DNA of 64,000 nt from Cladocopium goreaui (taxonomy: Eukaryota > Sar > Dinophyceae > Suessiales > Symbiodiniaceae): positions 377,936 to 441,935 of the forward strand of contig CAMXCT020001668.1 of assembly GCA_947184155.2 (NCBI GenBank), in the 5' to 3' direction. Position 1 is the stretch's first letter. Each line of letters begins with the position of its first letter. Position numbers and translations under genes: made by a program. The notes beneath the pieces are model-generated. The model saw only the letters and a program-made list of their open reading frames with translations, searched no databases and was not told the DNA's origin. This document shows positions 1 through 64,000 of this stretch, piece after piece.

Positions 1-213
1 CCGCATGAGCCATTAAAAACACCCCGTTTTCCCACCTCATGAAATACTAGTTGGTTGATAGCTTTCCATATGGCTTTAAACAATTCCCCAAGGAAACCAG
101 GTTTTATAACTTAAAATCACCCATTAACAAGATTCATCAAGGCTATAACATGGCAAAACTTTAATGGCTCAATTAGCCTTGTGGTGACCAAAAATCACAT
201 CCAATTCTTCTAC

Positions 214-292
214 AGTTCCATGGGTTCCCCGTGCCTTCCCATTGCCCATCCACAAAGAGCTGGGCCATGGCAGTCTCAGCTTTAAAGACCAC
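214..292 (-). CDS. Left gene exon j
   Basis: Acceptor GATGCCAG and donor AACT|GTAGAA. Frame VVFKAETAMAQLFVDGQWEG then TGNPWNC. The QLFVDGQW strand echoes QFYVDGLW in exon 26, hinting that this too belongs to an adhesin-type protein. Continues beyond the left edge. Confidence 0.6.
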
Positions 293-299
293 CTGGCAT

Positions 300-2920
300 C
301 AACAAAACTGGTGTTTCAAGTTTCAACCACCAAAAGTTAGAGGATTAGATGCGATGATATGAGATGTACCAGTAAAATGGGAATATCATGACTTTTTTGG
401 CTGATAACTAACCAATCGTTGCAACATGTGTCAACCATGGATTGGTTGCAGGGAAATCTTCACCGGGAACCCTCGATTTTCCATGATTTTCCCATTGAAG
501 ATGGGGCTTAAACCAGTAACATGTCCCTGAAAAACCAGTCCTTTGAAACCAGCAATGCCAATGCTTTTTAGATACGCTGAGATCTTATGGGAACCATATG
601 GAATCAGCCCGAAAATCGCATCGAGACGCGGCTCTGTTCTTTGGAATCATCGCAGCCCAGGTGCCAGAAACAATGGTGATTTAACCAACATGGGGATATA
701 ATTAATGGGATATATTGGGTTCTTCTGGCATGACCAACTTCATATGGCATATGTGTGTAGCTGAAAACGGGACCAGCTACAAACCATGGGGAAAATGCTG
801 CGGGAACAACTTTAAACTGACAACGATACGCCCAGCTTAGAGATGCAAAGAAGCGGTGGCAAATACGGGCCTATTTAGTAAGTTCATGTTTTAAACCAAA
901 TAAGATCTTTTCGGCACATATTTGTTACTGTAGATCAGTTATATGATTTACACTTACACGGAATCAATAAATGGTGGTTGATCTAAAATCCTTTATCTGC
1001 AAACGGCCATTCTTTGCCAATAAAAATGTTACCCTCGCGAATCTTTTGCGAACCCCACGTTTATCTTTCGCGGGGGTCTCATCTTGAAATCTTTTGCCAA
1101 ATGGTTCGCCAAAAAAAAACACTTTCGCGAACTCAGAAAAAAAAATCGCAGGGTCCAATGATGGAACCCTAGCGGCCTTTGTAGTGGACAATCTCTACAG
1201 TACATGGACCTTTAGATCGACACTCCATAATTAAATATAAATACACATACAGTACATATATACATATTTATTTAACATTATTTAACACTAACAAATACAA
1301 ATAACCCCATTTTTCACCATCAACCAGGCGTCGGTTCAATTCCGACAAGTTGCAGCCACATGGTGCCACTGCCTGGCTCGTCATCGGGATGGGAAATGGG
1401 GATTCAAACCAACCAAATATGGTGGTTTAGCCATCAACAAATGCTGACTTGATCATGATTTAATGGGATTGTATTGGGATACGACTGGGATGCTATTGGG
1501 ATCTATATAATGGACTTTGTTACTGTATGATACTGTATGCGGATATAATGGGAATATAAATGGGAAATATCATTGGGAATACAATGAGAATATCAACGTC
1601 TATGATGGCGTTAGCGGGAATAGTAGTGTTTTGTTATTTGTGATATAGAATGGGAACAATATAATAATATATAGTAAAAACCAACCAACAAGCAAAATTG
1701 GTATACAACGGCATTCAACCAACATGTTGTTTCACGGAATGGGTACTATAAATATAAATATATATATATATCATTATGTATACAATGAGAATATCGCGGG
1801 CATACATTGGGATATGATTTGGATATATGATTTGGATATATATAAAACCAGCAATATGTGTTTTGGGTTTATCCAAAAATGGTGAGATTAGGCCCACCCT
1901 GTATCAATTGATGGCCATCTTTTTTTTCAGAACATGGTGACTAACCTGCAGATTCATGGGCGCGGCATTCTCAATAAAAGGAGAATTCCTGCAATGAAAA
2001 CGCGGATTCTAACACCAATTGGAGGAAACATCAAAACATCAGAACCTGGAGAAAAAACATATAGATAAAGTATGATGAAGCACCTCTAGATATCGATAAA
2101 TCATCCACCATTCAGTTTCTTTTTCCATGTTCAATATAAAATGTGTCACGTTATTACACTATGCCTATCCAAGGTATGGTTAGTCCATGCTGGTACAGTG
2201 GTTTTCTCTGGCAATTTGTTACATGACTGTGGAAAATCACATTTTTTTTATGGACACATGATCGAACAAAATGGGCCATGTTCAATAGCTATGTCAAATG
2301 ATCATATCATATCATATTAATGTATATTAAAACAATTTAAAACATATCAATAGCTAATGAACCATGGGATATTTTCATGCTATCCATTTTAGTTTAATAT
2401 TGGAGCTTCATATCCTGGTATTGACCCGTCTCCACATCAGGACCCGTGAAATCCCGCACCCATCATCGATGGAGGTCAACCCGACCTCGCCACTAGGGAT
2501 CAATACGGATCAGCATCCCAAACTGCGCTTAAGAACTGTGAAATATATGAAACATTTAAAACCACCAGCCAGATATTGACTTCGAAGCCAAGAGTTTGTC
2601 AACCACCACATTTGATCAAATATTGCACAATTCTTTACAGATTGTCTTCGACTCTCTTCGAATTCCAGAGCTCTCCCTCATCCTCCTCATTCTGATGCCA
2701 CTCTCATCCGTCCCACTGCAAATGTTCACGTCTCAGGAACTACTTTCTCAGTGCAGGACAATCTCACTTCCTCCAGGGGATTCCACTGGTGGCCTCAAGT
2801 TATAGACTGCCAAGTCATTGACACCAAACCCAAGAGTGTGGATCAATCAAAAGGAATCATGTCTGTTGGCCCAACACGTCTTCTTTGTTGAAACATACCG
2901 AAACTCGAAAACATTGAAAC
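300..2920. other. No gene seen; AT-rich sequence
   Basis: Apart from the T-arm-like site, I see no supported exon. A short minus-strand frame at about 610-690 (IVSGTWAAMIPKNRAASRCD) is exon-like but lacks clear splice sites. Around 1030-1150 short TTCGCGAA-like words recur. Confidence 0.4.
1330..1358 (+). other. tRNA T-arm-like sequence (B-box), no full tRNA
   Basis: GTCGG-TTCAATT-CCGAC is a perfect 5-bp T-stem with a 7-nt loop and contains GGTTCAATTCC, close to the Pol III B-box consensus. It is followed by AAGTTGCAGCCA. No matching acceptor strand, D-arm or anticodon arm is seen upstream. It could be a tRNA remnant or part of a tRNA-derived SINE. Confidence 0.4.
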
Positions 2921-2921
2921 T

Positions 2922-3000
2922 ACCCTCTGGTAAACTAACATAACTATGGAACATCACAATTTTTAATGGGTAAATCAACTATAAGTAATCTATAAGTGAC
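2922..3000. mobile_element. Family 1 MITE, left half
   Basis: Begins ACCCTCTGGTAAACTAACATAACTATGG-like and lacks the right terminal repeat. Confidence 0.6.
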
Positions 3001-3078
3001 CTAATTGAATATATAATATATTGAATGTATGATTGAGGGCATTTCCGTCTGTCTCTGGGCCTCACTCTTTAGGCTTGC

Positions 3079-3135
3079 AATGGCTTCGGCACCCACTGAG
3101 ACCCTGGGCGCATCGGGGGCATCCTCGGGCGGCTC
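3079..3135 (-). CDS. Left gene exon i
   Basis: Acceptor GTGCTCACAG and GC donor ATT|GCAAGC; exactly 19 codons, phase 0. Frame EPPEDAPDAPRVSVGAEAI. GC-rich island in AT-rich DNA. Confidence 0.5.
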
Positions 3136-3246
3136 CTGTGAGCACCACAGAAAAACATGGGAAAGCCATGACGCCCACATGGCGATGAGCCAAAAGCACC
3201 CAAAACCCATGGAAACCCTGGCTTTTTCCCATCAAAATCATCAATA

Positions 3247-3350
3247 TACCCTCTGGTAATTTAACATAGCTATGGAAAATCACAATTTTTAATGGGAAAA
3301 TCCACTATAAATGGCCATTTTCAATAGCTATGTTAGTTTACCAGAGGGTA
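3247..3350. mobile_element. Family 1 MITE, intact
   Basis: 104 bp from TACCCTCTGGTAATTTAACA to TTAGTTTACCAGAGGGTA; long inverted repeat with TA at each end. Confidence 0.85.
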
Positions 3351-3530
3351 TCTGGAATTGATTGATGTTCATCCCGCTAAAAACGCTAGTGATAGATATG
3401 AAAATTCAGAACCATATCCATATCGTGACAGAATTCTAAGGCACCTACGCATATTTCTGGAATTTCACAAGTTACATCGTTTTCCCTGTGCATTCTTCCG
3501 GTCAAATCTGGCAGTTTCGATGATTCCCAC

Positions 3531-3572
3531 CTCGGATCTTTGTTCCATGGCACCGCCTGTTGCAAATCTGAC
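3531..3572 (-). CDS. Left gene exon h candidate
   Basis: Acceptor TCGTGCAG and donor GAG|GTGGGA; exactly 14 codons, phase 0. Frame VRFATGGAMEQRSE. Short, so support is modest. Confidence 0.35.
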
Positions 3573-4431
3573 CTGCACGATGAGGCACTGCACTGGACAC
3601 TGGACACTGGGCCGTGAGATGCTGTGAGTCTCAAAGGGGCTCTGAGAGGTAAAGAAAACGCTGAAAAAAACACTGCAATTGAAAATCTCAAAAAGGCACA
3701 GGCCGGCAAACCCCACACCGATGACGCTGACGATGGTGATTCTTATTGTGATGGTGATGATCATGGTGATGATGAGTCTACATATCAGTATAATGATGAT
3801 GAATAGATAAATATAAAACAAATACGATGATAATTATTATAAAGATGATCATGATGGCGCAATGATTACAATGGCGAAGATAATGATAATTATATATAAT
3901 GATATATATATAATGATGAACAAGGAAATATTGCCTTTATCACAAATGATCATGAATCCTCGTGGATCATGGTGAATGATCATGAACAATGACAAATGAT
4001 TGGATAAACATTCCTCGTGCATGGTTCTGATGACCAACAAATAGTGTGCGTATAACATTGCGCAATGTTAGATAGTGGCAAGAAACGATGCGTTCATCAT
4101 CAATTCTATGTGCATCTAGACATCGAACCTGTGATGATCCAGCATGCGGTCGCATTCACAGTCATGGGACACGTAACCCGTGGAAACAGTGACATCATTC
4201 ATGAATGGCTGAGATATGATTACATTTGCCTATCGCAATACAACAACATCGTGGGACTTTCGATGTTTCAATATCATTCGCCTCCAAACATATCCCATCC
4301 AGAAAAAAGATCGCCCTTTTGGAGCAGGAAAAAAACATATCTGCTTGAAGATCAAACATATCTGACACGACTTACACATCGTTTTGTGGCGCTTCAACTT
4401 CCATTATGCAGCTCAAAATTCCCATGTATTC

Positions 4432-4469
4432 ACTGGTTGGTGGTTTCAATGTTTGAAACCACCAACCAG
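4432..4469. mobile_element. Family 2 minimal element (TIRs joined)
   Basis: ACTGGTTGGTGGTTTCAATG is followed directly by TTTGAAACCACCAACCAG. It is a 38-bp palindrome with the whole interior of a family-2 element missing. Confidence 0.7.
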
Positions 4470-5205
4470 ATTCAGTATTCTTGGGAAATCCCCCATTCCC
4501 GGGTTGGACGACCATCGACCTTCGCCCCTGCAGCCAACATCCAGCCATCGCTGGAGATGATCCTGGTGTTACAGAAACGGTTTGAATGCGTTAAAAAATC
4601 ATCAATATATATATATATATACTGTATGTATATATATACATAATGATTATATATATATATACTGTATATAATATCTTTAAAACAATCCCTTGTAACATTA
4701 ATTTGGCATCCCATATTATTCTGATATATTCTGATCATCTCATGATATCACAGACAACTCTTATGATATAACACCTAAGCCTCACAATCCTGTAACATGA
4801 GATCATACGCTCGTCAGTTGGGGATGTTCATCCCACATAGGGTGGAAACAAGCGATGTTTGAACCTGTTATATAAGCAGAACACATTGCGATCTATAGGC
4901 TTCTCTGGAAATGTGGTACCCCTAAATCTGCACACTAATCATCATTTTGGATCATATTGTCATGTAAAGAATCAACATGAATCAAATGAATCAGCATTAA
5001 GCGATCCGTCTGTCAAGTAGTATATGTTGTAATGTTGATAGATTCAGAGACTGACATATATAGTGTTTGGGCGGGATCTGTTTCGACCCATGAAACATGA
5101 TGTGCAATGAGAGCCTCTCCAGCAAATACTTAGGCTTAATAAAAATGTTTGGATATACAGGTCCTAGCGTTGTCTAGCGTTGTCATTGCAAAGCCCTCGA
5201 AGAAC

Positions 5206-5297
5206 CAAAATAACACGTTGAATCGAGAATTCCCCGAAAGCAGTCTCGCAGGCAGTCAGGGTCTGTCCGCCACTTGTCCCTCCACATCATGTCAGTT
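5206..5297 (-). CDS. Left gene exon g candidate
   Basis: After GAGCTCAG the frame reads TDMMWRDKWRTDPDCLRDCF then RGILDSTCYF, with donor TTTG|GTTCTT. Open reading is clear. Product unknown. Confidence 0.45.
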
Positions 5298-5993
5298 CTG
5301 AGCTCTACAAATAATATGCTGGAAAACCCACTTCCGTGCCACAGAGTTGTTCAATTTGCATCACATCATTCCACTCCCTCTTCTGACACGGTGTGATCCA
5401 AGAACAAATACCATCTTACGATGGTATTCTATCAGTATATGTATCAACACTGTGATTGGGAGTATTGGATATATCTGACTCAAGTAAAGGGGTTCAAAGG
5501 ACCAAATCAGGGTCATATGCCCGGAGCTCCCGATGTTCCTTGAATGCCTCACTATTTAAAATACTTAGAAACCAACAGTGGCTTCAAACACGTCACAAGT
5601 GACCCCAGCCCTTCAGCCCCTGCCAAAAAAATCTCCTATCCTCCATTCAATCCGGTGTCTCATGAGGGTGCGGGTCACAACTGGGAAAACTACCAATCAA
5701 CTTTACAGATTTGGTCATGTTAAGTTTGTCAATCTTATGTATTTGAATGTATTGAATCTATCCTACCCTGAATCTAACAGTTCGATGTGGAAAATCCACC
5801 ATTTGTAGATCATGTTCCGAACGGGCAACCGCGGCAACCATTGACGTTCCACATCTTCTTGTGTGTCTACCCTAGGGTAATATCGTGTAATATCAACCAA
5901 TCATTTAGGACCCGGGCTATGATCACCATCCATGTTGGGTTGTGGATCATCAGATTGATTTTATCACTCTATTACTGGATCCACTGGGTAGTC

Positions 5994-6077
5994 ATTGGAG
6001 CTCAGGGGGGAATGGGCGAATGACTCATAATGACTATTAAGATTCACCCCATTCCCCCATTCCCTACTAAGCACCAA
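5994..6077. mobile_element. Family 4 inverted-repeat element, diverged
   Basis: GGGGAATGGGCGAATGA at the left pairs with CCCCATTCCCTACTAAGCACC-like sequence at the right. Related to the copy at 38218-38322. Confidence 0.5.
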
Positions 6078-6120
6078 TAAGAATCATTAAACAAAACTTG
6101 CTGCTGTATGCAAACTAGTT

Positions 6121-6227
6121 ATCCGCTGGTTTATTTAACATAGCCATGGAAAATGGCCCATTTATAGATGGTTTACCTATTAAAAATGGTGATTTTCCAT
6201 GGCTATGTGACAAATAACCAGAGGGTA
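6121..6227. mobile_element. Family 1 MITE (subtype B)
   Basis: CTGGTTTATTTAACATAGCC to GACAAATAACCAGAGGGTA. The right end abuts the proposed donor of the exon at 6232-6316. Confidence 0.75.
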
Positions 6228-6231
6228 TTGC

Positions 6232-6316
6232 CGTCAGCTCCCCGGTGCCCCTCCTGCTCTCAGCTGCGACCTCCGACTGACGCATCACATAGGCCACGAC
6301 GCTGAAGTCCATCGAC
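6232..6316 (-). CDS. Left gene exon f
   Basis: Acceptor TTGGGAG. Frame MDFSVVAYVMRQSEVAAESR then RGTGELT. The proposed GC donor (ACG|GCAATA) directly abuts a family-1 MITE (6121-6227), so the element forms the very start of the intron. Confidence 0.5.
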
Positions 6317-6683
6317 CTCCCAAGAAATGGATAGTCCCAGTCATGGTGAAGTAACCAATGGGAAAATACACCATGTTCCTCAGCAAATCGAGGATTAGGA
6401 TGAATTATGATTCGGACATAGCACCTAACTGGGACCCAACAAACAGAATTGATTTGACCAGCAAAGTAGCGAGGTTTACCATCAAAGGCGTGTGAATGTT
6501 TTCAGCCATGGCTTTGGTCCTATGTAGTACGGATGGGAAGGGCACGAGTGCAGATTCAGATGTTTGATTCAATGATTTTCCCATGCGCTTTGGCATCGCA
6601 ATGTTGTAACCTTCCAAGCCCCCACACGCAGACAGACAGACACACACTGTTCAAGAAGAAATGTGATATGAGATGCTGCCATC

Positions 6684-6783
6684 TACCCTCTGGTAAACCA
6701 TAACTATGGAAAATCACCATGTTCAATGGGAAAACCACTAAATGGCCATTTTCAATAGCTATGTTAGTCATTACCAGAGGGTA
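6684..6783. mobile_element. Family 1 MITE (subtype A)
   Basis: TACCCTCTGGTAAACCATAA to GTCATTACCAGAGGGTA. Confidence 0.85.
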
Positions 6784-6944
6784 TAGTTAATGGCTATTCT
6801 GAATGTTTCTGTTCTTGCAGACTTGATCTACAAGGTGCTTGGCATGTCACCAATGGCTGCCACCTCCACTTAGCGAATGCTTGGCTGATCTGTTCACTCA
6901 ACTGCTGGTTATTTACAAAAGCCATTTATTTTGTAACTCCCAGA

Positions 6945-7050
6945 TATCCTCTGGTAAACGTTTACATAACTATGGAAAATCACCATTTTTAATGGGAAAA
7001 TCCACTATAAATGGTGATTTTCCATAGCTATGTTAAATTACCAGAGGGTA
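6945..7050. mobile_element. Family 1 MITE (subtype A)
   Basis: TATCCTCTGGTAAACG to TTAAATTACCAGAGGGTA. It is the second copy within 300 bp. Confidence 0.85.
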
Positions 7051-7157
7051 GATGGACAAATTGAAAACCTGGATGAAGAAAAACCTTAACAGCTACAAAA
7101 TCCTGCAAAGACTAGTGATTAGTCTAGCTTTTTGGGACACCCATCTTATCTTTGCAC

Positions 7158-7296
7158 GTTGCACGAGTCCAGGTGTCCCAACAGGGGAATCTGCAGCTGC
7201 GGCTCAATGACACCAAGCAGTTCCCCAGGCTGCTGCCAGTCACATTCCAGGAAGACCTGGGCGATGGAAAACTCCCCATTTGGTTCGATGATGTTC
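7158..7296 (-). CDS. Left gene exon e
   Basis: Acceptor ATCTATAG. Frame NIIEPNGEFSIAQVFLECDW then QQPGELLGVIEPQLQIPLLG. The donor is GTGCAA or a nearby GC. Beta-strand alternation; domain not recognised. Confidence 0.6.
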
Positions 7297-8421
7297 CTAT
7301 AGATATTTATATAGATAGATGACCATTTAAGTTCGGAGCTGTTCCAGCTATGGCTGAGGGTAATTTCAAGCAACCACGAGTTCGTTGAAGTTGATAGAAT
7401 CATGAGAAAACATTAGATACATAACAGAACACGTTGCCTCATTTATATAAATTCGCTGCCGTGGGGGGATCACCAAAAGCGGTGGATCTAACCACCAAGA
7501 CACGGCATCTCACCGGTGGAAATCGTATGGGTCAAATTTTAAGACCAGAGGACCATAAATGGACTGGTCCATTTGCACCATAGTAAACCATCCTATTTTA
7601 TCCATGTTTATCCTATTTAGGGGTAGCATTGTGATGCACTGAAAGATGATAGCATCATCTTTGAACTTGGAAGTTCAGTGTTATCAAACATTGGCTTGCA
7701 CTATCTTTTCCGTATGCCTTTAACAAATCCAGGTCTTTTTAATCAGTGAATGAACTATAACGGGCCGGTTTCCATATAGGACGACTGGATCATAGCTGGA
7801 AAGGCTTGGTCCAACCGAGACCTTTTGGGCGGGATCAAGATGATCAAGCAACAGGAATAGGGATACAATATTTTACCAACCAGACATAAGGCAAAACAAG
7901 CAAAATTGGACTTTTCCCCTAAAAAACATCACTTTTCCGATCACTTTTCCCGCATTAAGGTCACGCAGCAGCTGGGCTTTCGCACTGCTGGTGTATCCGC
8001 GCGCCAGGGTTTAGGTCCTGCCATGATGTCATGGTTTTCATGTGGATTCCCAATTTCATGGTCGCTGCTAATGAAACACACATGTCTATGTACGTATATA
8101 TAAGTGTAGGTGAATAACCCCACAACTGGTCATATTTACCATCAATCAACGCCAGGGTTGTTCAAACTGTTCATCACTATCTTATCGAATGTTGTCGAAT
8201 CATACGTTGATATACATTGTGTCGGCTGTGTGGCGTCCCTGCTCAGTCAAGGCAGCCATAGGTCATCCACTTTGGGGTTGCCTGATGACTCTAGCTGCTT
8301 CATGATTTCTCTATAAATTTTCGGATGAACTGCCCAGTGATTTTGGGCAAATCATAATGATTCACTGCATGATCCCCAACTCTGATTTGAGGCCACCTGC
8401 TGGGGATTCTTTTAACTTAAC

Positions 8422-8478
8422 CTGCTGGGGGTCGCCTGTATCATCATCATCCTCCACGAAACGGAGCTCAAGCTCTTC
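8422..8478 (-). CDS. Left gene exon d
   Basis: Acceptor TCCCCACAG and donor CAG|GTTAAG; exactly 19 codons, phase 0 at both ends. Frame EELELRFVEDDDDTGDPQQ, strongly acidic. Confidence 0.6.
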
Positions 8479-8499
8479 CTGTGGGGACCCGGTCAGGTA

Positions 8500-10690
8500 G
8501 AGGTGAGTACCCTGGCGACCCCCCCAAAACATGAGGAGTTTTGTTTTACCAGCAAAAATATAGCAAACGTGTGAAATTAAACAGCAAAAATTGGATTTTT
8601 CCAGCAAACATGGGGGCTGAAATCGCAAATCGCAAAGATTTGGCTTGAGATTGCCAAAATCGGGGGTGTATTAAGCAGATAAATTGGGATGTAAGCGGAA
8701 TGGATCAACTTTAGCAGGACGTTTGGTTTGGTCATATCAGGAAATGAGGCGAAGACCATTGGAGTGGTACAACTAACAAATGATGCAGATCCCAAACAAG
8801 AAAGACATAACAAGAGGAAGTTATCCAACAAGAATGTAGGAAAGGACCAGCAACCAGCGAAACATACCCAATCGTCAGGATGTAACCAACAAAGCAGGTC
8901 ATGGCAAGAAAACAACAAATTATAAGCCGAAAAAGGAGAATTATTCTTCTGATTTTTGGGCCAAAACATCCCAAATCATCAAAAGGGAAGACTTCAAGCA
9001 CCCCAGGCAGTGCCAGGCAGAAAGGAGATGGGACATTTTAATGACATGTTCACCATATCTCTGCGGCTTTATCCACCCAAGAACCAAGAACTTCCATATT
9101 TCCATTGAAATGCAAACCATAGCCGAAAGAAGGTGAATAACTAGCATCGTATATCATCACATATATACATGTCGTCGTCATAATCATCATCATCATTATC
9201 ATTATCATCATCATCATCATCATCATCGTATATATATATATACATATACAGAATCAGAAGTACATGTGTGTGTGTGTCACAGGAAACACCTGTATATACA
9301 TCACTTGCACTGTTGAGTATGTTTGTATACTTATAGAATGCACCGTAATGAGTTCAATGTATACATCCTGCGTGGCGCCTCTTCATCTGCAGGAGCCATG
9401 ACAGAGTGATGTGACAGGCCCTAGCAGTTTGACTGTGTTGATAGATGTTGGGATACTTTTGAACTGTGCATTTGTCCAAAAATGGTGCATACCCCAAAAT
9501 GGTCACATTCATGGTGAAAATGATGATGAACCATCAGATTTGGGGACACCCTATTTTCAGACAAATCTATATATATATATATATTCAAGCTTTCTGCTCA
9601 TCACAACTGTCAACTGTCACTGATATAGATGTCAAACCTACATCTGCACTTCAGACTTCAGTGGATAATGTCAGCCAAAGGGCTCCAGTGTAAAATTTTG
9701 AATGTCACAAATGCTACTCCTGTCCCCTCGACTTAACGAGCAAGGTTTGGTGCCTTGCCCACCAATACTCGGTTGACAGGTTGACATGTTGACTCCGTCA
9801 ATTGAGCACTTAATTATCAACCTCATTGAGGGCCTTGAGCAGAGGTCAAATGCATTGAAACTGGCTCGAATTTCAAAGCAAAACAAGTCAGCAAATCCAC
9901 TAATTATATGATCACAATCAACATGGATGTTTGACAAAACAACAACCCCGAAAGTCCAAGTACCCAGATACTAGATACCTCTGGAATTCTGAGCTCAGCA
10001 GGGAAAAACAACTGATCTGTCCAAGCGGAAAACATGGGGGTGCGGGCCCCACTAAATGGCTCATACCCCCTATACAAATTTGGAATCTCCACAAGTATGG
10101 GATGAAATATGGGTGATATATATATATATATATGGTTTATAAACCACTTACTAACCTTTTGGAACGAGCTGAAGCGGAGCGGTTTGCACAGCAGAGTTGA
10201 AAACTCGGCCCGACTGGCGGCCGCTTGGCCGCCACTGGCGGCCGGTCACCCTACATTCTGACGATGGATTTGGTTGATTGGATCCGCATTTGATCATTGA
10301 ACCATCAGCGGACAGGAGTCTGTGGTTGTATGTTTTGTTTTGGAAAGGTGGCCGACTTGCCTACTGCAGAAATGAAAAAGTATCTTAGTCGCTACACTAG
10401 TATTTCTTCACGGGCAGACCTTACAGAAGATGTTGTCACAAGTGATATTCATTGGCTGAGTACGCTCAACAATGCCATCCAGTATTCCACATAAGTGGCA
10501 TCCCACTTAAAGATCTTAAAGGACAGTATATTCCAGTCACACCGCAGTTCACGGAAGGCCAATTGTCATATGCATGGAACATGAACTAAATGTGCAAAAT
10601 GAATATCATGCTTCACGCAAAAATAACTGTGCAGGGTGCACAACATGTGCATTGCCTAAAACATGAAATCTGGCGTTCTAGACATAGCCT
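8500..10690. other. No gene seen between left-gene exons c and d
   Basis: AT-rich intron-like sequence with microsatellites; overlapping long frames at 8577-9001 have no splice or codon support. The GC palindromic patch at 10208-10240 (GGCGGCC repeated) is the only compositional oddity. Confidence 0.4.
9170..9250. repeat. (ATC)n and (TA)n microsatellite
   Basis: Imperfect ATC triplets pass directly into a TATATA run. Confidence 0.85.
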
Positions 10691-10720
10691 CATAGCATAT
10701 GAATTTGAGAGCACAAGCAC

Positions 10721-10865
10721 GCATCAAAGATTTTCTTCAACACATTGTTGCCATCCTCAAAAATCATAAAAGCTTCTCCCAGATCTCTCAGCCCCATTGG
10801 GCGACAACTCTGCTGTTTGGAATTTTCGGCTCTGTACATGAGCAGGGCGCGAAAAACCTGGACCA
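10721..10865 (-). CDS. Left gene exon c
   Basis: Acceptor CATCTTGTCAG; its first 2 bases complete the codon left by exon b. Frame VQVFRALLMYRAENSKQQSC then RPMGLRDLGEAFMIFEDGNN. Helical, probably intracellular. Either a GTGCTT donor or a stop at 10690 ends it. Confidence 0.65.
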
Positions 10866-11130
10866 CTGACAAGATGTGGAGGTTTCCTAAGTCATGGGAG
10901 TACCCCTAAATCATCCATTTTAGTAGGATTTTCCATTATAAACCATCCAGCTATTGGGGTACCCCCATTTATGGAAACTCCTATTTGTGAAGTGATCTGT
11001 GGCAAGGTTTTGCACCCAGCATCTCGATCCGTTCCAGAGGATGGTCGCATATCACAACATGTATTGAGATGATCATCATAATAATCAACATAAATCCGTA
11101 AATCCATAGTAAGCTACATAAATCCATAAC

Positions 11131-11284
11131 AGTTTTTTTGGGCAGACTGGGACCACAAGGAGATATCGCAGACCAATCCAAACATGCGCAAGGCTGTCGC
11201 ACGGCCAACACAGTTACAGTGTTCCTGGGTCCTGCGATGGAAATGCTGAAGCTCAGACAGCATCTGCTGGGCTGACCGACTGAC
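11131..11284 (-). CDS. Left gene exon b
   Basis: Acceptor TTTGATAG and donor AACT|GTTATG; phase 0 in, phase 1 out. Frame VSRSAQQMLSELQHFHRRTQ then EHCNCVGRATALRMFGLVCD. Helical character and several Cys residues, unlike the beta-rich exons of the right-hand gene. Protein not identified. Confidence 0.7.
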
Positions 11285-11356
11285 CTATCAAAAAATGGTG
11301 TAAAGAGTTTGCCACTGAACAGCGTATAAGGAATCAGAGTCTTCATTTTTCGCTAC

Positions 11357-11428
11357 TTGGATGCTATCGTGCAGTAGACGCAGCTGGCATTTGAAATCCA
11401 AACGTTTTACGGCAACACCATCTACGAC
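11357..11428 (-). CDS. Left gene exon a
   Basis: Acceptor AATCCCCAG and donor CAA|GTAGCG; exactly 24 codons, phase 0. Frame VVDGVAVKRLDFKCQLRLLH then DSIQ. First of three consecutive in-phase exons. Family not recognised. Confidence 0.6.
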
Positions 11429-11439
11429 CTGGGGATTTC

Positions 11440-12720
11440 CATTCCCATCATTTCCATTTTCAGTTAAGTTTGCGTCAGTTGACCAAGTGATGCCGGTTGA
11501 GTGGGGTTGATTCACATGATTCACCCGAATCCAGCTACGTAGCAATGAAGTTGTTGGTGCCCTTGAAGTGAAAAAATGCCTGCATTTACCGTCCATTGTA
11601 CAGATGTGTATACCACTTAAAATGCGAAGGCTTCCTACTTTAGGAGTTGATTTTCTTGCTCCATTCCCAAACACGGCATGGGAACTTGCCACCTTTCAAA
11701 AGCGGCAACACATCAGGCGTTCCAGTTTCAGGTACCTTACATTGCAAGTACAAGGCATTCTTTGGCATAGCACTCGCATTGATCCCGCTTCTACCTAGGA
11801 ATTGGCCAGTACCTTTCATGGTACGATGTGGACATGGTTTTCCAAGCCGAACCCAAGGCACCGACTTGCCACTTTGCACGGAACTGCTCCAAATTCTTTA
11901 CATCCGCCGCAAGCCGCCCCTTGAATGCCACAACGAGGCACATATGTCGAAAACAACCGAGGATGATGTGCGCTGGTCAGGGCTAATCTTAGACCACCTG
12001 CAAAAGTCAAATGATTGAATAATTAATTCCTGTATTTACTTTAATTATATATAGCAAAAACCATCCATGAAAATACCGTCCCCAAAATCAACCAGACTTT
12101 ACCTGGTGGAGTATCTGAAATCTTCCAGGGCGGGAAATCACCATTTTCACTAGGTAAATCAACTAGACATAACTATACTATAGTGATCTATAGTGTACAT
12201 GTTCAATAGTTATGTAGTAATTTCATGTAATTTCCTTGCAGGCCATTCGAATCATTCGAGGCTGCGACCTGCACACCCGAAACCAAGCTGCTGGGCTCGC
12301 CGGCCGATGGTTTCTGCGAAGGCCAGATTCGTGGCACACTCCGAATTGAAGGACCCAAATTTCAACAGTAAAATCCTCATAAAATATCAGGAACTATTGA
12401 GTTGTTTTTTGAGGATCTCAACCTTGACCCATAAACATGATCCAATGTCGCTCATTGTCATGTTTGGTTCTCCTCCATTTCTCCTACTTGGTGTCCCCTT
12501 CAGCATCTCGCAGAAGTCCGGCGGCCCACGAGCACAGCGGAAAATGCCAAGGCTTCGAAAGCACCAAGACTCGCACAACAAAGCAGGGTGCAACAGCCTC
12601 AAAGAGACCGTTGTCCCCAGTCAGGTGCGGCACAACATCCCATGATGTTGCGCCAGAAAAGCCGGGCGCGACTAACGCGACGCGATGGGTGGGAATTGAC
12701 ATGTGAATTGACCCGTATTC
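11440..12720. other. Frame-broken coding-like stretch, unassigned
   Basis: Long overlapping frames exist on both strands. On the minus strand, FKGRLAADVKNLEQFRAKWQ (near 11900), LYLQCKVPETGTPDVLPLLK (near 11720) and PTHRVALVAPGFSGATSWDV (near 12670) look protein-like but lie in different frames. They could be decayed element remnants or unresolved exons. Confidence 0.3.
12105..12225. mobile_element. Degenerate family 1 MITE
   Basis: The interior GAAATCACCATTTTCACTAG and GTTCAATAGTTATGTA match the family; the ends are decayed. Confidence 0.4.
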
Positions 12721-13049
12721 AACCACTTTTGTTTTCAAACAGCCCCAATAATGACTGGTTCCCTCAACGTCACAGACTGTACCAGCTAGTGTGTAAAACT
12801 TTGAAAGCAGCACTGGCGTATAGAAAACTGAGTGGAGAAACGTAGGCTTTGCAGAAACCTAGAAGTCTTTCCCAAAGGCCCATCTCGACGCGTAGTGGCG
12901 AATCGAAAATCGACCATGGATTCTGTCGCGAAGGTCTGACTAGAGAAATCTGGTGGAAATGGTGGAAACTCCAGCCCTCCATCCCACTGAGGAACTCTTG
13001 TAACCCAAAAAAGTGTTTTCAATGGTGGCACCTGATGAAACCTTGATAG

Positions 13050-13210
13050 ACATATGTTATAATGTGTATGTATGTATACACAATTATATACATATGCGTG
13101 GGTATAAATTAACTATTCTACATATAATATCTATATACATATATATATATATAATATCATATCAATCATAATTATATATACATGTATGTGTATATATATA
13201 ATATATGATT
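13050..13210. repeat. TA-rich low-complexity tract
   Basis: Alternating TATATA/ACATAT runs with no coding signal. Confidence 0.7.
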
Positions 13211-13341
13211 TACGTGGATTTGGATATAAGATCAGTCTTCAGCAACCTTGCATAACAAACACCCGCGAGCGCCGTGCCACATCACCAGTCCAAGAAGTTG
13301 GGAGTGATATCTGGGGACATACCAACCAGGTGATCCAAAAT

Positions 13342-13420
13342 CGCCATGGAAAATGGATGAATATGACCCAGTTGTAGATGATTCACCTGTTAGACATGGT
13401 GTCTTTCCATAGCCATGTTA
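13342..13420. mobile_element. Degenerate family 1 MITE (subtype B)
   Basis: CGCCATGGAAAATGGATGAA and TCTTTCCATAGCCATGTTA keep the inverted core; the terminal repeats are lost. Confidence 0.4.
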
Positions 13421-13470
13421 TAAATAGTGTTAAATATGGCCTGATCTTCGCAACATTAGACATGGCCCAC

Positions 13471-13559
13471 CCTTGGTGGCAGTCGCTGTATGACTGCCAT
13501 GTCACACTCGCGTAAGCCCGAGTGCGCCTCTGGTCACTATATGGCGTAGGAGCCATCTC
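13471..13559 (-). CDS. Exon candidate with ATG
   Basis: Acceptor CTCGACAG. Frame EMAPTPYSDQRRTRAYASVT then WQSYSDCHQG, with donor AAGG|GTGGGC. The ATG just after the acceptor could be the start codon of a trans-spliced downstream gene. No SL sequence was looked for successfully. Confidence 0.35.
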
Positions 13560-14530
13560 CTGTCGAGGCTCAGAATTCGCAGTTTAACCCAAATTTTTGG
13601 GGTTGAATCCATTGATCCACACCAGGGTTCCTCAGATGTTTTAACACATGAAGATATGGAGAGCAAACGGAACATAGTGGGCACGTGACGAACCTGGATA
13701 CTCAGGTGTGGATCCAAATACATATGATTCAACTCTTATCCTCTTAGCGGACGTCGATGAGGGACCAGTTTTCCACTTTTGACTCGCATGCCGAACCAAG
13801 GGTCTGCCGTGTAATCAACAGCACCATCCAGTGCTGGTAGACTTCCACATCTGCATTTCAAAACTAAGACTTAAAGTGTCCACGAATACGAGACTTACTC
13901 ATTTGAACAAGTCCTCTACTATGATGAGTGTACAGAACCTTTACGGTAGCGGACCCAGCTTGCAGGTCCTCCTGGTTTTCAGCCCTTGCCTGGCATCACC
14001 AGCCACTAACATGTCCGAAGGCCCCAAATATGAAATAGGGCCTTCAACGCAGGTTCCTCAGCTTGCCGCAGTTTAAAACAGCTTGGTTCATCAGTTCATC
14101 ACCATCCCAGCCTCTCAGTAGACGACCATCTTGGAGTTTGATCTGCCCAAACGCACTTTCAAATCAACCTCCAGTGGACCCTTGTGCACTGGTGGCACTT
14201 GTTGTTGGCGGTTGAAAAAGAATCAGGATGAATATGGATGAATATGGATGAATATCGATCCTCACCTGAGATGGATGTCTAAGCAAAATTGCAGGTCTTG
14301 TTTCACTAGAACCAGTGCAGAAACTGCGATAAAATACCCATACCACACCTCCCAAACGAAACCCTAGTGAAATATATTGGATCTCTTTACTGGGGGCGGT
14401 TTTCTATTGGGTCTTTCATACTTCTAGTATCATTCAGGAGGAGGTTGGAAGTGCAGTTCCAGTTATGGATATATATATATTGTTTTTTACATGATTTTAC
14501 TATAGTTAATTGTAGGGTCCCCATATCAAA

Positions 14531-14698
14531 ACTTATGATAGCCTCTGGTTATTTAACATCGCCATGGAAAATGCTTGATTTTCCCAGCTAGAAATCTCCA
14601 TTTATAAGGGATTTTCCATGAACATCACTATTTTTAATAGGTAAACCATCTATAAATGGGCCATTTTCCATGGCTATGTTAGTCATAACCAGAGGGTA
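14531..14698. mobile_element. Composite family 1 MITE (subtype B)
   Basis: Left end CCTCTGGTTATTTAACATCG and right end GTCATAACCAGAGGGTAA enclose two partial cores, about 168 bp instead of about 105. It looks like an internal duplication. Confidence 0.65.
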
Positions 14699-14749
14699 AC
14701 TTCTTGGGGACTGAACTTCTTATAGGATCATCCCCTGATCCCCACTGGG

Positions 14750-14807
14750 CTAAGCAGCCACATCTGGGTCGTCGCTGTTCACGTCTGGCGACGGTCGTTG
14801 CACAGTC
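14750..14807 (-). CDS. Possible 3'-terminal exon
   Basis: Acceptor TACCGTTGCAG. The frame TVQRPSPDVNSDDPDVAA is followed by a TAG stop (14750-14752). It is a plausible last exon of the giant gene or of a neighbour. A second open frame without the stop exists. Confidence 0.35.
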
Positions 14808-15248
14808 CTGCAACGGTACGAAAAACACAGGAGGGGTAGCCGAAACCACTGGCTGGTTCAATAGTAGGCTGACACTTCGGATGATTTGGATTGATTTGGG
14901 GGTATGTACCCCTCTCTTAGGACACATCTGGTCATTGGAGATCATTAAAAAGTAGGGATGGACATGTTGGAAGCAAATAAGATGAAAAGACATGAAAAGA
15001 ATACACTAAATGACTCAACTCGGCGAAAACAGGACATGATCCCGTTGAGGACTCAAGAAACACCAAGCACCAGAAGCATGTCAGCAGCACATCACAATCT
15101 CTTCACCTGGCGTTCTCCTGAGTCAAGCAATTTTTGATCAAGACCCACATTAGAAGCCCAGAGTGCAAAGAAGATGCTCCAGCGTTTATCAGCGAACATC
15201 GGCGAATCTTAATAATTACATATAGTATGATATATAATATATATATAT

Positions 15249-15274
15249 CCGCCGACCCCTGCCGACAGCAGGGG
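15249..15274. repeat. Left terminal inverted repeat with hairpin
   Basis: The 13-bp TIR arm overlaps a perfect 7-bp stem (CCCCTGC...GCAGGGG, 5-nt loop). It follows a (TA)n run. Confidence 0.55.
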
Positions 15275-15324
15275 GAGCGCGTCAGAGAAGAGATTACAAG
15301 CAACAAGTGTTGTGCAGTGCAAGT

Positions 15325-15518
15325 GAGGGGCAAGCGAGGGGGGGACAGAAAGGGAAGCCAGGTGCAGAGTAAGAAGCCCAAAAAAGGAAGCGAGAAAGGA
15401 GGGGCAGTCTCAGCGAACGTAGCGGGGCAAGCGAGGGGGGGACAGAAAGGGAAGCCAGGTGCAGAGTAAGAAGCTCAAAAAAGGAAGCGAGAAAGGAGGG
15501 GCAGTCTCAGCGAACGTA
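15325..15518. repeat. Two 97-bp purine-rich direct repeats
   Basis: Two nearly identical tandem copies offset by 97 bp (CAAGCGAGGG at 15331 and at 15428), strongly G/A-rich on the plus strand. Confidence 0.8.
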
Positions 15519-15599
15519 GCAAGCGAAAGAAGCACGAAACAAGAAGTTAGAAGCAAGAATGCAGAAGCAAGAGTAAACGAGCGACAGAAAGTAATGTTT

Positions 15600-16580
15600 G
15601 GCACTCTGGGCTACGGGCCGCGGGCCCAATCCGTCCTTCACTGCCATGGTGCTTTAGCCCTGCGAGGAGGTCCCTTGACCGGAGCTGTGCCGCACGAAAG
15701 CCAGCTGTCAGACAATGCAGGCAAGTTGGCAGTTGGCAGTGCAGGAACGCAGGGAAAAGCTAGGTTTGAGCTGCAAGACGACGCAGGCAAAGTGGCAGGG
15801 AAAAGCAAGGTTTGAAGCTAGTTTCTAGGCAGTTCAGAAGGCAACGTTTGGCACCGTGGGCTGCCGGCTGCGGGCCCGATCCGTCCTTCAGTGCCATGGT
15901 GTTGGGGCCCTGCGGAGGGGTCCTTGGACTCGAGCTGACGGCAAGACACAGCAAGGTTTGAAGCTAGTTTCGACTTGACCGGAGCTGTGCCGCACGAAAG
16001 CCAGCTGTCAGACAATGCAGGCAAGTTGGCAGTTGGCAGTGCAGGAACGCAGGGAAAAGCAAAGTTTGAAGCTAGTTTCTAGGCACTGCAGAAAGCAACG
16101 TTTGGCAGTATGGGCTGCCGGCCGCGGGCCCGATCCGTCCTTCACTGCCATGGTGTTTGAGGCCTGCGACAGGGTCCTTGGACCCGAGCTGACGCCAGGA
16201 AACAGCAAGGTTTGAACCGGCAGACCTGGTCCGTCCCTCAGGGCCCTGCTGTTTGGCTGTGGCGCAGGCGCCGTTTTGGGTCAGACAGCAAGGTTTTCTT
16301 GTAGGTTCAGAAAGCAACGTTAGGCACTCACGGCCGTGGCCCGCAGGCCCGATCCGTCCTTCACTGCCATGGTGTTTGAGGCCCGCGACAGGGTCCTTGG
16401 ACTCGAGCTGACGGCAGGAAACAGCAAGGTTTGAAGCTAGTTTCTAGGCAGTTCAGAAAGCAACGTTAGGCACTCACGGCCGTTTTTGAATGTTTGTGAC
16501 GGCCGGAAAGGGCGCGTTTTTGAAGGTTTGACGGCTGGAAGAGAGCTTGTTTTCTTGTAGGTTCAGAAAGCAACGTTAGG
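15600..16580. repeat. Diverged founder repeats of the array
   Basis: Several imperfect copies of a segment containing GATCCGTCCTTCACTGCCATG, CCTTGGAC.CGAGCTGACG and AGCAAGGTTTGAAGCTAGTT. They share blocks with the 238-bp unit (TTCAGAAAGCAACGTTAGGCA, GACGGCTGGAAGAGAGCT) and look ancestral to it. Confidence 0.65.
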
Positions 16581-16584
16581 CAGT

Positions 16585-19500
16585 GGGAGCGGTTGCCCGG
16601 AGGCTCGGTCCGTCCTTCAGGGCCCTGCTGTTTGGGCGTGGCGGAGGCGCCGTTTGTGAGCCTTGACGGCTGGAAGAGAGCTAGTTTGGGAGCCGTTGCC
16701 CGGAGGCTCGGTCCGTCCTTCAGGGCCCTGCTGTTTTGCTGTGGCGAGGGCGCCGTTTGTGAGCCTTGACGGCTGGAAGAGAGCTAGTTTTCTTGTAGGT
16801 TCAGAAAGCAACGTTAGGCAGTGGGAGCCGTTGCCCGGAGGCTCGGTCCGTCCTTCAGGGCCCTGCTGTTTTGCTGTGGCGGAGGCGCCGTTTGTGAGCC
16901 TTGACGGCTGGAAGAGAGCTAGTTTGGGAGCCGTTGCCCGGAGGCTCGGTCCGTCCTTCAGGGCCCTGCTGTTTTGCTGTGGCGAGGGCGCCGTTTGTGA
17001 GCCTTGACGGCTGGAAGAGAGCTAGTTTTCTTGTAGGTTCAGAAAGCAACGTTAGGCAGTGGGAGCCGTTGCCCGGAGGCTCGGTCCGTCCTTCAGGGCC
17101 CTGCTGTTTGGGCGTGGCGGAGGCGCCGTTTGTGAGCCTTGACGGCTGGAAGAGAGCTAGTTTGGGAGCCGTTGCCCGGAGGCTCGGTCCGTCCTTCAGG
17201 GCCCTGCTGTTTTGCTGTGGCGAGGGCGCCGTTTGTGAGCCTTGACGGCTGGAAGAGAGCTAGTTTTCTTGTAGGTTCAGAAAGCAACGTTAGGCAGTGG
17301 GAGCCGTTGCCCGGAGGCTCGGTCCGTCCTTCAGGGCCCTGCTGTTTGGGCGTGGCGGAGGCGCCGTTTGTGAGCCTTGACGGCTGGAAGAGAGCTAGTT
17401 TGGGAGCCGTTGCCCGGAGGCTCGGTCCGTCCTTCAGGGCCCTGCTGTTTTGCTGTGGCGAGGGCGCCGTTTGTGAGCCTTGACGGCTGGAAGAGAGCTA
17501 GTTTTCTTGTAGGTTCAGAAAGCAACGTTAGGCAGTGGGAGCCGTTGCCCGGAGGCTCGGTCCGTCCTTCAGGACCCTGCTGTTTGGGCGTGGCGGAGGC
17601 GCCGTTTGTGAGCCTTGACGGCTGGAAGAGAGCTAGTTTGGGAGCCGTTGCCCGGAGGCTCGGTCCGTCCTTCAGGGCCCTGCTGTTTTGCTGTGGCGAG
17701 GGCGCCGTTTGTGAGCCTTGACGGCTGGAAGAGAGCTAGTTTTCTTGTAGGTTCAGAAAGCAACGTTAGGCAGTGGGAGCGGTTGCCCGGAGGCTCGGTC
17801 CGTCCTTCAGGGCCCTGCTGTTTGGGCGTGGCGGAGGCGCCGTTTGTGAGCCTTGACGGCTGGAAGAGAGCTAGTTTGGGAGCCGTTGCCCGGAGGCTCG
17901 GTCCGTCCTTCAGGGCCCTGCTGTTTTGCTGTGGCGAGGGCGCCGTTTGTGAGCCTTGACGGCTGGAAGAGAGCTAGTTTTCTTGTAGGTTCAGAAAGCA
18001 ACGTTAGGCAGTGGGAGCGGTTGCCCGGAGGCTCGGTCCGTCCTTCAGGGCCCTGCTGTTTGGGCGTGGCGAGGCGCCGTTTGTGAGCCTTGACGGCTGG
18101 AAGAGCGTTTTTGAAGGTTTGACGGCTGGAAGAGAGCTTGTTTTCTTGTAGGTTCAGAAAGCAACGTTAGGCAGTGGGAGCGGTTGCCCGGAGGCTCGGT
18201 CCGTCCTTCAGGGCCCTGCTGTTTGGGCGTGGCGGAGGCGCCGTTTGTGAGCCTTGACGGCTGGAAGAGAGCTAGTTTGGGAGCCGTTGCCCGGAGGCTC
18301 GGTCCGTCCTTCAGGGCCCTGCTGTTTTGCTGTGGCGAGGGCGCCGTTTGTGAGCCTTGACGGCTGGAAGAGAGCTAGTTTTCTTGTAGGTTCAGAAAGC
18401 AACGTTAGGCAGTGGGAGCCGTTGCCCGGAGGCTCGGTCCGTCCTTCAGGGCCCTGCTGTTTTGCTGTGGCGGAGGCGCCGTTTGTGAGCCTTGACGGCT
18501 GGAAGAGAGCTAGTTTGGGAGCCGTTGCCCGGAGGCTCGGTCCGTCCTTCAGGGCCCTGCTGTTTTGCTGTGGCGAGGGCGCCGTTTGTGAGCCTTGACG
18601 GCTGGAAGAGAGCTAGTTTTCTTGTAGGTTCAGAAAGCAACGTTAGGCAGTGGGAGCCGTTGCCCTGAGGCTCGGTCCGTCCTTCAGGGCCCTGCTGTTT
18701 GGGCGTGGCGGAGGCGCCGTTTGTGAGCCTTGACGGCTGGAAGAGAGCTAGTTTGGGAGCCGTTGCCCGGAGGCTCGGTCCGTCCTTCAGGGCCCTGCTG
18801 TTTTGCTGTGGCGAGGGCGCCGTTTGTGAGCCTTGACGGCTGGAAGAGAGCTAGTTTTCTTGTAGGTTCAGAAAGCAACGTTAGGCAGTGGGAGCGGTTG
18901 CCCGGAGGCTCGGTCCGTCCTTCAGGCCCCTGCTGTTTGGGCGTGGCGGAGGCGCCGTTTGTGAGCCTTGACGGCTGGAAGAGAGCTAGTTTGGGAGCCG
19001 TTGCCCGGAGGCTCGGTCCGTCCTTCAGGGCCCTGCTGTTTTGCTGTGGCGAGGGCGCCGTTTGTGAGCCTTGACGGCTGGAAGAGAGCTAGTTTTCTTG
19101 TAGGTTCAGAAAGCAACGTTAGGCAGTGGGAGCCGTTGCCCGGAGGCTCGGTCCGTCCTTCAGGGCCCTGCTGTTTGGGCGGGGCGGAGGCGCCGTTTGT
19201 GAGCCTTGACGGCTGGAAGAGAGCTAGTTTGGGAGCCGTTGCCCGGAGGCTCGGTCCGTCCTTCAGGGCCCTGCTGTTTTGCTGTGGCGAGGGCGCCGTT
19301 TGTGAGCCTTGACGGCTGGAAGAGAGCTAGTTTTCTTGTAGGTTCAGAAAGCAACGTTAGGCAGTGGGAGCCGTTGCCCGGAGGCTCGGTCCGTCCTTCA
19401 GGGCCCTGCTGTTTGGGCGTGGCGGAGGCGCCGTTTGTGAGCCTTGACGGCTGGAAGAGAGCTAGTTTGGGAGCCGTTGCCCGGAGGCTCGGTCCGTCCT

Positions 19501-20200
19501 TCAGGGCCCTGCTGTTTTGCTGTGGCGAGGGCGCCGTTTGTGAGCCTTGACGGCTGGAAGAGAGCTAGTTTTCTTGTCGGTTCAGAAAGCAACGTTAGGC
19601 ACTGGGAGCCGTTGCCCGGAGGCTCGGTCCGTCCTTCAGGGCCCTGCTGTTTGGGCGTGGCGGAGGCGCCGTTTGTGAGCCTTGACGGCTGGAAGAGAGC
19701 TAGTTTGGGAGCCGTCCCGGGAGGCTCTGTTCGTCCCCCCTTTTTCCAGGGCCCTGCTGTTTTCTGTGGCGAGGGCGCCGTTTTGTGAATCCTTGACGTC
19801 TGGAATAGAGCTAGTTTGCTTGTAGTTTCACAGCAACGTTAGGCAGTGGGAGCGGTTGCCCGGAGGCTCGGTCCGTCCTTCAGGGCCCTGCTGTTTGGGC
19901 GTGGCGGAGGCGCCGTTTGTGAGCCTTGACGGCTGGAAGAGAGCTAGTTGGGGAGCCGTTGCCCGGAGGCTCGGTCCGTCCTTCAGGGCCCTGCTGTTTT
20001 GCTGTGGCGAGGGCGCCGTTTGTGAGCCTTGACGGCTGGAAGAGAGCTAGTTTTCTTGTAGGTTCAGAAAGCAACGTTAGGCAGTGGAAGCCGTTGCCCG
20101 GAGGCTCGGTCCGTCCTTCAGGGCCCTGCTGTTTGGGCGTGGCGGAGGCGCCGTTTCTGAGCTTGGAAAGCTGGAAGACGGCTACTTTTCTTGTAGGTTC
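16585..20200. repeat. 238-bp dimeric tandem array (about 15 units)
   Basis: Unit starts at 16585, 16823, 17061 and so on with period 238. Each unit is a 103-bp half and a 135-bp half with near-identical first 100 bp. The second half adds a tail ending GCAACGTTAGGCAGT. One short unit (18013-18175, 163 bp) and one degenerate unit (19604-19847) interrupt the spacing. Open frames through it shift every unit, since 238 is not a multiple of 3, so they are not taken as coding. Confidence 0.9.
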
Positions 20201-20256
20201 AGAAAGCACTGTGGGGCATTGCCGTGCGGTGCGGCAACCTTAAGCTGGAAACGTCA

Positions 20257-20856
20257 TCAGGTATGCACGCGCCACTGGTTGGTGCGACACTGCCGGCCGC
20301 TGGGATTGCGATGCGTTACCCGAATTCGGCCGGAAGCCAGTGTTGAGTGCACCACCGTGCCGCATGTTGGACATGCATGCGAATATGTGCGACCTGCGAG
20401 CAGGCCATTGGCAACGCGAAATTGTTTGCCGCAGCCATTACCGCGGCGGTGATCGACGCGCCCTGTTGCCACAGGGCTTTGCACAGACTTGGCACAGTAC
20501 GGGCAGATGTATATGTGCAGTCGTGGCGGTGCTGTGTCAGGCCCGACAGCAAGCTGCTGGTTCGATGAGTGGGCAGTGTCCGTTTTGGGACCTTCTGCTC
20601 GCGTGGAAGTTTGTCTTGCTTCGTGTATTTCCTGAATTTCCTTGCGAATGTCCTCTAGGATTGCTGCGTGCCGGTGGCGGGTTTCGCGTTGGCGCAAGCG
20701 GGCCAGGCGTTGATTCGTGCGATGAGCAAGACGGCAAACGAAGGCAAAGGCTGTGCATGCGTTGCATACTTGTGTGCCGTCTTGAGTGTATTCACGACCT
20801 TGTTGCCAAGCTGTAAACTCTGTTCGTGGCTTGCGTTCCGCGCACATGGAACACAT
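20257..20856 (-). CDS. Intronless 199-aa protein with three Cys/His zinc-binding motifs
   Basis: The only long uninterrupted ORF in the window. The N-terminus holds C2-x2-C5 and C31-x2-C34, a CxxC...CxxC zinc-finger arrangement. A basic, probably helical linker (Arg/Glu-rich, about 45-85) follows. The C-terminus holds two related modules: C118-P-Y-C121...H136...C142 and C162-P-T-C165...H182...C190, each with a G-R-[VI] then H-R core. Together they look like a DNA- or RNA-binding protein. No transposase or polymerase motif is visible. It starts at ATG 20854-20856, just inside the right edge of a GC-rich island bounded by a 13-bp inverted repeat, and ends just before the 238-bp tandem array. 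Lack of introns and high GC contrast with every other coding segment here. A conserved element-encoded protein is my inference; a family name cannot be given. Confidence 0.6.
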   Translation of the reverse strand: MCSMCAERKPRTEFTAWQQGREYTQDGTQVCNACTAFAFVCRLAHRTNQRLARLRQRETRHRHAAILEDIRKEIQEIHEARQTSTRAEGPKTDTAHSSNQQLAVGPDTAPPRLHIYICPYCAKSVQSPVATGRVDHRRGNGCGKQFRVANGLLAGRTYSHACPTCGTVVHSTLASGRIRVTHRNPSGRQCRTNQWRVHT

Positions 20857-20945
20857 GAAAACAGACCAGCGACTTTGACTGAGCTTCGGCCGCCATCACT
20901 GTGGAAGATGTTCACTGCAGGAAGGGTTCCAAACTCACTCTCTCC

Positions 20946-20974
20946 CAGGGGTCGGCGGCAGGGGGCGTAGCCCC
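20946..20974. repeat. Right terminal inverted repeat with hairpin
   Basis: The 13-bp arm CAGGGGTCGGCGG is followed by GGGGC-GTA-GCCCC, after which AT-rich sequence begins. Confidence 0.55.
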
Positions 20975-20984
20975 TTAATATGAA

Positions 20985-21640
20985 GGTTTTGGTTGATGTG
21001 AATGATTCGAACGATGACTAAAATATTGAAACAATGAATGTTGTATGATGTTTTATGATATTTTTTGATGTTGTTTGAAATGATGTTTGAAATGATGTTT
21101 AATGATGATTTATGATGTTTTATGATGTTGTTTGAAATGATGTTCGGCATGATGTTTGATAATGTGTTGTGATATTTTATGAGGTTGTTTGAAATGATGT
21201 TTGGAATAATGTTTGATGATGATTAATGATGTTTTATGATGTTCTTTCAAATGATGTTTGACATGATGTTTGATGATGTTTTGTGATGTTGTATGAGGTT
21301 CTGTGATGTTTTTTGATGTTGTTTGAAATGATGTTTGGAATGAGGATTGATGATGATTTATGATGATTTATGATGTTGCTAGAAATGATGTCTGGCATGA
21401 TGTCTGATAATGTTTTGTGATATTTTATGAGGTTCTGTGATGTTTTTTGATGTTGTTTGAAATGATGTTTGGAATGATGATTGATGATGATTTATGATGT
21501 TGTTTGAAATGATGTTTGGCACGATGTTTGATAATGGTTTGTGATGTTTTATGAGGTTTTCTGGTGTTTTATGATGTTGATTGCAATGATGTTTGGAATG
21601 ATGTTTGAAATGATGTTTGAAATGATGTTTGATGCTTTTG
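20985..21640. repeat. Degenerate TGATGTTT-rich repeat
   Basis: About 650 bp of imperfect tandem blocks built from GATGTTTGAAATGATG, TTTATGATGTTTTATGATG and TTTTGTGATGTTTTATGAGG. It starts within about 30 bp of the right edge of the GC-rich island. Confidence 0.8.
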
Positions 21641-21649
21641 GGCTGGCCA

Positions 21650-22260
21650 CGAGCTACATCGCAGCAAGCAGGACCTGTACCTTTTACTATGTCATCAATC
21701 GATCTGTTGGTTGCTAGGATGGATCACCTATAATCCAAACCAATCTTAGATGTTTCAACTGTGCATAGATGGTGCCGGTGCCTACAGCAACAAACAGCAA
21801 CAAACAGCTAGTATCAGCTAGTTAGATCAAAATAGTCCTATCATAAATCATCAAAATGGCACAGTGTAAGTTGTTACTGGAGTTCCAAGGTTTACCCATC
21901 AAACCTGGGCAGTTGGGTTCCTTTGACCACCTGGATTCGATTAATAAGCCACTGGTTGAATCAACGCGGTTTATATGGGTTTTTAATAATTTCAATGGGG
22001 GAATGTCACTGAGGATAATGCGGGCCTTGAAAGCCCCCAATACCCCCGAAATGAATAGATACCAGGGTTTTTGGCCGGCGTTCATTCTTCGGGGGAAGGG
22101 TTTCGTGAAGCACTGCTTGGTTGATTGGGGCGGAAGTCATTTTATCACCCCTCAACCCATCAGGGTTGATTCTATTGGAGAAAGGTGCACTGATTATGAC
22201 ATCCAATCAAAAGCTAGGAAGTTTCAACACCCCATATCTTTTCAATGCTGATACAGTAAG
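21650..22260. other. Unassigned intron-like sequence
   Basis: Frames of 87 and 131 codons overlap on opposite strands (21822-22251). Neither has splice support, repeats or a recognisable motif. Confidence 0.3.
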
Positions 22261-22304
22261 AGAGCCCTCCGCTGAGCCTGAAAAAATGCACCCCAAAACG
22301 GCAC

Positions 22305-22433
22305 CCGCGCGCCTCCAGGGTCAAAGGAGGTCCCCCATCCTCTGCCACCAACAGAGTGGCCACACCCGAATGGACGTAGATCCTAAGGGGGACGTGACTC
22401 GAGGCTCCGAGGCCATCAATGTTTCCAAATGAG
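22305..22433 (-). CDS. Exon 44: cadherin-like repeat strands
   Basis: Acceptor CTCCATCAG. Frame SSHVPLRIYVHSGVATLLVA then EDGGPPLTLEARG. 'V.L.i.vhsG..tL......pl.l.g' is again the cadherin-like/tandem-95 strand pair seen in exon 1. Cadherin-like material therefore lies on both sides of the Ig/F5-8C block. Confidence 0.6.
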
Positions 22434-25400
22434 CTGATGGAGTATATGCATCAATAGATGCATTATTGGTATGTATGATATTTTGTAAATATAAATATAT
22501 ATATATATACATATACCAGCTAGGATGCTACTAAGTATCATTGCATATATATATATATATACATGTTGGTGTGGCCGCAGGACAGGTATTTTGTTGGTTT
22601 GTTGGGTATTCACAGCCCTTGTTTTGGCATATATATATATATGCATTTTTGCATATATAATATATATATATATACATATATCAATATATAAATACATGTA
22701 TATATGTAGAGAGAGAGAGATTGTAATTTTTACAAGAGACGTTTCGAGATTTGATTGTATATAGACTTTCCATATTGTATGCATATGTTCAAACTCAGAA
22801 AGTAGTAATATGCAGTCCTATCATGGGTCAAGATGTATATGTCCGAGTATGTGTTGTATTTCGATATGAGGTATGAGTGGGGTGCACCCCCAAAATGATC
22901 AATCCATGTGTGTAACCAGATTTCAAGTACACATGGACTGCTAGCAATTAGATTATTCTATTAAATTAATCCCACGCCCTATTACTAAACGTACCCCAAA
23001 CATTAAAAACCAGGGTCCGTTTTCAATTTCGGGAGATTTGAAGTTGGCCAATTTGATTTTTAATTGCTCCCCTTTAGAAAACAAATTAAAAATGAAGGTC
23101 CCATTTGAAGTTTTCACCCCCTAATACTAAAAACTACTAAACACCGGCGTGTTTTTTACTCGGGTCCATCCTTTAAAATCAAAAGTGTGTGTGTGTGAGA
23201 AGCCCTGAAGCAAAGGGTGTCAATACCAACAATCACTAGCAGGGGGTACCGGCAGATCACTTGGGACCGCTACCAACGAAGACACCCATTTGATCTGGTG
23301 ATACAGATTGGGACGCCAATCTGCGTACCTGCAACATTACGGTTTTCAATTACGTAGACTCGACATTGAACTTCGTCAGCATTTTCGTCCTCATGGCAAG
23401 CGGCTAAGCCAAGAACCGCCTCGCCGAAGTTGTTTGCACATTCACATCAGTTATCAACATGTCATGCCGAAGATGCTCTTGTTAACTGGGATTAGTTTGA
23501 AGTCTTGAATTATACATGACGATATCATGACACTATTCATCTCATCTCATCTCATGTCTCTTCCTTCGGGGTGTTCCAAAGTGTGAGTGTGTGTGTGTAG
23601 CCCGCTATAGCACGCGGTTTTTCTGACGTACAGATAGCAGGGGGGCAATCTCATGTCTGCAGCTGATTGCCCAACGAAGAGGGCTGCATTCATGACTGAT
23701 ATGACTCTGGGACGCTGGAGTCACGTACCTGCTCTTGTTCAACTGTTGTCCAAGCTGTCAGTATCATGCTGTTTAGGTCAACCGAAGGTTTCAAAAAGAT
23801 ACAAGTACCCTCTGGTGAACTAACATAGCAATGAAAAATCACCATTCTTAATGGGAAAATCCACTATAAATAGCCATGTTCCATTGCTATGTTAGTTCAC
23901 CAGAGGGTACAACTCTGATTTCATCACTTCAGGCTCCGCTGCCTTAGGCTTCGAATTCTTAGGTCTTAGCAAGGCGACCTGAAGCACATCATTCTCAAAC
24001 TTCTCATCCAACCTATCACCGGTGTGTGTTTTTAAGCTAAAGTGTTAAATTCAAAATTAGGGAACCTTCGAGATCCAATGCTTGGCAATATTTCATGTAG
24101 ATTTTGAAAGGAATTTAATCGATGTTGAACAAAAATGTAGTTTCTTTTTGTAAATTTAGTGTTCGGGGGAAGCTTCGCACCCTATACTAAATACTACTAG
24201 AGAACCCCCTAATATTAAAAACTCCTCCGGGTGTTTATTCTTAGGGGGGAGTTACTAATAGGGGGAAGGGATGATCTATAGAGATGTATTTAATTCCTGG
24301 CAGTATCTGGCATGTGTACTTGAAGTTTTCCGGTGCCATTGAATCAACCAATATTATGACTTTGAATCCATAATGGCCAAGTTTTCAAAGGCATTCATTC
24401 TGGAACTGTTTCCTGAAAAAAACAGTTATAAACAGTTTCCGGAACTTGGATCCTTCCAGTTTTTTCATCCCACCTCCCGCGTCGTATTTCAGCAGGTCTC
24501 GTTTGACTTCGGGCCTTGATCAAGGCAGGGGAGTTCACGGACACCACTTCCTGGCGTCGAGAAATTGTGAGACCCAGGGACAAATATGAAACAGCTCCAG
24601 GGACAAATTATATATATATATACTGGTTGGTGGTTGAGCAACCCCTATGAAAAATATGAAAGTCAATGGGAAGGATGACATCCCATATATGAAATGGAAA
24701 ATAAAAAATGTTTGAAACCACCAACCAGTATATATATATATACATATGTGTGTGTGCATTCATATACATTCCAGTAAGTGTACCATGTAGATCATATAGA
24801 CAAAAAAGATCTGCATAAACGCTATAGATGCATTTGTAGAGAGAGAGAGAGGCCACCGAAGGAAGGGAAAAGTTACAGGACCTCCTATATTTTATTCGGA
24901 GAAACCATGCTTTCTTCCCCAATCAATACATGTGTGATATGTTTTATTTATGGATTTATTTCATGGTTTTGGCTTTGCTGCGAACATGCTGCCAAGCTTT
25001 TGATATCCTTTGATGCTACGCCATCAATGGTTGGGCTATGGTAAGAGGAGTAAACAAGTGCCTAGATCACCAAAACAGCCATCCCTTTCTATTGCTTGGC
25101 TGCTAGGGATTTGCAGGGTGAAACATGGTGAAACCAGGAAGTCATCACCTCAAGCACTGCAACAAATACTTTCTGTTGGCTAAACAACCATGTAACAAGA
25201 ACTACTTAGGGCAATCTTTAACGCTCCCAGGTCACCAGGTCCGTACTAAACATTGCGGGGAAGTGACTGGGGTGATCTTCAATGACATCATAGAACCATG
25301 TCATATCAAGAATGTTCTTTTTGGCAAGATAAAAAATGGAGCTGGTTTGCTACACCAGCTACCATCATGGAAAATATGCCCAGAATGGCCATGATGGCCA

Positions 25401-28400
25401 TGCGGTCTACCTATTGTGGCTCGGTCGTAAAAAACACCTGTGGTTTCATCAAACAAACCCAGTGAGAAAACTCAGCCAGATTCCCTCCGCAAAATCATGC
25501 TTAAATAGCAAGAATATATGACTACAACTTGATTCGTATGTATTATATTGTATTAATTTATTTGCTTGTGTGTGTGTGTGACAGTGTGTGTGTGTGTTGT
25601 GCTACGCATAAACTGTATACATAACAATCATTTATCATATTATATCCTATCATATCCATGTCCCCTTCCAATCTCTCTCTCTCTCTGCATCATCATTTAT
25701 CAATTCTATATGCACGTGTATCATCTTATATCCCATATTGATGTTAAAAGCATCAATATCACCTTGCCTTATCCACCAGGGGATCGAATCCACCGAGTCC
25801 ACCGAGGCACCAGTTCGACCTCCAGTTCCGTGCCGTTCTCGGCCGTGACCCGCAGCCAGTGGAAGTCCTGCAGCCAGCGCTGCTGCCGTTGCACCGCCAG
25901 GAAGCCCTCGCCGCTCTGTGGCGTTAAGCCACAGACGCTGAGCAGCGTGGTGCTGTCGTTGGAGTCGTTCCTGGTGGGACCAAGGCTGGGCAGTTGCATG
26001 TCGATTGAGGTGTTCTGCAATGGTTGGAGGTGGAAGCCTTGTTTGCATTTGCAAAAACTGCAACGGTGGAAAGCAAGGTTTGGGACGGTCAACATTCGGA
26101 AAATTGATGGCGGCCCGTTAAAGGACGTTGGCCGACGTTGGCCGACGTCGCATCCAAGGAATTAGTGATATCAATCCTCTGCAAGTCGGAATGCTACCCA
26201 ACTGAAACTCAGATAGATCCAACAGTTGAATGTTGAATCCCAACAAATTGGGAAGATTGATTCGCAATTCTGGCTGTGGAATTGCTGGATGAAAATCCAT
26301 GATATCCCTAACAACTGATTAGTGGCAAACCGCATCATGTGTCTGCTGTGGAACAAGCCGAGAAGGCCGCTGCGGCCAAGACTCCCGCAACTGGCATTGC
26401 TGCTGTTGTCACTGCTGTTTGAAGCATTGGAATCGGAGTGGCAGGTGGTGATATAACCTCGCCCATCCAAGCTGCATTATTCAACCTTACGCTTCTGAAT
26501 CTATCAAAGCATTTATTTGAGTGCCCAAAAATCTTTTACCTACCTAGGTATCTGAAAAACATACTGTACCATGATTTCAGTCACTGCGCCACTGTGTGCC
26601 TTTTCATTGGCACTGTACCATCTTGGTAGTATGAATCGTACAGGTATTTACGTGATTTTGGGGTATCTATATGCGCAACTTTTACGGGTGATGATGATGG
26701 CTTTACAGAACCACATGGTAGTATAGTTGCTGATTGCAAACGCCAAAGTAACATGAAAACGGACTCTGACTCAAAGAATGCCATCCGTAATTTACCATAG
26801 CGAGAGACAATTCCCAACTTATAATTTGCAGGTTGTCGCCAATCCGAACTTCATCCAAGTACCATCCTACAAGACAGAAGCCCACCCCACCAACTAACTG
26901 GTCAATATATCCGTTACATTGTCATTATTATATCCGGATAGAAATATCCCAGTGCTCTCCCATTGTATCTCCAATGGTAGTTGTGCCCACGATATCCATT
27001 GATTTTTCGCGGCGATTGGGCTTGGTAACAGTTGGTAACCCCACTTGATACCCCGAAACATGAATCTTCTCTGAACATCACTTACCCTCTGGTAAACTAA
27101 CATAACTATGGAAAATCACCATGTTTAATGGGAAAATCCACTACAAATTGCCATTTTCAATAGCTATGTTAGTTTACCAGAGGGTAAATGACCGTAAGTT
27201 TTAGCCAATCAACAAGCTCTGTTATGGAAAAAAAGGCTCAAAATCCCCATTAGACCCCATTCTACCCCTTCATATCCATCAAAACCGCCCATTTTGGCTT
27301 GGTGATTCAATGTGAATCACTGATAAAAAGGTAGTGTGGTAGACCCAATAAAGAACCATGCCCAAAATAAATAATCATATATATATATATACACATATGT
27401 TTGGCGGACAAAATTAATTACTACCCGCAGTGGACATGGCCTGGCCAAAGTGGGTGGTCCCCTATCGGTTGTGAATGTGTTCGCACAAATTTGAACATCC
27501 CATGTCCACTCCCCACTACTTTAGTCTTCTGCTAATTTTGTCGCATACTCATACATATATACATATAATGTATAATATATATATATATGTATGTATGTGT
27601 GTGTATATGTATATACGTAAAATTATGTATATGTATATTGATGTAATTATATAGTATATCTATAAACCATCCCCAGTCATGGTAGGTTTATGCCAGGGTC
27701 GTAGCGACCTTCACCAAGCAACAGAGATCCGCCTTGTAGGGAATCCTCGGCTCCTCCTGGGGCCTCTCCATCTCCTCCGTCGCTTCCGCCCAGACGGGCA
27801 CCGTGGATTTGACGTAGGGGTTCCGCTCCAAGACCGGCTCGGTGATGTGGAAGATCACCTAGTGATCCAAGGGCCGAATGCTGCAAAATGGCCAAAGAAC
27901 ATACCCCAAACATGGAGTTTTCTAGAGGAAATACATGGGAAATTCAATGGAAATGATGATGAACCATGATTAAAACTTTGATGGAAAATGGCTATAGTAA
28001 TTAATCCCGACTATTGCCCACTGGATAGCTGTGCATTCCACTATCCCATTCCATCCCTATGTATCCATCGCCTGTCCGTCACAGGTTGACTCAGCGCCCC
28101 CAAGCCCGCTGCACCTCCCCCAGTGGCAGCCCGGCAAAGTTTCGCGGAATTTGCACCGGAGCCCCGGTGATGTCGAAGATGGTGGTGGTGGACAAGTCCA
28201 CCAAGCCTCAGGTAGCGGCTAGTCGTTTGGGTTTCTTGGGATTCGTTTTTGAAACAAACCATGTGCAAATTTACCCATTTTTGAAACAAACCATGTGCAA
28301 AATTTGAAACAAACCATGTGAAAATTCTTGGTGTCTGATTTTCTGGTTTTTTCCTTGCACATTTAAAATCTGAATGATGAAAATGATGATCAACCATCAA

Positions 28401-30870
28401 ATTTAGAAGGTATGCGGTATGTACCCCATTTTTAGACAACGCCATGTTTCTTTTTCCGAGAAATTATTCAATTGATTTCAATTCTAAGAGCTGCACATCT
28501 ATAAATTCTTCCAATTTCACCCAGCTTCATATTGGAGGATTGATATAGATGGGACATCCCCCAGCAGCAACAGACCAACAGACCCCATCACCGAAAAAAA
28601 AATTGGTCAGGGATGCTTTTCTGTACAGACTGTATGATTATCCTCTGGTAAACTAACATAACTATTGAAAATTGCCATTTATAGCTGATTTACCCATTAA
28701 AATTTGTGATTTTCAATAGCTATGTTAAATTACAGTACCAGAGTCTACAGTGATCTATGATGATCTGATGATTTATGATGATCTCTCCATCTTACTGATC
28801 CCAACTGAGAGCCCTAATACTATTAGACAGGCTGATGGAGCTGTAAATCACCCAGCCGTGCGTCGTTTAAGTCAGGAATTCCACACCCAAATCATCCATA
28901 TATAAGGTTTCTAATGAATATTTCAGGCTATTTTCTCCGCATTCATGATGCAATCATACCCAAATTCATAAGTGGTCCGGACACAGAAAATAATATATAT
29001 ACCCTCTGGTTATTTAACATAGCCATGGAAAATGGCCCATTTATAGATGGTTTATCTATTAAAAATGGTGATTTTCCATGGCTATGTTTAATAACCAGGT
29101 GGTATATATATAATCCAATCTACATAGCCCTGATGCCCAATAGGAGAATATCATCCCCTTGTGACTCACAGAGGCGCTCTGTGACACACTCACCACACCA
29201 GGCGGCTGTTCTCAGGAATTTCGAGTGAGTAGGACTCTCCGATATTCAAGCCTCGGCGCTTCGGCAGCAATTTCACAGCTGCGGGGGGGTACAGACCAGC
29301 ATCGAAATAAATTCAGAAACACTTTAACATGTTTCCAAAGTTCATACTTGGATGTGCAGTTCCACTTGTAATGTTGTTATAAGTTATAAAGTTATAACCA
29401 TAGCTTTTAGTTATAGGGGTTATATACCAACTTATGGTGGGTTTTGCATCCATGGTCGTACCTGTTTGCAACCTCTGGCCTGTACCCCTGATCCCCTGGC
29501 TGTATGACAAATCCACCCATGTTTGAAACCTGCTGGTCTCCCTGAGGCCCCATATCTCCTTTTGACATTTCTTTTATGACCATCTCCATCTGTCACGGGC
29601 GCCTGGCAAAGCATCTGCTTCGGTCCGCCCAGACATGCCGAGACGCTTCGGTTCAGGCTCACCGTGATGATGGAGTCACTGATGCTGAAAGTATGCGGCA
29701 TAAAGACCTGACTTTTCGGATGCGATGCTGGAAAAATTTGACGTAGCGAACTGGAAGCCATGGCCCATGAATAAAGATCTGTTACATATCGATTTGCCGA
29801 TAAAAAATCATGAGTTTCCATGAGTTTCCACCAAAAAACGAAGTGAATTTACCAGAGGCGCAAACTAGGGGTGGTGGTTTCATCATCACCAAGCGGGGAT
29901 GATCGCGAGTGGAAAAAACAAGGAGTTGAAACTCGCTAGCGCCATATCCTGACAATTCCATTTTACGGCTGCCATGGGGAGGTCGTTGTTGGAACATGTT
30001 GAACCCCCAGGGAATTCTGTCAGAATGGTGGTTTAACCTGTGACCAGGGGGGAGTTGATTCCTGAAGTTTCACCTGGTGCAAATATCGAAAAACACTCCA
30101 AGACTTCACAGGGAACCCAAACATTTACATAGATAGATAGATAGATAGATAGATAGACAAACAGACAGACAGACAGATAGATAGATAGACAGATAGATAG
30201 ACAGATAGATAGATTAGAAACAGAAAAGAAAAGAAAAGAAACTAGAATCGAGATTAGATCAGACTAGATTAAGATTAGAATACGATTAGATTGGGTTAGG
30301 TTAGATTAAGATTAGATTAGGTTATTAGGTTAGATATTACCATTAGATATTCAAATAAGATATTTAGATTAGATCATATTATATATTTAAGAAAGATAAG
30401 ATAGATAAAATGGATTAGATAGATTAGATAGATTATATAGATAGATTGGTAGATTAGGTAGATTAGGTAGATAAATTAGATAGATTAGATAGATCCATTA
30501 AATAGATAGATTAGCTTAGATTAGATTAGATCAGATTAGATAGATAGATAGATAAATACTTTGATAGATAGGATAGGATAGGATAGGATAGATAGATGAA
30601 GTAGATGGCATGTTTTCTAACGATTCCAAGATGTCATACATGGCCATTGTTGATGATTGTAATGATTGTATCACTTGTACCGCTCTAATTGTGGCAAAGC
30701 CCATACCAAAAACCTGCAATTGGGGATGGCTATCGTCCCCAGCAAGTCGAAACATAATCATTTGTATCTGCATCTATAGCTATGATATCTGGTATGGAAC
30801 CCCAATGCACCAATACATCCCACCAGGTTCCTTTTGGACATATATATATATATACATACACATATACATG

Positions 30871-30904
<34 letters not shown>

Positions 30905-33900
30905 CTTTATATATATATATATCTTGTAATCTCAGGAAAGGATAATCTTGGAAAACTCACGAAAAGTTGAAAACTTAAAGAGAAAACGACCACTGAGAGA
31001 CATCTGGATCCGCCGTGAAGGTGATCGTCAGGCGATCACCTGCTGGATTTTCGGTTCCATTGGCGAAAACGGAGATCAAGTAGAGCTCGTGATTCCTCGG
31101 CGTTAAAGTTACCCTCTGGCAAACTGTCCCATAAAACTATGGAAAATCACAATTTTTAATGGGTAAATCAACTGTAAACGGCCATTTTCAATATCAGCTA
31201 TATATATTAAATTACCCGAGGGTAATTAATCCTGGTTGGGTGTGACAAAATGAATATTACTATAAAATAGCTAATCGGTTGATAGACTACCATAAACCAA
31301 GCATAAATCAACCATAAACGAAATTTGTTGGGGATGTAACCAATCGATGGCTCTTGCAAGACTACTCAACCAAAGGTTTCTTCAAAACGCACCGCTTCAA
31401 ATGGAACTCACAAAAAAAAAAGAAAAGTTTATGCTTCAATTTTTCCCTGGTGCTTCTATACCACCAGCTAAGTTGAATATAGTCGAGTTCGTCCACAACC
31501 CCCGAACCGTTCGACCTGACAGGTGGGGAAAAATGTCTGAAACTACCAACATTCATCAACCAGATTGTTCAGGGGTTGGTAAATGTCCCAATTGAACATC
31601 ACCCAAGTATTGGGGATATAATTTCCAACAGATATTTGAAGGTGATGTTCAAAATCCCCAAAAAGGGACATTTACCAACCCCTGTTGTTGATCAGTTGAT
31701 CACCATGCATTCCATTGGGGAAAATGACCTTCCTAGCCATGAGACGGAATGGGGTAGCCATGGGTAGCCGATTTTCGATCGTAATGTGGCAAGTCTAATC
31801 GTAAACCAGCAATTTGGGGATGGTTTATAACCACCTCTTTCTGGTACTGTTGGGGATGGTTTACAATTGGCTTTAGCACATCTCTTCTGTCTAAGTTTAT
31901 TTAACTAGGTACCCTCTGGTGAACTAACAAAAAGCAATGGAAAATGGCTATGAAAATAGTGGATTTTCCCATTAAGAATGGTGGATCTTTCCATTGCAAA
32001 CTGTTAGTTCACCAGAGGGTATACTACGCATCTTTCATCTTCGATGATCTTTCTAGATCACCCGGTGCCCAACAGCGGTGTTGGCAGCTGTGTTTCACGT
32101 TCTGCTCTAACTCTGATCCCCAGACCATCAATTTCTGAGCTAACACAGCAGTTACCTTGCAATTTACCTTCACAAACTCCCACAAATCCCTCATCCCATA
32201 TCCTGCCAACAAAAAAACGGATATGAAAGGGACAAAATAATACAAAATCATCATCAACTCATCTTTTTCTCGTTCCCCAAGAAATCCATCGCGACACCGC
32301 GCTATACCGTCTCCGCGGCCCCTCTTCGCCCAGCATCCCGGGCGTCTGAGCCGTTTGAGTCATCAGCGTCGCATCGCAGGGAACCACCGCTTCGCTCCTG
32401 GTCTCATCCACTTTGGGATCAGATCAATGTGGGTAAACCATGGTAAACCCAGTAACCCAGAGAAATTGGCATTTAATTCAAAAAATATCCAAAAACATGA
32501 AGTGATTATCACATTTAGATACTTCTAGGGGACCAGGCCATCAGGGTCTTTTTTTGGATAGTTGACATTGATGTTTTTGGCCTTCCATTCGCTTCATTGC
32601 ACGGCTTCCCCTGTTCAAAACCCAGCCAGTCCCCTGTTCGGCGACTCCAACAGCTGCCAAGCCACATGAAGATCTTGAAGGTGATCAGCTGCAATCCTTG
32701 GTGGCTCACTTGTATGTATATATATATATATGTGTGTGTGTATTGTAGGTATATATATAATGTACAGTATATGTATATATATGTGTATATATATGTATAT
32801 ATATATATTACACACCTATTGGCTACAATTAATCAATATGAATTATATATATATACCCTGCTATATACACAATAATTATCCATCACTCAATCCCGTGAGA
32901 TGGAGATGGGTCCCTTTAAAAAAGACGTGCGCTGAGCCTCCCTCGATGCTGGAGCCCGTGGGTGGATCCGTCGCCAGAAACACCGGCGCCGTGGCGTCTT
33001 GGGCCGTGGTCAGCGCCACGGGGAAGCGGAAGGCATCGCCTGGGGGTGGGTCCGGCCCGCCGGATTTTCAGTGAAAGATGTTGGAAAAAACTGGCTTAAC
33101 TGAACCATGTGTTGTTACATTACCATTTATAACAGGTGAATCATCTATTTCTATCTATTTCTATGGTCCATTTTCAATAGCTACGTTAAATTGCCAGAGG
33201 GTAACTGGACATGTTGTTACCTTCTTGGATTTATTTATGAGTCATAATGAGTGATCCTCTTCATAAAATCCATAAAACCACCAAAGGAAAGCAATCCGGC
33301 TGTGGGTCGCTGGTCAGCACTGTGGCATTCACATCCAAAATTGCTGTTGCTGATGGATTTTCATCCCTCTTGGTATCTTCGGTCCTGACCTAGAAAATCT
33401 CTGTGTGTGTGTGTTTCATTGGGAAAATTGCCTACGAATGGACAGAAATCGGAGATTTTCCATTGCCATGTCAGATTACCAGAACATATCTTCTAGGACT
33501 TCTAGGCACCAAAGATCCAATCAACATCCTGAAGATAGTAATTTGGGGCCAATGCGGCTAGATTATATTACATGCGGCAGTCAAAAAAAAGATAGAAACC
33601 ATTAGAATCACCGCTACTCTAGTAGGATATTGCTTTTCTATCTTTGCAGGCGGCTAGACTGGTGCTTTCCCTTCGAAAATAGGAAGCCCCTCGCAGCTTC
33701 CCAGCCTCTGAGACCCGGGAAGGGCGTTCCAGCCAAATCGGTGATGACCCCGGGCTCCACTTGAAGGCAGTGGTAGTTCCCCGGCTGCATGTTCTGATAG
33801 GGGTACCTGCGATAAAAACAGAATGAAGCAGGATTTCTATGGATTTCTAGTAGATCAGGCGGATACTATAGAAACTGGAGGGGAATTGGTTCTTTTTTGC

Positions 33901-36900
33901 GGGAAGTCTGCTGGATTTCTGCTGAATGTTCCTGAAAAAAATCAGCTGAATGTCACCCGAAGTCTGAGATACAAGTACCGGTATTAAGATCCTGGAGCAA
34001 CGATCCAATTATATACTTTATGATGATATATGATATATGATGTCCATTTCTATAGTCTGATAAATAGTATGATATATGATGATCCATTTACTTTTGTCAC
34101 CATCCAACGTGAGCCCTCAATAATATAAGAGCAAATCAATCTGCACTCATTTGTTTAAACGCATTTGTGCACACATGATGACCCTGGTTTGTCAGGATTT
34201 CCGGTGCTGAAACCAACAGGTGAGATGGTGATGTCAGCGATGACAACGTTGCTGTAAAAGCTATCTGGATGCTATCTGGTTTCTGCTTCTACGATGACAT
34301 TAGGCAATTGATACCCTCTGGTAATGCAAAATAAAACACATTTACTGCAATTGAAGTTGATACCCTCTGGTAATTACATAATACTACATTATGGTTTGCT
34401 AAGAGGGTATCAATCTAATTAATCTATTAATTATTAGTATTGGTAATATTGTGGTTTATCCCCATACTATGTTCTATATATATAATATGGTTTGCTAAGA
34501 AATCACCCCATTTACTTCGACAATCTGTCCATTAGAATCATTAGAACCTCCATTGAGGATTTCCCAGCCCGCTACGTTTGCTTACCGGAGACTAACCCCA
34601 AAAAGGCCAAGTAGTGAAGTGCACCGCGATTTTCTAGCCCCATCACCAGTCCGTGGACTATGCTGAGGAGGCACAGGTAAGGCCAAAATGCGACTTGCTG
34701 AAAAATCATGAAAAATTGCCATCTGGCAATCTGACATAGTTATGGAAAAGGCAATGTTCCACGCGTAGGTAAATCATCTAGAAAGGGTAATTGTCAATAT
34801 AGCGATATTAGTCTACTGGAGGGTAATTCAACACCTCCAGTCTTCGAGACTTTATCCAAACCAAGTGGTTTTTGCCAATTTGCCTATTATCGGTTTGTTT
34901 GAGCCTAGCGTCAAATTTGATTGTTTTTATGTTTTGTTTATCATAATTGTCCCTATTAGCATATGAGTGAGCACCTCCTTGACAAACAAACCCATGTTCC
35001 ATATTGTTGCATTTCTCCCACAAAAAAAAAGAGCGGTAAATCCTCATTATACCCCCATTATGTCCCAATGATATGCATTCAAATAGCATCAACTTGCAGT
35101 TTTGGTGGGTTAAACCCCTATGAAAATCTACCAGTGAGCTGAACTGGGCACCGGATGAGGATCATGCTGCCCGTGACGTAGATCCAGGGGTCCTCGGCTT
35201 GACCCGAGCGCTCTGCATCCTCCATTTCTTCCCTGAAAATTGTGTTTTGTGCTGGGAAAGTCATCACAGTTGTTGAGAAAATCGTCATGTTTGGTGCTGG
35301 AAGTCCATTTGTATGTTTATGCCAGGGTAACTTATCAGTTTTTGTTGGATAAATGTCCGCATTTCTCTTGGTTCAATACTACTTTGTGGTTGTTAAATCT
35401 CCAGCAAACTCGTTTTCCGAACGGATTTTTGTATCTATATCCCAAAGTAAATCTCGATTTGCGCCGGTTACATATATAATATGTATATATTTTACATACC
35501 CCTTTTTCTGAAATATCCGTGACACACGTATATATATATATATGTATATGCAACTATGATATATCTATATGCTATATTAATCACTATGTTATGCATATAT
35601 TATATGATTTATATTAATTGTATGACTATATATGATTATATATGTATCTATGAATATCTATATCACGAGTATCATTCTGTGAACATCTATATCACGAATA
35701 ATTATCATTGATATACCATCTGGTAAACTAACGTAGCTATGGAAAATCACCATTTTTGATAGGTAAATCAACGAACTTTTTTTCTGGCCATTTTCAAGTT
35801 CGCAAACTGTGAAATTATTGGAGGGTATAGCCAGCCATTTGGGAATGGTAAACATCCCACCTATTTATGGTGATTTGGGATAGTTTATGACATTGTTTTA
35901 CCATGTTTTACCCACATTGCACACATCGATGCTCCCCGTTATCTGTTACCAAAGACGTGGGTCACATATGTTTCTATTACCATCTAATATCATCTAATTA
36001 AATAGATCACGAATATCATCATCTACATATACATCTACATAATTTTATACATATACTACCCTCCAGTAAATTAACATAGACCCTGGCAGATATGGGGTTG
36101 GAAGATTAGTATGATCAGTTTCCACATAGATCCTTTCGTATCCTTTCGTGATTTTCAGGGCCTCAGGGTCTATGTTAATTTACCAGAGGGTAATTATAAA
36201 TCATAGTCATAATATAATAATCACGAATATCATCATCTACATAATTGAATATGATCTGGGTAAATTATAATATTTCACTGACCTGAATTAAGACCATTTG
36301 GGGATGATTTCCCTTATTAACTATGATTCCAGTGAGGTCACAGTGAGGTCGTTATAATTTACCCAGATATGATTGAACTATCTTGTGCCGCGTCTCCGTG
36401 CCGTTGCGCACGTACTGCGACGGCAGCTCTGCCGGGATCTGCAGAATTGCGCCGTCGTCCGCGGTGCCGCACAAGGTGTCGTCGCCGGCGTCCACCAGGG
36501 ACATCTAACGTCGGATTTGAGCAACCAAACATGGGAAAAAGATAGGAAAAGGTGGGAAAAATCTGGGAAAAGGTTGGAAAAAGATGGGGAAAAGATGGAC
36601 ATTTGTATGGAAAATATGCAGAAACATGGGGAATATATAACCAAGAGGAATGCAATTCATGGGGATTTCATACGGTTTCAGTGAGTTAAACACGACGGTT
36701 TATGATGGGATGATATGCGATGAAATGGGGTTAGTAGGGCTAGATCAAATTCATGATATAGCATGATCTTTTCAATGATCATGTTAATGTGGTCAATGGA
36801 CCGATCAATATCTATGTCTATGTCGGCCAGCGAGGTTGTTTGATATGTGGTTCTGTTGCTCAATAGAGGGTCAACCGGCTAACCTTCCATTCATTAGCCA

Positions 36901-39900
36901 GTGGGAATCTTAACCTTCTACTCCTTGCATGCTTGCTCCACGAAGCAACAGTTTGCTGGTGGATCATGGCACGCTCCAGAAAATACGTGACAAACAATGA
37001 TAAACGTATGGGTGCGTGGGAAATGCGCGATAAAATGGTCTAACATGGCACAATGAAATGTACATATCAAAACCTGAGATTTTATTCTTAATTACTGGGA
37101 TAGTGAGTATCAAAAACATGTCCTTCCCAAAAGTGATACAAGTGACAAGGTGAAGCTGGTGCTCCCTACTTGGCTAAGTTGCTTTATAAGCAGTTGGGTT
37201 TATGGTAGATGTCTATCATCAGTTAGACCAGCTTGATCGCCAACTAACATAACTGGGGGGCACGATTGATCCCTTCCCCCTAATATTCAACACCACCCAG
37301 AGAGCAGGGTTTTGGAGGGGATTTACACTTACATGGGACCATCTAGGGGGTTCAATAGTCGGGGGATAGGATTAAACATGATTAAACATCATAAACTGTC
37401 GATCATTGCTGGTTGAATCTTAAATCCCATCACTAGTCTGGTTGGTTCAATTCCTACTAATTATATTATAGTCAAGTTGGTTGCGTTGGTTTATATTTGG
37501 TCAATTCCCACTATATCACCATTAAATTCATTAAATCTCAATGTGGCAACCCCCAACCTGACTCCCAAGTTGCCTGACTCCCCGACATCACTACGATGAG
37601 CTCGCTGAAGTACAAGGCGATGCGCTGAGTGTCGCTGACCGCCAAGGTGGCTGCAGCGTCCGGGATGCTACCTGGAGATACCAAAATTGGTGCCAAAAAA
37701 GAACCGAATTTTGGGGGTTTGACATGCTTTGACCATCAAAATGGGTATATCATCTGGTATATCTAAGAATGGTAGTTGATTAACATTGATTAACCATCAA
37801 ATGTTGGGGTACTCTATTTTCACACCCAGAGGTTTTTCACACGGATCCCTTTAAAATGGCCAGAGCGGATCGCCGCGGCAGTCATCCCTTCTGATCGATA
37901 GGGCTTCTTGCGATGTCCAATATCAATATGTCATATTTTGGTGGTATAAAATCGCATTCTTGTCACTTGTATCATGCTGAAACCGATGTTTTCAGCTTCC
38001 AATCGGCTTCAATTCCCATTTTTCAATTAGCATTTTCAGAGATTTCCGGAACCAGGGCGTGGCAAGGCACTCAGGATCACTGGGGCAATGGTGTCATATT
38101 CGTTGCCAAAAATCGTCGAAAAGTCGCTGGTCAACTCCACACACTGCTCGCTGTAGCTGAAGCTCCTTGTTTTTTCCACGTCTTTCAATGGGAACTGCGG
38201 GGAGCATAGATGTACTTACTGGTGCTTAGTAGGGAATGAGGGAATGATCCACAATAACTATCAATAATCATCCCATTCCCCCATTCCCCCATTCCCATCC
38301 ATTCCCTGCGAAGCACCAGCAAGAGTATGTAGATGTAACATGATATAACTCACTCTATGCAGACAGAGTTGCACTACAAAACACTACATGACATAGCAAG
38401 CCACTGGGGTTTTCTGCTCAATGCTGGGGATCCAGTAGCCATCATCGGGGTTCCCTAAGGTCCTGCGCCATTTCATGTCACAGATGTCCTCACAATCAAT
38501 CAATACCGATCACTACCATGCCATGTCACGTAGATCGTGCATAAATATATATATATAATACTATATTATATATATAATTATATATATATGTGCATCTATA
38601 TATATATATAGTACTATAATCTAAACTAATACTATACATTATACATAGTATACAATCTGCGGTCAATACTCCGTTGTTCCCTTGCCCTGCATGGCTTCAA
38701 ATATCATAGCGCATCTTGAGTCTTCGCGCACACCTGTTCCAGCCGCCTTTTTGGGCCGCGCTGCTGCAAGGTGTACCACAAGCCATCCACGTAGAATTGC
38801 ACATTGATTTGGTCCTGGGGCGTGCCAAAACAGAACTTGGGGCATCACAGCACCCGTCAGCCTGTCAGAGCTCATGGCGTCATAATACATCATCTGACAT
38901 CTGGGTAGGGTGGGAGTAGAAGACATGCCCTGAACCTGTAGATAGTCAGATGTGCCGACATTGCATGATGTTCCTATGCACGGTTGACAAGATTCATCAT
39001 CTTTCCCATCCATCCACAATCTATGACGTGCTTGGAAATCCATGATGACTGTAGACGATCACACCTTTCACGTCCAAATTTTGCAGGCATCAGATTAGCA
39101 TGGTTGAACTGTCGAACCGAACTTTGCCAAATCTACCCACCCAAATCGATGTTTTTTTTTTTTCGCCAGGACATCTTGCTGCAAACCACCTGCATTTTCG
39201 ATACCTTGAAACCTCGAGATGGCTCACCTGGATTGACAAATTTGATAGGAACCACCAAAAAATGAATTGTGAAATCTGAATTGTAACATACTGACAAATT
39301 GCTTCTCTATCTTCTTGGGGGTTGCTATATATCTCATTTTCAAACTCGAAAACATAACATGAATCAACGCTACTTTAAGGAATAGTTAACAATAATATCA
39401 ACAAGAATAATAACAATCATAATAATAATCACAATAATAATCATAATTATGATAGTTATTATCATTATCATCATAGTTCCATATTTATAGTTCCATATAT
39501 CATAGTTTGGGAATATATCCAGTTCCATCATAGTTATATTATTATTAGTTGATTATAAATTATAAATCATAGTTACCCTCCAGTAAATTAACATAGACCC
39601 TGCCAGATAGGGGTTGGTTCATATAAGTTTCCATTAAAAATTTGCGATTCTCGGGGTCTATGTTAATTTACTGTACCAGAAGGTATATATAACTTATAAT
39701 TCATAGTTATAACTGTTATACTGATTGTCATAATTATAATATCTTCTAATTATAATATGAAGCCCATGAACCTCAGAAAAACCATAGTTGTAGGTATCAT
39801 AAACCCAAGTGACATTGGAGTTGTTTGCACCAACTTAGCCAACCAGGCCACAGGATTAACCTTGCCGCTGGAGCCCACGATCTGGACAGACCTCCCAGCC

Positions 39901-42900
39901 GAGGAAAAGCCAGGGAAAAGGAAAACCCATGGAAAAGCCACAGTTTTCCTGGTAAAATCCTGGGAAAATGAGCTCCATTCCCACATTACATGGTAGGTGT
40001 TCCACATCGAAGTGGTAGCTTACAGGCATTGATCCATGCAAAAAATATTACCGATGGTTGATATATGTTTCATGGCTAAACCGCATGAAACGCCCATGAA
40101 AACATTGGTTTTGCTCACCATGAATTGCTAACTATGGGGCCCCATCCTGTTGATTGGGGATGATCAACTGTATCAGCTATCGTTTATCAATGTTGATATC
40201 AAGGATATCCACATTGATTTATCAATGTTTATATCATATGATAAACTATAACTAATTGGTGGTATACCTACCCCTCTGAAAAATTATGAGCTCGTCAGTT
40301 GGGATGATGAAATTCTCAATTGGATGGAAAAATAACAAATGTTCCAAACCACCAACCAGATAACTTATAATTCACCAGCCTGAAGACTTTGGCCATGTTG
40401 GGAGAGTTGGCCCAATCCAATTCCCATCATTCCGACGCGATGCCGCGACGTGAAGTTGCATTTATCCAGATTAATGATTGGGTGCAGAATTGTTTTTGGT
40501 ATTTTTGTTTACAGTTTTGGAACTTTGAATTTTTTTTGGTTTTCGTGCCTGGTGTGATTTGTATGGTGTTTTGCAGGTTTGTGGTCAAAATATGTCAAAA
40601 TATGTCAAAATATGTCAAAATATCATCAATTGCATCAATGGTTAAGATTGATTGATTATACCATTATTGCACCATTGATATTCTGTGCAAACATTGCATC
40701 AATATCATTAATTGATTATGGTATAATATGTTGTGTATTGAATAATTAATCATTTACATATATATATATGTATATTAATATTATAGTTACTATTGATTTA
40801 CCATTAATTGATTATGGTTAACTGTGCATCTGAATTCAACATCCTTCAACCAACCTTTAAACTGCACCGAATTCATGGCCACCACAGGGATGCCCAATGA
40901 AACTTGACGTGGTGCCGTGGTGCCGGTGTCAAAATGTGACCCTCAAAGCCACCAAGTTGGTGGCTTTGGATTGACCAATTTTCAAACCCCATCACCCCAT
41001 CTCATCATTCTCATCTTTGCCGAAGTTTCACCATGTTTCACCATGTTTCACCATGTTTCACCGTTTCCTGGTGGCCCCCAAGCTCGACCCATGCTTTCCA
41101 GACGTTTCGTACGTCGTGCCTTGCGTAGAGGGGCGTCTTCACATGCAAACCGATCCAACTGCCCGGTTTGTTGGTGCTGCTCCACCAACAGGTGGCTGTG
41201 TCGCCATCAAAGCCCAAATTCGCTTCGTAGTTGCCTGGAGAAAATTGTGAGCCAAGAAACTAAGTTCAACTCCAAATAAAACTATATAAACATTATATAA
41301 ACCATTGTTTACTAGCTTAAATGGGGATTTCCTTGTCGAAGATCTCCTTGTGAAATTGCTTTCTCAAGGTTCCATTTCACAGTGTCAACTGGTTAAACAT
41401 GTCAAACCCCGCTCTTGAAATATCTCATCATAGATGAAGTCGCTGAAGCCAACACGCCAATACATCCCCATGTGTAAGTGGCGAATGTTTCGCCCATGTT
41501 TTTTTTGGTATAGTTACCGGCACAGTGGATTGCAAGAGTGTTGGTCTTAGTTGTTCAAGTTTTTCAAGTGTTGACCGTCTCATACACCCCGCTGGTTATT
41601 GTGGTCGTCATTCCATCTGCCCACTGCTCACCATGGCATGTGCCCACATCTTTGCATGTCTCTCGCTATATACATGTACTGTATACGTTCCTATGCGTGT
41701 GTATATATATATATATTTTGGAAAAAAAAAAACATATATGTATGTATATATATATGTGTGTGTGTGCGTGTGTGTGTGTGTGTGCATGTGTGTGTGTGCG
41801 TGTGTGTATACATGATTATACATGTATATATACATATATATATATATAAACAATATATCCATTTCTAGCTTCTCAGATTAAGCGATTTTACCATGCAAAT
41901 GTACCCAACTCACCAGTCGGTTGACCGCTTTCAGCTGCCAGGTCACTGTTCTCCCCAAAGGTGCTTTCATTGGCCTCGCTGCTTCCAGCAGGGCTACCCT
42001 GGATGAGGTCAGTTGTACAATCCTCGGTGACGTCGATCAAAAATGGTGGATGAAATAGCTAGGGGGTTACCTGAAAGGGCGAAAGGCATAGAAAAATGCT
42101 GAGAAAATATAAGCCCCCTATTAGATTCCAATCTATATAAGTGTAACAACAAGGAGGACATGCAATCTGGGAAAGACATTGCATCCATTCAGCGATTGAG
42201 GCAATATAGGATGTTTGTTCATTTACCCGAAGAGCCCACCAAAGCTATCCACAGCTTGGCACTGCACCAGGGTCAACGCGTTCATGTCTTTCGTCAACGC
42301 ATCTGTTAAAGAAATCATGAGCATAAAGTTCCAAGACCCAACATCAGCTATGTGTGCTTCAACGAAATTTACAGCGTCCCCCCCTTTAATTCTGAACGAG
42401 CAAGTTTGATATAATCAGCCAAACTTTGGGCCTACAGCGAGACCACCCACGCTTCACGGCTTCAAAAAAGGTCCGTCTCCGAGCGGCAGTTGAGAGATAG
42501 AACTGCACTTCGCACACATGCCAACCATCTGCTCCTAGCAGGACAATTGATTGGAAACAACATGAAACAACTACTCGTGTTTGACAGCTGCTTCTCTCTT
42601 TACCCATCCCATTCACCCCATGGAATGGCGCCAAATGTTCGGCCAAAGTTACATCAATACAGATTTTGTTCCGATCAAGTCTCGGTGGGATACAATGATA
42701 CACATAAAACATATTTCTCCATGTGTTCAGAATTACAGTAACCCCCAAAAAAAACTCCAGACACATATATAAACCATCTCTAACCATTTTTTTACTCAAA
42801 GAAAGGCACCATAAACCCTCCCATTCAATGGTTCAAAGTTAAAACCCCCATTAAAACATATTAAAACACCATAATTATGTCATGTTGATTTCACCATGTG

Positions 42901-45900
42901 AAGCCCCAAAATTCACCACCAGGGCCACCGTTTTTACCAACCGCCCTAGGCACCTGCGGCGCTGATGTTGGACGCCACAAGGCGCCAGCCCAGTGGCGAG
43001 GATCCGGTCAACGCGGTGCGCACCGTGAAGTCCTCCGCTGCGACGCCCGAGAAGTTGGTGCCGGAGACGTCGCGGATGACGCCTTCCTCGGGAGCCGTTG
43101 AGGACCCTTTTTTGGGGCGAACATGGTGAGTTTTGGGGATGAAAATGTCGGAATAGTATGGGGAGGATGAGTTTTTTTCATAACAAACATATAAAAGGAT
43201 ATGATGATGTGTTTTAATGTCTAAGTCTAAGTGATGTTGAAAAATAAGTACAAACATTCACGAGGTTTTTGGACCCTAACAAACCACATGGCAAACCGCA
43301 GATTTAACCATGGTATACCATGGAGCGTTCAGCACCCGCCGCAGCCATCAGCAAAATAAAATCGGGGTTTTATCTTTTTCTAAGAATAATTTTCAGATTT
43401 AAATAAGCAACAAACATTGGCTTTGTTTGCAACTAAACCCCCAATGCTTCGTTGCAAAACCATCAAAACCTAGTAAAAATCACCAGAACTGGTAGATCTC
43501 TTTGGGGTTTCCGGGTTTCCGATCAACCTTCATTGCCCACTGTCAGACTATATGGCGATCAGGGATGTCATTTCGAAGTCAGCTATTGCCGCAAAAAAAT
43601 GGTTACTACTGGATTCACTGGGGGAAGATGCAGGTGTGAACATAGGCTACCAACAGCAAAACCAACAGCAAAAATCCACCATTCCGTACCCAAGAATGAG
43701 AATCCGAAATAATTGCTTGTGATTTGGAAGAATGTTTTGGAAATGTGAACGCCTTAACGGCAGGAATACACTTCAATCAATAAAGAATGCTGTACTGTAC
43801 ATGAGAAAAGTGGCCATTTCTGGCAGTGTGGGTACGCACGGCTCTCCTTTTGGGATGCCATTTGGCTGGGATCTCCACCAATTTTCATGATTCTGGGTGC
43901 AGGCGTCAAACTATATAAACCCCCTCATCAACAAGATGAGTCAGGCCGACGTCAAATCAACTGGGTACACAAATCGGCCCATGACAATGTTTCAGTTGGT
44001 GATGGCCATCCGTGGTCAATCCTAAAAAGTGGTGCCCCATAGTTAGCTAAGTTGGTTTATAACTCCAATAACTATGGTTTATGATACCTACAACTATGGT
44101 TAATGGGGTTTATAAACCAACTTATAACTGGACTGGGGGGCACCACCTTGTAGATATCATGTCAGAAAGATCGCGAGTCAATCTTCCCATTTGTAGCAAA
44201 GGATTGCACTCTTGAAGTGCCATAAAAACCACAAGCGTCCCCATGCGTTCCCCGCAGTTTGATGATTCAAGCCCATTTACAGTACCCTCTGGTTATTTAA
44301 CATAGCCATGGTATAGATGGCCCATAGAAATAGATGGTTTACCTGGGTATTACCTATTAAAAATGGTGATTTTCCATGGCTATGTTAAATAACCAGATGG
44401 TATATTTGTTGTTTTTGTTGTTTGTTCTAAGTACTTGCTTTCTCCATAAATCTATATAAATCTCCAGTTCTTGATGTCCAATCTTGAAAAATTAGTGGTG
44501 TTATAAGTAACAAACCTCCTAGTTCTTGATGTCTTTTTTGCTGATCCAGATCTCCCAGAATGACCTGGTGCACTGGTCATCCTAACCAGCGGCTGGGATG
44601 AAAAATTGGTGCAGGTGCAGTCCAGCCAGGCGATGCGGATATGTGATGAGCACCTGAGATGCTGGAGTCTGCCCGATGGCCCGATGACAGAAATCCACCG
44701 GGTTTTGCTGAAGTTCTCTAGTCAGAAAAAAAAACGGCTACAAGGAAACAACCAAATCTTTGATTTTCCTTCTTGAAATGACATGTTCTTTGGATGTCTA
44801 CATGTTCAAGCCTCTTGACTTTCCCACTCTAAAATTTGGATTTTCAGGGGTTCGGCACGCAATCTTAGACTGCCGGAGGACAATCTTGTGCAATCAGCTG
44901 CTTTAAAACTACCCGGATCAGAATACAATTCGATACCCTCTGGTAATTTAACATAGCTATTGAAAATGAACCATTTATAGTTGATTTACCCTGGCTGTGG
45001 TCAGCACATACCTTTGCTACTGGGAGGCTAGGCTGCAAAAACGTTGATGGCACCGCAACAAAAAAAGGACCACCTGAAGTCCTGAATCACAGACCGGGCA
45101 CGGAAATCATTTGAATATATTGAACGCACCTAAGGTACACGTATGAGGATTGCTATTCTTACCCTTGGGCACCCCCATTTTTTTTGTAGGATATGTTCTT
45201 TCAATTTTCAAGATTAGGTCACTATAGACTATAGTGCCTATATTGGGGGTTGGTTTGAGATGCCTGTTTTGGTTTGTCAATACTTACCACTAACTATTTG
45301 AGGGGTCCATGAAGGGTGTCTAGATATTAAGCCTGGAATCATGTAACTTGATGGGTTAGGCACCTCAAAAAATAAAATGCACCCACAAAATAAAATGCTG
45401 GGGTCTAACCCATTTTATTTTCATTTTATTTTTATTTTTTTTATTTTAAAAGGGGCTCCTGCCCCCCCATTTTATTTTTGTACGCCGGACGGGGCTATGA
45501 ATGGTGATTTTCCATAGCTATGTTAGTTTACCAGAGGGTACATTCTAGTTTGGTTCACCTGGACTGAGTAAGTACTAGTCTGTTCAAATGCACGCTATTC
45601 CGCAGATTTCCCCACCATGGTTGGCACATGACAGCCATGCTTCACTCCATCTGTGCTCAAGCGACTCGAATTAGAGAAGAGCAATAGACAGCAATAGTAT
45701 GGATTGACAGAGACGCTAAACATATTATTGGTGTGATCATCTCAACAATCTAAACATATCATTGATAGTTGCTTTGAATTCCAACATTCAATGTTTGAAT
45801 CGGTTTGACCATCATGTTCCTCATTGAAATGACCATCCTGTGATGTTTGCCCATTTTTGGGACCATTTTTGTTGCCCAGATCTATCAGGTGGAGCAAATG

Positions 45901-48900
45901 GAAAGCTGCCAGCGCTCACGCATTGAATCATGATCAGTTCCTTAAGAAAGACTCTAAGAACTGCATCCTACATATAACTGTAGAAATATCAGAATGCCAT
46001 AGAATGCCATTCTGACATATTCTGACCGTACATTCTCCTCCATCTCTGTGAAATATGGCTTTACCATATGGTTTACCATGGTTTACCCACAAATTCCCAC
46101 GATTTAAAACCAAAAAAAAAAAAACATTCTTCGGCATTGGATCGGACGAGGCGCCAAATTCTTGTTGAAGCTCACCGAATAGGTGTCCTGGACGGAAATC
46201 TCCACCTGGCCATGCTATGATGAAGTTGATAGATTCTGATAGCAGCATCGTGATCATAGGAACATAGGAAATTATAGGAATGTAACTAATATAACAATGA
46301 AATATGACAATTTGAATATCAATTTATGATAACAACAACGTTCACAATAAGAATTTCAATAACAATAAACTCATCATGGCAACAATAATGACAAACAATA
46401 ATGATAAGACTAATAGCATCTACGAGCACCGTTATTAATCCGGATTTGGTTTTTGGCAAAGTCTGAAAGTTAGTCGGGTGATTCAACAAATTGCCTAAGA
46501 AAATCCGAACATGTGGGCTGGTTAGGATTTTGATGACTCATTCTATATACACTCCTATGATGGAGAGCATCAAGTAAAAATTGAAACAACCAACCAGAAA
46601 CCTTCAGGCCACGTTTGACGCGTTCTCATCTCTTAGAAGCATAATGTACCGGGGTTGGTGCTGAGGTCGTTGTCATTTGTCCGTGCCTTTCTTACCAATT
46701 TTCTCCACGTCCTATGGGAAAACCAGCTGTTCCTGCCAATGAATTACCCCAAGGACATGGAACCGGTGACTTCTTCAAACAGCCCGAACAAAACCTGCTC
46801 TTTAAATTTGTATGGGTTGAATTTGCTCAAGCAACTTTTTAAGTTCCTTTAAAAAAAAAGGCAACAACTTGAAAGCAATTTGAACCCCATAACCAATGGA
46901 TCCATTGAAAGAAAAACCTCTACCGTAAAATGTGGCTACGTGTTTCTACAGTCAAAATATGGACGGCAAGTTTTTGCGCCATCCAATTCGGGAACCGGAA
47001 ACCGTAGTGCGTGATTCATCCCATTTACAGGGTTGGTCTGATCCCCATAATATATATATATGTATACGCTACATCTACCATACAGAAACTCGAGTGCACC
47101 ATTATATATATATACGTATATCCCATCCATATCCCATTTCTATACTATATATTAATTAATATCCCATTAAATCCAATTAATATCCCAGTGAAATCCCATT
47201 ACATGAGTAGATACCATTATATCCCATTAAAAGATTAAAATCCCAATGGGATATATAGATATTAATAAGATGGGATTGAAATATGGGAATAAAAGTTGGG
47301 ATATTACCCCACTATATTCCATCTGGTTGGTGGTATACCTACCCCTCTGAAAAATATGAGCTCGTCAGTTGGGATTATCATTCCCAACATATGGAAAACA
47401 AACAAAACGTTCCAAACCACCAACCAGTGATAGTAGCAATAGCATCGTGATCATAGGAACATAGGAAATTAATTATAGGAATATAACAATTAAATACGAC
47501 AATTTATATCAATCATATCCCAGTATATCAGTATATCCCATTATGGGAAATACCCTCTGGTAAATTAACATAACTATGGAATTTCACTATTTTTAATGGG
47601 AAAATCCACTATAAATGGCAATTTTCAATAGCTATGTTAGTTTACCAGAGGGTATATTCATATCCCAACCTTTTGTCCCATCCTCCCCTTGGGCAAAGCC
47701 ACGGCGGTGTCATCGAAGGTTGCCGCTTGGCCGCAGACGTCGTCCGCGCCGCAGTCCTCAGGTGGAACAGGGGTTGGTAACTGTCCCATTTTGGGAATAT
47801 TGGACATCACCTTATAGTAGCCATTATAGACCATATACCTAATGGTTGGGTGATGTTCAATGGGGACATTTAATGACCCATGTGGAACGACCGCTGAACG
47901 ACCGACGCCGAACGACGCGGACACGGGGAACGGAGGTTCCAAACGATGAAACGTGCTGCTGAAACCATCATTTCACCATGAAACAGTGTCATTTAACCAT
48001 GACGAATGGTGCTTAAACCATGAAAAATGCTCGTTGAACCGGGAAAAATGCTGGGTTAACCATGACAAATTGTGGTTTAACATGTCTTAAACATTGGAAA
48101 TGGATTTAAAAAGACACACAAATTCATGCACATACCCCATGTATATCCCATTTATGATTAGGATGTCCGTGGCTAAAACGCGTGAAACCACAATTTATCC
48201 TTTATTGATACATATATTTAATACATTTTAATATTAGTACATATGTTCATATTGGGTTGCTCACCATGAAATTTGATGATTTATCATTCACCAGCTCCAA
48301 AATAAGGTCATCATGGGATAAATATAATTACTTCCCCTAGACTAAGCATTGTTCTAGTGACGTCACGTGAGGTCCTTACAATTCACCCAGTCCCAGATAT
48401 TTAAATGTGCAAATATATGAGCCATGATCAACATATTGTAGGGTGGCACGGTCATCGCCAAGGGAATCCAAACAGAATGGGTATAAATTTCCTTACGAAT
48501 AGATTGATGGCATTACCATGCATTACCTTAATATGGATGCAGCATGGCGCATATAAATAGATAGATGTATATAATCTATGTGATATGTGTGTGTGTGTGC
48601 GTTTGGCATCATCCATGGAATTCATAGTTTCCCATAATCTTCCCACTCTATTGCAGTTTCTTGTGCGAGTAGTATGGGAGTAGTATGGGAACGGGGTCCT
48701 ATCATTGGGGGTTCCCATAAATTCCACTAACGTCACATCATATATATATAATTAATCGGATGTATTGTTTTTTGATGGTGCTCATGATGATGATAATGAT
48801 ACTAGTGATACAATGTGGTGATACAATTGATGATGTGATGACGATGACGATGACGACGACGACGACGAGGACGACGACGACGACGACGACGACGACGATG

Positions 48901-51900
48901 ATGTTGACGATGAGGAGGAGGAGGAGGAGGAGGATATAATGCTATGAGATATGATGATATGATGATATGATGATATGAAATAATGACATATGATGTATGA
49001 TAAATGATATACTTTGAAGTTGCTGGCTGTTGTGGATATATCGGGTAATTAACCCCTGACTGACAGTTTCAACCCCTGGAAATATTATTCAACTGGAACA
49101 CAACCTTGACTTCACACCCTAGGTCTGACATGGACCTACCTACACCAAAAAACTGGCACCCTGCTGTTCACATCCCAAAATCAACAATTACCCTATTTGT
49201 ACATGTTCATTCATCTAGCCATTCTTGATTTTGGTGTGTTTCTTCCGAACTGACCTTCATTTTTAGTCATTTACGGATTTACGGTGCTTTAGTGAGGTCA
49301 CTAGATGTTGAAAAATCCCTAACACACCGCCCAGCATCGATGATCTGAAAGTTGCCTTCACCCGCCTGAACCCAGTCGTTGAAGGTCAGCAACACCTGGC
49401 TTTCTGGGATTCCTGGGATCGAGGAATCTATGTCCAATCTGAGTGCTTAGTGTGGTATTGGGTAAAGTCAATATGATGAACACGTAGTAATAGAATGTAA
49501 TAAATATGTATATATATATGAGATATATATATGTGTGTATCTTTTTGGCAACCTACAAACTGAACAAAAAAAAACCTCCCCATGTCTAGGTTCCTGCTGC
49601 CCCCAGCTCCGCAGCTTCGCCTGAAAGTTGGAGGTGCTGACATCCACCGAGCCATTTCTCGGCACTGTGGACATCAAACTGGGACCCGTGGAGGCCGCTT
49701 TGGCTGTCACCTGTGCGCCCCCCCGGGTGCCCCAGTTGGATGGGTGGCGATTTTGGTGGTGGTGCGCCCCAAGAATCCTGTGATTCAAAGTTCAACCCAA
49801 ATAACTGGAATATACATGAATATACTCTACTAGACTGTATTGGACTATATAATCATATTGGATTAAGTGGGGTACTTACCAACTGGGGTGACGTTGTTCC
49901 TTGGCTATAGGCTATAGCTGTAGTGTTTCCAAGCCTGCCCCTGTTTGGATTTCGAATGGAACATCCATGGTTTCCTGTTCAGAAATGATCTACAGCTGGA
50001 GGATTTAAGCCATATCTATGTCAGCTTACTGGAGGGCAACTACAATCAATATGTATATATATATATACATAACTATAAATATAAATGGATAAATAAATAA
50101 ACATATATATATATATATATATGTACTCCAAGGCGAAAATTGATGGCGCAGACCGCATCTTCCGGCCAGTGGGTAGATGGCACTGGCCAAGCGCGGAAAT
50201 CGATCCGCCTTCTCGTGATTTGTTTCTGGACAATACACCAAAAAAGTGCAGACTAGATGGCTTAAGAACTGATAGTTGTAGATTCTTAATATGACACACA
50301 CACACATACATGCATACATACATACATACAATATGCATATATATATAATATATATTATACACACACACGCACGCATAATTATATAATATATATATATAAT
50401 TATATATATATATGCATGCACACATTATTAAATATTAATTACTAATCTATATCCACAAATAATTACTCATTTCTTAAACGATCCACACATTATTATATAA
50501 ATAATTACTCCTCTATATAGAGTGTCTGGTTACATCCCGCAACGATGATCGTCCAAGCTTTCAGTGGCCGAGTCACTGGTGTGTCCCAAGGCACATGTAC
50601 GGCCAAGGATTCTACACATTGCTGCAACACAGTCGCCGACGCCGTCCTGGGCAAGGGTTGAGCTGAACAAATGTGGAACATGTGGGTTATATCATGGAAA
50701 TATGCTGGAAATGAGATTTAATGCGCTATAATGGAGATATACTGGGATATCATGATGTAATTGTGGAACATCTATGAAAATCAGGGTTGCTGAAAAGGGG
50801 AGTGAATGTGGCAAATGAGAGATAAAATAGCTATATACTTTCTCCCTCTTGTGGCTATCATTTACCTGTAGTGGGCTGGAGCAACCCTGATGGATCTGAT
50901 GCTGTTTCATTTCACGCGGCTTCGTACTCGAGTCCCCCAATGTCTTCGTAATATTCTCTCTCTCCTGTACAAGGTGGTGCCCCATAGTTAGCTAAGTTGG
51001 TTTATAACTCCAATAACTTGGGTTTATGGTAGATATACCTATACTTAATGGGGGTTATAAACCAACAAACATCACTGGGGGGGCACCACCTTGGGCTTGA
51101 GAAACTCCTGAATCTCCCAGCTTGGCGTTGATTCACCCTTATGAAAATTGGCTCATATCTCCATTGAAGATCCAGTTCTTGACTGGGATATGATTGGTTA
51201 ATGGTGATTAATGGTGATTAATGGTGATTAATAGTGATTAATGATGGTTAATGATGGTTAATGATGGTTAATTGACTGGTTGGTGGTATACCTACCCCTC
51301 TGAAAAATGATGGAGCTCGTCAGTTGGGATGATGAAATTCCCAATATATGGACAAATATAAAATGTTCCAAACCACCAACCAGTTGAGATTGCTGAAATC
51401 TCCATTTTTGGTCAATGTCTTCATATTTCATGCAATTTGTGGGGCGAAGGTGAAAATCCCACTTTTTGAGACCTTGCCCGCCTTGCCAAGATGTTGAAAA
51501 CCACCTCTAAGAACAGCTCCGATATCTATGGCCATGTGAGTAAATCAACCGTGCCTACGCCAAAATTGTATTCCTTGGTGCTTCATCCCGGTAAGTGGAT
51601 CGTAATCCCAGTTCTAAGTGAACTAGCCCTACTTAGCCCATTTATATTCGGGCCTAATAGTGGGATGAATCACTAAGACAACCAACTGGTCCATTGCAAG
51701 CCCTTTTCTGGCCCATGCCGAATTTTCGAAGCAAACACTTTTCCTTCGGTCCAGATACCAAATAGTTCCAATCTCTACCAAACATGGTGATTTTTTTTCA
51801 TATATCTTCCACAGACAGTCGTGAAATTGATCGGAACATCACCATGGTATCCGTTGAATCCATATGGAACATAGCTATTCACTTGGTGGTTTTTCGCCTA

Positions 51901-54900
51901 CCCCAACCTGAAAAATGATGGAGTGAGTTCGTCAGTTGGGATGATTTTCCATTCCCAACTGAATGGAAAGTCATAAAATTCCATGGTTCCAAACCACCAA
52001 CCAGCTATCAATATGGTGATTTTTTTTCCATGTATTTTCCATGGGTGAAAAACTCTCATCGACTCATCCAAGGCGCAGCTTCAACTCTCTCGGGTCTTCC
52101 GACTGAAGCGGGTCGCTCCGGGAGAGTTTGGCCACACTACCTGGGCTCGTCTTCCCAATGGAAAATCCAGTGGAAAATCCATTGGAAAATCAACACCACT
52201 GCAAGTGTTCCCAATACCCTCTGGTAAACTAACATAACTATGGAAAATCACCATTTTTAATGGGAAAATTCACTATAAATGGCCATGTTCAATAGCTATG
52301 TTAAATTACCAGAGGGTAGATTCCCCAAATTGAAAATCAAATGGTGAAGTCTTGGAAACTCAACTGCACACAGCTGGAGAAATTATATACCTCAACCAAC
52401 ATGGACCTTGCCATTCATGCTGACAATTCTCAGTTCGTTGAGTAGAATGAGTAGAAGGTAACGTAGCCTGGTAGCCATCAGGCTCCCTAAATGGTGAATT
52501 ATCCAATGAAAGAATATAGGCCATTTCTTTAATATATACCATATGTATCTTATTGTATAATCATGTGATTGTGTGTTCGTCTATATCCTCATGAACTAAA
52601 CGTTGTCTCAAAAGATTTCCACATATGAGGCAACAACTATTCCATGGGTGTGTCTTGAAATGGGGTACACCTGTATACCCCCGAAACTAACAAGAACAAT
52701 TGTGATTAGCCTGGCTGGCTTTAGGGCTAGCCTATTTGCAATGGAGCCCCACCCTGCTTGGAATTGGTTTTCAAGTGTTTTTAAGCCATCTTAAGTCAAT
52801 AGAATTAGGAGATGTCTACATTACGGGAACAACTAAGGAAGATGTCACCAACCAACTAGTCTTAAACACGTTCAAACAATGAACTTTCATTATCAAACAA
52901 TGGTCTGCTGGTTTGGGCTGGTCCTGATTTTTTTTTAATTCACCGACCCAAACCAGTGGGGGGAACTTAGGCAACCTATTTAATATCGGGAAAAAACATT
53001 GGCTGGTTGGTGGTTTCAACTATCTTGAAAAATATTAGTCAATGGCAAGGATTATATAGGATTATCCCATACATTGTGGAAAAATAAAAAATGTTCCAAG
53101 CCACCAACCAGAATTAATATCATGTTTTTTTCCCAAAAGCAACTTCATTAAGAAAAAAACTAGAAGAAAAAAAAACATGTGCGAAAAGATCACTCTGGCA
53201 ATCTAAATAGCCATTCAAAATTGTGTTCTTTGCTCGGCAAAACTTCATTTTCAATAGCTCTGTAACAAATTGCCCGCGAAATATTCTGGCTAGGCTAATT
53301 ACGATTCACAAACCTGAAAATGGTTATACAATGGGAATATCATGGGAAATATCAAGTAAACTAACAATTAGATACAATTAGTAGATCGTTTCACCATGAG
53401 TTTTCCACCTCGTTTCGTAAACGTTTACGGAAAAACTCGCCCCACCCACGTTCAGCGCCCGGTCAGCCCAGGCTGCTGCACTGCACCGGAAGTGGTGAGC
53501 TGAAACTCAAGCCGTGCGCCAACGTCAAATGCAGCTGGAAGTAACTGGGGGACGAGCTGAGACCTGGCGGTGGACTTGACTCACAAAAAAAATATAGAAA
53601 CAGGGAGGAAAAAATGAGGAATTAGCATGAATTAACATAATTTCACTGGGTTTTAACTCGGAGTAACTTGGATGAACTGAGTTTTAAAAAAACTGGGCTA
53701 AAGAAAAGGCTCCAAACCTGGGGATGGAGGTATCCCAATATTTTTCGAAAGTCCTTGCCCCGTAAGATGAAAAATAACAGCAACTGGTTGGTGGTTTCAA
53801 CCATCTTGAAAACTATTAGTCAATGGGAAGGATTATCCCATACATTATGGAAAATTAAAAAAATTGTTTGAAACCACCAACCAGACCAGTGTTCTTGTTA
53901 CTATTATCAGGCTGTTGTCATATATTATTGCTAATTATTCTCATTAATGGGACCCATTGGGACTTGAAAATGGATGGATTCAATACCCAGAGTTTCTAGC
54001 GTAAGGAGAGGCGATTAACGAAAAAGAAGGTGGATTGAGATATTCCAAAGCTGGGGTGTTTAGCCAGCACAATGCAACGATCCTGGTCGGCTTAACTGAC
54101 AACCATTTTTTCATGGAGATTGCAGAAACAAGGAAAGTGAAGCCGCAAATTGGTTGAAATAAAACTGCCAATACCCAAGAAATACCTGACTTTCAATGCA
54201 GCCATGCAGATTCCAATCGCTCCGGCTTGTTTTCATGGCACCCAACAAAGATGGAGGCTCAAACAGCAAACGGGGATTCGATGAAGAACAAAGAAACTGG
54301 GCCACTAGAAATGCGCTAATGTGGGTAAAACAATAATAAACCATCCCCCAAATCACCATAAATATGTTTTTTTGATGTTTACTATTCCCAAATGGATGGT
54401 TTATTATGGTTTTACCCACATTACACACAAATTTGTTGAATCGATTTCCTAGATGAGGGGAATACTTCCGATGGCACCCGGATGTGAATATGGACGGATT
54501 TGGGGTGAACGGCTTGTGTATCAGAACTTCCTTATCATTTGATGATGTCAACCTTTAAAATGTGGGGAACCCTTGGAAATCCAGCGAAATGCTCTGAGCT
54601 TTGCTTGGATTATGAGATATTATGAGCAAGCAGCATGGAATTAATGAATATCGAGAACACTAGGGATTCCCTCCCTGACTCCCTACTCCCCCTTCCATCT
54701 GATTTAAAAGGAGTGGTCTGTATTTGGTCCACATTCTGAAGTAATTCTTTCTGGGAAACAAGCGACTCCAGCCATCTGCCAACTTCAACTCGGTTGTCCT
54801 GCCTATAATATGTGTCACGTGTTAAATAATTCACAAAAATTCTATGAATTACCCATGGAAATTAGGCTACTACCAATGGTTATTCTATCTTTGCCTTTGC

Positions 54901-57501
54901 CGGCTTGGACTTTAGAATACTTTAGAATACTTCTTATGCTTAGCTGGTTAGTAACCCAAGCCTCCAGCAATCAGCTCCATGGCAGTTTGAGAAATGGTGG
55001 GTTTTCCAACCAACCATGCAGCTGATGACGTTACGGTCTAGCCGGGAAAAAAAACAAGCTACTTGGTGGCTCATCCCACGAATCGCAAGTGGCTTAGTTC
55101 ATCCTATCAGTGGATTCACCAACCTTCTCCCACTGAAATAGCTGGGGTGAACTAATCCACCTACAAATTCCAGGGAGCAAATGGTTCAAGTCGCCTGCGG
55201 CCGTCCAGAGTTCCGGCAAGCTTTCGCTGACTGCCAGCAGATCTTTCCTCGGTATGATTGTGATTCCATAAATGGGTGGGGTATGCCCCCAAAATGGGCA
55301 TATTTAATGGGGAAAATGGTGATAAACCATTGGATTTTGACTAATTACCCTATTTGTCGACAAACCCAAATGCTGTGCCAACAATACCCATTGGAAATCC
55401 ATTAAAAGATAAATCGTGATAAATAATGACAAAATGCGAATAAAGCAAAATTATAGCAAAACTGAACTGGCAATCACAATTGATACCCTCTGGCAGTTTT
55501 TTTCTCACATAGCTGACATAGCTATGGAAAATAGGCAAACCATCAATTTTCATTGGTCATGATCCATAGCTAGGAATTATTTGTAACAAATTACCAGATG
55601 GTACCCAAACAGTGTAACAATATGTAGCAATGTAGCCATCAGCCTGATCCACTCAGAATCATCAGCCTGGCAGAACCTGGCCCAGTTATGCCGCAAGAGG
55701 CTGTTTGTAATTACCGACACTATCCAGGGAGCCACATCACAAATCTTCAAAATTTCACCAACTCGACCAAGTCTCAGTTGCAAGTCTGTCCCCTGTGCCA
55801 CCTGAATGCTTGAGCCCACCATGCTGTGAATCAGCAGAGTGCTGGCGTTGGGCATTTCGATCTCCGTTTCGTTGGAGACGTTCACCGTGCTGTTGGTCTC
55901 ATTCGTCAGGGCCTGAAACCAGCCGATGCGATGGGCTGTGGTGGCTTTTATCTCACTCAAAGATGTAGGCGTTCACGTACCATACCCTCTGGTAAACTAA
56001 TGTAGCTAGTGCAAGTTACAATTTTCAATAGGTAGATCATCTAGAAATTGGTCATTTTCCACAGCCATGTTAGTTTATTGAAGAGTACAATGCCATAAAA
56101 GGGATTGAATAGGTATAAACGGTACCGTAAATGATTACGACAGATACCCAAAAATCTCCCGCCAGAGCAAACATGTGGATTCAGTCAAAGGAATTGCAAC
56201 GTGAAATACTTGGGTTTGTCTGCAAACGGCGCCCCCCAAAAACCACTGGTTAATCATAATTTTCCCTAGTAAACTGGCCAATTTGGGGTATCCCCGTGTT
56301 GGATACGCCCTCAAAAAATCATATTTTTACCTGCATCAAGTGCCCAATAAATCTCCAGTACTCCCATTATATCCCATGTAAACCATAAAAAACAAACCTT
56401 GCATAGCCCATGCTGAAACTGGCCATGACCCTGATCGCTGGATGTGGGCCGGAGGGGCCTCGAAAATGACGTTGCGCGGATCATCTTCGAAGCTTTCTGG
56501 AAACGACAAATTTGTGGTGTTCCTCGGGTCCAGCGCTGGTGATCGCCGCATGCCCCATATAAAATCAACTATCAGATCAAGGCTTTTGAATAGATTCCCC
56601 AAATTCAAAGTTCTTGTCCAAAACAACAAAAACCAAAACATATATAATCAACATATAACCATATAACGAAACCTTTTCCGCCTAAACATGACAAAAACCA
56701 CATCCTTGGATCGTTCCTTTCCTCCAGGCGTCGTCCCGTTGGATCCAAAGGTGGACTGCTTGTAGAACTGCGGCAGCCGGTCGTCGAAGTCCGGCAGCTC
56801 CGACACCTCCGGCAGATCCTCCGGCAGCGGCGACGTCGGCAGCGGCGGCAAGGCGCTGCAGTTGGCGCAGGGGGCGTCCTCCAACGTGTCCTGAGGGGGG
56901 CCTGGAGGGCGAGGGACCGAGGGATGACAGTTCTAAAAAATGATGAGGGTCTCTATCTATCTATCTAATCTAATCTAATCTAATCTAATCTAATCTAATC
57001 TATCTATCTTTCTATTTTTCTATCTATCTATCTATCTAGCTAGCTAGCTATCTATATATATATATATATTATATATATATGTGTGTGTGTATCTCAGTGT
57101 GTATCTGTTTCTGTTTATCTTTCTATGTTTCTTTATATCTATCTATTTGTCTATCTATCTATCTATCTAGCTATCTAGCTATCTAGCTATCTAGCTATCT
57201 AGCTATCTATCTATCCTATCTAATCGAATCTAATCTAATCTATATATCCAGTCGAATTTGAACGAGAAATGAGAATGATTATATTATATATATATATATA
57301 TGCTTGGAATAATTTGTATGGCATATGGCATGTAATAGTAGAATCAAGGGATGATATTTCTATGCTATGACCATGATGTACGACCGAGCCACAGCCACCA
57401 AGACCGAACCACAGCCATCAAGACTCAGAAAACCATGGAGCCACAGCCACCGTTTGGAACCGCTCGTTTATGCTAATTACATCTAATTACCCCTAGTGCT
57501 A

Positions 57502-57550
<49 letters not shown>

Positions 57551-60500
57551 CTATATGTATGAATAAACTGCTAGTTCTCCCTGCATGGGCCTCTGAAAAG
57601 GGATGACAATTGGGCATACCACCCTAATTGCGGATTCAGTGGTGCCCTACTTTCAGACAAGCCTATATGGATACAAAAAGGCGTTGTCCAATCGCCATTT
57701 CCCCAGAGAAAAAACATGTCTTTGAATCTGGTCGGTGTCTCAACCTGTCACCTCAGGTAGTGACTTAGTCTCACATTACTTGATGGATTAAGGGGGTTCA
57801 CCCAAATAGTAGTGGATTGTCAACCTGAAATCACCTGGTTGATGAACCAAGGGCCTCCCAAACAGTGATGGTTTGCTTCGAAAATCATATAATCCTCCAA
57901 CTAAACCCAGGGCCAACAGGACGTTCCAAGTGAGTGAAACGAGAAACGTGGTCGCCAAGCGCCAAGAATCGTGGTCCGAGGCGTTGGACTCGTTGGATTC
58001 GTTGTCGGCATCGGGGACGAGTGTCACATCGTAGGGATACAACCTGGCGGACGAACTGGGCTTCAAGCAGGAGAACAATGTGCAACTCAGGTCACTGAAT
58101 AGTCATGAATAGTCAAATTCCATGGAATTTTGGGCATTTCCAAATTTCCAGGCAGTCTTGGACATCGCAAGCTCAACCACCATGAACAGCAACAAAGCTG
58201 CTCTGGAATTCGGATGGTTTAGGAACTGGGTCAGGTTCAAAACCTGCCCCTTGACTTTCGGTCATCTCGACTCTTTTCGTCTTAAGTTTGTTTCCTTTTT
58301 GGGAGGAGGCAGGTGTGCATAAAATCCGTTTGGGTGACCAATGCCTGAAGGAAGCAACTCAAGTGGCTCGACCCGCCATCCCCCATCATCTTTATTCACA
58401 GAATCCTGAATCCTGCCCAAAAGAAAACAGAACACCCCATGGATGGTGTGAAAATTCGATCAAATCCAAGTTTTCTGTCAAGGCAACTCGATATATCTTT
58501 CGCAGGTGGTGCCATTTTCTTCCGAGTCATTCTGCTCGTTGAAGCTCTGAAATCGGCACGACAACTCCGCAGGCTCTGGAAAGCGGTCTGGCTCCTGGAA
58601 TCGGAAGATTCAAGGACCAGTCTCAGGTAACAACTGCTTCAGAGATCTTACCAATCTGCAGTAAATATTCATTTATACATATATATATATATATATGTAT
58701 GTATATATATGGCAGTGTGTCAAAACCTTGTACCCCTGGTGAACATCAAAATAGCTGGTAAATGGATGTTCATCCCCCTGAAAATGGTATTAATAGGTAT
58801 TGATCCATACCCATATATCTATATATATATATATGTGTGTGTGTATATGTGGACAACCCACCATGTATCATCATAGGAACCCTATAAATATCTATAGATA
58901 TGGAGAGCCATGGGGAAAAAAAAACATTTATAGATCATTTCCTGAGGAGACCATGGGCTTTCTTTCCATAGGCTGTGTCCATGTTAGCTCACAGGGTGCA
59001 ACAATCGTTCCACCAGCTGTGCATTTTTTCCAAATTTGACAGTTATAAGTTGTAAGTTATAACTTATATTATAAGGGATATTATTTGGACATGTTGTCAT
59101 TTTGATGTCGGGATACGTATGATAGGGAGTGTTTGAATACAAAGCATCTACAACATTCTACAACTAATCTGAATTGTCGGCCATTCTTGAGATATTTCAA
59201 TTGACTAACCAGTGAGGTTGCTGCAGTCGGCCCGGAGACAAGCATGCAAATACCATGTAATGATGATAAGCAATGGTAAATCATTACCATGAGGACTTTA
59301 AAAATATTAGATACCATGTAATAAAAGCATTACCCAGTAAATCATGTTATCCTATTTTAAAAATACCATAAATGATCATGAAGATAGGTGGATTCTTTAA
59401 AATAGGATAAAATGGGACAGGACTAAACCTCAACAGAAGGCAAATGGATAGCTCCGCCGTCGTTGCCCAGCAGATTTTGAAAAGAGATGCCTATTACTGA
59501 GTCTTCCAAGTTGGCCAGGTCAGAAAGTCCATCCCAAATGAAAAAAATGGAGACAAATAATAGATCCAAAGTATCTATATGGTTTTATTAGTATCCCAAA
59601 TGGTGGATGTTCTATTAGTATCTATTACATGCTATTACTATCTGATTTTGCTACCTTGACTAATCTTATTTCCGACATAGGGCAACCACAAAAAAAAATC
59701 GGCCACAATTTCCAACGTCGGCAACCCAACCTGAAGAGGCCCATCCAAAATCCCAATCCATTGATGGATTGTTTAAAGAGAAAACTGTTTGAAGCAGTGC
59801 TGCAGCATTAAAACAAGGGGCTCCTGCAATTTTTCTTCAACCAATGGTGGGAATTCCCATGGAATGACAATCTAAAGGAAACCATGGCTGGAATAAACAT
59901 CATATATAGAAGTTTCCTGAAAATGGGAGGTTTCTTATGCCTCAATATCATAGTCGGTGTCCTGCAAATATTCCCATGATTTGCTTAAGATGCTCCAAAA
60001 GGAATAGGATATATTCATATATTCCCTATAGATTTCCTATAGATATTTAATACCCCTATAGATATATTCCCTATAGATTTCCCTGTTATCCCAAATGAAT
60101 ATTCCCTATATTTCTCTATAGATTCCCTCTTTTAGAGGTGGAAAGAACCGGGAAAATCCCATGGAAATCCCATCTCCTGTGGGACAATCTCCGGCGCAGC
60201 CACGGGTTGGATGTCGATATCCCAGCAGCCCGTGTAGCGTCGCATCTGCGCCTCGCCCGGGCGTTGGGCGTTGGGCACGTCCTGCAAGAAGAGGCACAGG
60301 TGGTCCAGGCCGTGTAGGTGACCTGAAGGCCATCCCGAGATCAATGGAATATATATATATATATGTATGTATCATGTATATATATGTATCATGTATATAT
60401 ATGTATCATGTATATATGTGTATGTGTGTGTGCGTGTGTGTATACTGTATATGTACATGTATGTGTATATCATGAAATTTTATGTGTTTATGATATGATA

Positions 60501-63208
60501 TAATATATATATATGATATAGATGAGTGTATCTGTATGATGACACAATGGGCATTGAAGCAACAAACATGATGGTTTGATGGAATTTAAGTTGGGATCTT
60601 AGGGAACATGGCATGTTTTGTGGCTTGCTACCAGGCCGCTTTCCGCTCAAGATGGGTGAACTTCGGTTCTATGTTCGTTGAGGGGATGCTAAACAGTATA
60701 GATATGCAAAGATCGAATGAGGTCTCTTATGATATCTATAGATATGATTCATACTCATACAAGCTATTACTAAGATATATCAAGTTGTATCCCGATATCG
60801 TACAAGTATATCAACGTAAGATCTACATGTTCAGTAGTCATCAGAATGTCTTAGACTATTCATATCCCAAAACTCCAATTACAGAAAGTGGAACATCCTG
60901 GAATGAGTGTGAAGTATGTAACTGAATGAGTGCTCTATTATAGGATCTATAGGTTAGCGAAGTTGGTTATCATGCAAAATCACTAAATCGCTTAAGGAGT
61001 TATGGGGCGATTTTGGGATCGTTGGAAGGGTCCCTTCCCGCGCCGCGCCTTTCGTAACGAGGAGACACCGAGTCAGAAAGGCCATCTAAGGGAGATGTTT
61101 ACCATGGTGTTTACCCCTCACCAAAGCCCAAATCTGTAACTCATTACCCTCTGGTTATTTAACATAGTCATGGAAAATCACCATTAAAATAATAGGTAAA
61201 CCATCTATAAATTGGCCATCTTCCCATCTTCCATGGCTATGTTAGTCACAACCAGAGGGTAACTGTTAGGGTAAAAAGCTCTGCAGCTTTTTCAATGGTC
61301 CAGCGACTCATGTTCCGTGGAGGCGTGTAGACCAAGGTGTCCAACGTGGCTTCGACATCCTCTGCGTAGCCCTGGAAGGTGACCAAATTGCGCTCGCTCT
61401 GCGTGAGGATGGCGCTACTGGACATGACCATGCCTCGAAATGAGGGGAACATGGCGCCATGTCAACCATGAAAAAAACAACGCTTTTAAAAGGAGCCTTT
61501 TGAATCATCAGTTTTTTACCCCTCCCAAAAAATGACAGTCAAAAAAACATACTTAAGGGAGAACAAAAGGCTGGAAAAGCCGGTCTTTGCATGCTAATTC
61601 TGTGGTTTCGTGGGAAAATTCCAGTAGACCGATCTGAAGAATCTTCATGATGAACTAAACAGAGTTGCCTCCCATATTTAAAGGTAGTTAAGCTCCAAAA
61701 AATACCAACTGTCGAGACCCACAAGCATGTTGATGAGTTTCCAAAGCTAAAGGTCCTGCACATGTGAAAAGTGAAAAGGAAACATGTTGGTTCATAGCTT
61801 GTCCTCATTTTGACCACCCATGCGGTGCATTGATATGCTGGAAAATGCAAGCAGCAAGCATACCGATCCTAGAACCCAATAGATATACAAACAGGTACGC
61901 ACCCATAAACATGACGCAATCATCAGCAAAGCTAGACGAAAGGAACCGAAAATGTCGCTGAAATCCCTGAAGCAGCTGCTGATATTCCCATATTTGGCCA
62001 TCACGCGCATCGTGAAGGGCCATGCTGCATCAATCCTGGGCGGTGCACCACTCATCGAAGATCAGAATGGAACCCAAGAAATCATCATCATTTTCTCGGA
62101 AGAACGGGTTATCATATCATGTTCAAACACCTAAGAGTCTTTCCCAGGCTGTTTGTGTGAATCGATTTTTTGAAGAGGGTAACTCTTTACAGAAGGTGGA
62201 AGAGCATGCCAGGAAGATCCAGGAAGGAAACCAAGGCAATTGATCGACATGGTGACACATTGTGACACATTGTAACTGACTACAGCCCCCTTTCATCCAA
62301 CTTTCATAAATAAAATCAATGGTTCAGTCGTCACCGTTACCTTCATTCTTGATATAAACAGTATGAATATAAACATGACGAAATCTTTAAGCGCATAAGC
62401 TGGGCAATCCTATGCGCATTCTTAGTAGGGAGAAAAAAGAGTTTCAGCAAACAAAACAAGACGCGAACTTTTCCTGGTGACCCTCTGTGAAGCCATTGAT
62501 GACTGATGACCTATCCCAGTGACCATGTTTTTTGGGTCACAATAAACATCATCCCACACTGACCCTAAGTTGGAGTTGTTTTTGGCATGAGTTTCGCCCC
62601 ATGAACATAAGATTAAATCCCCTCAATCCACCGTGTTTCCCACTTAAGTGCCCATCTTCCATGGTTAACAAACCCGTTGCTTAGTGGTTTTGCCTCGGAT
62701 TATCTGGGATAAAATCCCAGTTTTCCATACATGCTTAAACCATGTTGAACCCTAATTTGTTCACCTTACCTCACAACCAAGCATCCTCCCCAGGTGTTGC
62801 TGATTTATAAGACAATTCAACTATTATATCTACCATAGAGCCAACGGGTATTGGAGTTATTTGCACTAACTTAGCTAACATGACCTGGTTCTAATTTCAT
62901 ATACATACATGATACATGTAATACTTATAATTATAAATGTGTTCTTGTTGAATATAAACCTGTATAAACCCATATAAATATCATAAATATCAATAAATTC
63001 GATGTTCTCTTGGTAAATTCACGTAAAATTCATCTCAAGATGCCCAGTTTTAGGGCAACGTTCTCCCGGCCCAGGCACTGTGGCGCGCTACGGAGGTCCA
63101 GATCCTGCACCCGAAAGCAGCAGAGCGCCTTGGGCGTGTCCTGTTGGACCAGGAGCGGCAGGGCCCAGGGATGGTCCACCGAGAAGATCACTGGGGTGTC
63201 GTCCTGAG
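22305..63208 (-). CDS. Giant multi-exon adhesin-like gene (span, 5' partial)
   Basis: Span of at least 44 candidate exons of 31-220 bp on the minus strand, listed separately below. Taken together they encode a large beta-sandwich protein: cadherin-like/tandem-95 repeat pieces first, then SbsA-type Ig-like (Big_5-like) domains around an F5/8 type C module, then further cadherin-like pieces. N-x-S/T sequons are frequent, which fits a secreted or surface glycoprotein. The reading frame is kept through two exon chains (44.7-41.1 and 38.8-32.3 kb). I see neither a signal peptide nor a membrane anchor with confidence: the 5' end lies beyond the right edge and the 3' end is uncertain. Exons may be missing between the listed ones, and more than one gene could be involved. 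No gene symbol can be assigned. Confidence 0.6.
22480..22715. repeat. TA-rich low-complexity tract
   Basis: Several TATATATATA runs and a short (GA)n, interrupted by unique sequence at 22563-22630. Confidence 0.7.
23329..23419 (-). CDS. Exon 43
   Basis: Acceptor GGCGAG and donor GCAG|GTACGC, giving 30 codons from phase 0. Frame AVLGLAACHEDENADEVQCR then VYVIENRNVA. Beta-rich with an acidic turn. Confidence 0.55.
23806..23909. mobile_element. Family 1 MITE (subtype C)
   Basis: TACCCTCTGGTGAACTAACA to TTAGTTCACCAGAGGGTA; ends 18 bp from exon 42. Confidence 0.85.
23928..24012 (-). CDS. Exon 42
   Basis: After GGTGATAG the frame reads LDEKFENDVLQVALLRPKNS then KPKAAEPE. Codon-like composition in AT-rich surroundings. 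A MITE ends 18 bp beyond the proposed GTGATG donor. No domain recognised; the Lys/Pro-rich end differs from its neighbours. Confidence 0.45.
24474..24550 (-). CDS. Exon 41 candidate
   Basis: Acceptor ACGCCAG and donor GGAG|GTGGGA. Frame EVVSVNSPALIKARSQTRPA then EIRRG. Open only in part of the region; no domain recognised. Confidence 0.4.
24622..24729. mobile_element. Family 2 MITE inside (TA)n
   Basis: ACTGGTTGGTGGTTGAGCAA to TTTGAAACCACCAACCAGT, flanked on both sides by TATATATATA. Insertion into a TA microsatellite. Confidence 0.8.
25813..26014 (-). CDS. Exon 40: sequon-bearing segment
   Basis: Acceptor ACCATTGCAG. Frame NTSIDMQLPSLGPTRNDSND then FHWLRVTAENGTELEVEL. Four sequons. All three minus frames stay open; this one has the secreted beta-strand character of the neighbours. 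The left edge is approximate. Confidence 0.55.
26325..26460 (-). CDS. Exon candidate, sequon cluster
   Basis: GC-richer island. One frame gives CHSDSNASNSSDNSSNASCG, very dense in sequons like exons 6 and 9. Another frame is Ala-rich and hydrophobic. Splice sites are not resolved. Confidence 0.3.
27083..27186. mobile_element. Family 1 MITE (subtype A)
   Basis: TACCCTCTGGTAAACTAACA to TTAGTTTACCAGAGGGTA. Confidence 0.85.
27709..27858 (-). CDS. Exon 39
   Basis: Acceptor TCACTAG and donor AAG|GTCGCT; exactly 50 codons, phase 0. Frame VIFHITEPVLERNPYVKSTV then PVWAEATEEMERPQEEPRIP. An in-frame stop follows 18 bases later, so it could also be a terminal exon. Confidence 0.6.
28115..28206 (-). 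CDS. Exon 38: Ig-like domain end
   Basis: Between ACCTGAG and donor GAG|GTGCAG. Frame LVDLSTTTIFDITGAPVQIP then RNFAGLPLG. Resembles the 'g.vDl..tt.f.i.g' end of SbsA-like domains. The phase does not join directly to exon 37, so an exon may be missing. Confidence 0.6.
28637..28745. mobile_element. Family 1 MITE, diverged
   Basis: TATCCTCTGGTAAACTAACA to TTAAATTACAGTACCAGAG. Confidence 0.7.
29000..29104. mobile_element. Family 1 MITE (subtype B)
   Basis: TACCCTCTGGTTATTTAACA to TTTAATAACCAGGTGGTA, inside a TA-rich stretch. Confidence 0.85.
29194..29278 (-). CDS. Exon 37
   Basis: Acceptor CCCCGCAG and canonical donor TGTG|GTGAGT. Frame VKLLPKRRGLNIGESYSLEI then PENSRLV. 'L..G.sYsl.Ip' fits the penultimate strand of a Big_5 domain. 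Confidence 0.65.
29603..29707 (-). CDS. Exon 36
   Basis: Acceptor AAAGTCAG, phase 0, matching exon 35. Frame VFMPHTFSISDSIITVSLNR then SVSACLGGPKQMLCQ. Ig-like strands with one sequon nearby. The left edge assumes a GC donor; a GTGAGC inside the frame is an alternative. Confidence 0.6.
30127..30600. repeat. GATA/GATT compound microsatellite
   Basis: Perfect ATAG/ACAG repeats at 30127-30215 decay into AGATTAGATT variants and end with (GGATA)n. Confidence 0.9.
30838..30930. repeat. (TA)n/(CA)n microsatellite
   Basis: TATATA runs around an ACACACACACAC block. Confidence 0.8.
31002..31095 (-). CDS. Exon 35: beta-sandwich strands
   Basis: Acceptor ACGCCGAG and donor GAT|GTCTCT, giving 31 codons. 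Frame NHELYLISVFANGTENPAGD then RLTITFTADPD. RLTITFT is a typical Ig-like strand. A family-1 MITE ends 15 bp upstream of the acceptor. Confidence 0.7.
31110..31224. mobile_element. Family 1 MITE, diverged
   Basis: TACCCTCTGGCAAACTGTCC to TTAAATTACCCGAGGGTA; lies 15 bp upstream of the exon 35 acceptor. Confidence 0.75.
31571..31685. mobile_element. Family 5 inverted-repeat element
   Basis: AGGGGTTGGTAAATGTCCC at the left pairs with GGGACATTTACCAACCCCT at the right. Confidence 0.75.
31910..32021. mobile_element. Family 1 MITE (subtype C)
   Basis: TACCCTCTGGTGAACTAACA to GTTAGTTCACCAGAGGGTA. Confidence 0.8.
32308..32397 (-). CDS. Exon 34: acidic loop
   Basis: Acceptor GAGACCAG and donor GACG|GTATAG; exactly 30 codons, phase 0. 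Frame ERSGGSLRCDADDSNGSDAR then DAGRRGAAET. It parallels the acidic loop in exon 29. A second frame is also open here. Confidence 0.55.
32715..32860. repeat. (TA)n/(TG)n tract
   Basis: Alternating TATATA and TGTGTG runs. Confidence 0.75.
32927..33039 (-). CDS. Exon 33: end of Ig domain 2, start of domain 3
   Basis: Acceptor ACCCCCAG. Frame DAFRFPVALTTAQDATAPVF then LATDPPTGSS. The F-x-F close of one Big_5 domain is followed at once by the D-a-t-a-P-v-f...P-x-x-G-S opening of the next. In phase with exon 32; proposed donor CAC|GTCTTT, though the frame stays open for 45 more bases. Confidence 0.8.
33100..33202. mobile_element. Family 1 MITE, right half intact
   Basis: Ends CTACGTTAAATTGCCAGAGGG; the left end is decayed. 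Confidence 0.5.
33706..33806 (-). CDS. Exon 32: SbsA-like Ig domain 2, C-terminal strands
   Basis: Acceptor TTATCGCAG and GC donor AGAG|GCTGGG. Frame YPYQNMQPGNYHCLQVEPGV then ITDLAGTPFPGLR. It reproduces the Big_5 ending 'l.pG.Y.v.v..GvitDlaGn.f.Gl.g' almost exactly. Confidence 0.85.
34312..34410. mobile_element. Family 1 MITE remnants
   Basis: Two TACCCTCTGGTAAT left ends 56 bp apart and one decayed right end (GCTAAGAGGGTA). Confidence 0.5.
34597..34633 (-). CDS. Exon 31: 37-bp microexon candidate
   Basis: Between GGGGCTAG and TTGG|GTTAGT the frame reads NRGALHYLAFL. It is the only piece found that turns exit phase 1 of exon 30 into the phase 2 needed by exon 32. That is the main support. 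Confidence 0.45.
34720..34826. mobile_element. Degenerate family 1 MITE
   Basis: ATCTGGCAATCTGACATAGT to TTAGTCTACTGGAGGGTAA. Confidence 0.55.
35132..35227 (-). CDS. Exon 30: SbsA-like Ig domain 2, strands
   Basis: Acceptor CAGGGAAG and donor ACTG|GTAGAT. Frame MEDAERSGQAEDPWIYVTGS then MILIRCPVQLT. Two bases complete the codon from exon 29 and the exit phase is 1. Confidence 0.7.
35713..35829. mobile_element. Diverged family 1 MITE
   Basis: TACCATCTGGTAAACTAACG to GAAATTATTGGAGGGTATA. Confidence 0.6.
36057..36193. mobile_element. Family 1 MITE (subtype D)
   Basis: TACCCTCCAGTAAATTAACA to TTAATTTACCAGAGGGTA with a distinct interior (ATAGACCCTGG / CAGGGTCTAT). Confidence 0.8.
36363..36504 (-). 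CDS. Exon 29: SbsA-like Ig domain 2, loop
   Basis: Acceptor CGACGTTAG, phase 0, and donor CTGG|GTAAAT. Frame SLVDAGDDTLCGTADDGAIL then QIPAELPSQYVRNGTE. Acidic, possibly metal-binding loop with one sequon. GC-rich against AT-rich flanks. Confidence 0.75.
37165..37262. mobile_element. Degenerate family 3 element
   Basis: CTGGTGCTCCCTACTTGGCTAA and ACATAACTGGGGGGCACG resemble the two family 3 copies at 44.0 and 51.0 kb. Confidence 0.45.
37574..37671 (-). CDS. Exon 28: SbsA-like Ig domain 2, core
   Basis: Acceptor TATCTCCAG and GC donor CAG|GCAACT. Frame SIPDAAATLAVSDTQRIALY then FSELIVVMSGSQ. I-x-L-x-F-S-E is the hallmark core strand of Big_5 domains. The 2 leading bases complete the Gly codon from exon 27. 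Confidence 0.8.
38053..38194 (-). CDS. Exon 27: SbsA-like Ig domain 2, start
   Basis: Acceptor TCCCCGCAG, phase 0, and donor CCTG|GTTCCG. The frame ends with EYDTIAPVILSALPRPG, the 'Dt.aPtv.s..PanG' opening of Big_5 domains. In phase with exons 26 and 28. Confidence 0.75.
38218..38322. mobile_element. Family 4 inverted-repeat element
   Basis: ACTGGTGCTTAGTAGGGAATG at the left pairs with CATTCCCTGCGAAGCACCAG at the right; the interior is rich in CATTCCCC. Confidence 0.7.
38734..38835 (-). CDS. Exon 26: end of F5/8C-like module
   Basis: Exactly 34 codons, phase 0, between GCCCCAAG and donor CAG|GTGTGC. Frame FCFGTPQDQINVQFYVDGLW then YTLQQRGPKRRLEQ. The motif QFYVDGLW recurs as QLFVDGQW in the exon at 214-292. 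Confidence 0.7.
39574..39684. mobile_element. Family 1 MITE (subtype D)
   Basis: TACCCTCCAGTAAATTAACA to TTAATTTACTGTACCAGAAGG; sister of the copy at 36057. Confidence 0.8.
39861..39891 (-). CDS. Exon 25: 31-bp microexon candidate
   Basis: Between GCTGGGAG and AAG|GTTAAT the frame reads SVQIVGSSGK. It leaves phase 0, matching exon 26. The V-x-I-x-G-S-S-G form fits a late strand of the F5/8C fold, but it is short. An exon is probably missing between 24 and 25 because the phases do not join. Confidence 0.4.
40251..40360. mobile_element. Family 2 MITE (subtype b)
   Basis: ACTAATTGGTGGTATACCTA to TTCCAAACCACCAACCAG, with GAGCTCGTCAGTTGGGATGA inside. Confidence 0.75.
41062..41234 (-). CDS. Exon 24: F5/8 type C-like module, core
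   Basis: Acceptor TTCTCCAG and donor ACG|GTGAAA. Frame NYEANLGFDGDTATCWWSST then NKPGSWIGLHV. 'a.DGd..T.WwS......WIg' is the diagnostic centre of F5/8 type C domains. It is the clearest single domain signature in the window. 57 codons after the phase-1 split codon. Confidence 0.8.
41698..41850. repeat. (TG)n/(TA)n microsatellite
   Basis: TATATA, a poly-A, then about 55 bp of TG/CG dinucleotides, then TATATA again. Confidence 0.85.
41914..41993 (-). CDS. Exon 23: F5/8 type C-like module
   Basis: Acceptor GGGTAG and canonical donor ACTG|GTGAGT. Frame PAGSSEANESTFGENSDLAA then ESGQPT. One base completes the codon from exon 22 and one base is passed on to exon 24. The SS-E-A-N start resembles the 'aSSe' strand of F5/8C domains. 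Confidence 0.65.
42227..42302 (-). CDS. Exon 22: F5/8 type C-like module
   Basis: Acceptor CTTTAACAG and donor CGG|GTAAAT. Frame ALTKDMNALTLVQCQAVDSF then GGLF. The frame would stop directly after the donor. Phase 1 in and phase 2 out, both matching the neighbours. Confidence 0.6.
42451..42534 (-). CDS. Exon 21: F5/8 type C-like module, start
   Basis: Acceptor TGCTAG and donor AAGC|GTGGGT. Frame ADGWHVCEVQFYLSTAARRR. W-x-v-x-E-v-q-F-Y is the usual opening of algal and animal F5/8 type C (discoidin) domains, which bind carbohydrate or lipid. In phase with exons 20 and 22. Confidence 0.7.
42954..43106 (-). CDS. Exon 20: SbsA-like Ig domain 1, C-terminal end, and link to F5/8C
   Basis: The frame contains EEGVIRDVSGTNFSGVAAED then FTVRTA. 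This is the Big_5 closing pattern 'g.v.D.aGn.f.gv...Ftv'. It continues GWRLVASNISAA into the discoidin-like module. The 2 bases at its start complete the codon left by exon 19. Donor GCAG|GTGCCT. The acceptor (AAAAAAG) is unusual. Confidence 0.75.
44028..44149. mobile_element. Family 3 inverted-repeat element
   Basis: AAGTGGTGCCCCATAGTTAG to ACTGGGGGGCACCACCTT. Confidence 0.8.
44283..44402. mobile_element. Family 1 MITE (subtype B)
   Basis: TACCCTCTGGTTATTTAACA to TTAAATAACCAGATGGTA, with a small internal insertion. Confidence 0.8.
44587..44707 (-). CDS. Exon 19: SbsA-like Ig domain 1, strand
   Basis: Acceptor AACTTCAG and donor GCTG|GTTAGG. Frame QNPVDFCHRAIGQTPASQVL then LAGLHLHQFFIPAAG. 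All three minus frames are open here. This one is chosen because it alone splices in phase (phase 1) into exon 20. Confidence 0.6.
44934..45540. mobile_element. Family 1 MITE split by about 500-bp insertion
   Basis: The left half (TACCCTCTGGTAATTTAACA ... GTTGATTTACC) ends near 44990. The right half (AATGGTGATTTTCCATAGCT ... TTACCAGAGGGTA) resumes near 45500. The intervening sequence carries a 3' poly-T/TTTTATT-rich stretch. Confidence 0.7.
46131..46205 (-). CDS. Exon 18: SbsA-like Ig domain 1, strand
   Basis: Acceptor TGGCCAG, phase 0. Frame VEISVQDTYSVSFNKNLAPR, resembling the middle strands and 'L.p' turn of Big_5 domains. A GTGAGC inside the frame could be an earlier donor, so the left edge is approximate. 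Confidence 0.55.
47323..47428. mobile_element. Family 2 MITE (subtype b)
   Basis: CTGGTTGGTGGTATACCTAC to CCAAACCACCAACCAG. Confidence 0.85.
47551..47654. mobile_element. Family 1 MITE (subtype A)
   Basis: TACCCTCTGGTAAATTAACA to TTAGTTTACCAGAGGGTA; ends 15 bp from exon 17. Confidence 0.85.
47670..47756 (-). CDS. Exon 17: SbsA-like Ig domain 1, loop
   Basis: Acceptor CCACCTGAG and donor AAAAG|GTTGGG; exactly 29 codons, phase 0 at both ends. Frame DCGADDVCGQAATFDDTAVA then LPKGRMGQK. Two inverted-repeat elements stand 13 and 15 bp from its two splice sites. Confidence 0.65.
47769..47874. mobile_element. Family 5 inverted-repeat element
   Basis: AGGGGTTGGTAACTGTCCC at the left; GGGGACATTTAATGACCC at the right is diverged. 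Lies 13 bp from exon 17. Confidence 0.65.
48838..48935. repeat. (GAC)n/(GAG)n trinucleotide tract
   Basis: GATGAC passes into long GAC repeats and then into GAG repeats. It would encode poly-Asp/Glu if read, but no exon frame connects to it. Confidence 0.85.
49328..49395 (-). CDS. Exon 16: SbsA-like Ig domain 1, core strand
   Basis: Acceptor AAAGCCAG. The frame VLLTFNDWVQAGEGNFQIID matches the Big_5 core 'i.LtFse.V..G.GnitI.da' almost position by position. It joins in phase to exon 15 through a GC-AG intron of 225 bp. The donor (GCG|GTGTGT, or a GC site just before it) is uncertain. Confidence 0.75.
49621..49710 (-). CDS. Exon 15: SbsA-like Ig domain 1, N-terminal half
   Basis: Acceptor GCGCACAG and GC donor CAG|GCGAAG; exactly 30 codons, phase 0. 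The frame ends PSLMSTVPRNGSVDVSTSNF-Q. This is the 'tPtv.stsPanGatgVs.s' opening of SbsA-type Ig-like (Big_5) domains, the family first seen in bacterial S-layer and adhesion proteins. Confidence 0.75.
50050..50125. repeat. (TA)n tract
   Basis: TATATA runs next to the donor of exon 14. Confidence 0.75.
50127..50225 (-). CDS. Exon 14
   Basis: Acceptor ATTGTCCAG and donor GGA|GTACAT. It is exactly 33 codons, phase 0 at both ends. Frame KQITRRRIDFRAWPVPSTHW then PEDAVCAINFRLG. The strand-like ending directly precedes the first SbsA-like Ig domain. Confidence 0.55.
50290..50420. repeat. (CA)n/(TA)n tract
   Basis: ACACACACAC, CATACATACA and TATATA blocks. Confidence 0.75.
50534..50646 (-). CDS. 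Exon 13 candidate
   Basis: Acceptor CTTGCCCAG and donor GGAT|GTAACC. Two frames are open. The more protein-like one gives TASATVLQQCVESLAVHVPW then DTPVTRPLKAWTIIVAG, a plausible beta-rich segment. Confidence 0.5.
50971..51092. mobile_element. Family 3 inverted-repeat element
   Basis: AAGGTGGTGCCCCATAGTTA to CACTGGGGGGGCACCACCTT. Nearly the same interior as the 44.0 kb copy. Confidence 0.85.
51185..51272. repeat. ATGGTGATTA decamer repeat
   Basis: Tandem ATGGTGATTA then ATGATGGTTA units, directly beside a family 2 MITE. Confidence 0.8.
51275..51384. mobile_element. Family 2 MITE (subtype b)
   Basis: ACTGGTTGGTGGTATACCTA to TTCCAAACCACCAACCAGT. Confidence 0.85.
51881..52004. mobile_element. 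Family 2 MITE (subtype c)
   Basis: ACTTGGTGGTTTTTCGCCTA to GGTTCCAAACCACCAACCAG. Confidence 0.8.
52069..52140 (-). CDS. Exon 12
   Basis: Acceptor GAGCCCAG. Frame SVAKLSRSDPLQSEDPRELK then LRLG. It would end at a GA donor (CTTG|GATGAG), since the next in-frame codon after Gly is a stop. The ELKLRLG strand resembles the exon at 8422-8478 (EELELRF). Confidence 0.5.
52215..52318. mobile_element. Family 1 MITE (subtype A)
   Basis: TACCCTCTGGTAAACTAACA to TTAAATTACCAGAGGGTA; lies 74 bp upstream of the exon 12 acceptor. Confidence 0.85.
53003..53111. mobile_element. Family 2 MITE (subtype a)
   Basis: CTGGTTGGTGGTTTCAACTA to TTCCAAGCCACCAACCAG. Confidence 0.85.
53189..53278. mobile_element. Degenerate family 1 MITE
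   Basis: CACTCTGGCAATCTAAATAG to TCTGTAACAAATTGCCCGCG. Confidence 0.4.
53480..53563 (-). CDS. Exon 11 candidate: cadherin-like strand
   Basis: Acceptor ACCGCCAG. Two frames are open. One gives YFQLHLTLAHGLSFSSP, like the v.L.v.hG.l.f strand of cadherin-like repeats. The other gives AAFDVGARLEFQLTTSGAVQ. GC-rich island; the donor is not resolved. Confidence 0.45.
53784..53884. mobile_element. Family 2 MITE (subtype a)
   Basis: CTGGTTGGTGGTTTCAACCA to GTTTGAAACCACCAACCAG. Confidence 0.85.
55195..55247 (-). CDS. Exon 10 candidate
   Basis: Between a CCGAG acceptor and a GCAG|GCGACT GC donor, the frame reads KDLLAVSESLPELWTAA. A plus-strand frame over the same bases is equally open, so strand is chosen only to agree with the neighbours. 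Confidence 0.3.
55484..55603. mobile_element. Diverged family 1 MITE
   Basis: TACCCTCTGGCAGTTTTTTT to GTAACAAATTACCAGATGGTA. Confidence 0.7.
55802..55912 (-). CDS. Exon 9: sequon-rich segment
   Basis: Acceptor GGTTTCAG and donor CAG|GTGGCA. It is exactly 37 codons, phase 0 at both ends. The frame reads ALTNETNSTVNVSNETEIEM then PNASTLLIHSMVGSSIQ, with five sequons in 25 residues. This fits an extracellular glycosylated stretch. Confidence 0.7.
55983..56089. mobile_element. Diverged family 1 MITE
   Basis: TACCCTCTGGTAAACTAATG to GTTAGTTTATTGAAGAGTA. Confidence 0.7.
56398..56535 (-). CDS. Exon 8: beta-sandwich segment
   Basis: Acceptor GATCACCAG and donor CAAG|GTTTGT. The frame reads LDPRNTTNLSFPESFEDDP and then RNVIFEAPPAHIQ. 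Two sequons (NTT, NLS) are present, and NVIFEAPPAHIQ has the form of the v.F.ap.a.vq.aL strand of cadherin-like repeats. Confidence 0.65.
56728..56890 (-). CDS. Exon 7: Pro/Asp/Glu-rich segment
   Basis: Acceptor CCCCTCAG. The frame begins DTLEDAPCANCSALPPLP and continues PEDLPEVSELPDFDDRLPQF, ending near the sequon NGT. It is strongly GC-rich against AT-rich flanks. The 3' edge is approximate. Confidence 0.6.
56950..57245. repeat. CTAT/CTAAT compound microsatellite
   Basis: ATCT/TAATC units, (TA)n, then CTATCTAG units. It is the complement-type counterpart of the 30.1 kb tract. Confidence 0.9.
57505..57550. repeat. (GAT)n microsatellite
   Basis: About 15 perfect GAT triplets. Confidence 0.9.
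57930..58085 (-). CDS. Exon 6: cadherin-like strand plus sequon cluster
   Basis: The frame contains LYPYDVTLVPDADNESNESN followed by ASDHDSW. Three overlapping N-x-S sequons (NES, NES, NAS) stand after a V-x-L-x-P-D-x-D strand. The acceptor is ACCTGAG. The donor is not resolved, and the frame stays open through a hydrophobic stretch (LATTFLVSLTW). Confidence 0.6.
58496..58594 (-). CDS. Exon 5: acidic glycosylated segment
   Basis: Acceptor GATTCCAG. Frame EPDRFPEPAELSCRFQ then SFNEQNDSEENGTTCER, with two sequons (NDS, NGT). The frame stops soon after, at 58480, so a donor near 58496 is needed. The choice between GA and a later site is unresolved. Confidence 0.6.
59429..59502 (-). CDS. Exon 4: cadherin-like repeat start
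   Basis: The frame reads LEDSVIGISFQNLLGNDGG and then AIHLPSVEV, with donor GAG|GTTTAG. The EDs.i.is...LL.ND pattern is the signature start of tandem-95/cadherin-like repeats. The acceptor (CTTGGAAG) is weak, so the right edge is approximate. Confidence 0.55.
60186..60322 (-). CDS. Exon 3: cadherin-like repeat, last part
   Basis: Acceptor GGCCTTCAG. The frame reads GHLHGLDHLCLFLQDVPN and, later, CWDIDIQPVAAPEI. The closing V-x-P-V-x-x-A-P-E-I matches the 'pVNDaPvi' linker that ends one cadherin-like repeat and opens the next. The proposed donor is ATT|GTCCCA. Together with exons 1 and 2 it makes one complete repeat. Confidence 0.7.
60348..60530. repeat. (TA)n/(TG)n and TATCATG repeats
   Basis: Three ATATATGTATCATGT units within TATATA/TGTGTG. 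Confidence 0.8.
61145..61261. mobile_element. Family 1 MITE (subtype B)
   Basis: TACCCTCTGGTTATTTAACA to TTAGTCACAACCAGAGGGTA; its terminal repeat overlaps the 3' edge of exon 2. Confidence 0.85.
61253..61433 (-). CDS. Exon 2: cadherin-like repeat, middle part
   Basis: The frame contains LTQSERNLVTFQGYAEDVEA followed by LDTLVYTPP. This is very close to the G.l.din..L.tLtYtP core of tandem-95/VCBS-type cadherin-like repeats. It ends with ELFTLTVTL, the usual last strand. The frame runs into the terminal repeat of the MITE at 61145-61261, whose CTCTG|GTTGTG could be the splice donor. The right boundary follows a TTTCGAG acceptor and is approximate. Confidence 0.75.
63044..63208 (-). CDS. Exon 1: cadherin-like repeat, first part
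   Basis: Acceptor TTTTCAG at the right edge. The open frame starts QDDTPVIFSVDHP, continues with FRVQDLDLRSAP and ends ENVALKLG. This follows the tandem-95/cadherin-like pattern aPvI...I.V.D.D...V.L...G. A GC donor (CTGG|GCATCT) closes the exon just before an in-frame stop. It is the most upstream exon seen, so the gene continues beyond the right edge. Confidence 0.7.
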
Positions 63209-63249
63209 CTGAAAACATGCTGAAAACATGAAACTGGTTGGTTAATAAA

Positions 63250-63405
63250 ACCAGTGGTTTATATATGGTTAATAATGGTTAATAATGGTTAATATACGGT
63301 TAATATATGGTTATTATATGTTAATCATTTAATATACTGTTAATAACGGTTAATATTAATGGTTATTATTATATGGTTAATGATCTTGAATAATATGGTT
63401 TATCA
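63250..63405. repeat. ATGGTTAAT repeat
   Basis: Imperfect tandem ATGGTTAATA units beside the family 2 MITE at 63412. Confidence 0.8.
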
Positions 63406-63411
63406 ATGATT

Positions 63412-63540
63412 ACTGGTTGGTGGTTGAGCCCTACCCCAACCTGAAAAATGATGGAGTGAGTGAGTAACAGTTGGGATGATGTTCCATTCCCAACTGTTTC
63501 TGGAAAGTCATTCAAAATTCCATGGTTCCAAACCACCAGT
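63412..63540. mobile_element. Family 2 MITE (subtype c)
   Basis: ACTGGTTGGTGGTTGAGCCC to CATGGTTCCAAACCACCAGT; the right end lacks the last CAAC. Confidence 0.8.
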
Positions 63541-64000
63541 GAAAACATGGTGGAAAAAACGACCAAAAAAGACATATGGATACCATGGCGATGGTTTTTC
63601 CCTGAGAATTGTGTGGGAGTTCTTCGTGACTTTTCTGGGTGTTCTATGGGAAAAAATTTGACTTTTTGGATTCAAAGTGGGTCGTGGAGTTTGTTTACTG
63701 ATTAGAAATCCCCTATAACTGGTTCAGGTGGTTTAGTTTGGAACATCTGAACCCGGAAACCATGGTTTTGTTAAAATCAAAATCAGAGGTTTCCTGCAAA
63801 TCGTCCCTTTCCTGCTGGCGGCTGATCATCGTCCAAACCTCTAACCCACAGAAACTAACGGCTCAAAGGGATCCAAACATCCACACGTCCAACCACGTCT
63901 GAAAATGGGTAATTATACCGTATACCCTACAACTGGTCATTTGAACATTCGATAATTCATTTGATGTCATTTGTAGATGATGAGAATTCATTGAAATGTT

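Follow-up and report, generated by a model that had tools for sequence, protein, structure and literature searches.

A many-exon gene on the minus strand

The window analyzed here is the whole stretch of 64,000 nucleotides from Cladocopium goreaui (positions 377,936–441,935 of contig C1668, which is 1.56 Mb long); coordinates above 64,000 are extended ones, covering the adjoining 20 kb on the upstream side of the minus-strand gene. A large many-exon gene lies on the minus strand of this dinoflagellate genome, and its exons within the window are listed in Table 1. The genome searched was the assembly of 1.166 Gb in 6202 contigs. That it is a dinoflagellate genome follows from 172 exact copies (81 + 91) of a 21-base query, which we take to be the dinoflagellate spliced leader, compared with none for the same query written backwards. 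Searches with Rfam and for tRNA genes gave no match within the window.

Table 1. Exons and predicted exons of the minus-strand gene in the window (order of transcription)
Feature	Position	Strand	Predicted peptide	Remarks
Tandem-95-like repeat exon	63035..63203	-	DDTPVIFSVDH...RVQDLDL	Acceptor ctcag|G, donor GA; hand-joined
Tandem-95-like repeat exon	61308..61433	-	FQGYAEDVEATLDTLVYTPPRNM	Hand-joined; sole genome match at E ≤ 0.1 is its own exon
End of tandem-95-like repeat	60177..60322	-	GLDHLCLFLQD...WDIDIQPVAAPEI	Hand-joined
In-frame joined exon	58485..58594	-	EPDRFPEPAELSCRFQSF...	
In-frame joined exon	57907..58043	-	LYPYDVTLVPDADNESNESN...	3' border uncertain
Predicted exon, unjoined	56699..56901	-		Log-odds 23.4; borders vary by run (56682-56901 in another)
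Predicted exon, unjoined	55733..55912	-		Log-odds 15.5; rich in N-glycosylation sequons
Big_5-like copy A, exon 1	49336..49412	-	IPESQVLLTFNDWVQAGEGNFQIID	Hand-joined; copy A without Pfam recognition
Big_5-like copy A, exon 2	47670..47756	-	DCGADDVCGQAATFDD...	Hand-joined
Big_5-like copy A, exon 3	46155..46205	-	VEISVQDTYSVSFNKNL	Hand-joined
End of copy A and start of F5/8C-like segment	42954..43086	-	EGVIRDVSGTNFSG... (copy A end); GWRLVASNIS (F5/8C-like start)	Hand-joined
F5/8C-like segment exon, 47 bp	42488..42534	-	ADGWHVCEVQFYLST	Hand-joined
F5/8C-like segment exon	41914..42022	-	DCTTDLIQGSPAG...	Hand-joined
F5/8C-like core exon	41120..41234	-	NYEANLGFDGDTATCWWSSTNKPGSWIGLHV	Hand-joined; Pfam-scanned
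F5/8C-like exon	39831..39891	-	SVQIVGSSGKVNPVAWLAKL	Hand-joined
F5/8C-like exon	38747..38814	-	DQINVQFYVDGLWYTLQQRG	Hand-joined
Exon leading into Big_5-like copy C	38053..38165	-	DTIAPVILSALPRP	Hand-joined
Big_5-like copy C exon	37595..37671	-	AATLAVSDTQRIALYFSELI	Hand-joined
Big_5-like copy C exon	36389..36504	-	LVDAGDDTLCGTADDGAILQIP	Acceptor AG|A in place of AG|G; hand-joined
Big_5-like copy C exon	35152..35232	-	EEMEDAERSG...YVTGSMILI	Hand-joined
Big_5-like copy C, last exon	33706..33806	-	NYHCLQVEPGVITDLAGTPFPGLR	Hand-joined
Big_5-like copy D, start	32889..33039	-	DAFRFPVALTTAQDATAPVFLATDPPTGSSIEG	Hand-joined; copy D without Pfam recognition
Big_5-like copy D exon	32308..32397	-	SEAVVPCDATLM...	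Frame picked by eye, finder picked another; hand-joined
Big_5-like copy D, last exon	31002..31095	-	NHELYLISVFANGTENPAGDRLTITFTADPD	Hand-joined
Ig-like segment E exon	29587..29707	-	VFMPHTFSISDSIITVSLNRSV...	Hand-joined; no Pfam match within the 672-residue block
Ig-like segment E exon	29204..29278	-	VKLLPKRRGLNIGESYSLEIPENS	Acceptor AG|C; hand-joined
Segment E exon	28106..28206	-	LVDLSTTTIFDITGAPVQIPRNFAGL...	Hand-joined
Last hand-joined exon	27709..27858	-	VIFHITEPVLERNPYVKS...	
Predicted exon, unjoined	22305..22382	-	IYVHSGVATLLVAEDGGPPLTLEAR	At the lower limit given in the earlier note

Exons were joined by hand into three stop-free blocks comprising 34 exons, 26 of which lie within the window and account for 2,706 coding bases. 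The first 32 formed blocks of 6, 5, and 21 exons, which encode 247, 200, and 672 residues free of stops, and two added exons lengthened the second block from 200 to 282 residues. Joined exons had a median length of 105 bp (range 47–169 bp) and the 29 introns between them a median of 889 bp, the shortest being 189 bp. Among the 32 exons, the donors were GT in 13 cases, GC in 12, and GA in 7, and the acceptor was AG|G in 30; with the genomic spliced leader, all the marks sought of a dinoflagellate nuclear gene were found. Donors, always beginning with G and never GG, were selected by hand for a fit to reading frame and domain, and in-frame joining is therefore weaker evidence than it appears.

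A decayed copy of such a gene, i.e. a pseudogene, is very unlikely. Some stretches resisted joining, as might be expected of one, but 34 exons run without a stop, though with frames and borders chosen by hand, and the assembly yielded no further copy of the exons tested: seven exon pieces returned only self-matches at E ≤ 0.1, a search whose reach ends short of divergent paralogues. The F5/8C-like domain, searched at E ≤ 10, matched five exons of its own and one further weak match with stops (E = 6).

The earlier note had called the gene a giant micro-exon gene. For C. goreaui, the available part of PMC9412976 gives averages of 120.4 bp per exon and 838.8 bp per intron, with GT, GC, and GA donors at 36.6%, 43.6%, and 19.8% and AGG at 96.1%; the part of PMC5177918 at hand gives 21.8 exons per gene of 109.5 bp each for S. 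microadriaticum, and the accessible portion of a review puts GC/GA-AG at 25–74% in Symbiodiniaceae (PMC11453091). These averages are close to our values; exons of ∼100 bp and GC/GA donors are the published norm in Symbiodiniaceae and no peculiarity of the present gene. To judge from the same excerpts (PMC5177918, PMC9412976), it is like ordinary multi-exon Symbiodiniaceae genes in exon and intron length, GT/GC/GA donors, and AGG acceptors; compared with the mean gene, as far as the averages in these excerpts allow, it has about three to four times the exon number and gene length, if it is one gene.

The window also holds ∼105-bp inverted-repeat elements starting with TACCCTCTGGT, at 23806–23909, 27083–27186, 31910–32021, 47551–47654, and 52215–52318 among other places. 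Their end motif has 17 matches in the window versus 0.04 expected, and 10 paired elements occur in 84 kb; a longer form of the end has 18,837 matches genome-wide versus 0 in the control. As introners do, the elements carry in their ends a donor-like G|GTAAAC together with an acceptor-like CCAG|AGG. None of the 10 elements is a joined intron, because the shortest joined intron (189 bp) exceeds all of them.

As for the extent of the gene, exons are predicted throughout the interval first proposed for it (22,305–63,208), but that interval is incomplete: the series runs on upstream of the window to ∼77.5 kb extended (∼455.4 kb of contig C1668). The upstream exon at 77,471–77,350 (minus strand, extended; MWQWLLPLEALLFFGGSALDC), ∼13.5 kb upstream of the window, is signal-peptide-like as judged by eye and begins one base after an AG, as expected of a trans-splice acceptor. 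A start at 77,471 is a candidate only, because the same frame is open further upstream and a second frame, picked by the self-trained finder, is open too. Exons are likewise predicted from 27.7 kb down to 22,305 and between 57.9 and 49.4 kb, two stretches in which in-frame joining was not achieved. The automatic minus chains came to 2,508 and 2,798 residues, false exons included.

Coding signal of the two strands and of controls

The minus strand is coding. Codon usage was trained on kinase and ion-channel matches from the same assembly: from 60 such matches, we removed 19 on contigs judged bacterial and 5 with stops, which left 36 (7,988 codons). The exon finder was home-made and used G-T/C/A donors, AG acceptors, and amino-acid frequencies set to general proteome averages; exons with a log-odds of ≥12 were counted as strong, and the region scored was 22.0–77.6 kb (window plus 13.6 kb of upstream flank). 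With simple initial splice weights, the minus strand was favored, with a log-sum of 525.8 compared with 343.3 for the plus strand. Weights from the first hand joins gave 73 minus and 56 plus exons in the same region (20 and 11 strong), and weights adjusted to all hand joins gave 75 minus exons (19 strong) and 55 plus exons (10 strong). With these weights, twenty shuffles in 150-base blocks yielded a mean of 37.0 exons (maximum 44), 1.4 of them strong (maximum 3), the reversed sequence yielded 52 exons (8 strong), and the strong exons in positions 1–15 kb of the window were one on the plus strand and none on the minus strand. The finder exons overlapped 31 of the first 32 hand-joined ones, with frame and borders not always equal and with splice weights tuned to these joins. 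Splice motifs learned from the kinase and ion-channel loci were overfitted, and self-trained ones gave empty exons and were discarded.

Plain candidate counts, such as the at least 44 short minus-strand exons reported before, include false ones, because the shuffles yield half as many exons, mostly weak. The order of that figure was right, in that an earlier finder run placed 50 exons between 63,203 and 22,305; several of these were clearly spurious (for example, a poly-valine microsatellite frame at 48,941–48,843), and hand joining reached 26. The exon counts of the plus strand and the reversed sequence, together with the short length and modest scores of most single pieces, speak for chance open frames in noncoding DNA. 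This explanation is nonetheless already disfavored and highly improbable: the strong minus exons far outnumber those of the shuffles, 46 of the 55 plus-strand exons lie antisense over minus exons as their shadows, and a tandem-95 match (E = 5.8e-9) was obtained on the automatic minus chain only.

Tandem-95, Big_5-like, and F5/8C-like parts

By sequence homology, the cadherin-like part is firmly assignable to tandem-95-type repeats, with the matches coming from exons upstream of the window. The block 69,495–66,185 matched the NCBIfam family tand_rpt_95 (NF012211) at E = 1.7e-10 with 40.7 bits; the NCBIfam cut-off of 90 bits applies to whole proteins and was missed, and the name here covers the repeats, not the whole protein. 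In Pfam, the same block passed the cut-off of Big_9 (PF17963; 25.1 versus 23.6 bits) and fell below that of Cadherin_5 (PF17892; E = 0.0036, 17.5 versus 26.5 bits). Besides the tand_rpt_95 match given above, the automatic minus chain matched Big_9 at E = 0.00057 (21.2 bits, below the cut-off) in a Pfam scan of two pieces totaling 2,547 of its 2,798 residues, and the plus chain (1,929 residues) gave nothing at E ≤ 0.1 in NCBIfam and nothing at E ≤ 1 in Pfam. By eye, the tandem-95 pattern is recognizable at 75.6, 73.5, 67.4, 65.0, and 61.4 kb. Further, the intron 64,093|63,203 at the window edge splits a repeat boundary V-x-AV-ND-x-P, and the first exon of Table 1, joined to 64093–64182 just outside the window, completes it as VEAV|DDTPVI. 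The window-edge block 65,022–60,177 had no Pfam match, its NCBIfam matches being VCBS (E = 0.14) and a chance match to ATP synthase, and when loosely joined pieces were first scanned, Big_9 (E = 0.013) was the sole Pfam match. When the genome was searched with tand_rpt_95, all 23 matches at E ≤ 10 fell on contig C1 and none on C1668; single exons are therefore below detection in such a search.

Contig C1 (7.38 Mb) and also C2380 have a bacterial look, with long unbroken frames, and carry many of the 129 kinase matches listed, all 23 tandem-95 matches, and 3 of 18 F5/8C matches. They probably derive from a bacterium in the culture whose DNA was retained in the assembly.

The SbsA/Big_5 and F5/8C labels are plausible, not proven, and their scores lie below threshold. 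Exons 43,086 to 38,814, joined with a provisional and longer 3' border of the last exon, had Pfam F5_F8_type_C as best match (17.2 bits, E = 0.0058), up from 14.0 bits (E = 0.058) as more exons were joined, and F5_F8_type_C_2 as second best (E = 0.25). The gathering score of F5/8 type C (PF00754) is 28.2 bits, and we speak only of an F5/8C-like domain. F5/8C was the only family to appear in the whole 672-residue block (E = 0.065, 13.8 bits); the part after exon 41,234, scanned on its own, had no Pfam match. Copy C (38,165–33,706 and the start of the next exon) had Big_5 as its sole Pfam match over positions 1–95 of 105 (16.0 bits, E = 0.021), compared with a gathering score of 23.6 bits for this SbsA Ig-like family (PF13205). 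Copies A, D, and E, with identities to copy C of 34, 22, and 29% in a gappy alignment, look related to it by eye; Pfam did not find Big_5 in copy A, copy D, the whole 672-residue block, or single short pieces. These scans comprised 25 query sequences and 24,736 models. In the earlier note, motifs of all three families had been called diagnostic and HMM searches of joined exons proposed as a check; in these searches the tandem-95 part passed a Pfam cut-off, just outside the window, and F5/8C and SbsA stayed below theirs, each being the top match of its own joined domain.

One alternative accepts the gene and its tandem-95-type repeats as real but takes the SbsA and F5/8C labels to be wrong, these parts being other or unrecognized beta-rich domains; we consider it unlikely. 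Such a reading would agree with the subthreshold scores and with the automatic minus chain, in 2,547 of whose 2,798 residues neither F5/8C nor Big_5 was recovered. Profile comparisons within the assembly were weak as well, with a probability of 6% (E = 0.006) for the F5/8C-like domain against five F5/8C segments and of 21% (E = 0.001) for the Ig-like copies against three Big_5 segments. We favor the two labels, however, because both families had been named before any search and each then came first among all the models for its own joined domain, Big_5 at nearly full length.

Two of the three minus frames of 50–64 kb, with X at stops, gave no Pfam family at E ≤ 1. PF00754 had 18 genome matches at E ≤ 0.001 and PF13205 had 4 at E ≤ 1, none of them on C1668. 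Searches of solved structures gave no convincing relative (best E values 1.5, 0.49, and 0.40), and in PHROGs one phage tail protein matched over the F5/8C-like core (E = 0.11). Matches to SOR_N, POR_N, DUF538, 7TM_transglut, decaprenyl diphosphate synthase, and ATP synthase gamma (E 0.027–0.21) were read as chance. Elsewhere in the assembly, contig C4069 (37.8 kb) has at 16900–17400 a Big_5 domain above the cut-off (40.5 bits) within an open frame of 437 residues, which could represent a further algal Big_5 gene or a bacterial one; two window pieces compared with this Big_5 by BLASTP gave nothing meaningful. Copies A (47670–47756) and C (36389–36504) share an acidic, cysteine-containing insert (DCGADDVCGQAATFDD / DAGDDTLCGTADDG), which is possibly calcium-binding.

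Gene architecture, relatives, and possible role

The arrangement that we consider probable is one large spliced Symbiodiniaceae gene with an N-terminal tandem-95 array, a sequon-bearing middle, and Big_5-like Ig domains flanking one F5/8C-like domain. It would start at the signal-peptide-like exon and run on the minus strand to at least ∼27.7 kb, and the predicted protein would have ∼2.5–2.8 thousand residues, to judge from the two automatic chains with some false exons. Its N-terminal half would consist of tandem-95/cadherin-like beta-sandwich repeats, followed by a middle part with putative N-glycosylation sites (nine sequons were counted in 1,119 joined residues) and then by the Big_5 (SbsA)-like Ig domains around the single F5/8 type C (discoidin)-like domain. 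The claim of a large one-strand protist gene with extracellular, bacterial-type beta-sandwich domains is supported by the minus-strand coding excess and the tandem-95 homology.

That all exons belong to one gene is likely. Because dinoflagellate genes often run in one direction, as the unidirectional gene arrangement reported for Symbiodinium in the part of the literature at hand also indicates, a shared strand is insufficient to establish it. Two or more same-strand neighbors, e.g. a tandem-95 gene at ∼77–58 kb and a separate Big_5/F5/8C gene at ∼57–22 kb, are an alternative that is unlikely, if worth keeping in view; it would explain why no in-frame chain crosses 57.9–49.4 kb and would spare a single gene with three to four times the usual number of exons. 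Against it, predicted exons fill that gap, the largest spacing in 63.2–27.7 kb is 3.1 kb (46,155 to 43,086) and lies inside a joined block, and both halves of the exon series look extracellular.

Compared with bacterial tandem-95/cadherin-like adhesins (NF012211, Big_9, Cadherin_5), the single gene that we favor has the common repeat L..L.YTPP.NF.G....V.D.G...V.AVND.P, whereas it is nuclear, divided by introns, and diverged, and the exons tested showed no second copy. With bacterial Big_5 surface proteins, copy C shares the start motif D..AP......P..G and the end motif V.PGV..D.AGT.F.G; it differs in scoring below the gathering cut-off, and copies A and C add a D-x-G-x-DD-x-CG-x-A-like motif, seen by eye. 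Among eukaryotes, alveolates are known to secrete adhesive mosaic proteins. The available part of PMC11285972 describes apicomplexan LAP/CCp proteins with F5/8C domains among their modules and reports, from Symbiodiniaceae and Amoebophryaceae, LAP-like proteins with combinations of ricin, F5/8C, SRCR, and LCCL. Since F5/8C modular proteins are, according to that excerpt, already reported from Symbiodiniaceae, the suggestion that the architecture is unusual for a eukaryote is not supported. The present gene would likewise encode a secreted alveolate mosaic with an F5/8C-like module, but with tandem-95 and Big_5-like repeats instead of LCCL, ricin, SRCR, and LamG; a scan at E ≤ 1 that covered 2,547 of the 2,798 residues in the automatic minus chain found none of these four, LCCL being the one used to decide membership. 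In a narrow search of the open-access literature, the tandem-95 combination was not found for Symbiodiniaceae.

Cadherin-like and Ig-like beta-sandwich domains, when arrayed, form long rods outside the cell that calcium often stiffens, and the ligands of F5/8C domains are glycans or lipids. From its domain content, the product is most likely a secreted or surface protein of adhesin-like type. The repeats may form a stalk, i.e. a long extracellular rod, perhaps calcium-stiffened, and the F5/8C-like domain would be a binding head for a glycan or lipid, either on a partner cell or on the wall or mucilage of the cell itself. We regard as doubtful the more specific proposal of a single-copy adhesin that joins tandem-95, SbsA-type Ig, and one discoidin-like lectin domain, i.e. 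bacterial modules spread over 70+ exons, and that serves to recognize a coral host, bacteria, or a mate as partner. By what means surface molecules let dinoflagellate symbionts and their hosts recognize one another is an open question, and a large protein at the cell surface, with a glycan-binding-like domain and without a detected second copy, would be a concrete candidate for recognition studies. At present the result mainly annotates a large extracellular gene from algae in which such exon structure is common.

On the upstream side of the gene, more exons are predicted on the minus strand at 79.3–83.6 kb extended (e.g. GEVIAFNRDSGRYLVQLLPPRRP), and they look like a separate non-secreted gene. 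At the other end, a GC-rich (∼60%) tandem array with a 238-base unit occupies 16509–20178 of the window and is open in several frames. Adjoining it, 20244–20895 is open on both strands, for 190 residues on plus and 212 on minus; a minus-strand frame in this stretch has two CPxC motifs and perhaps encodes a repeat-derived zinc-binding protein.
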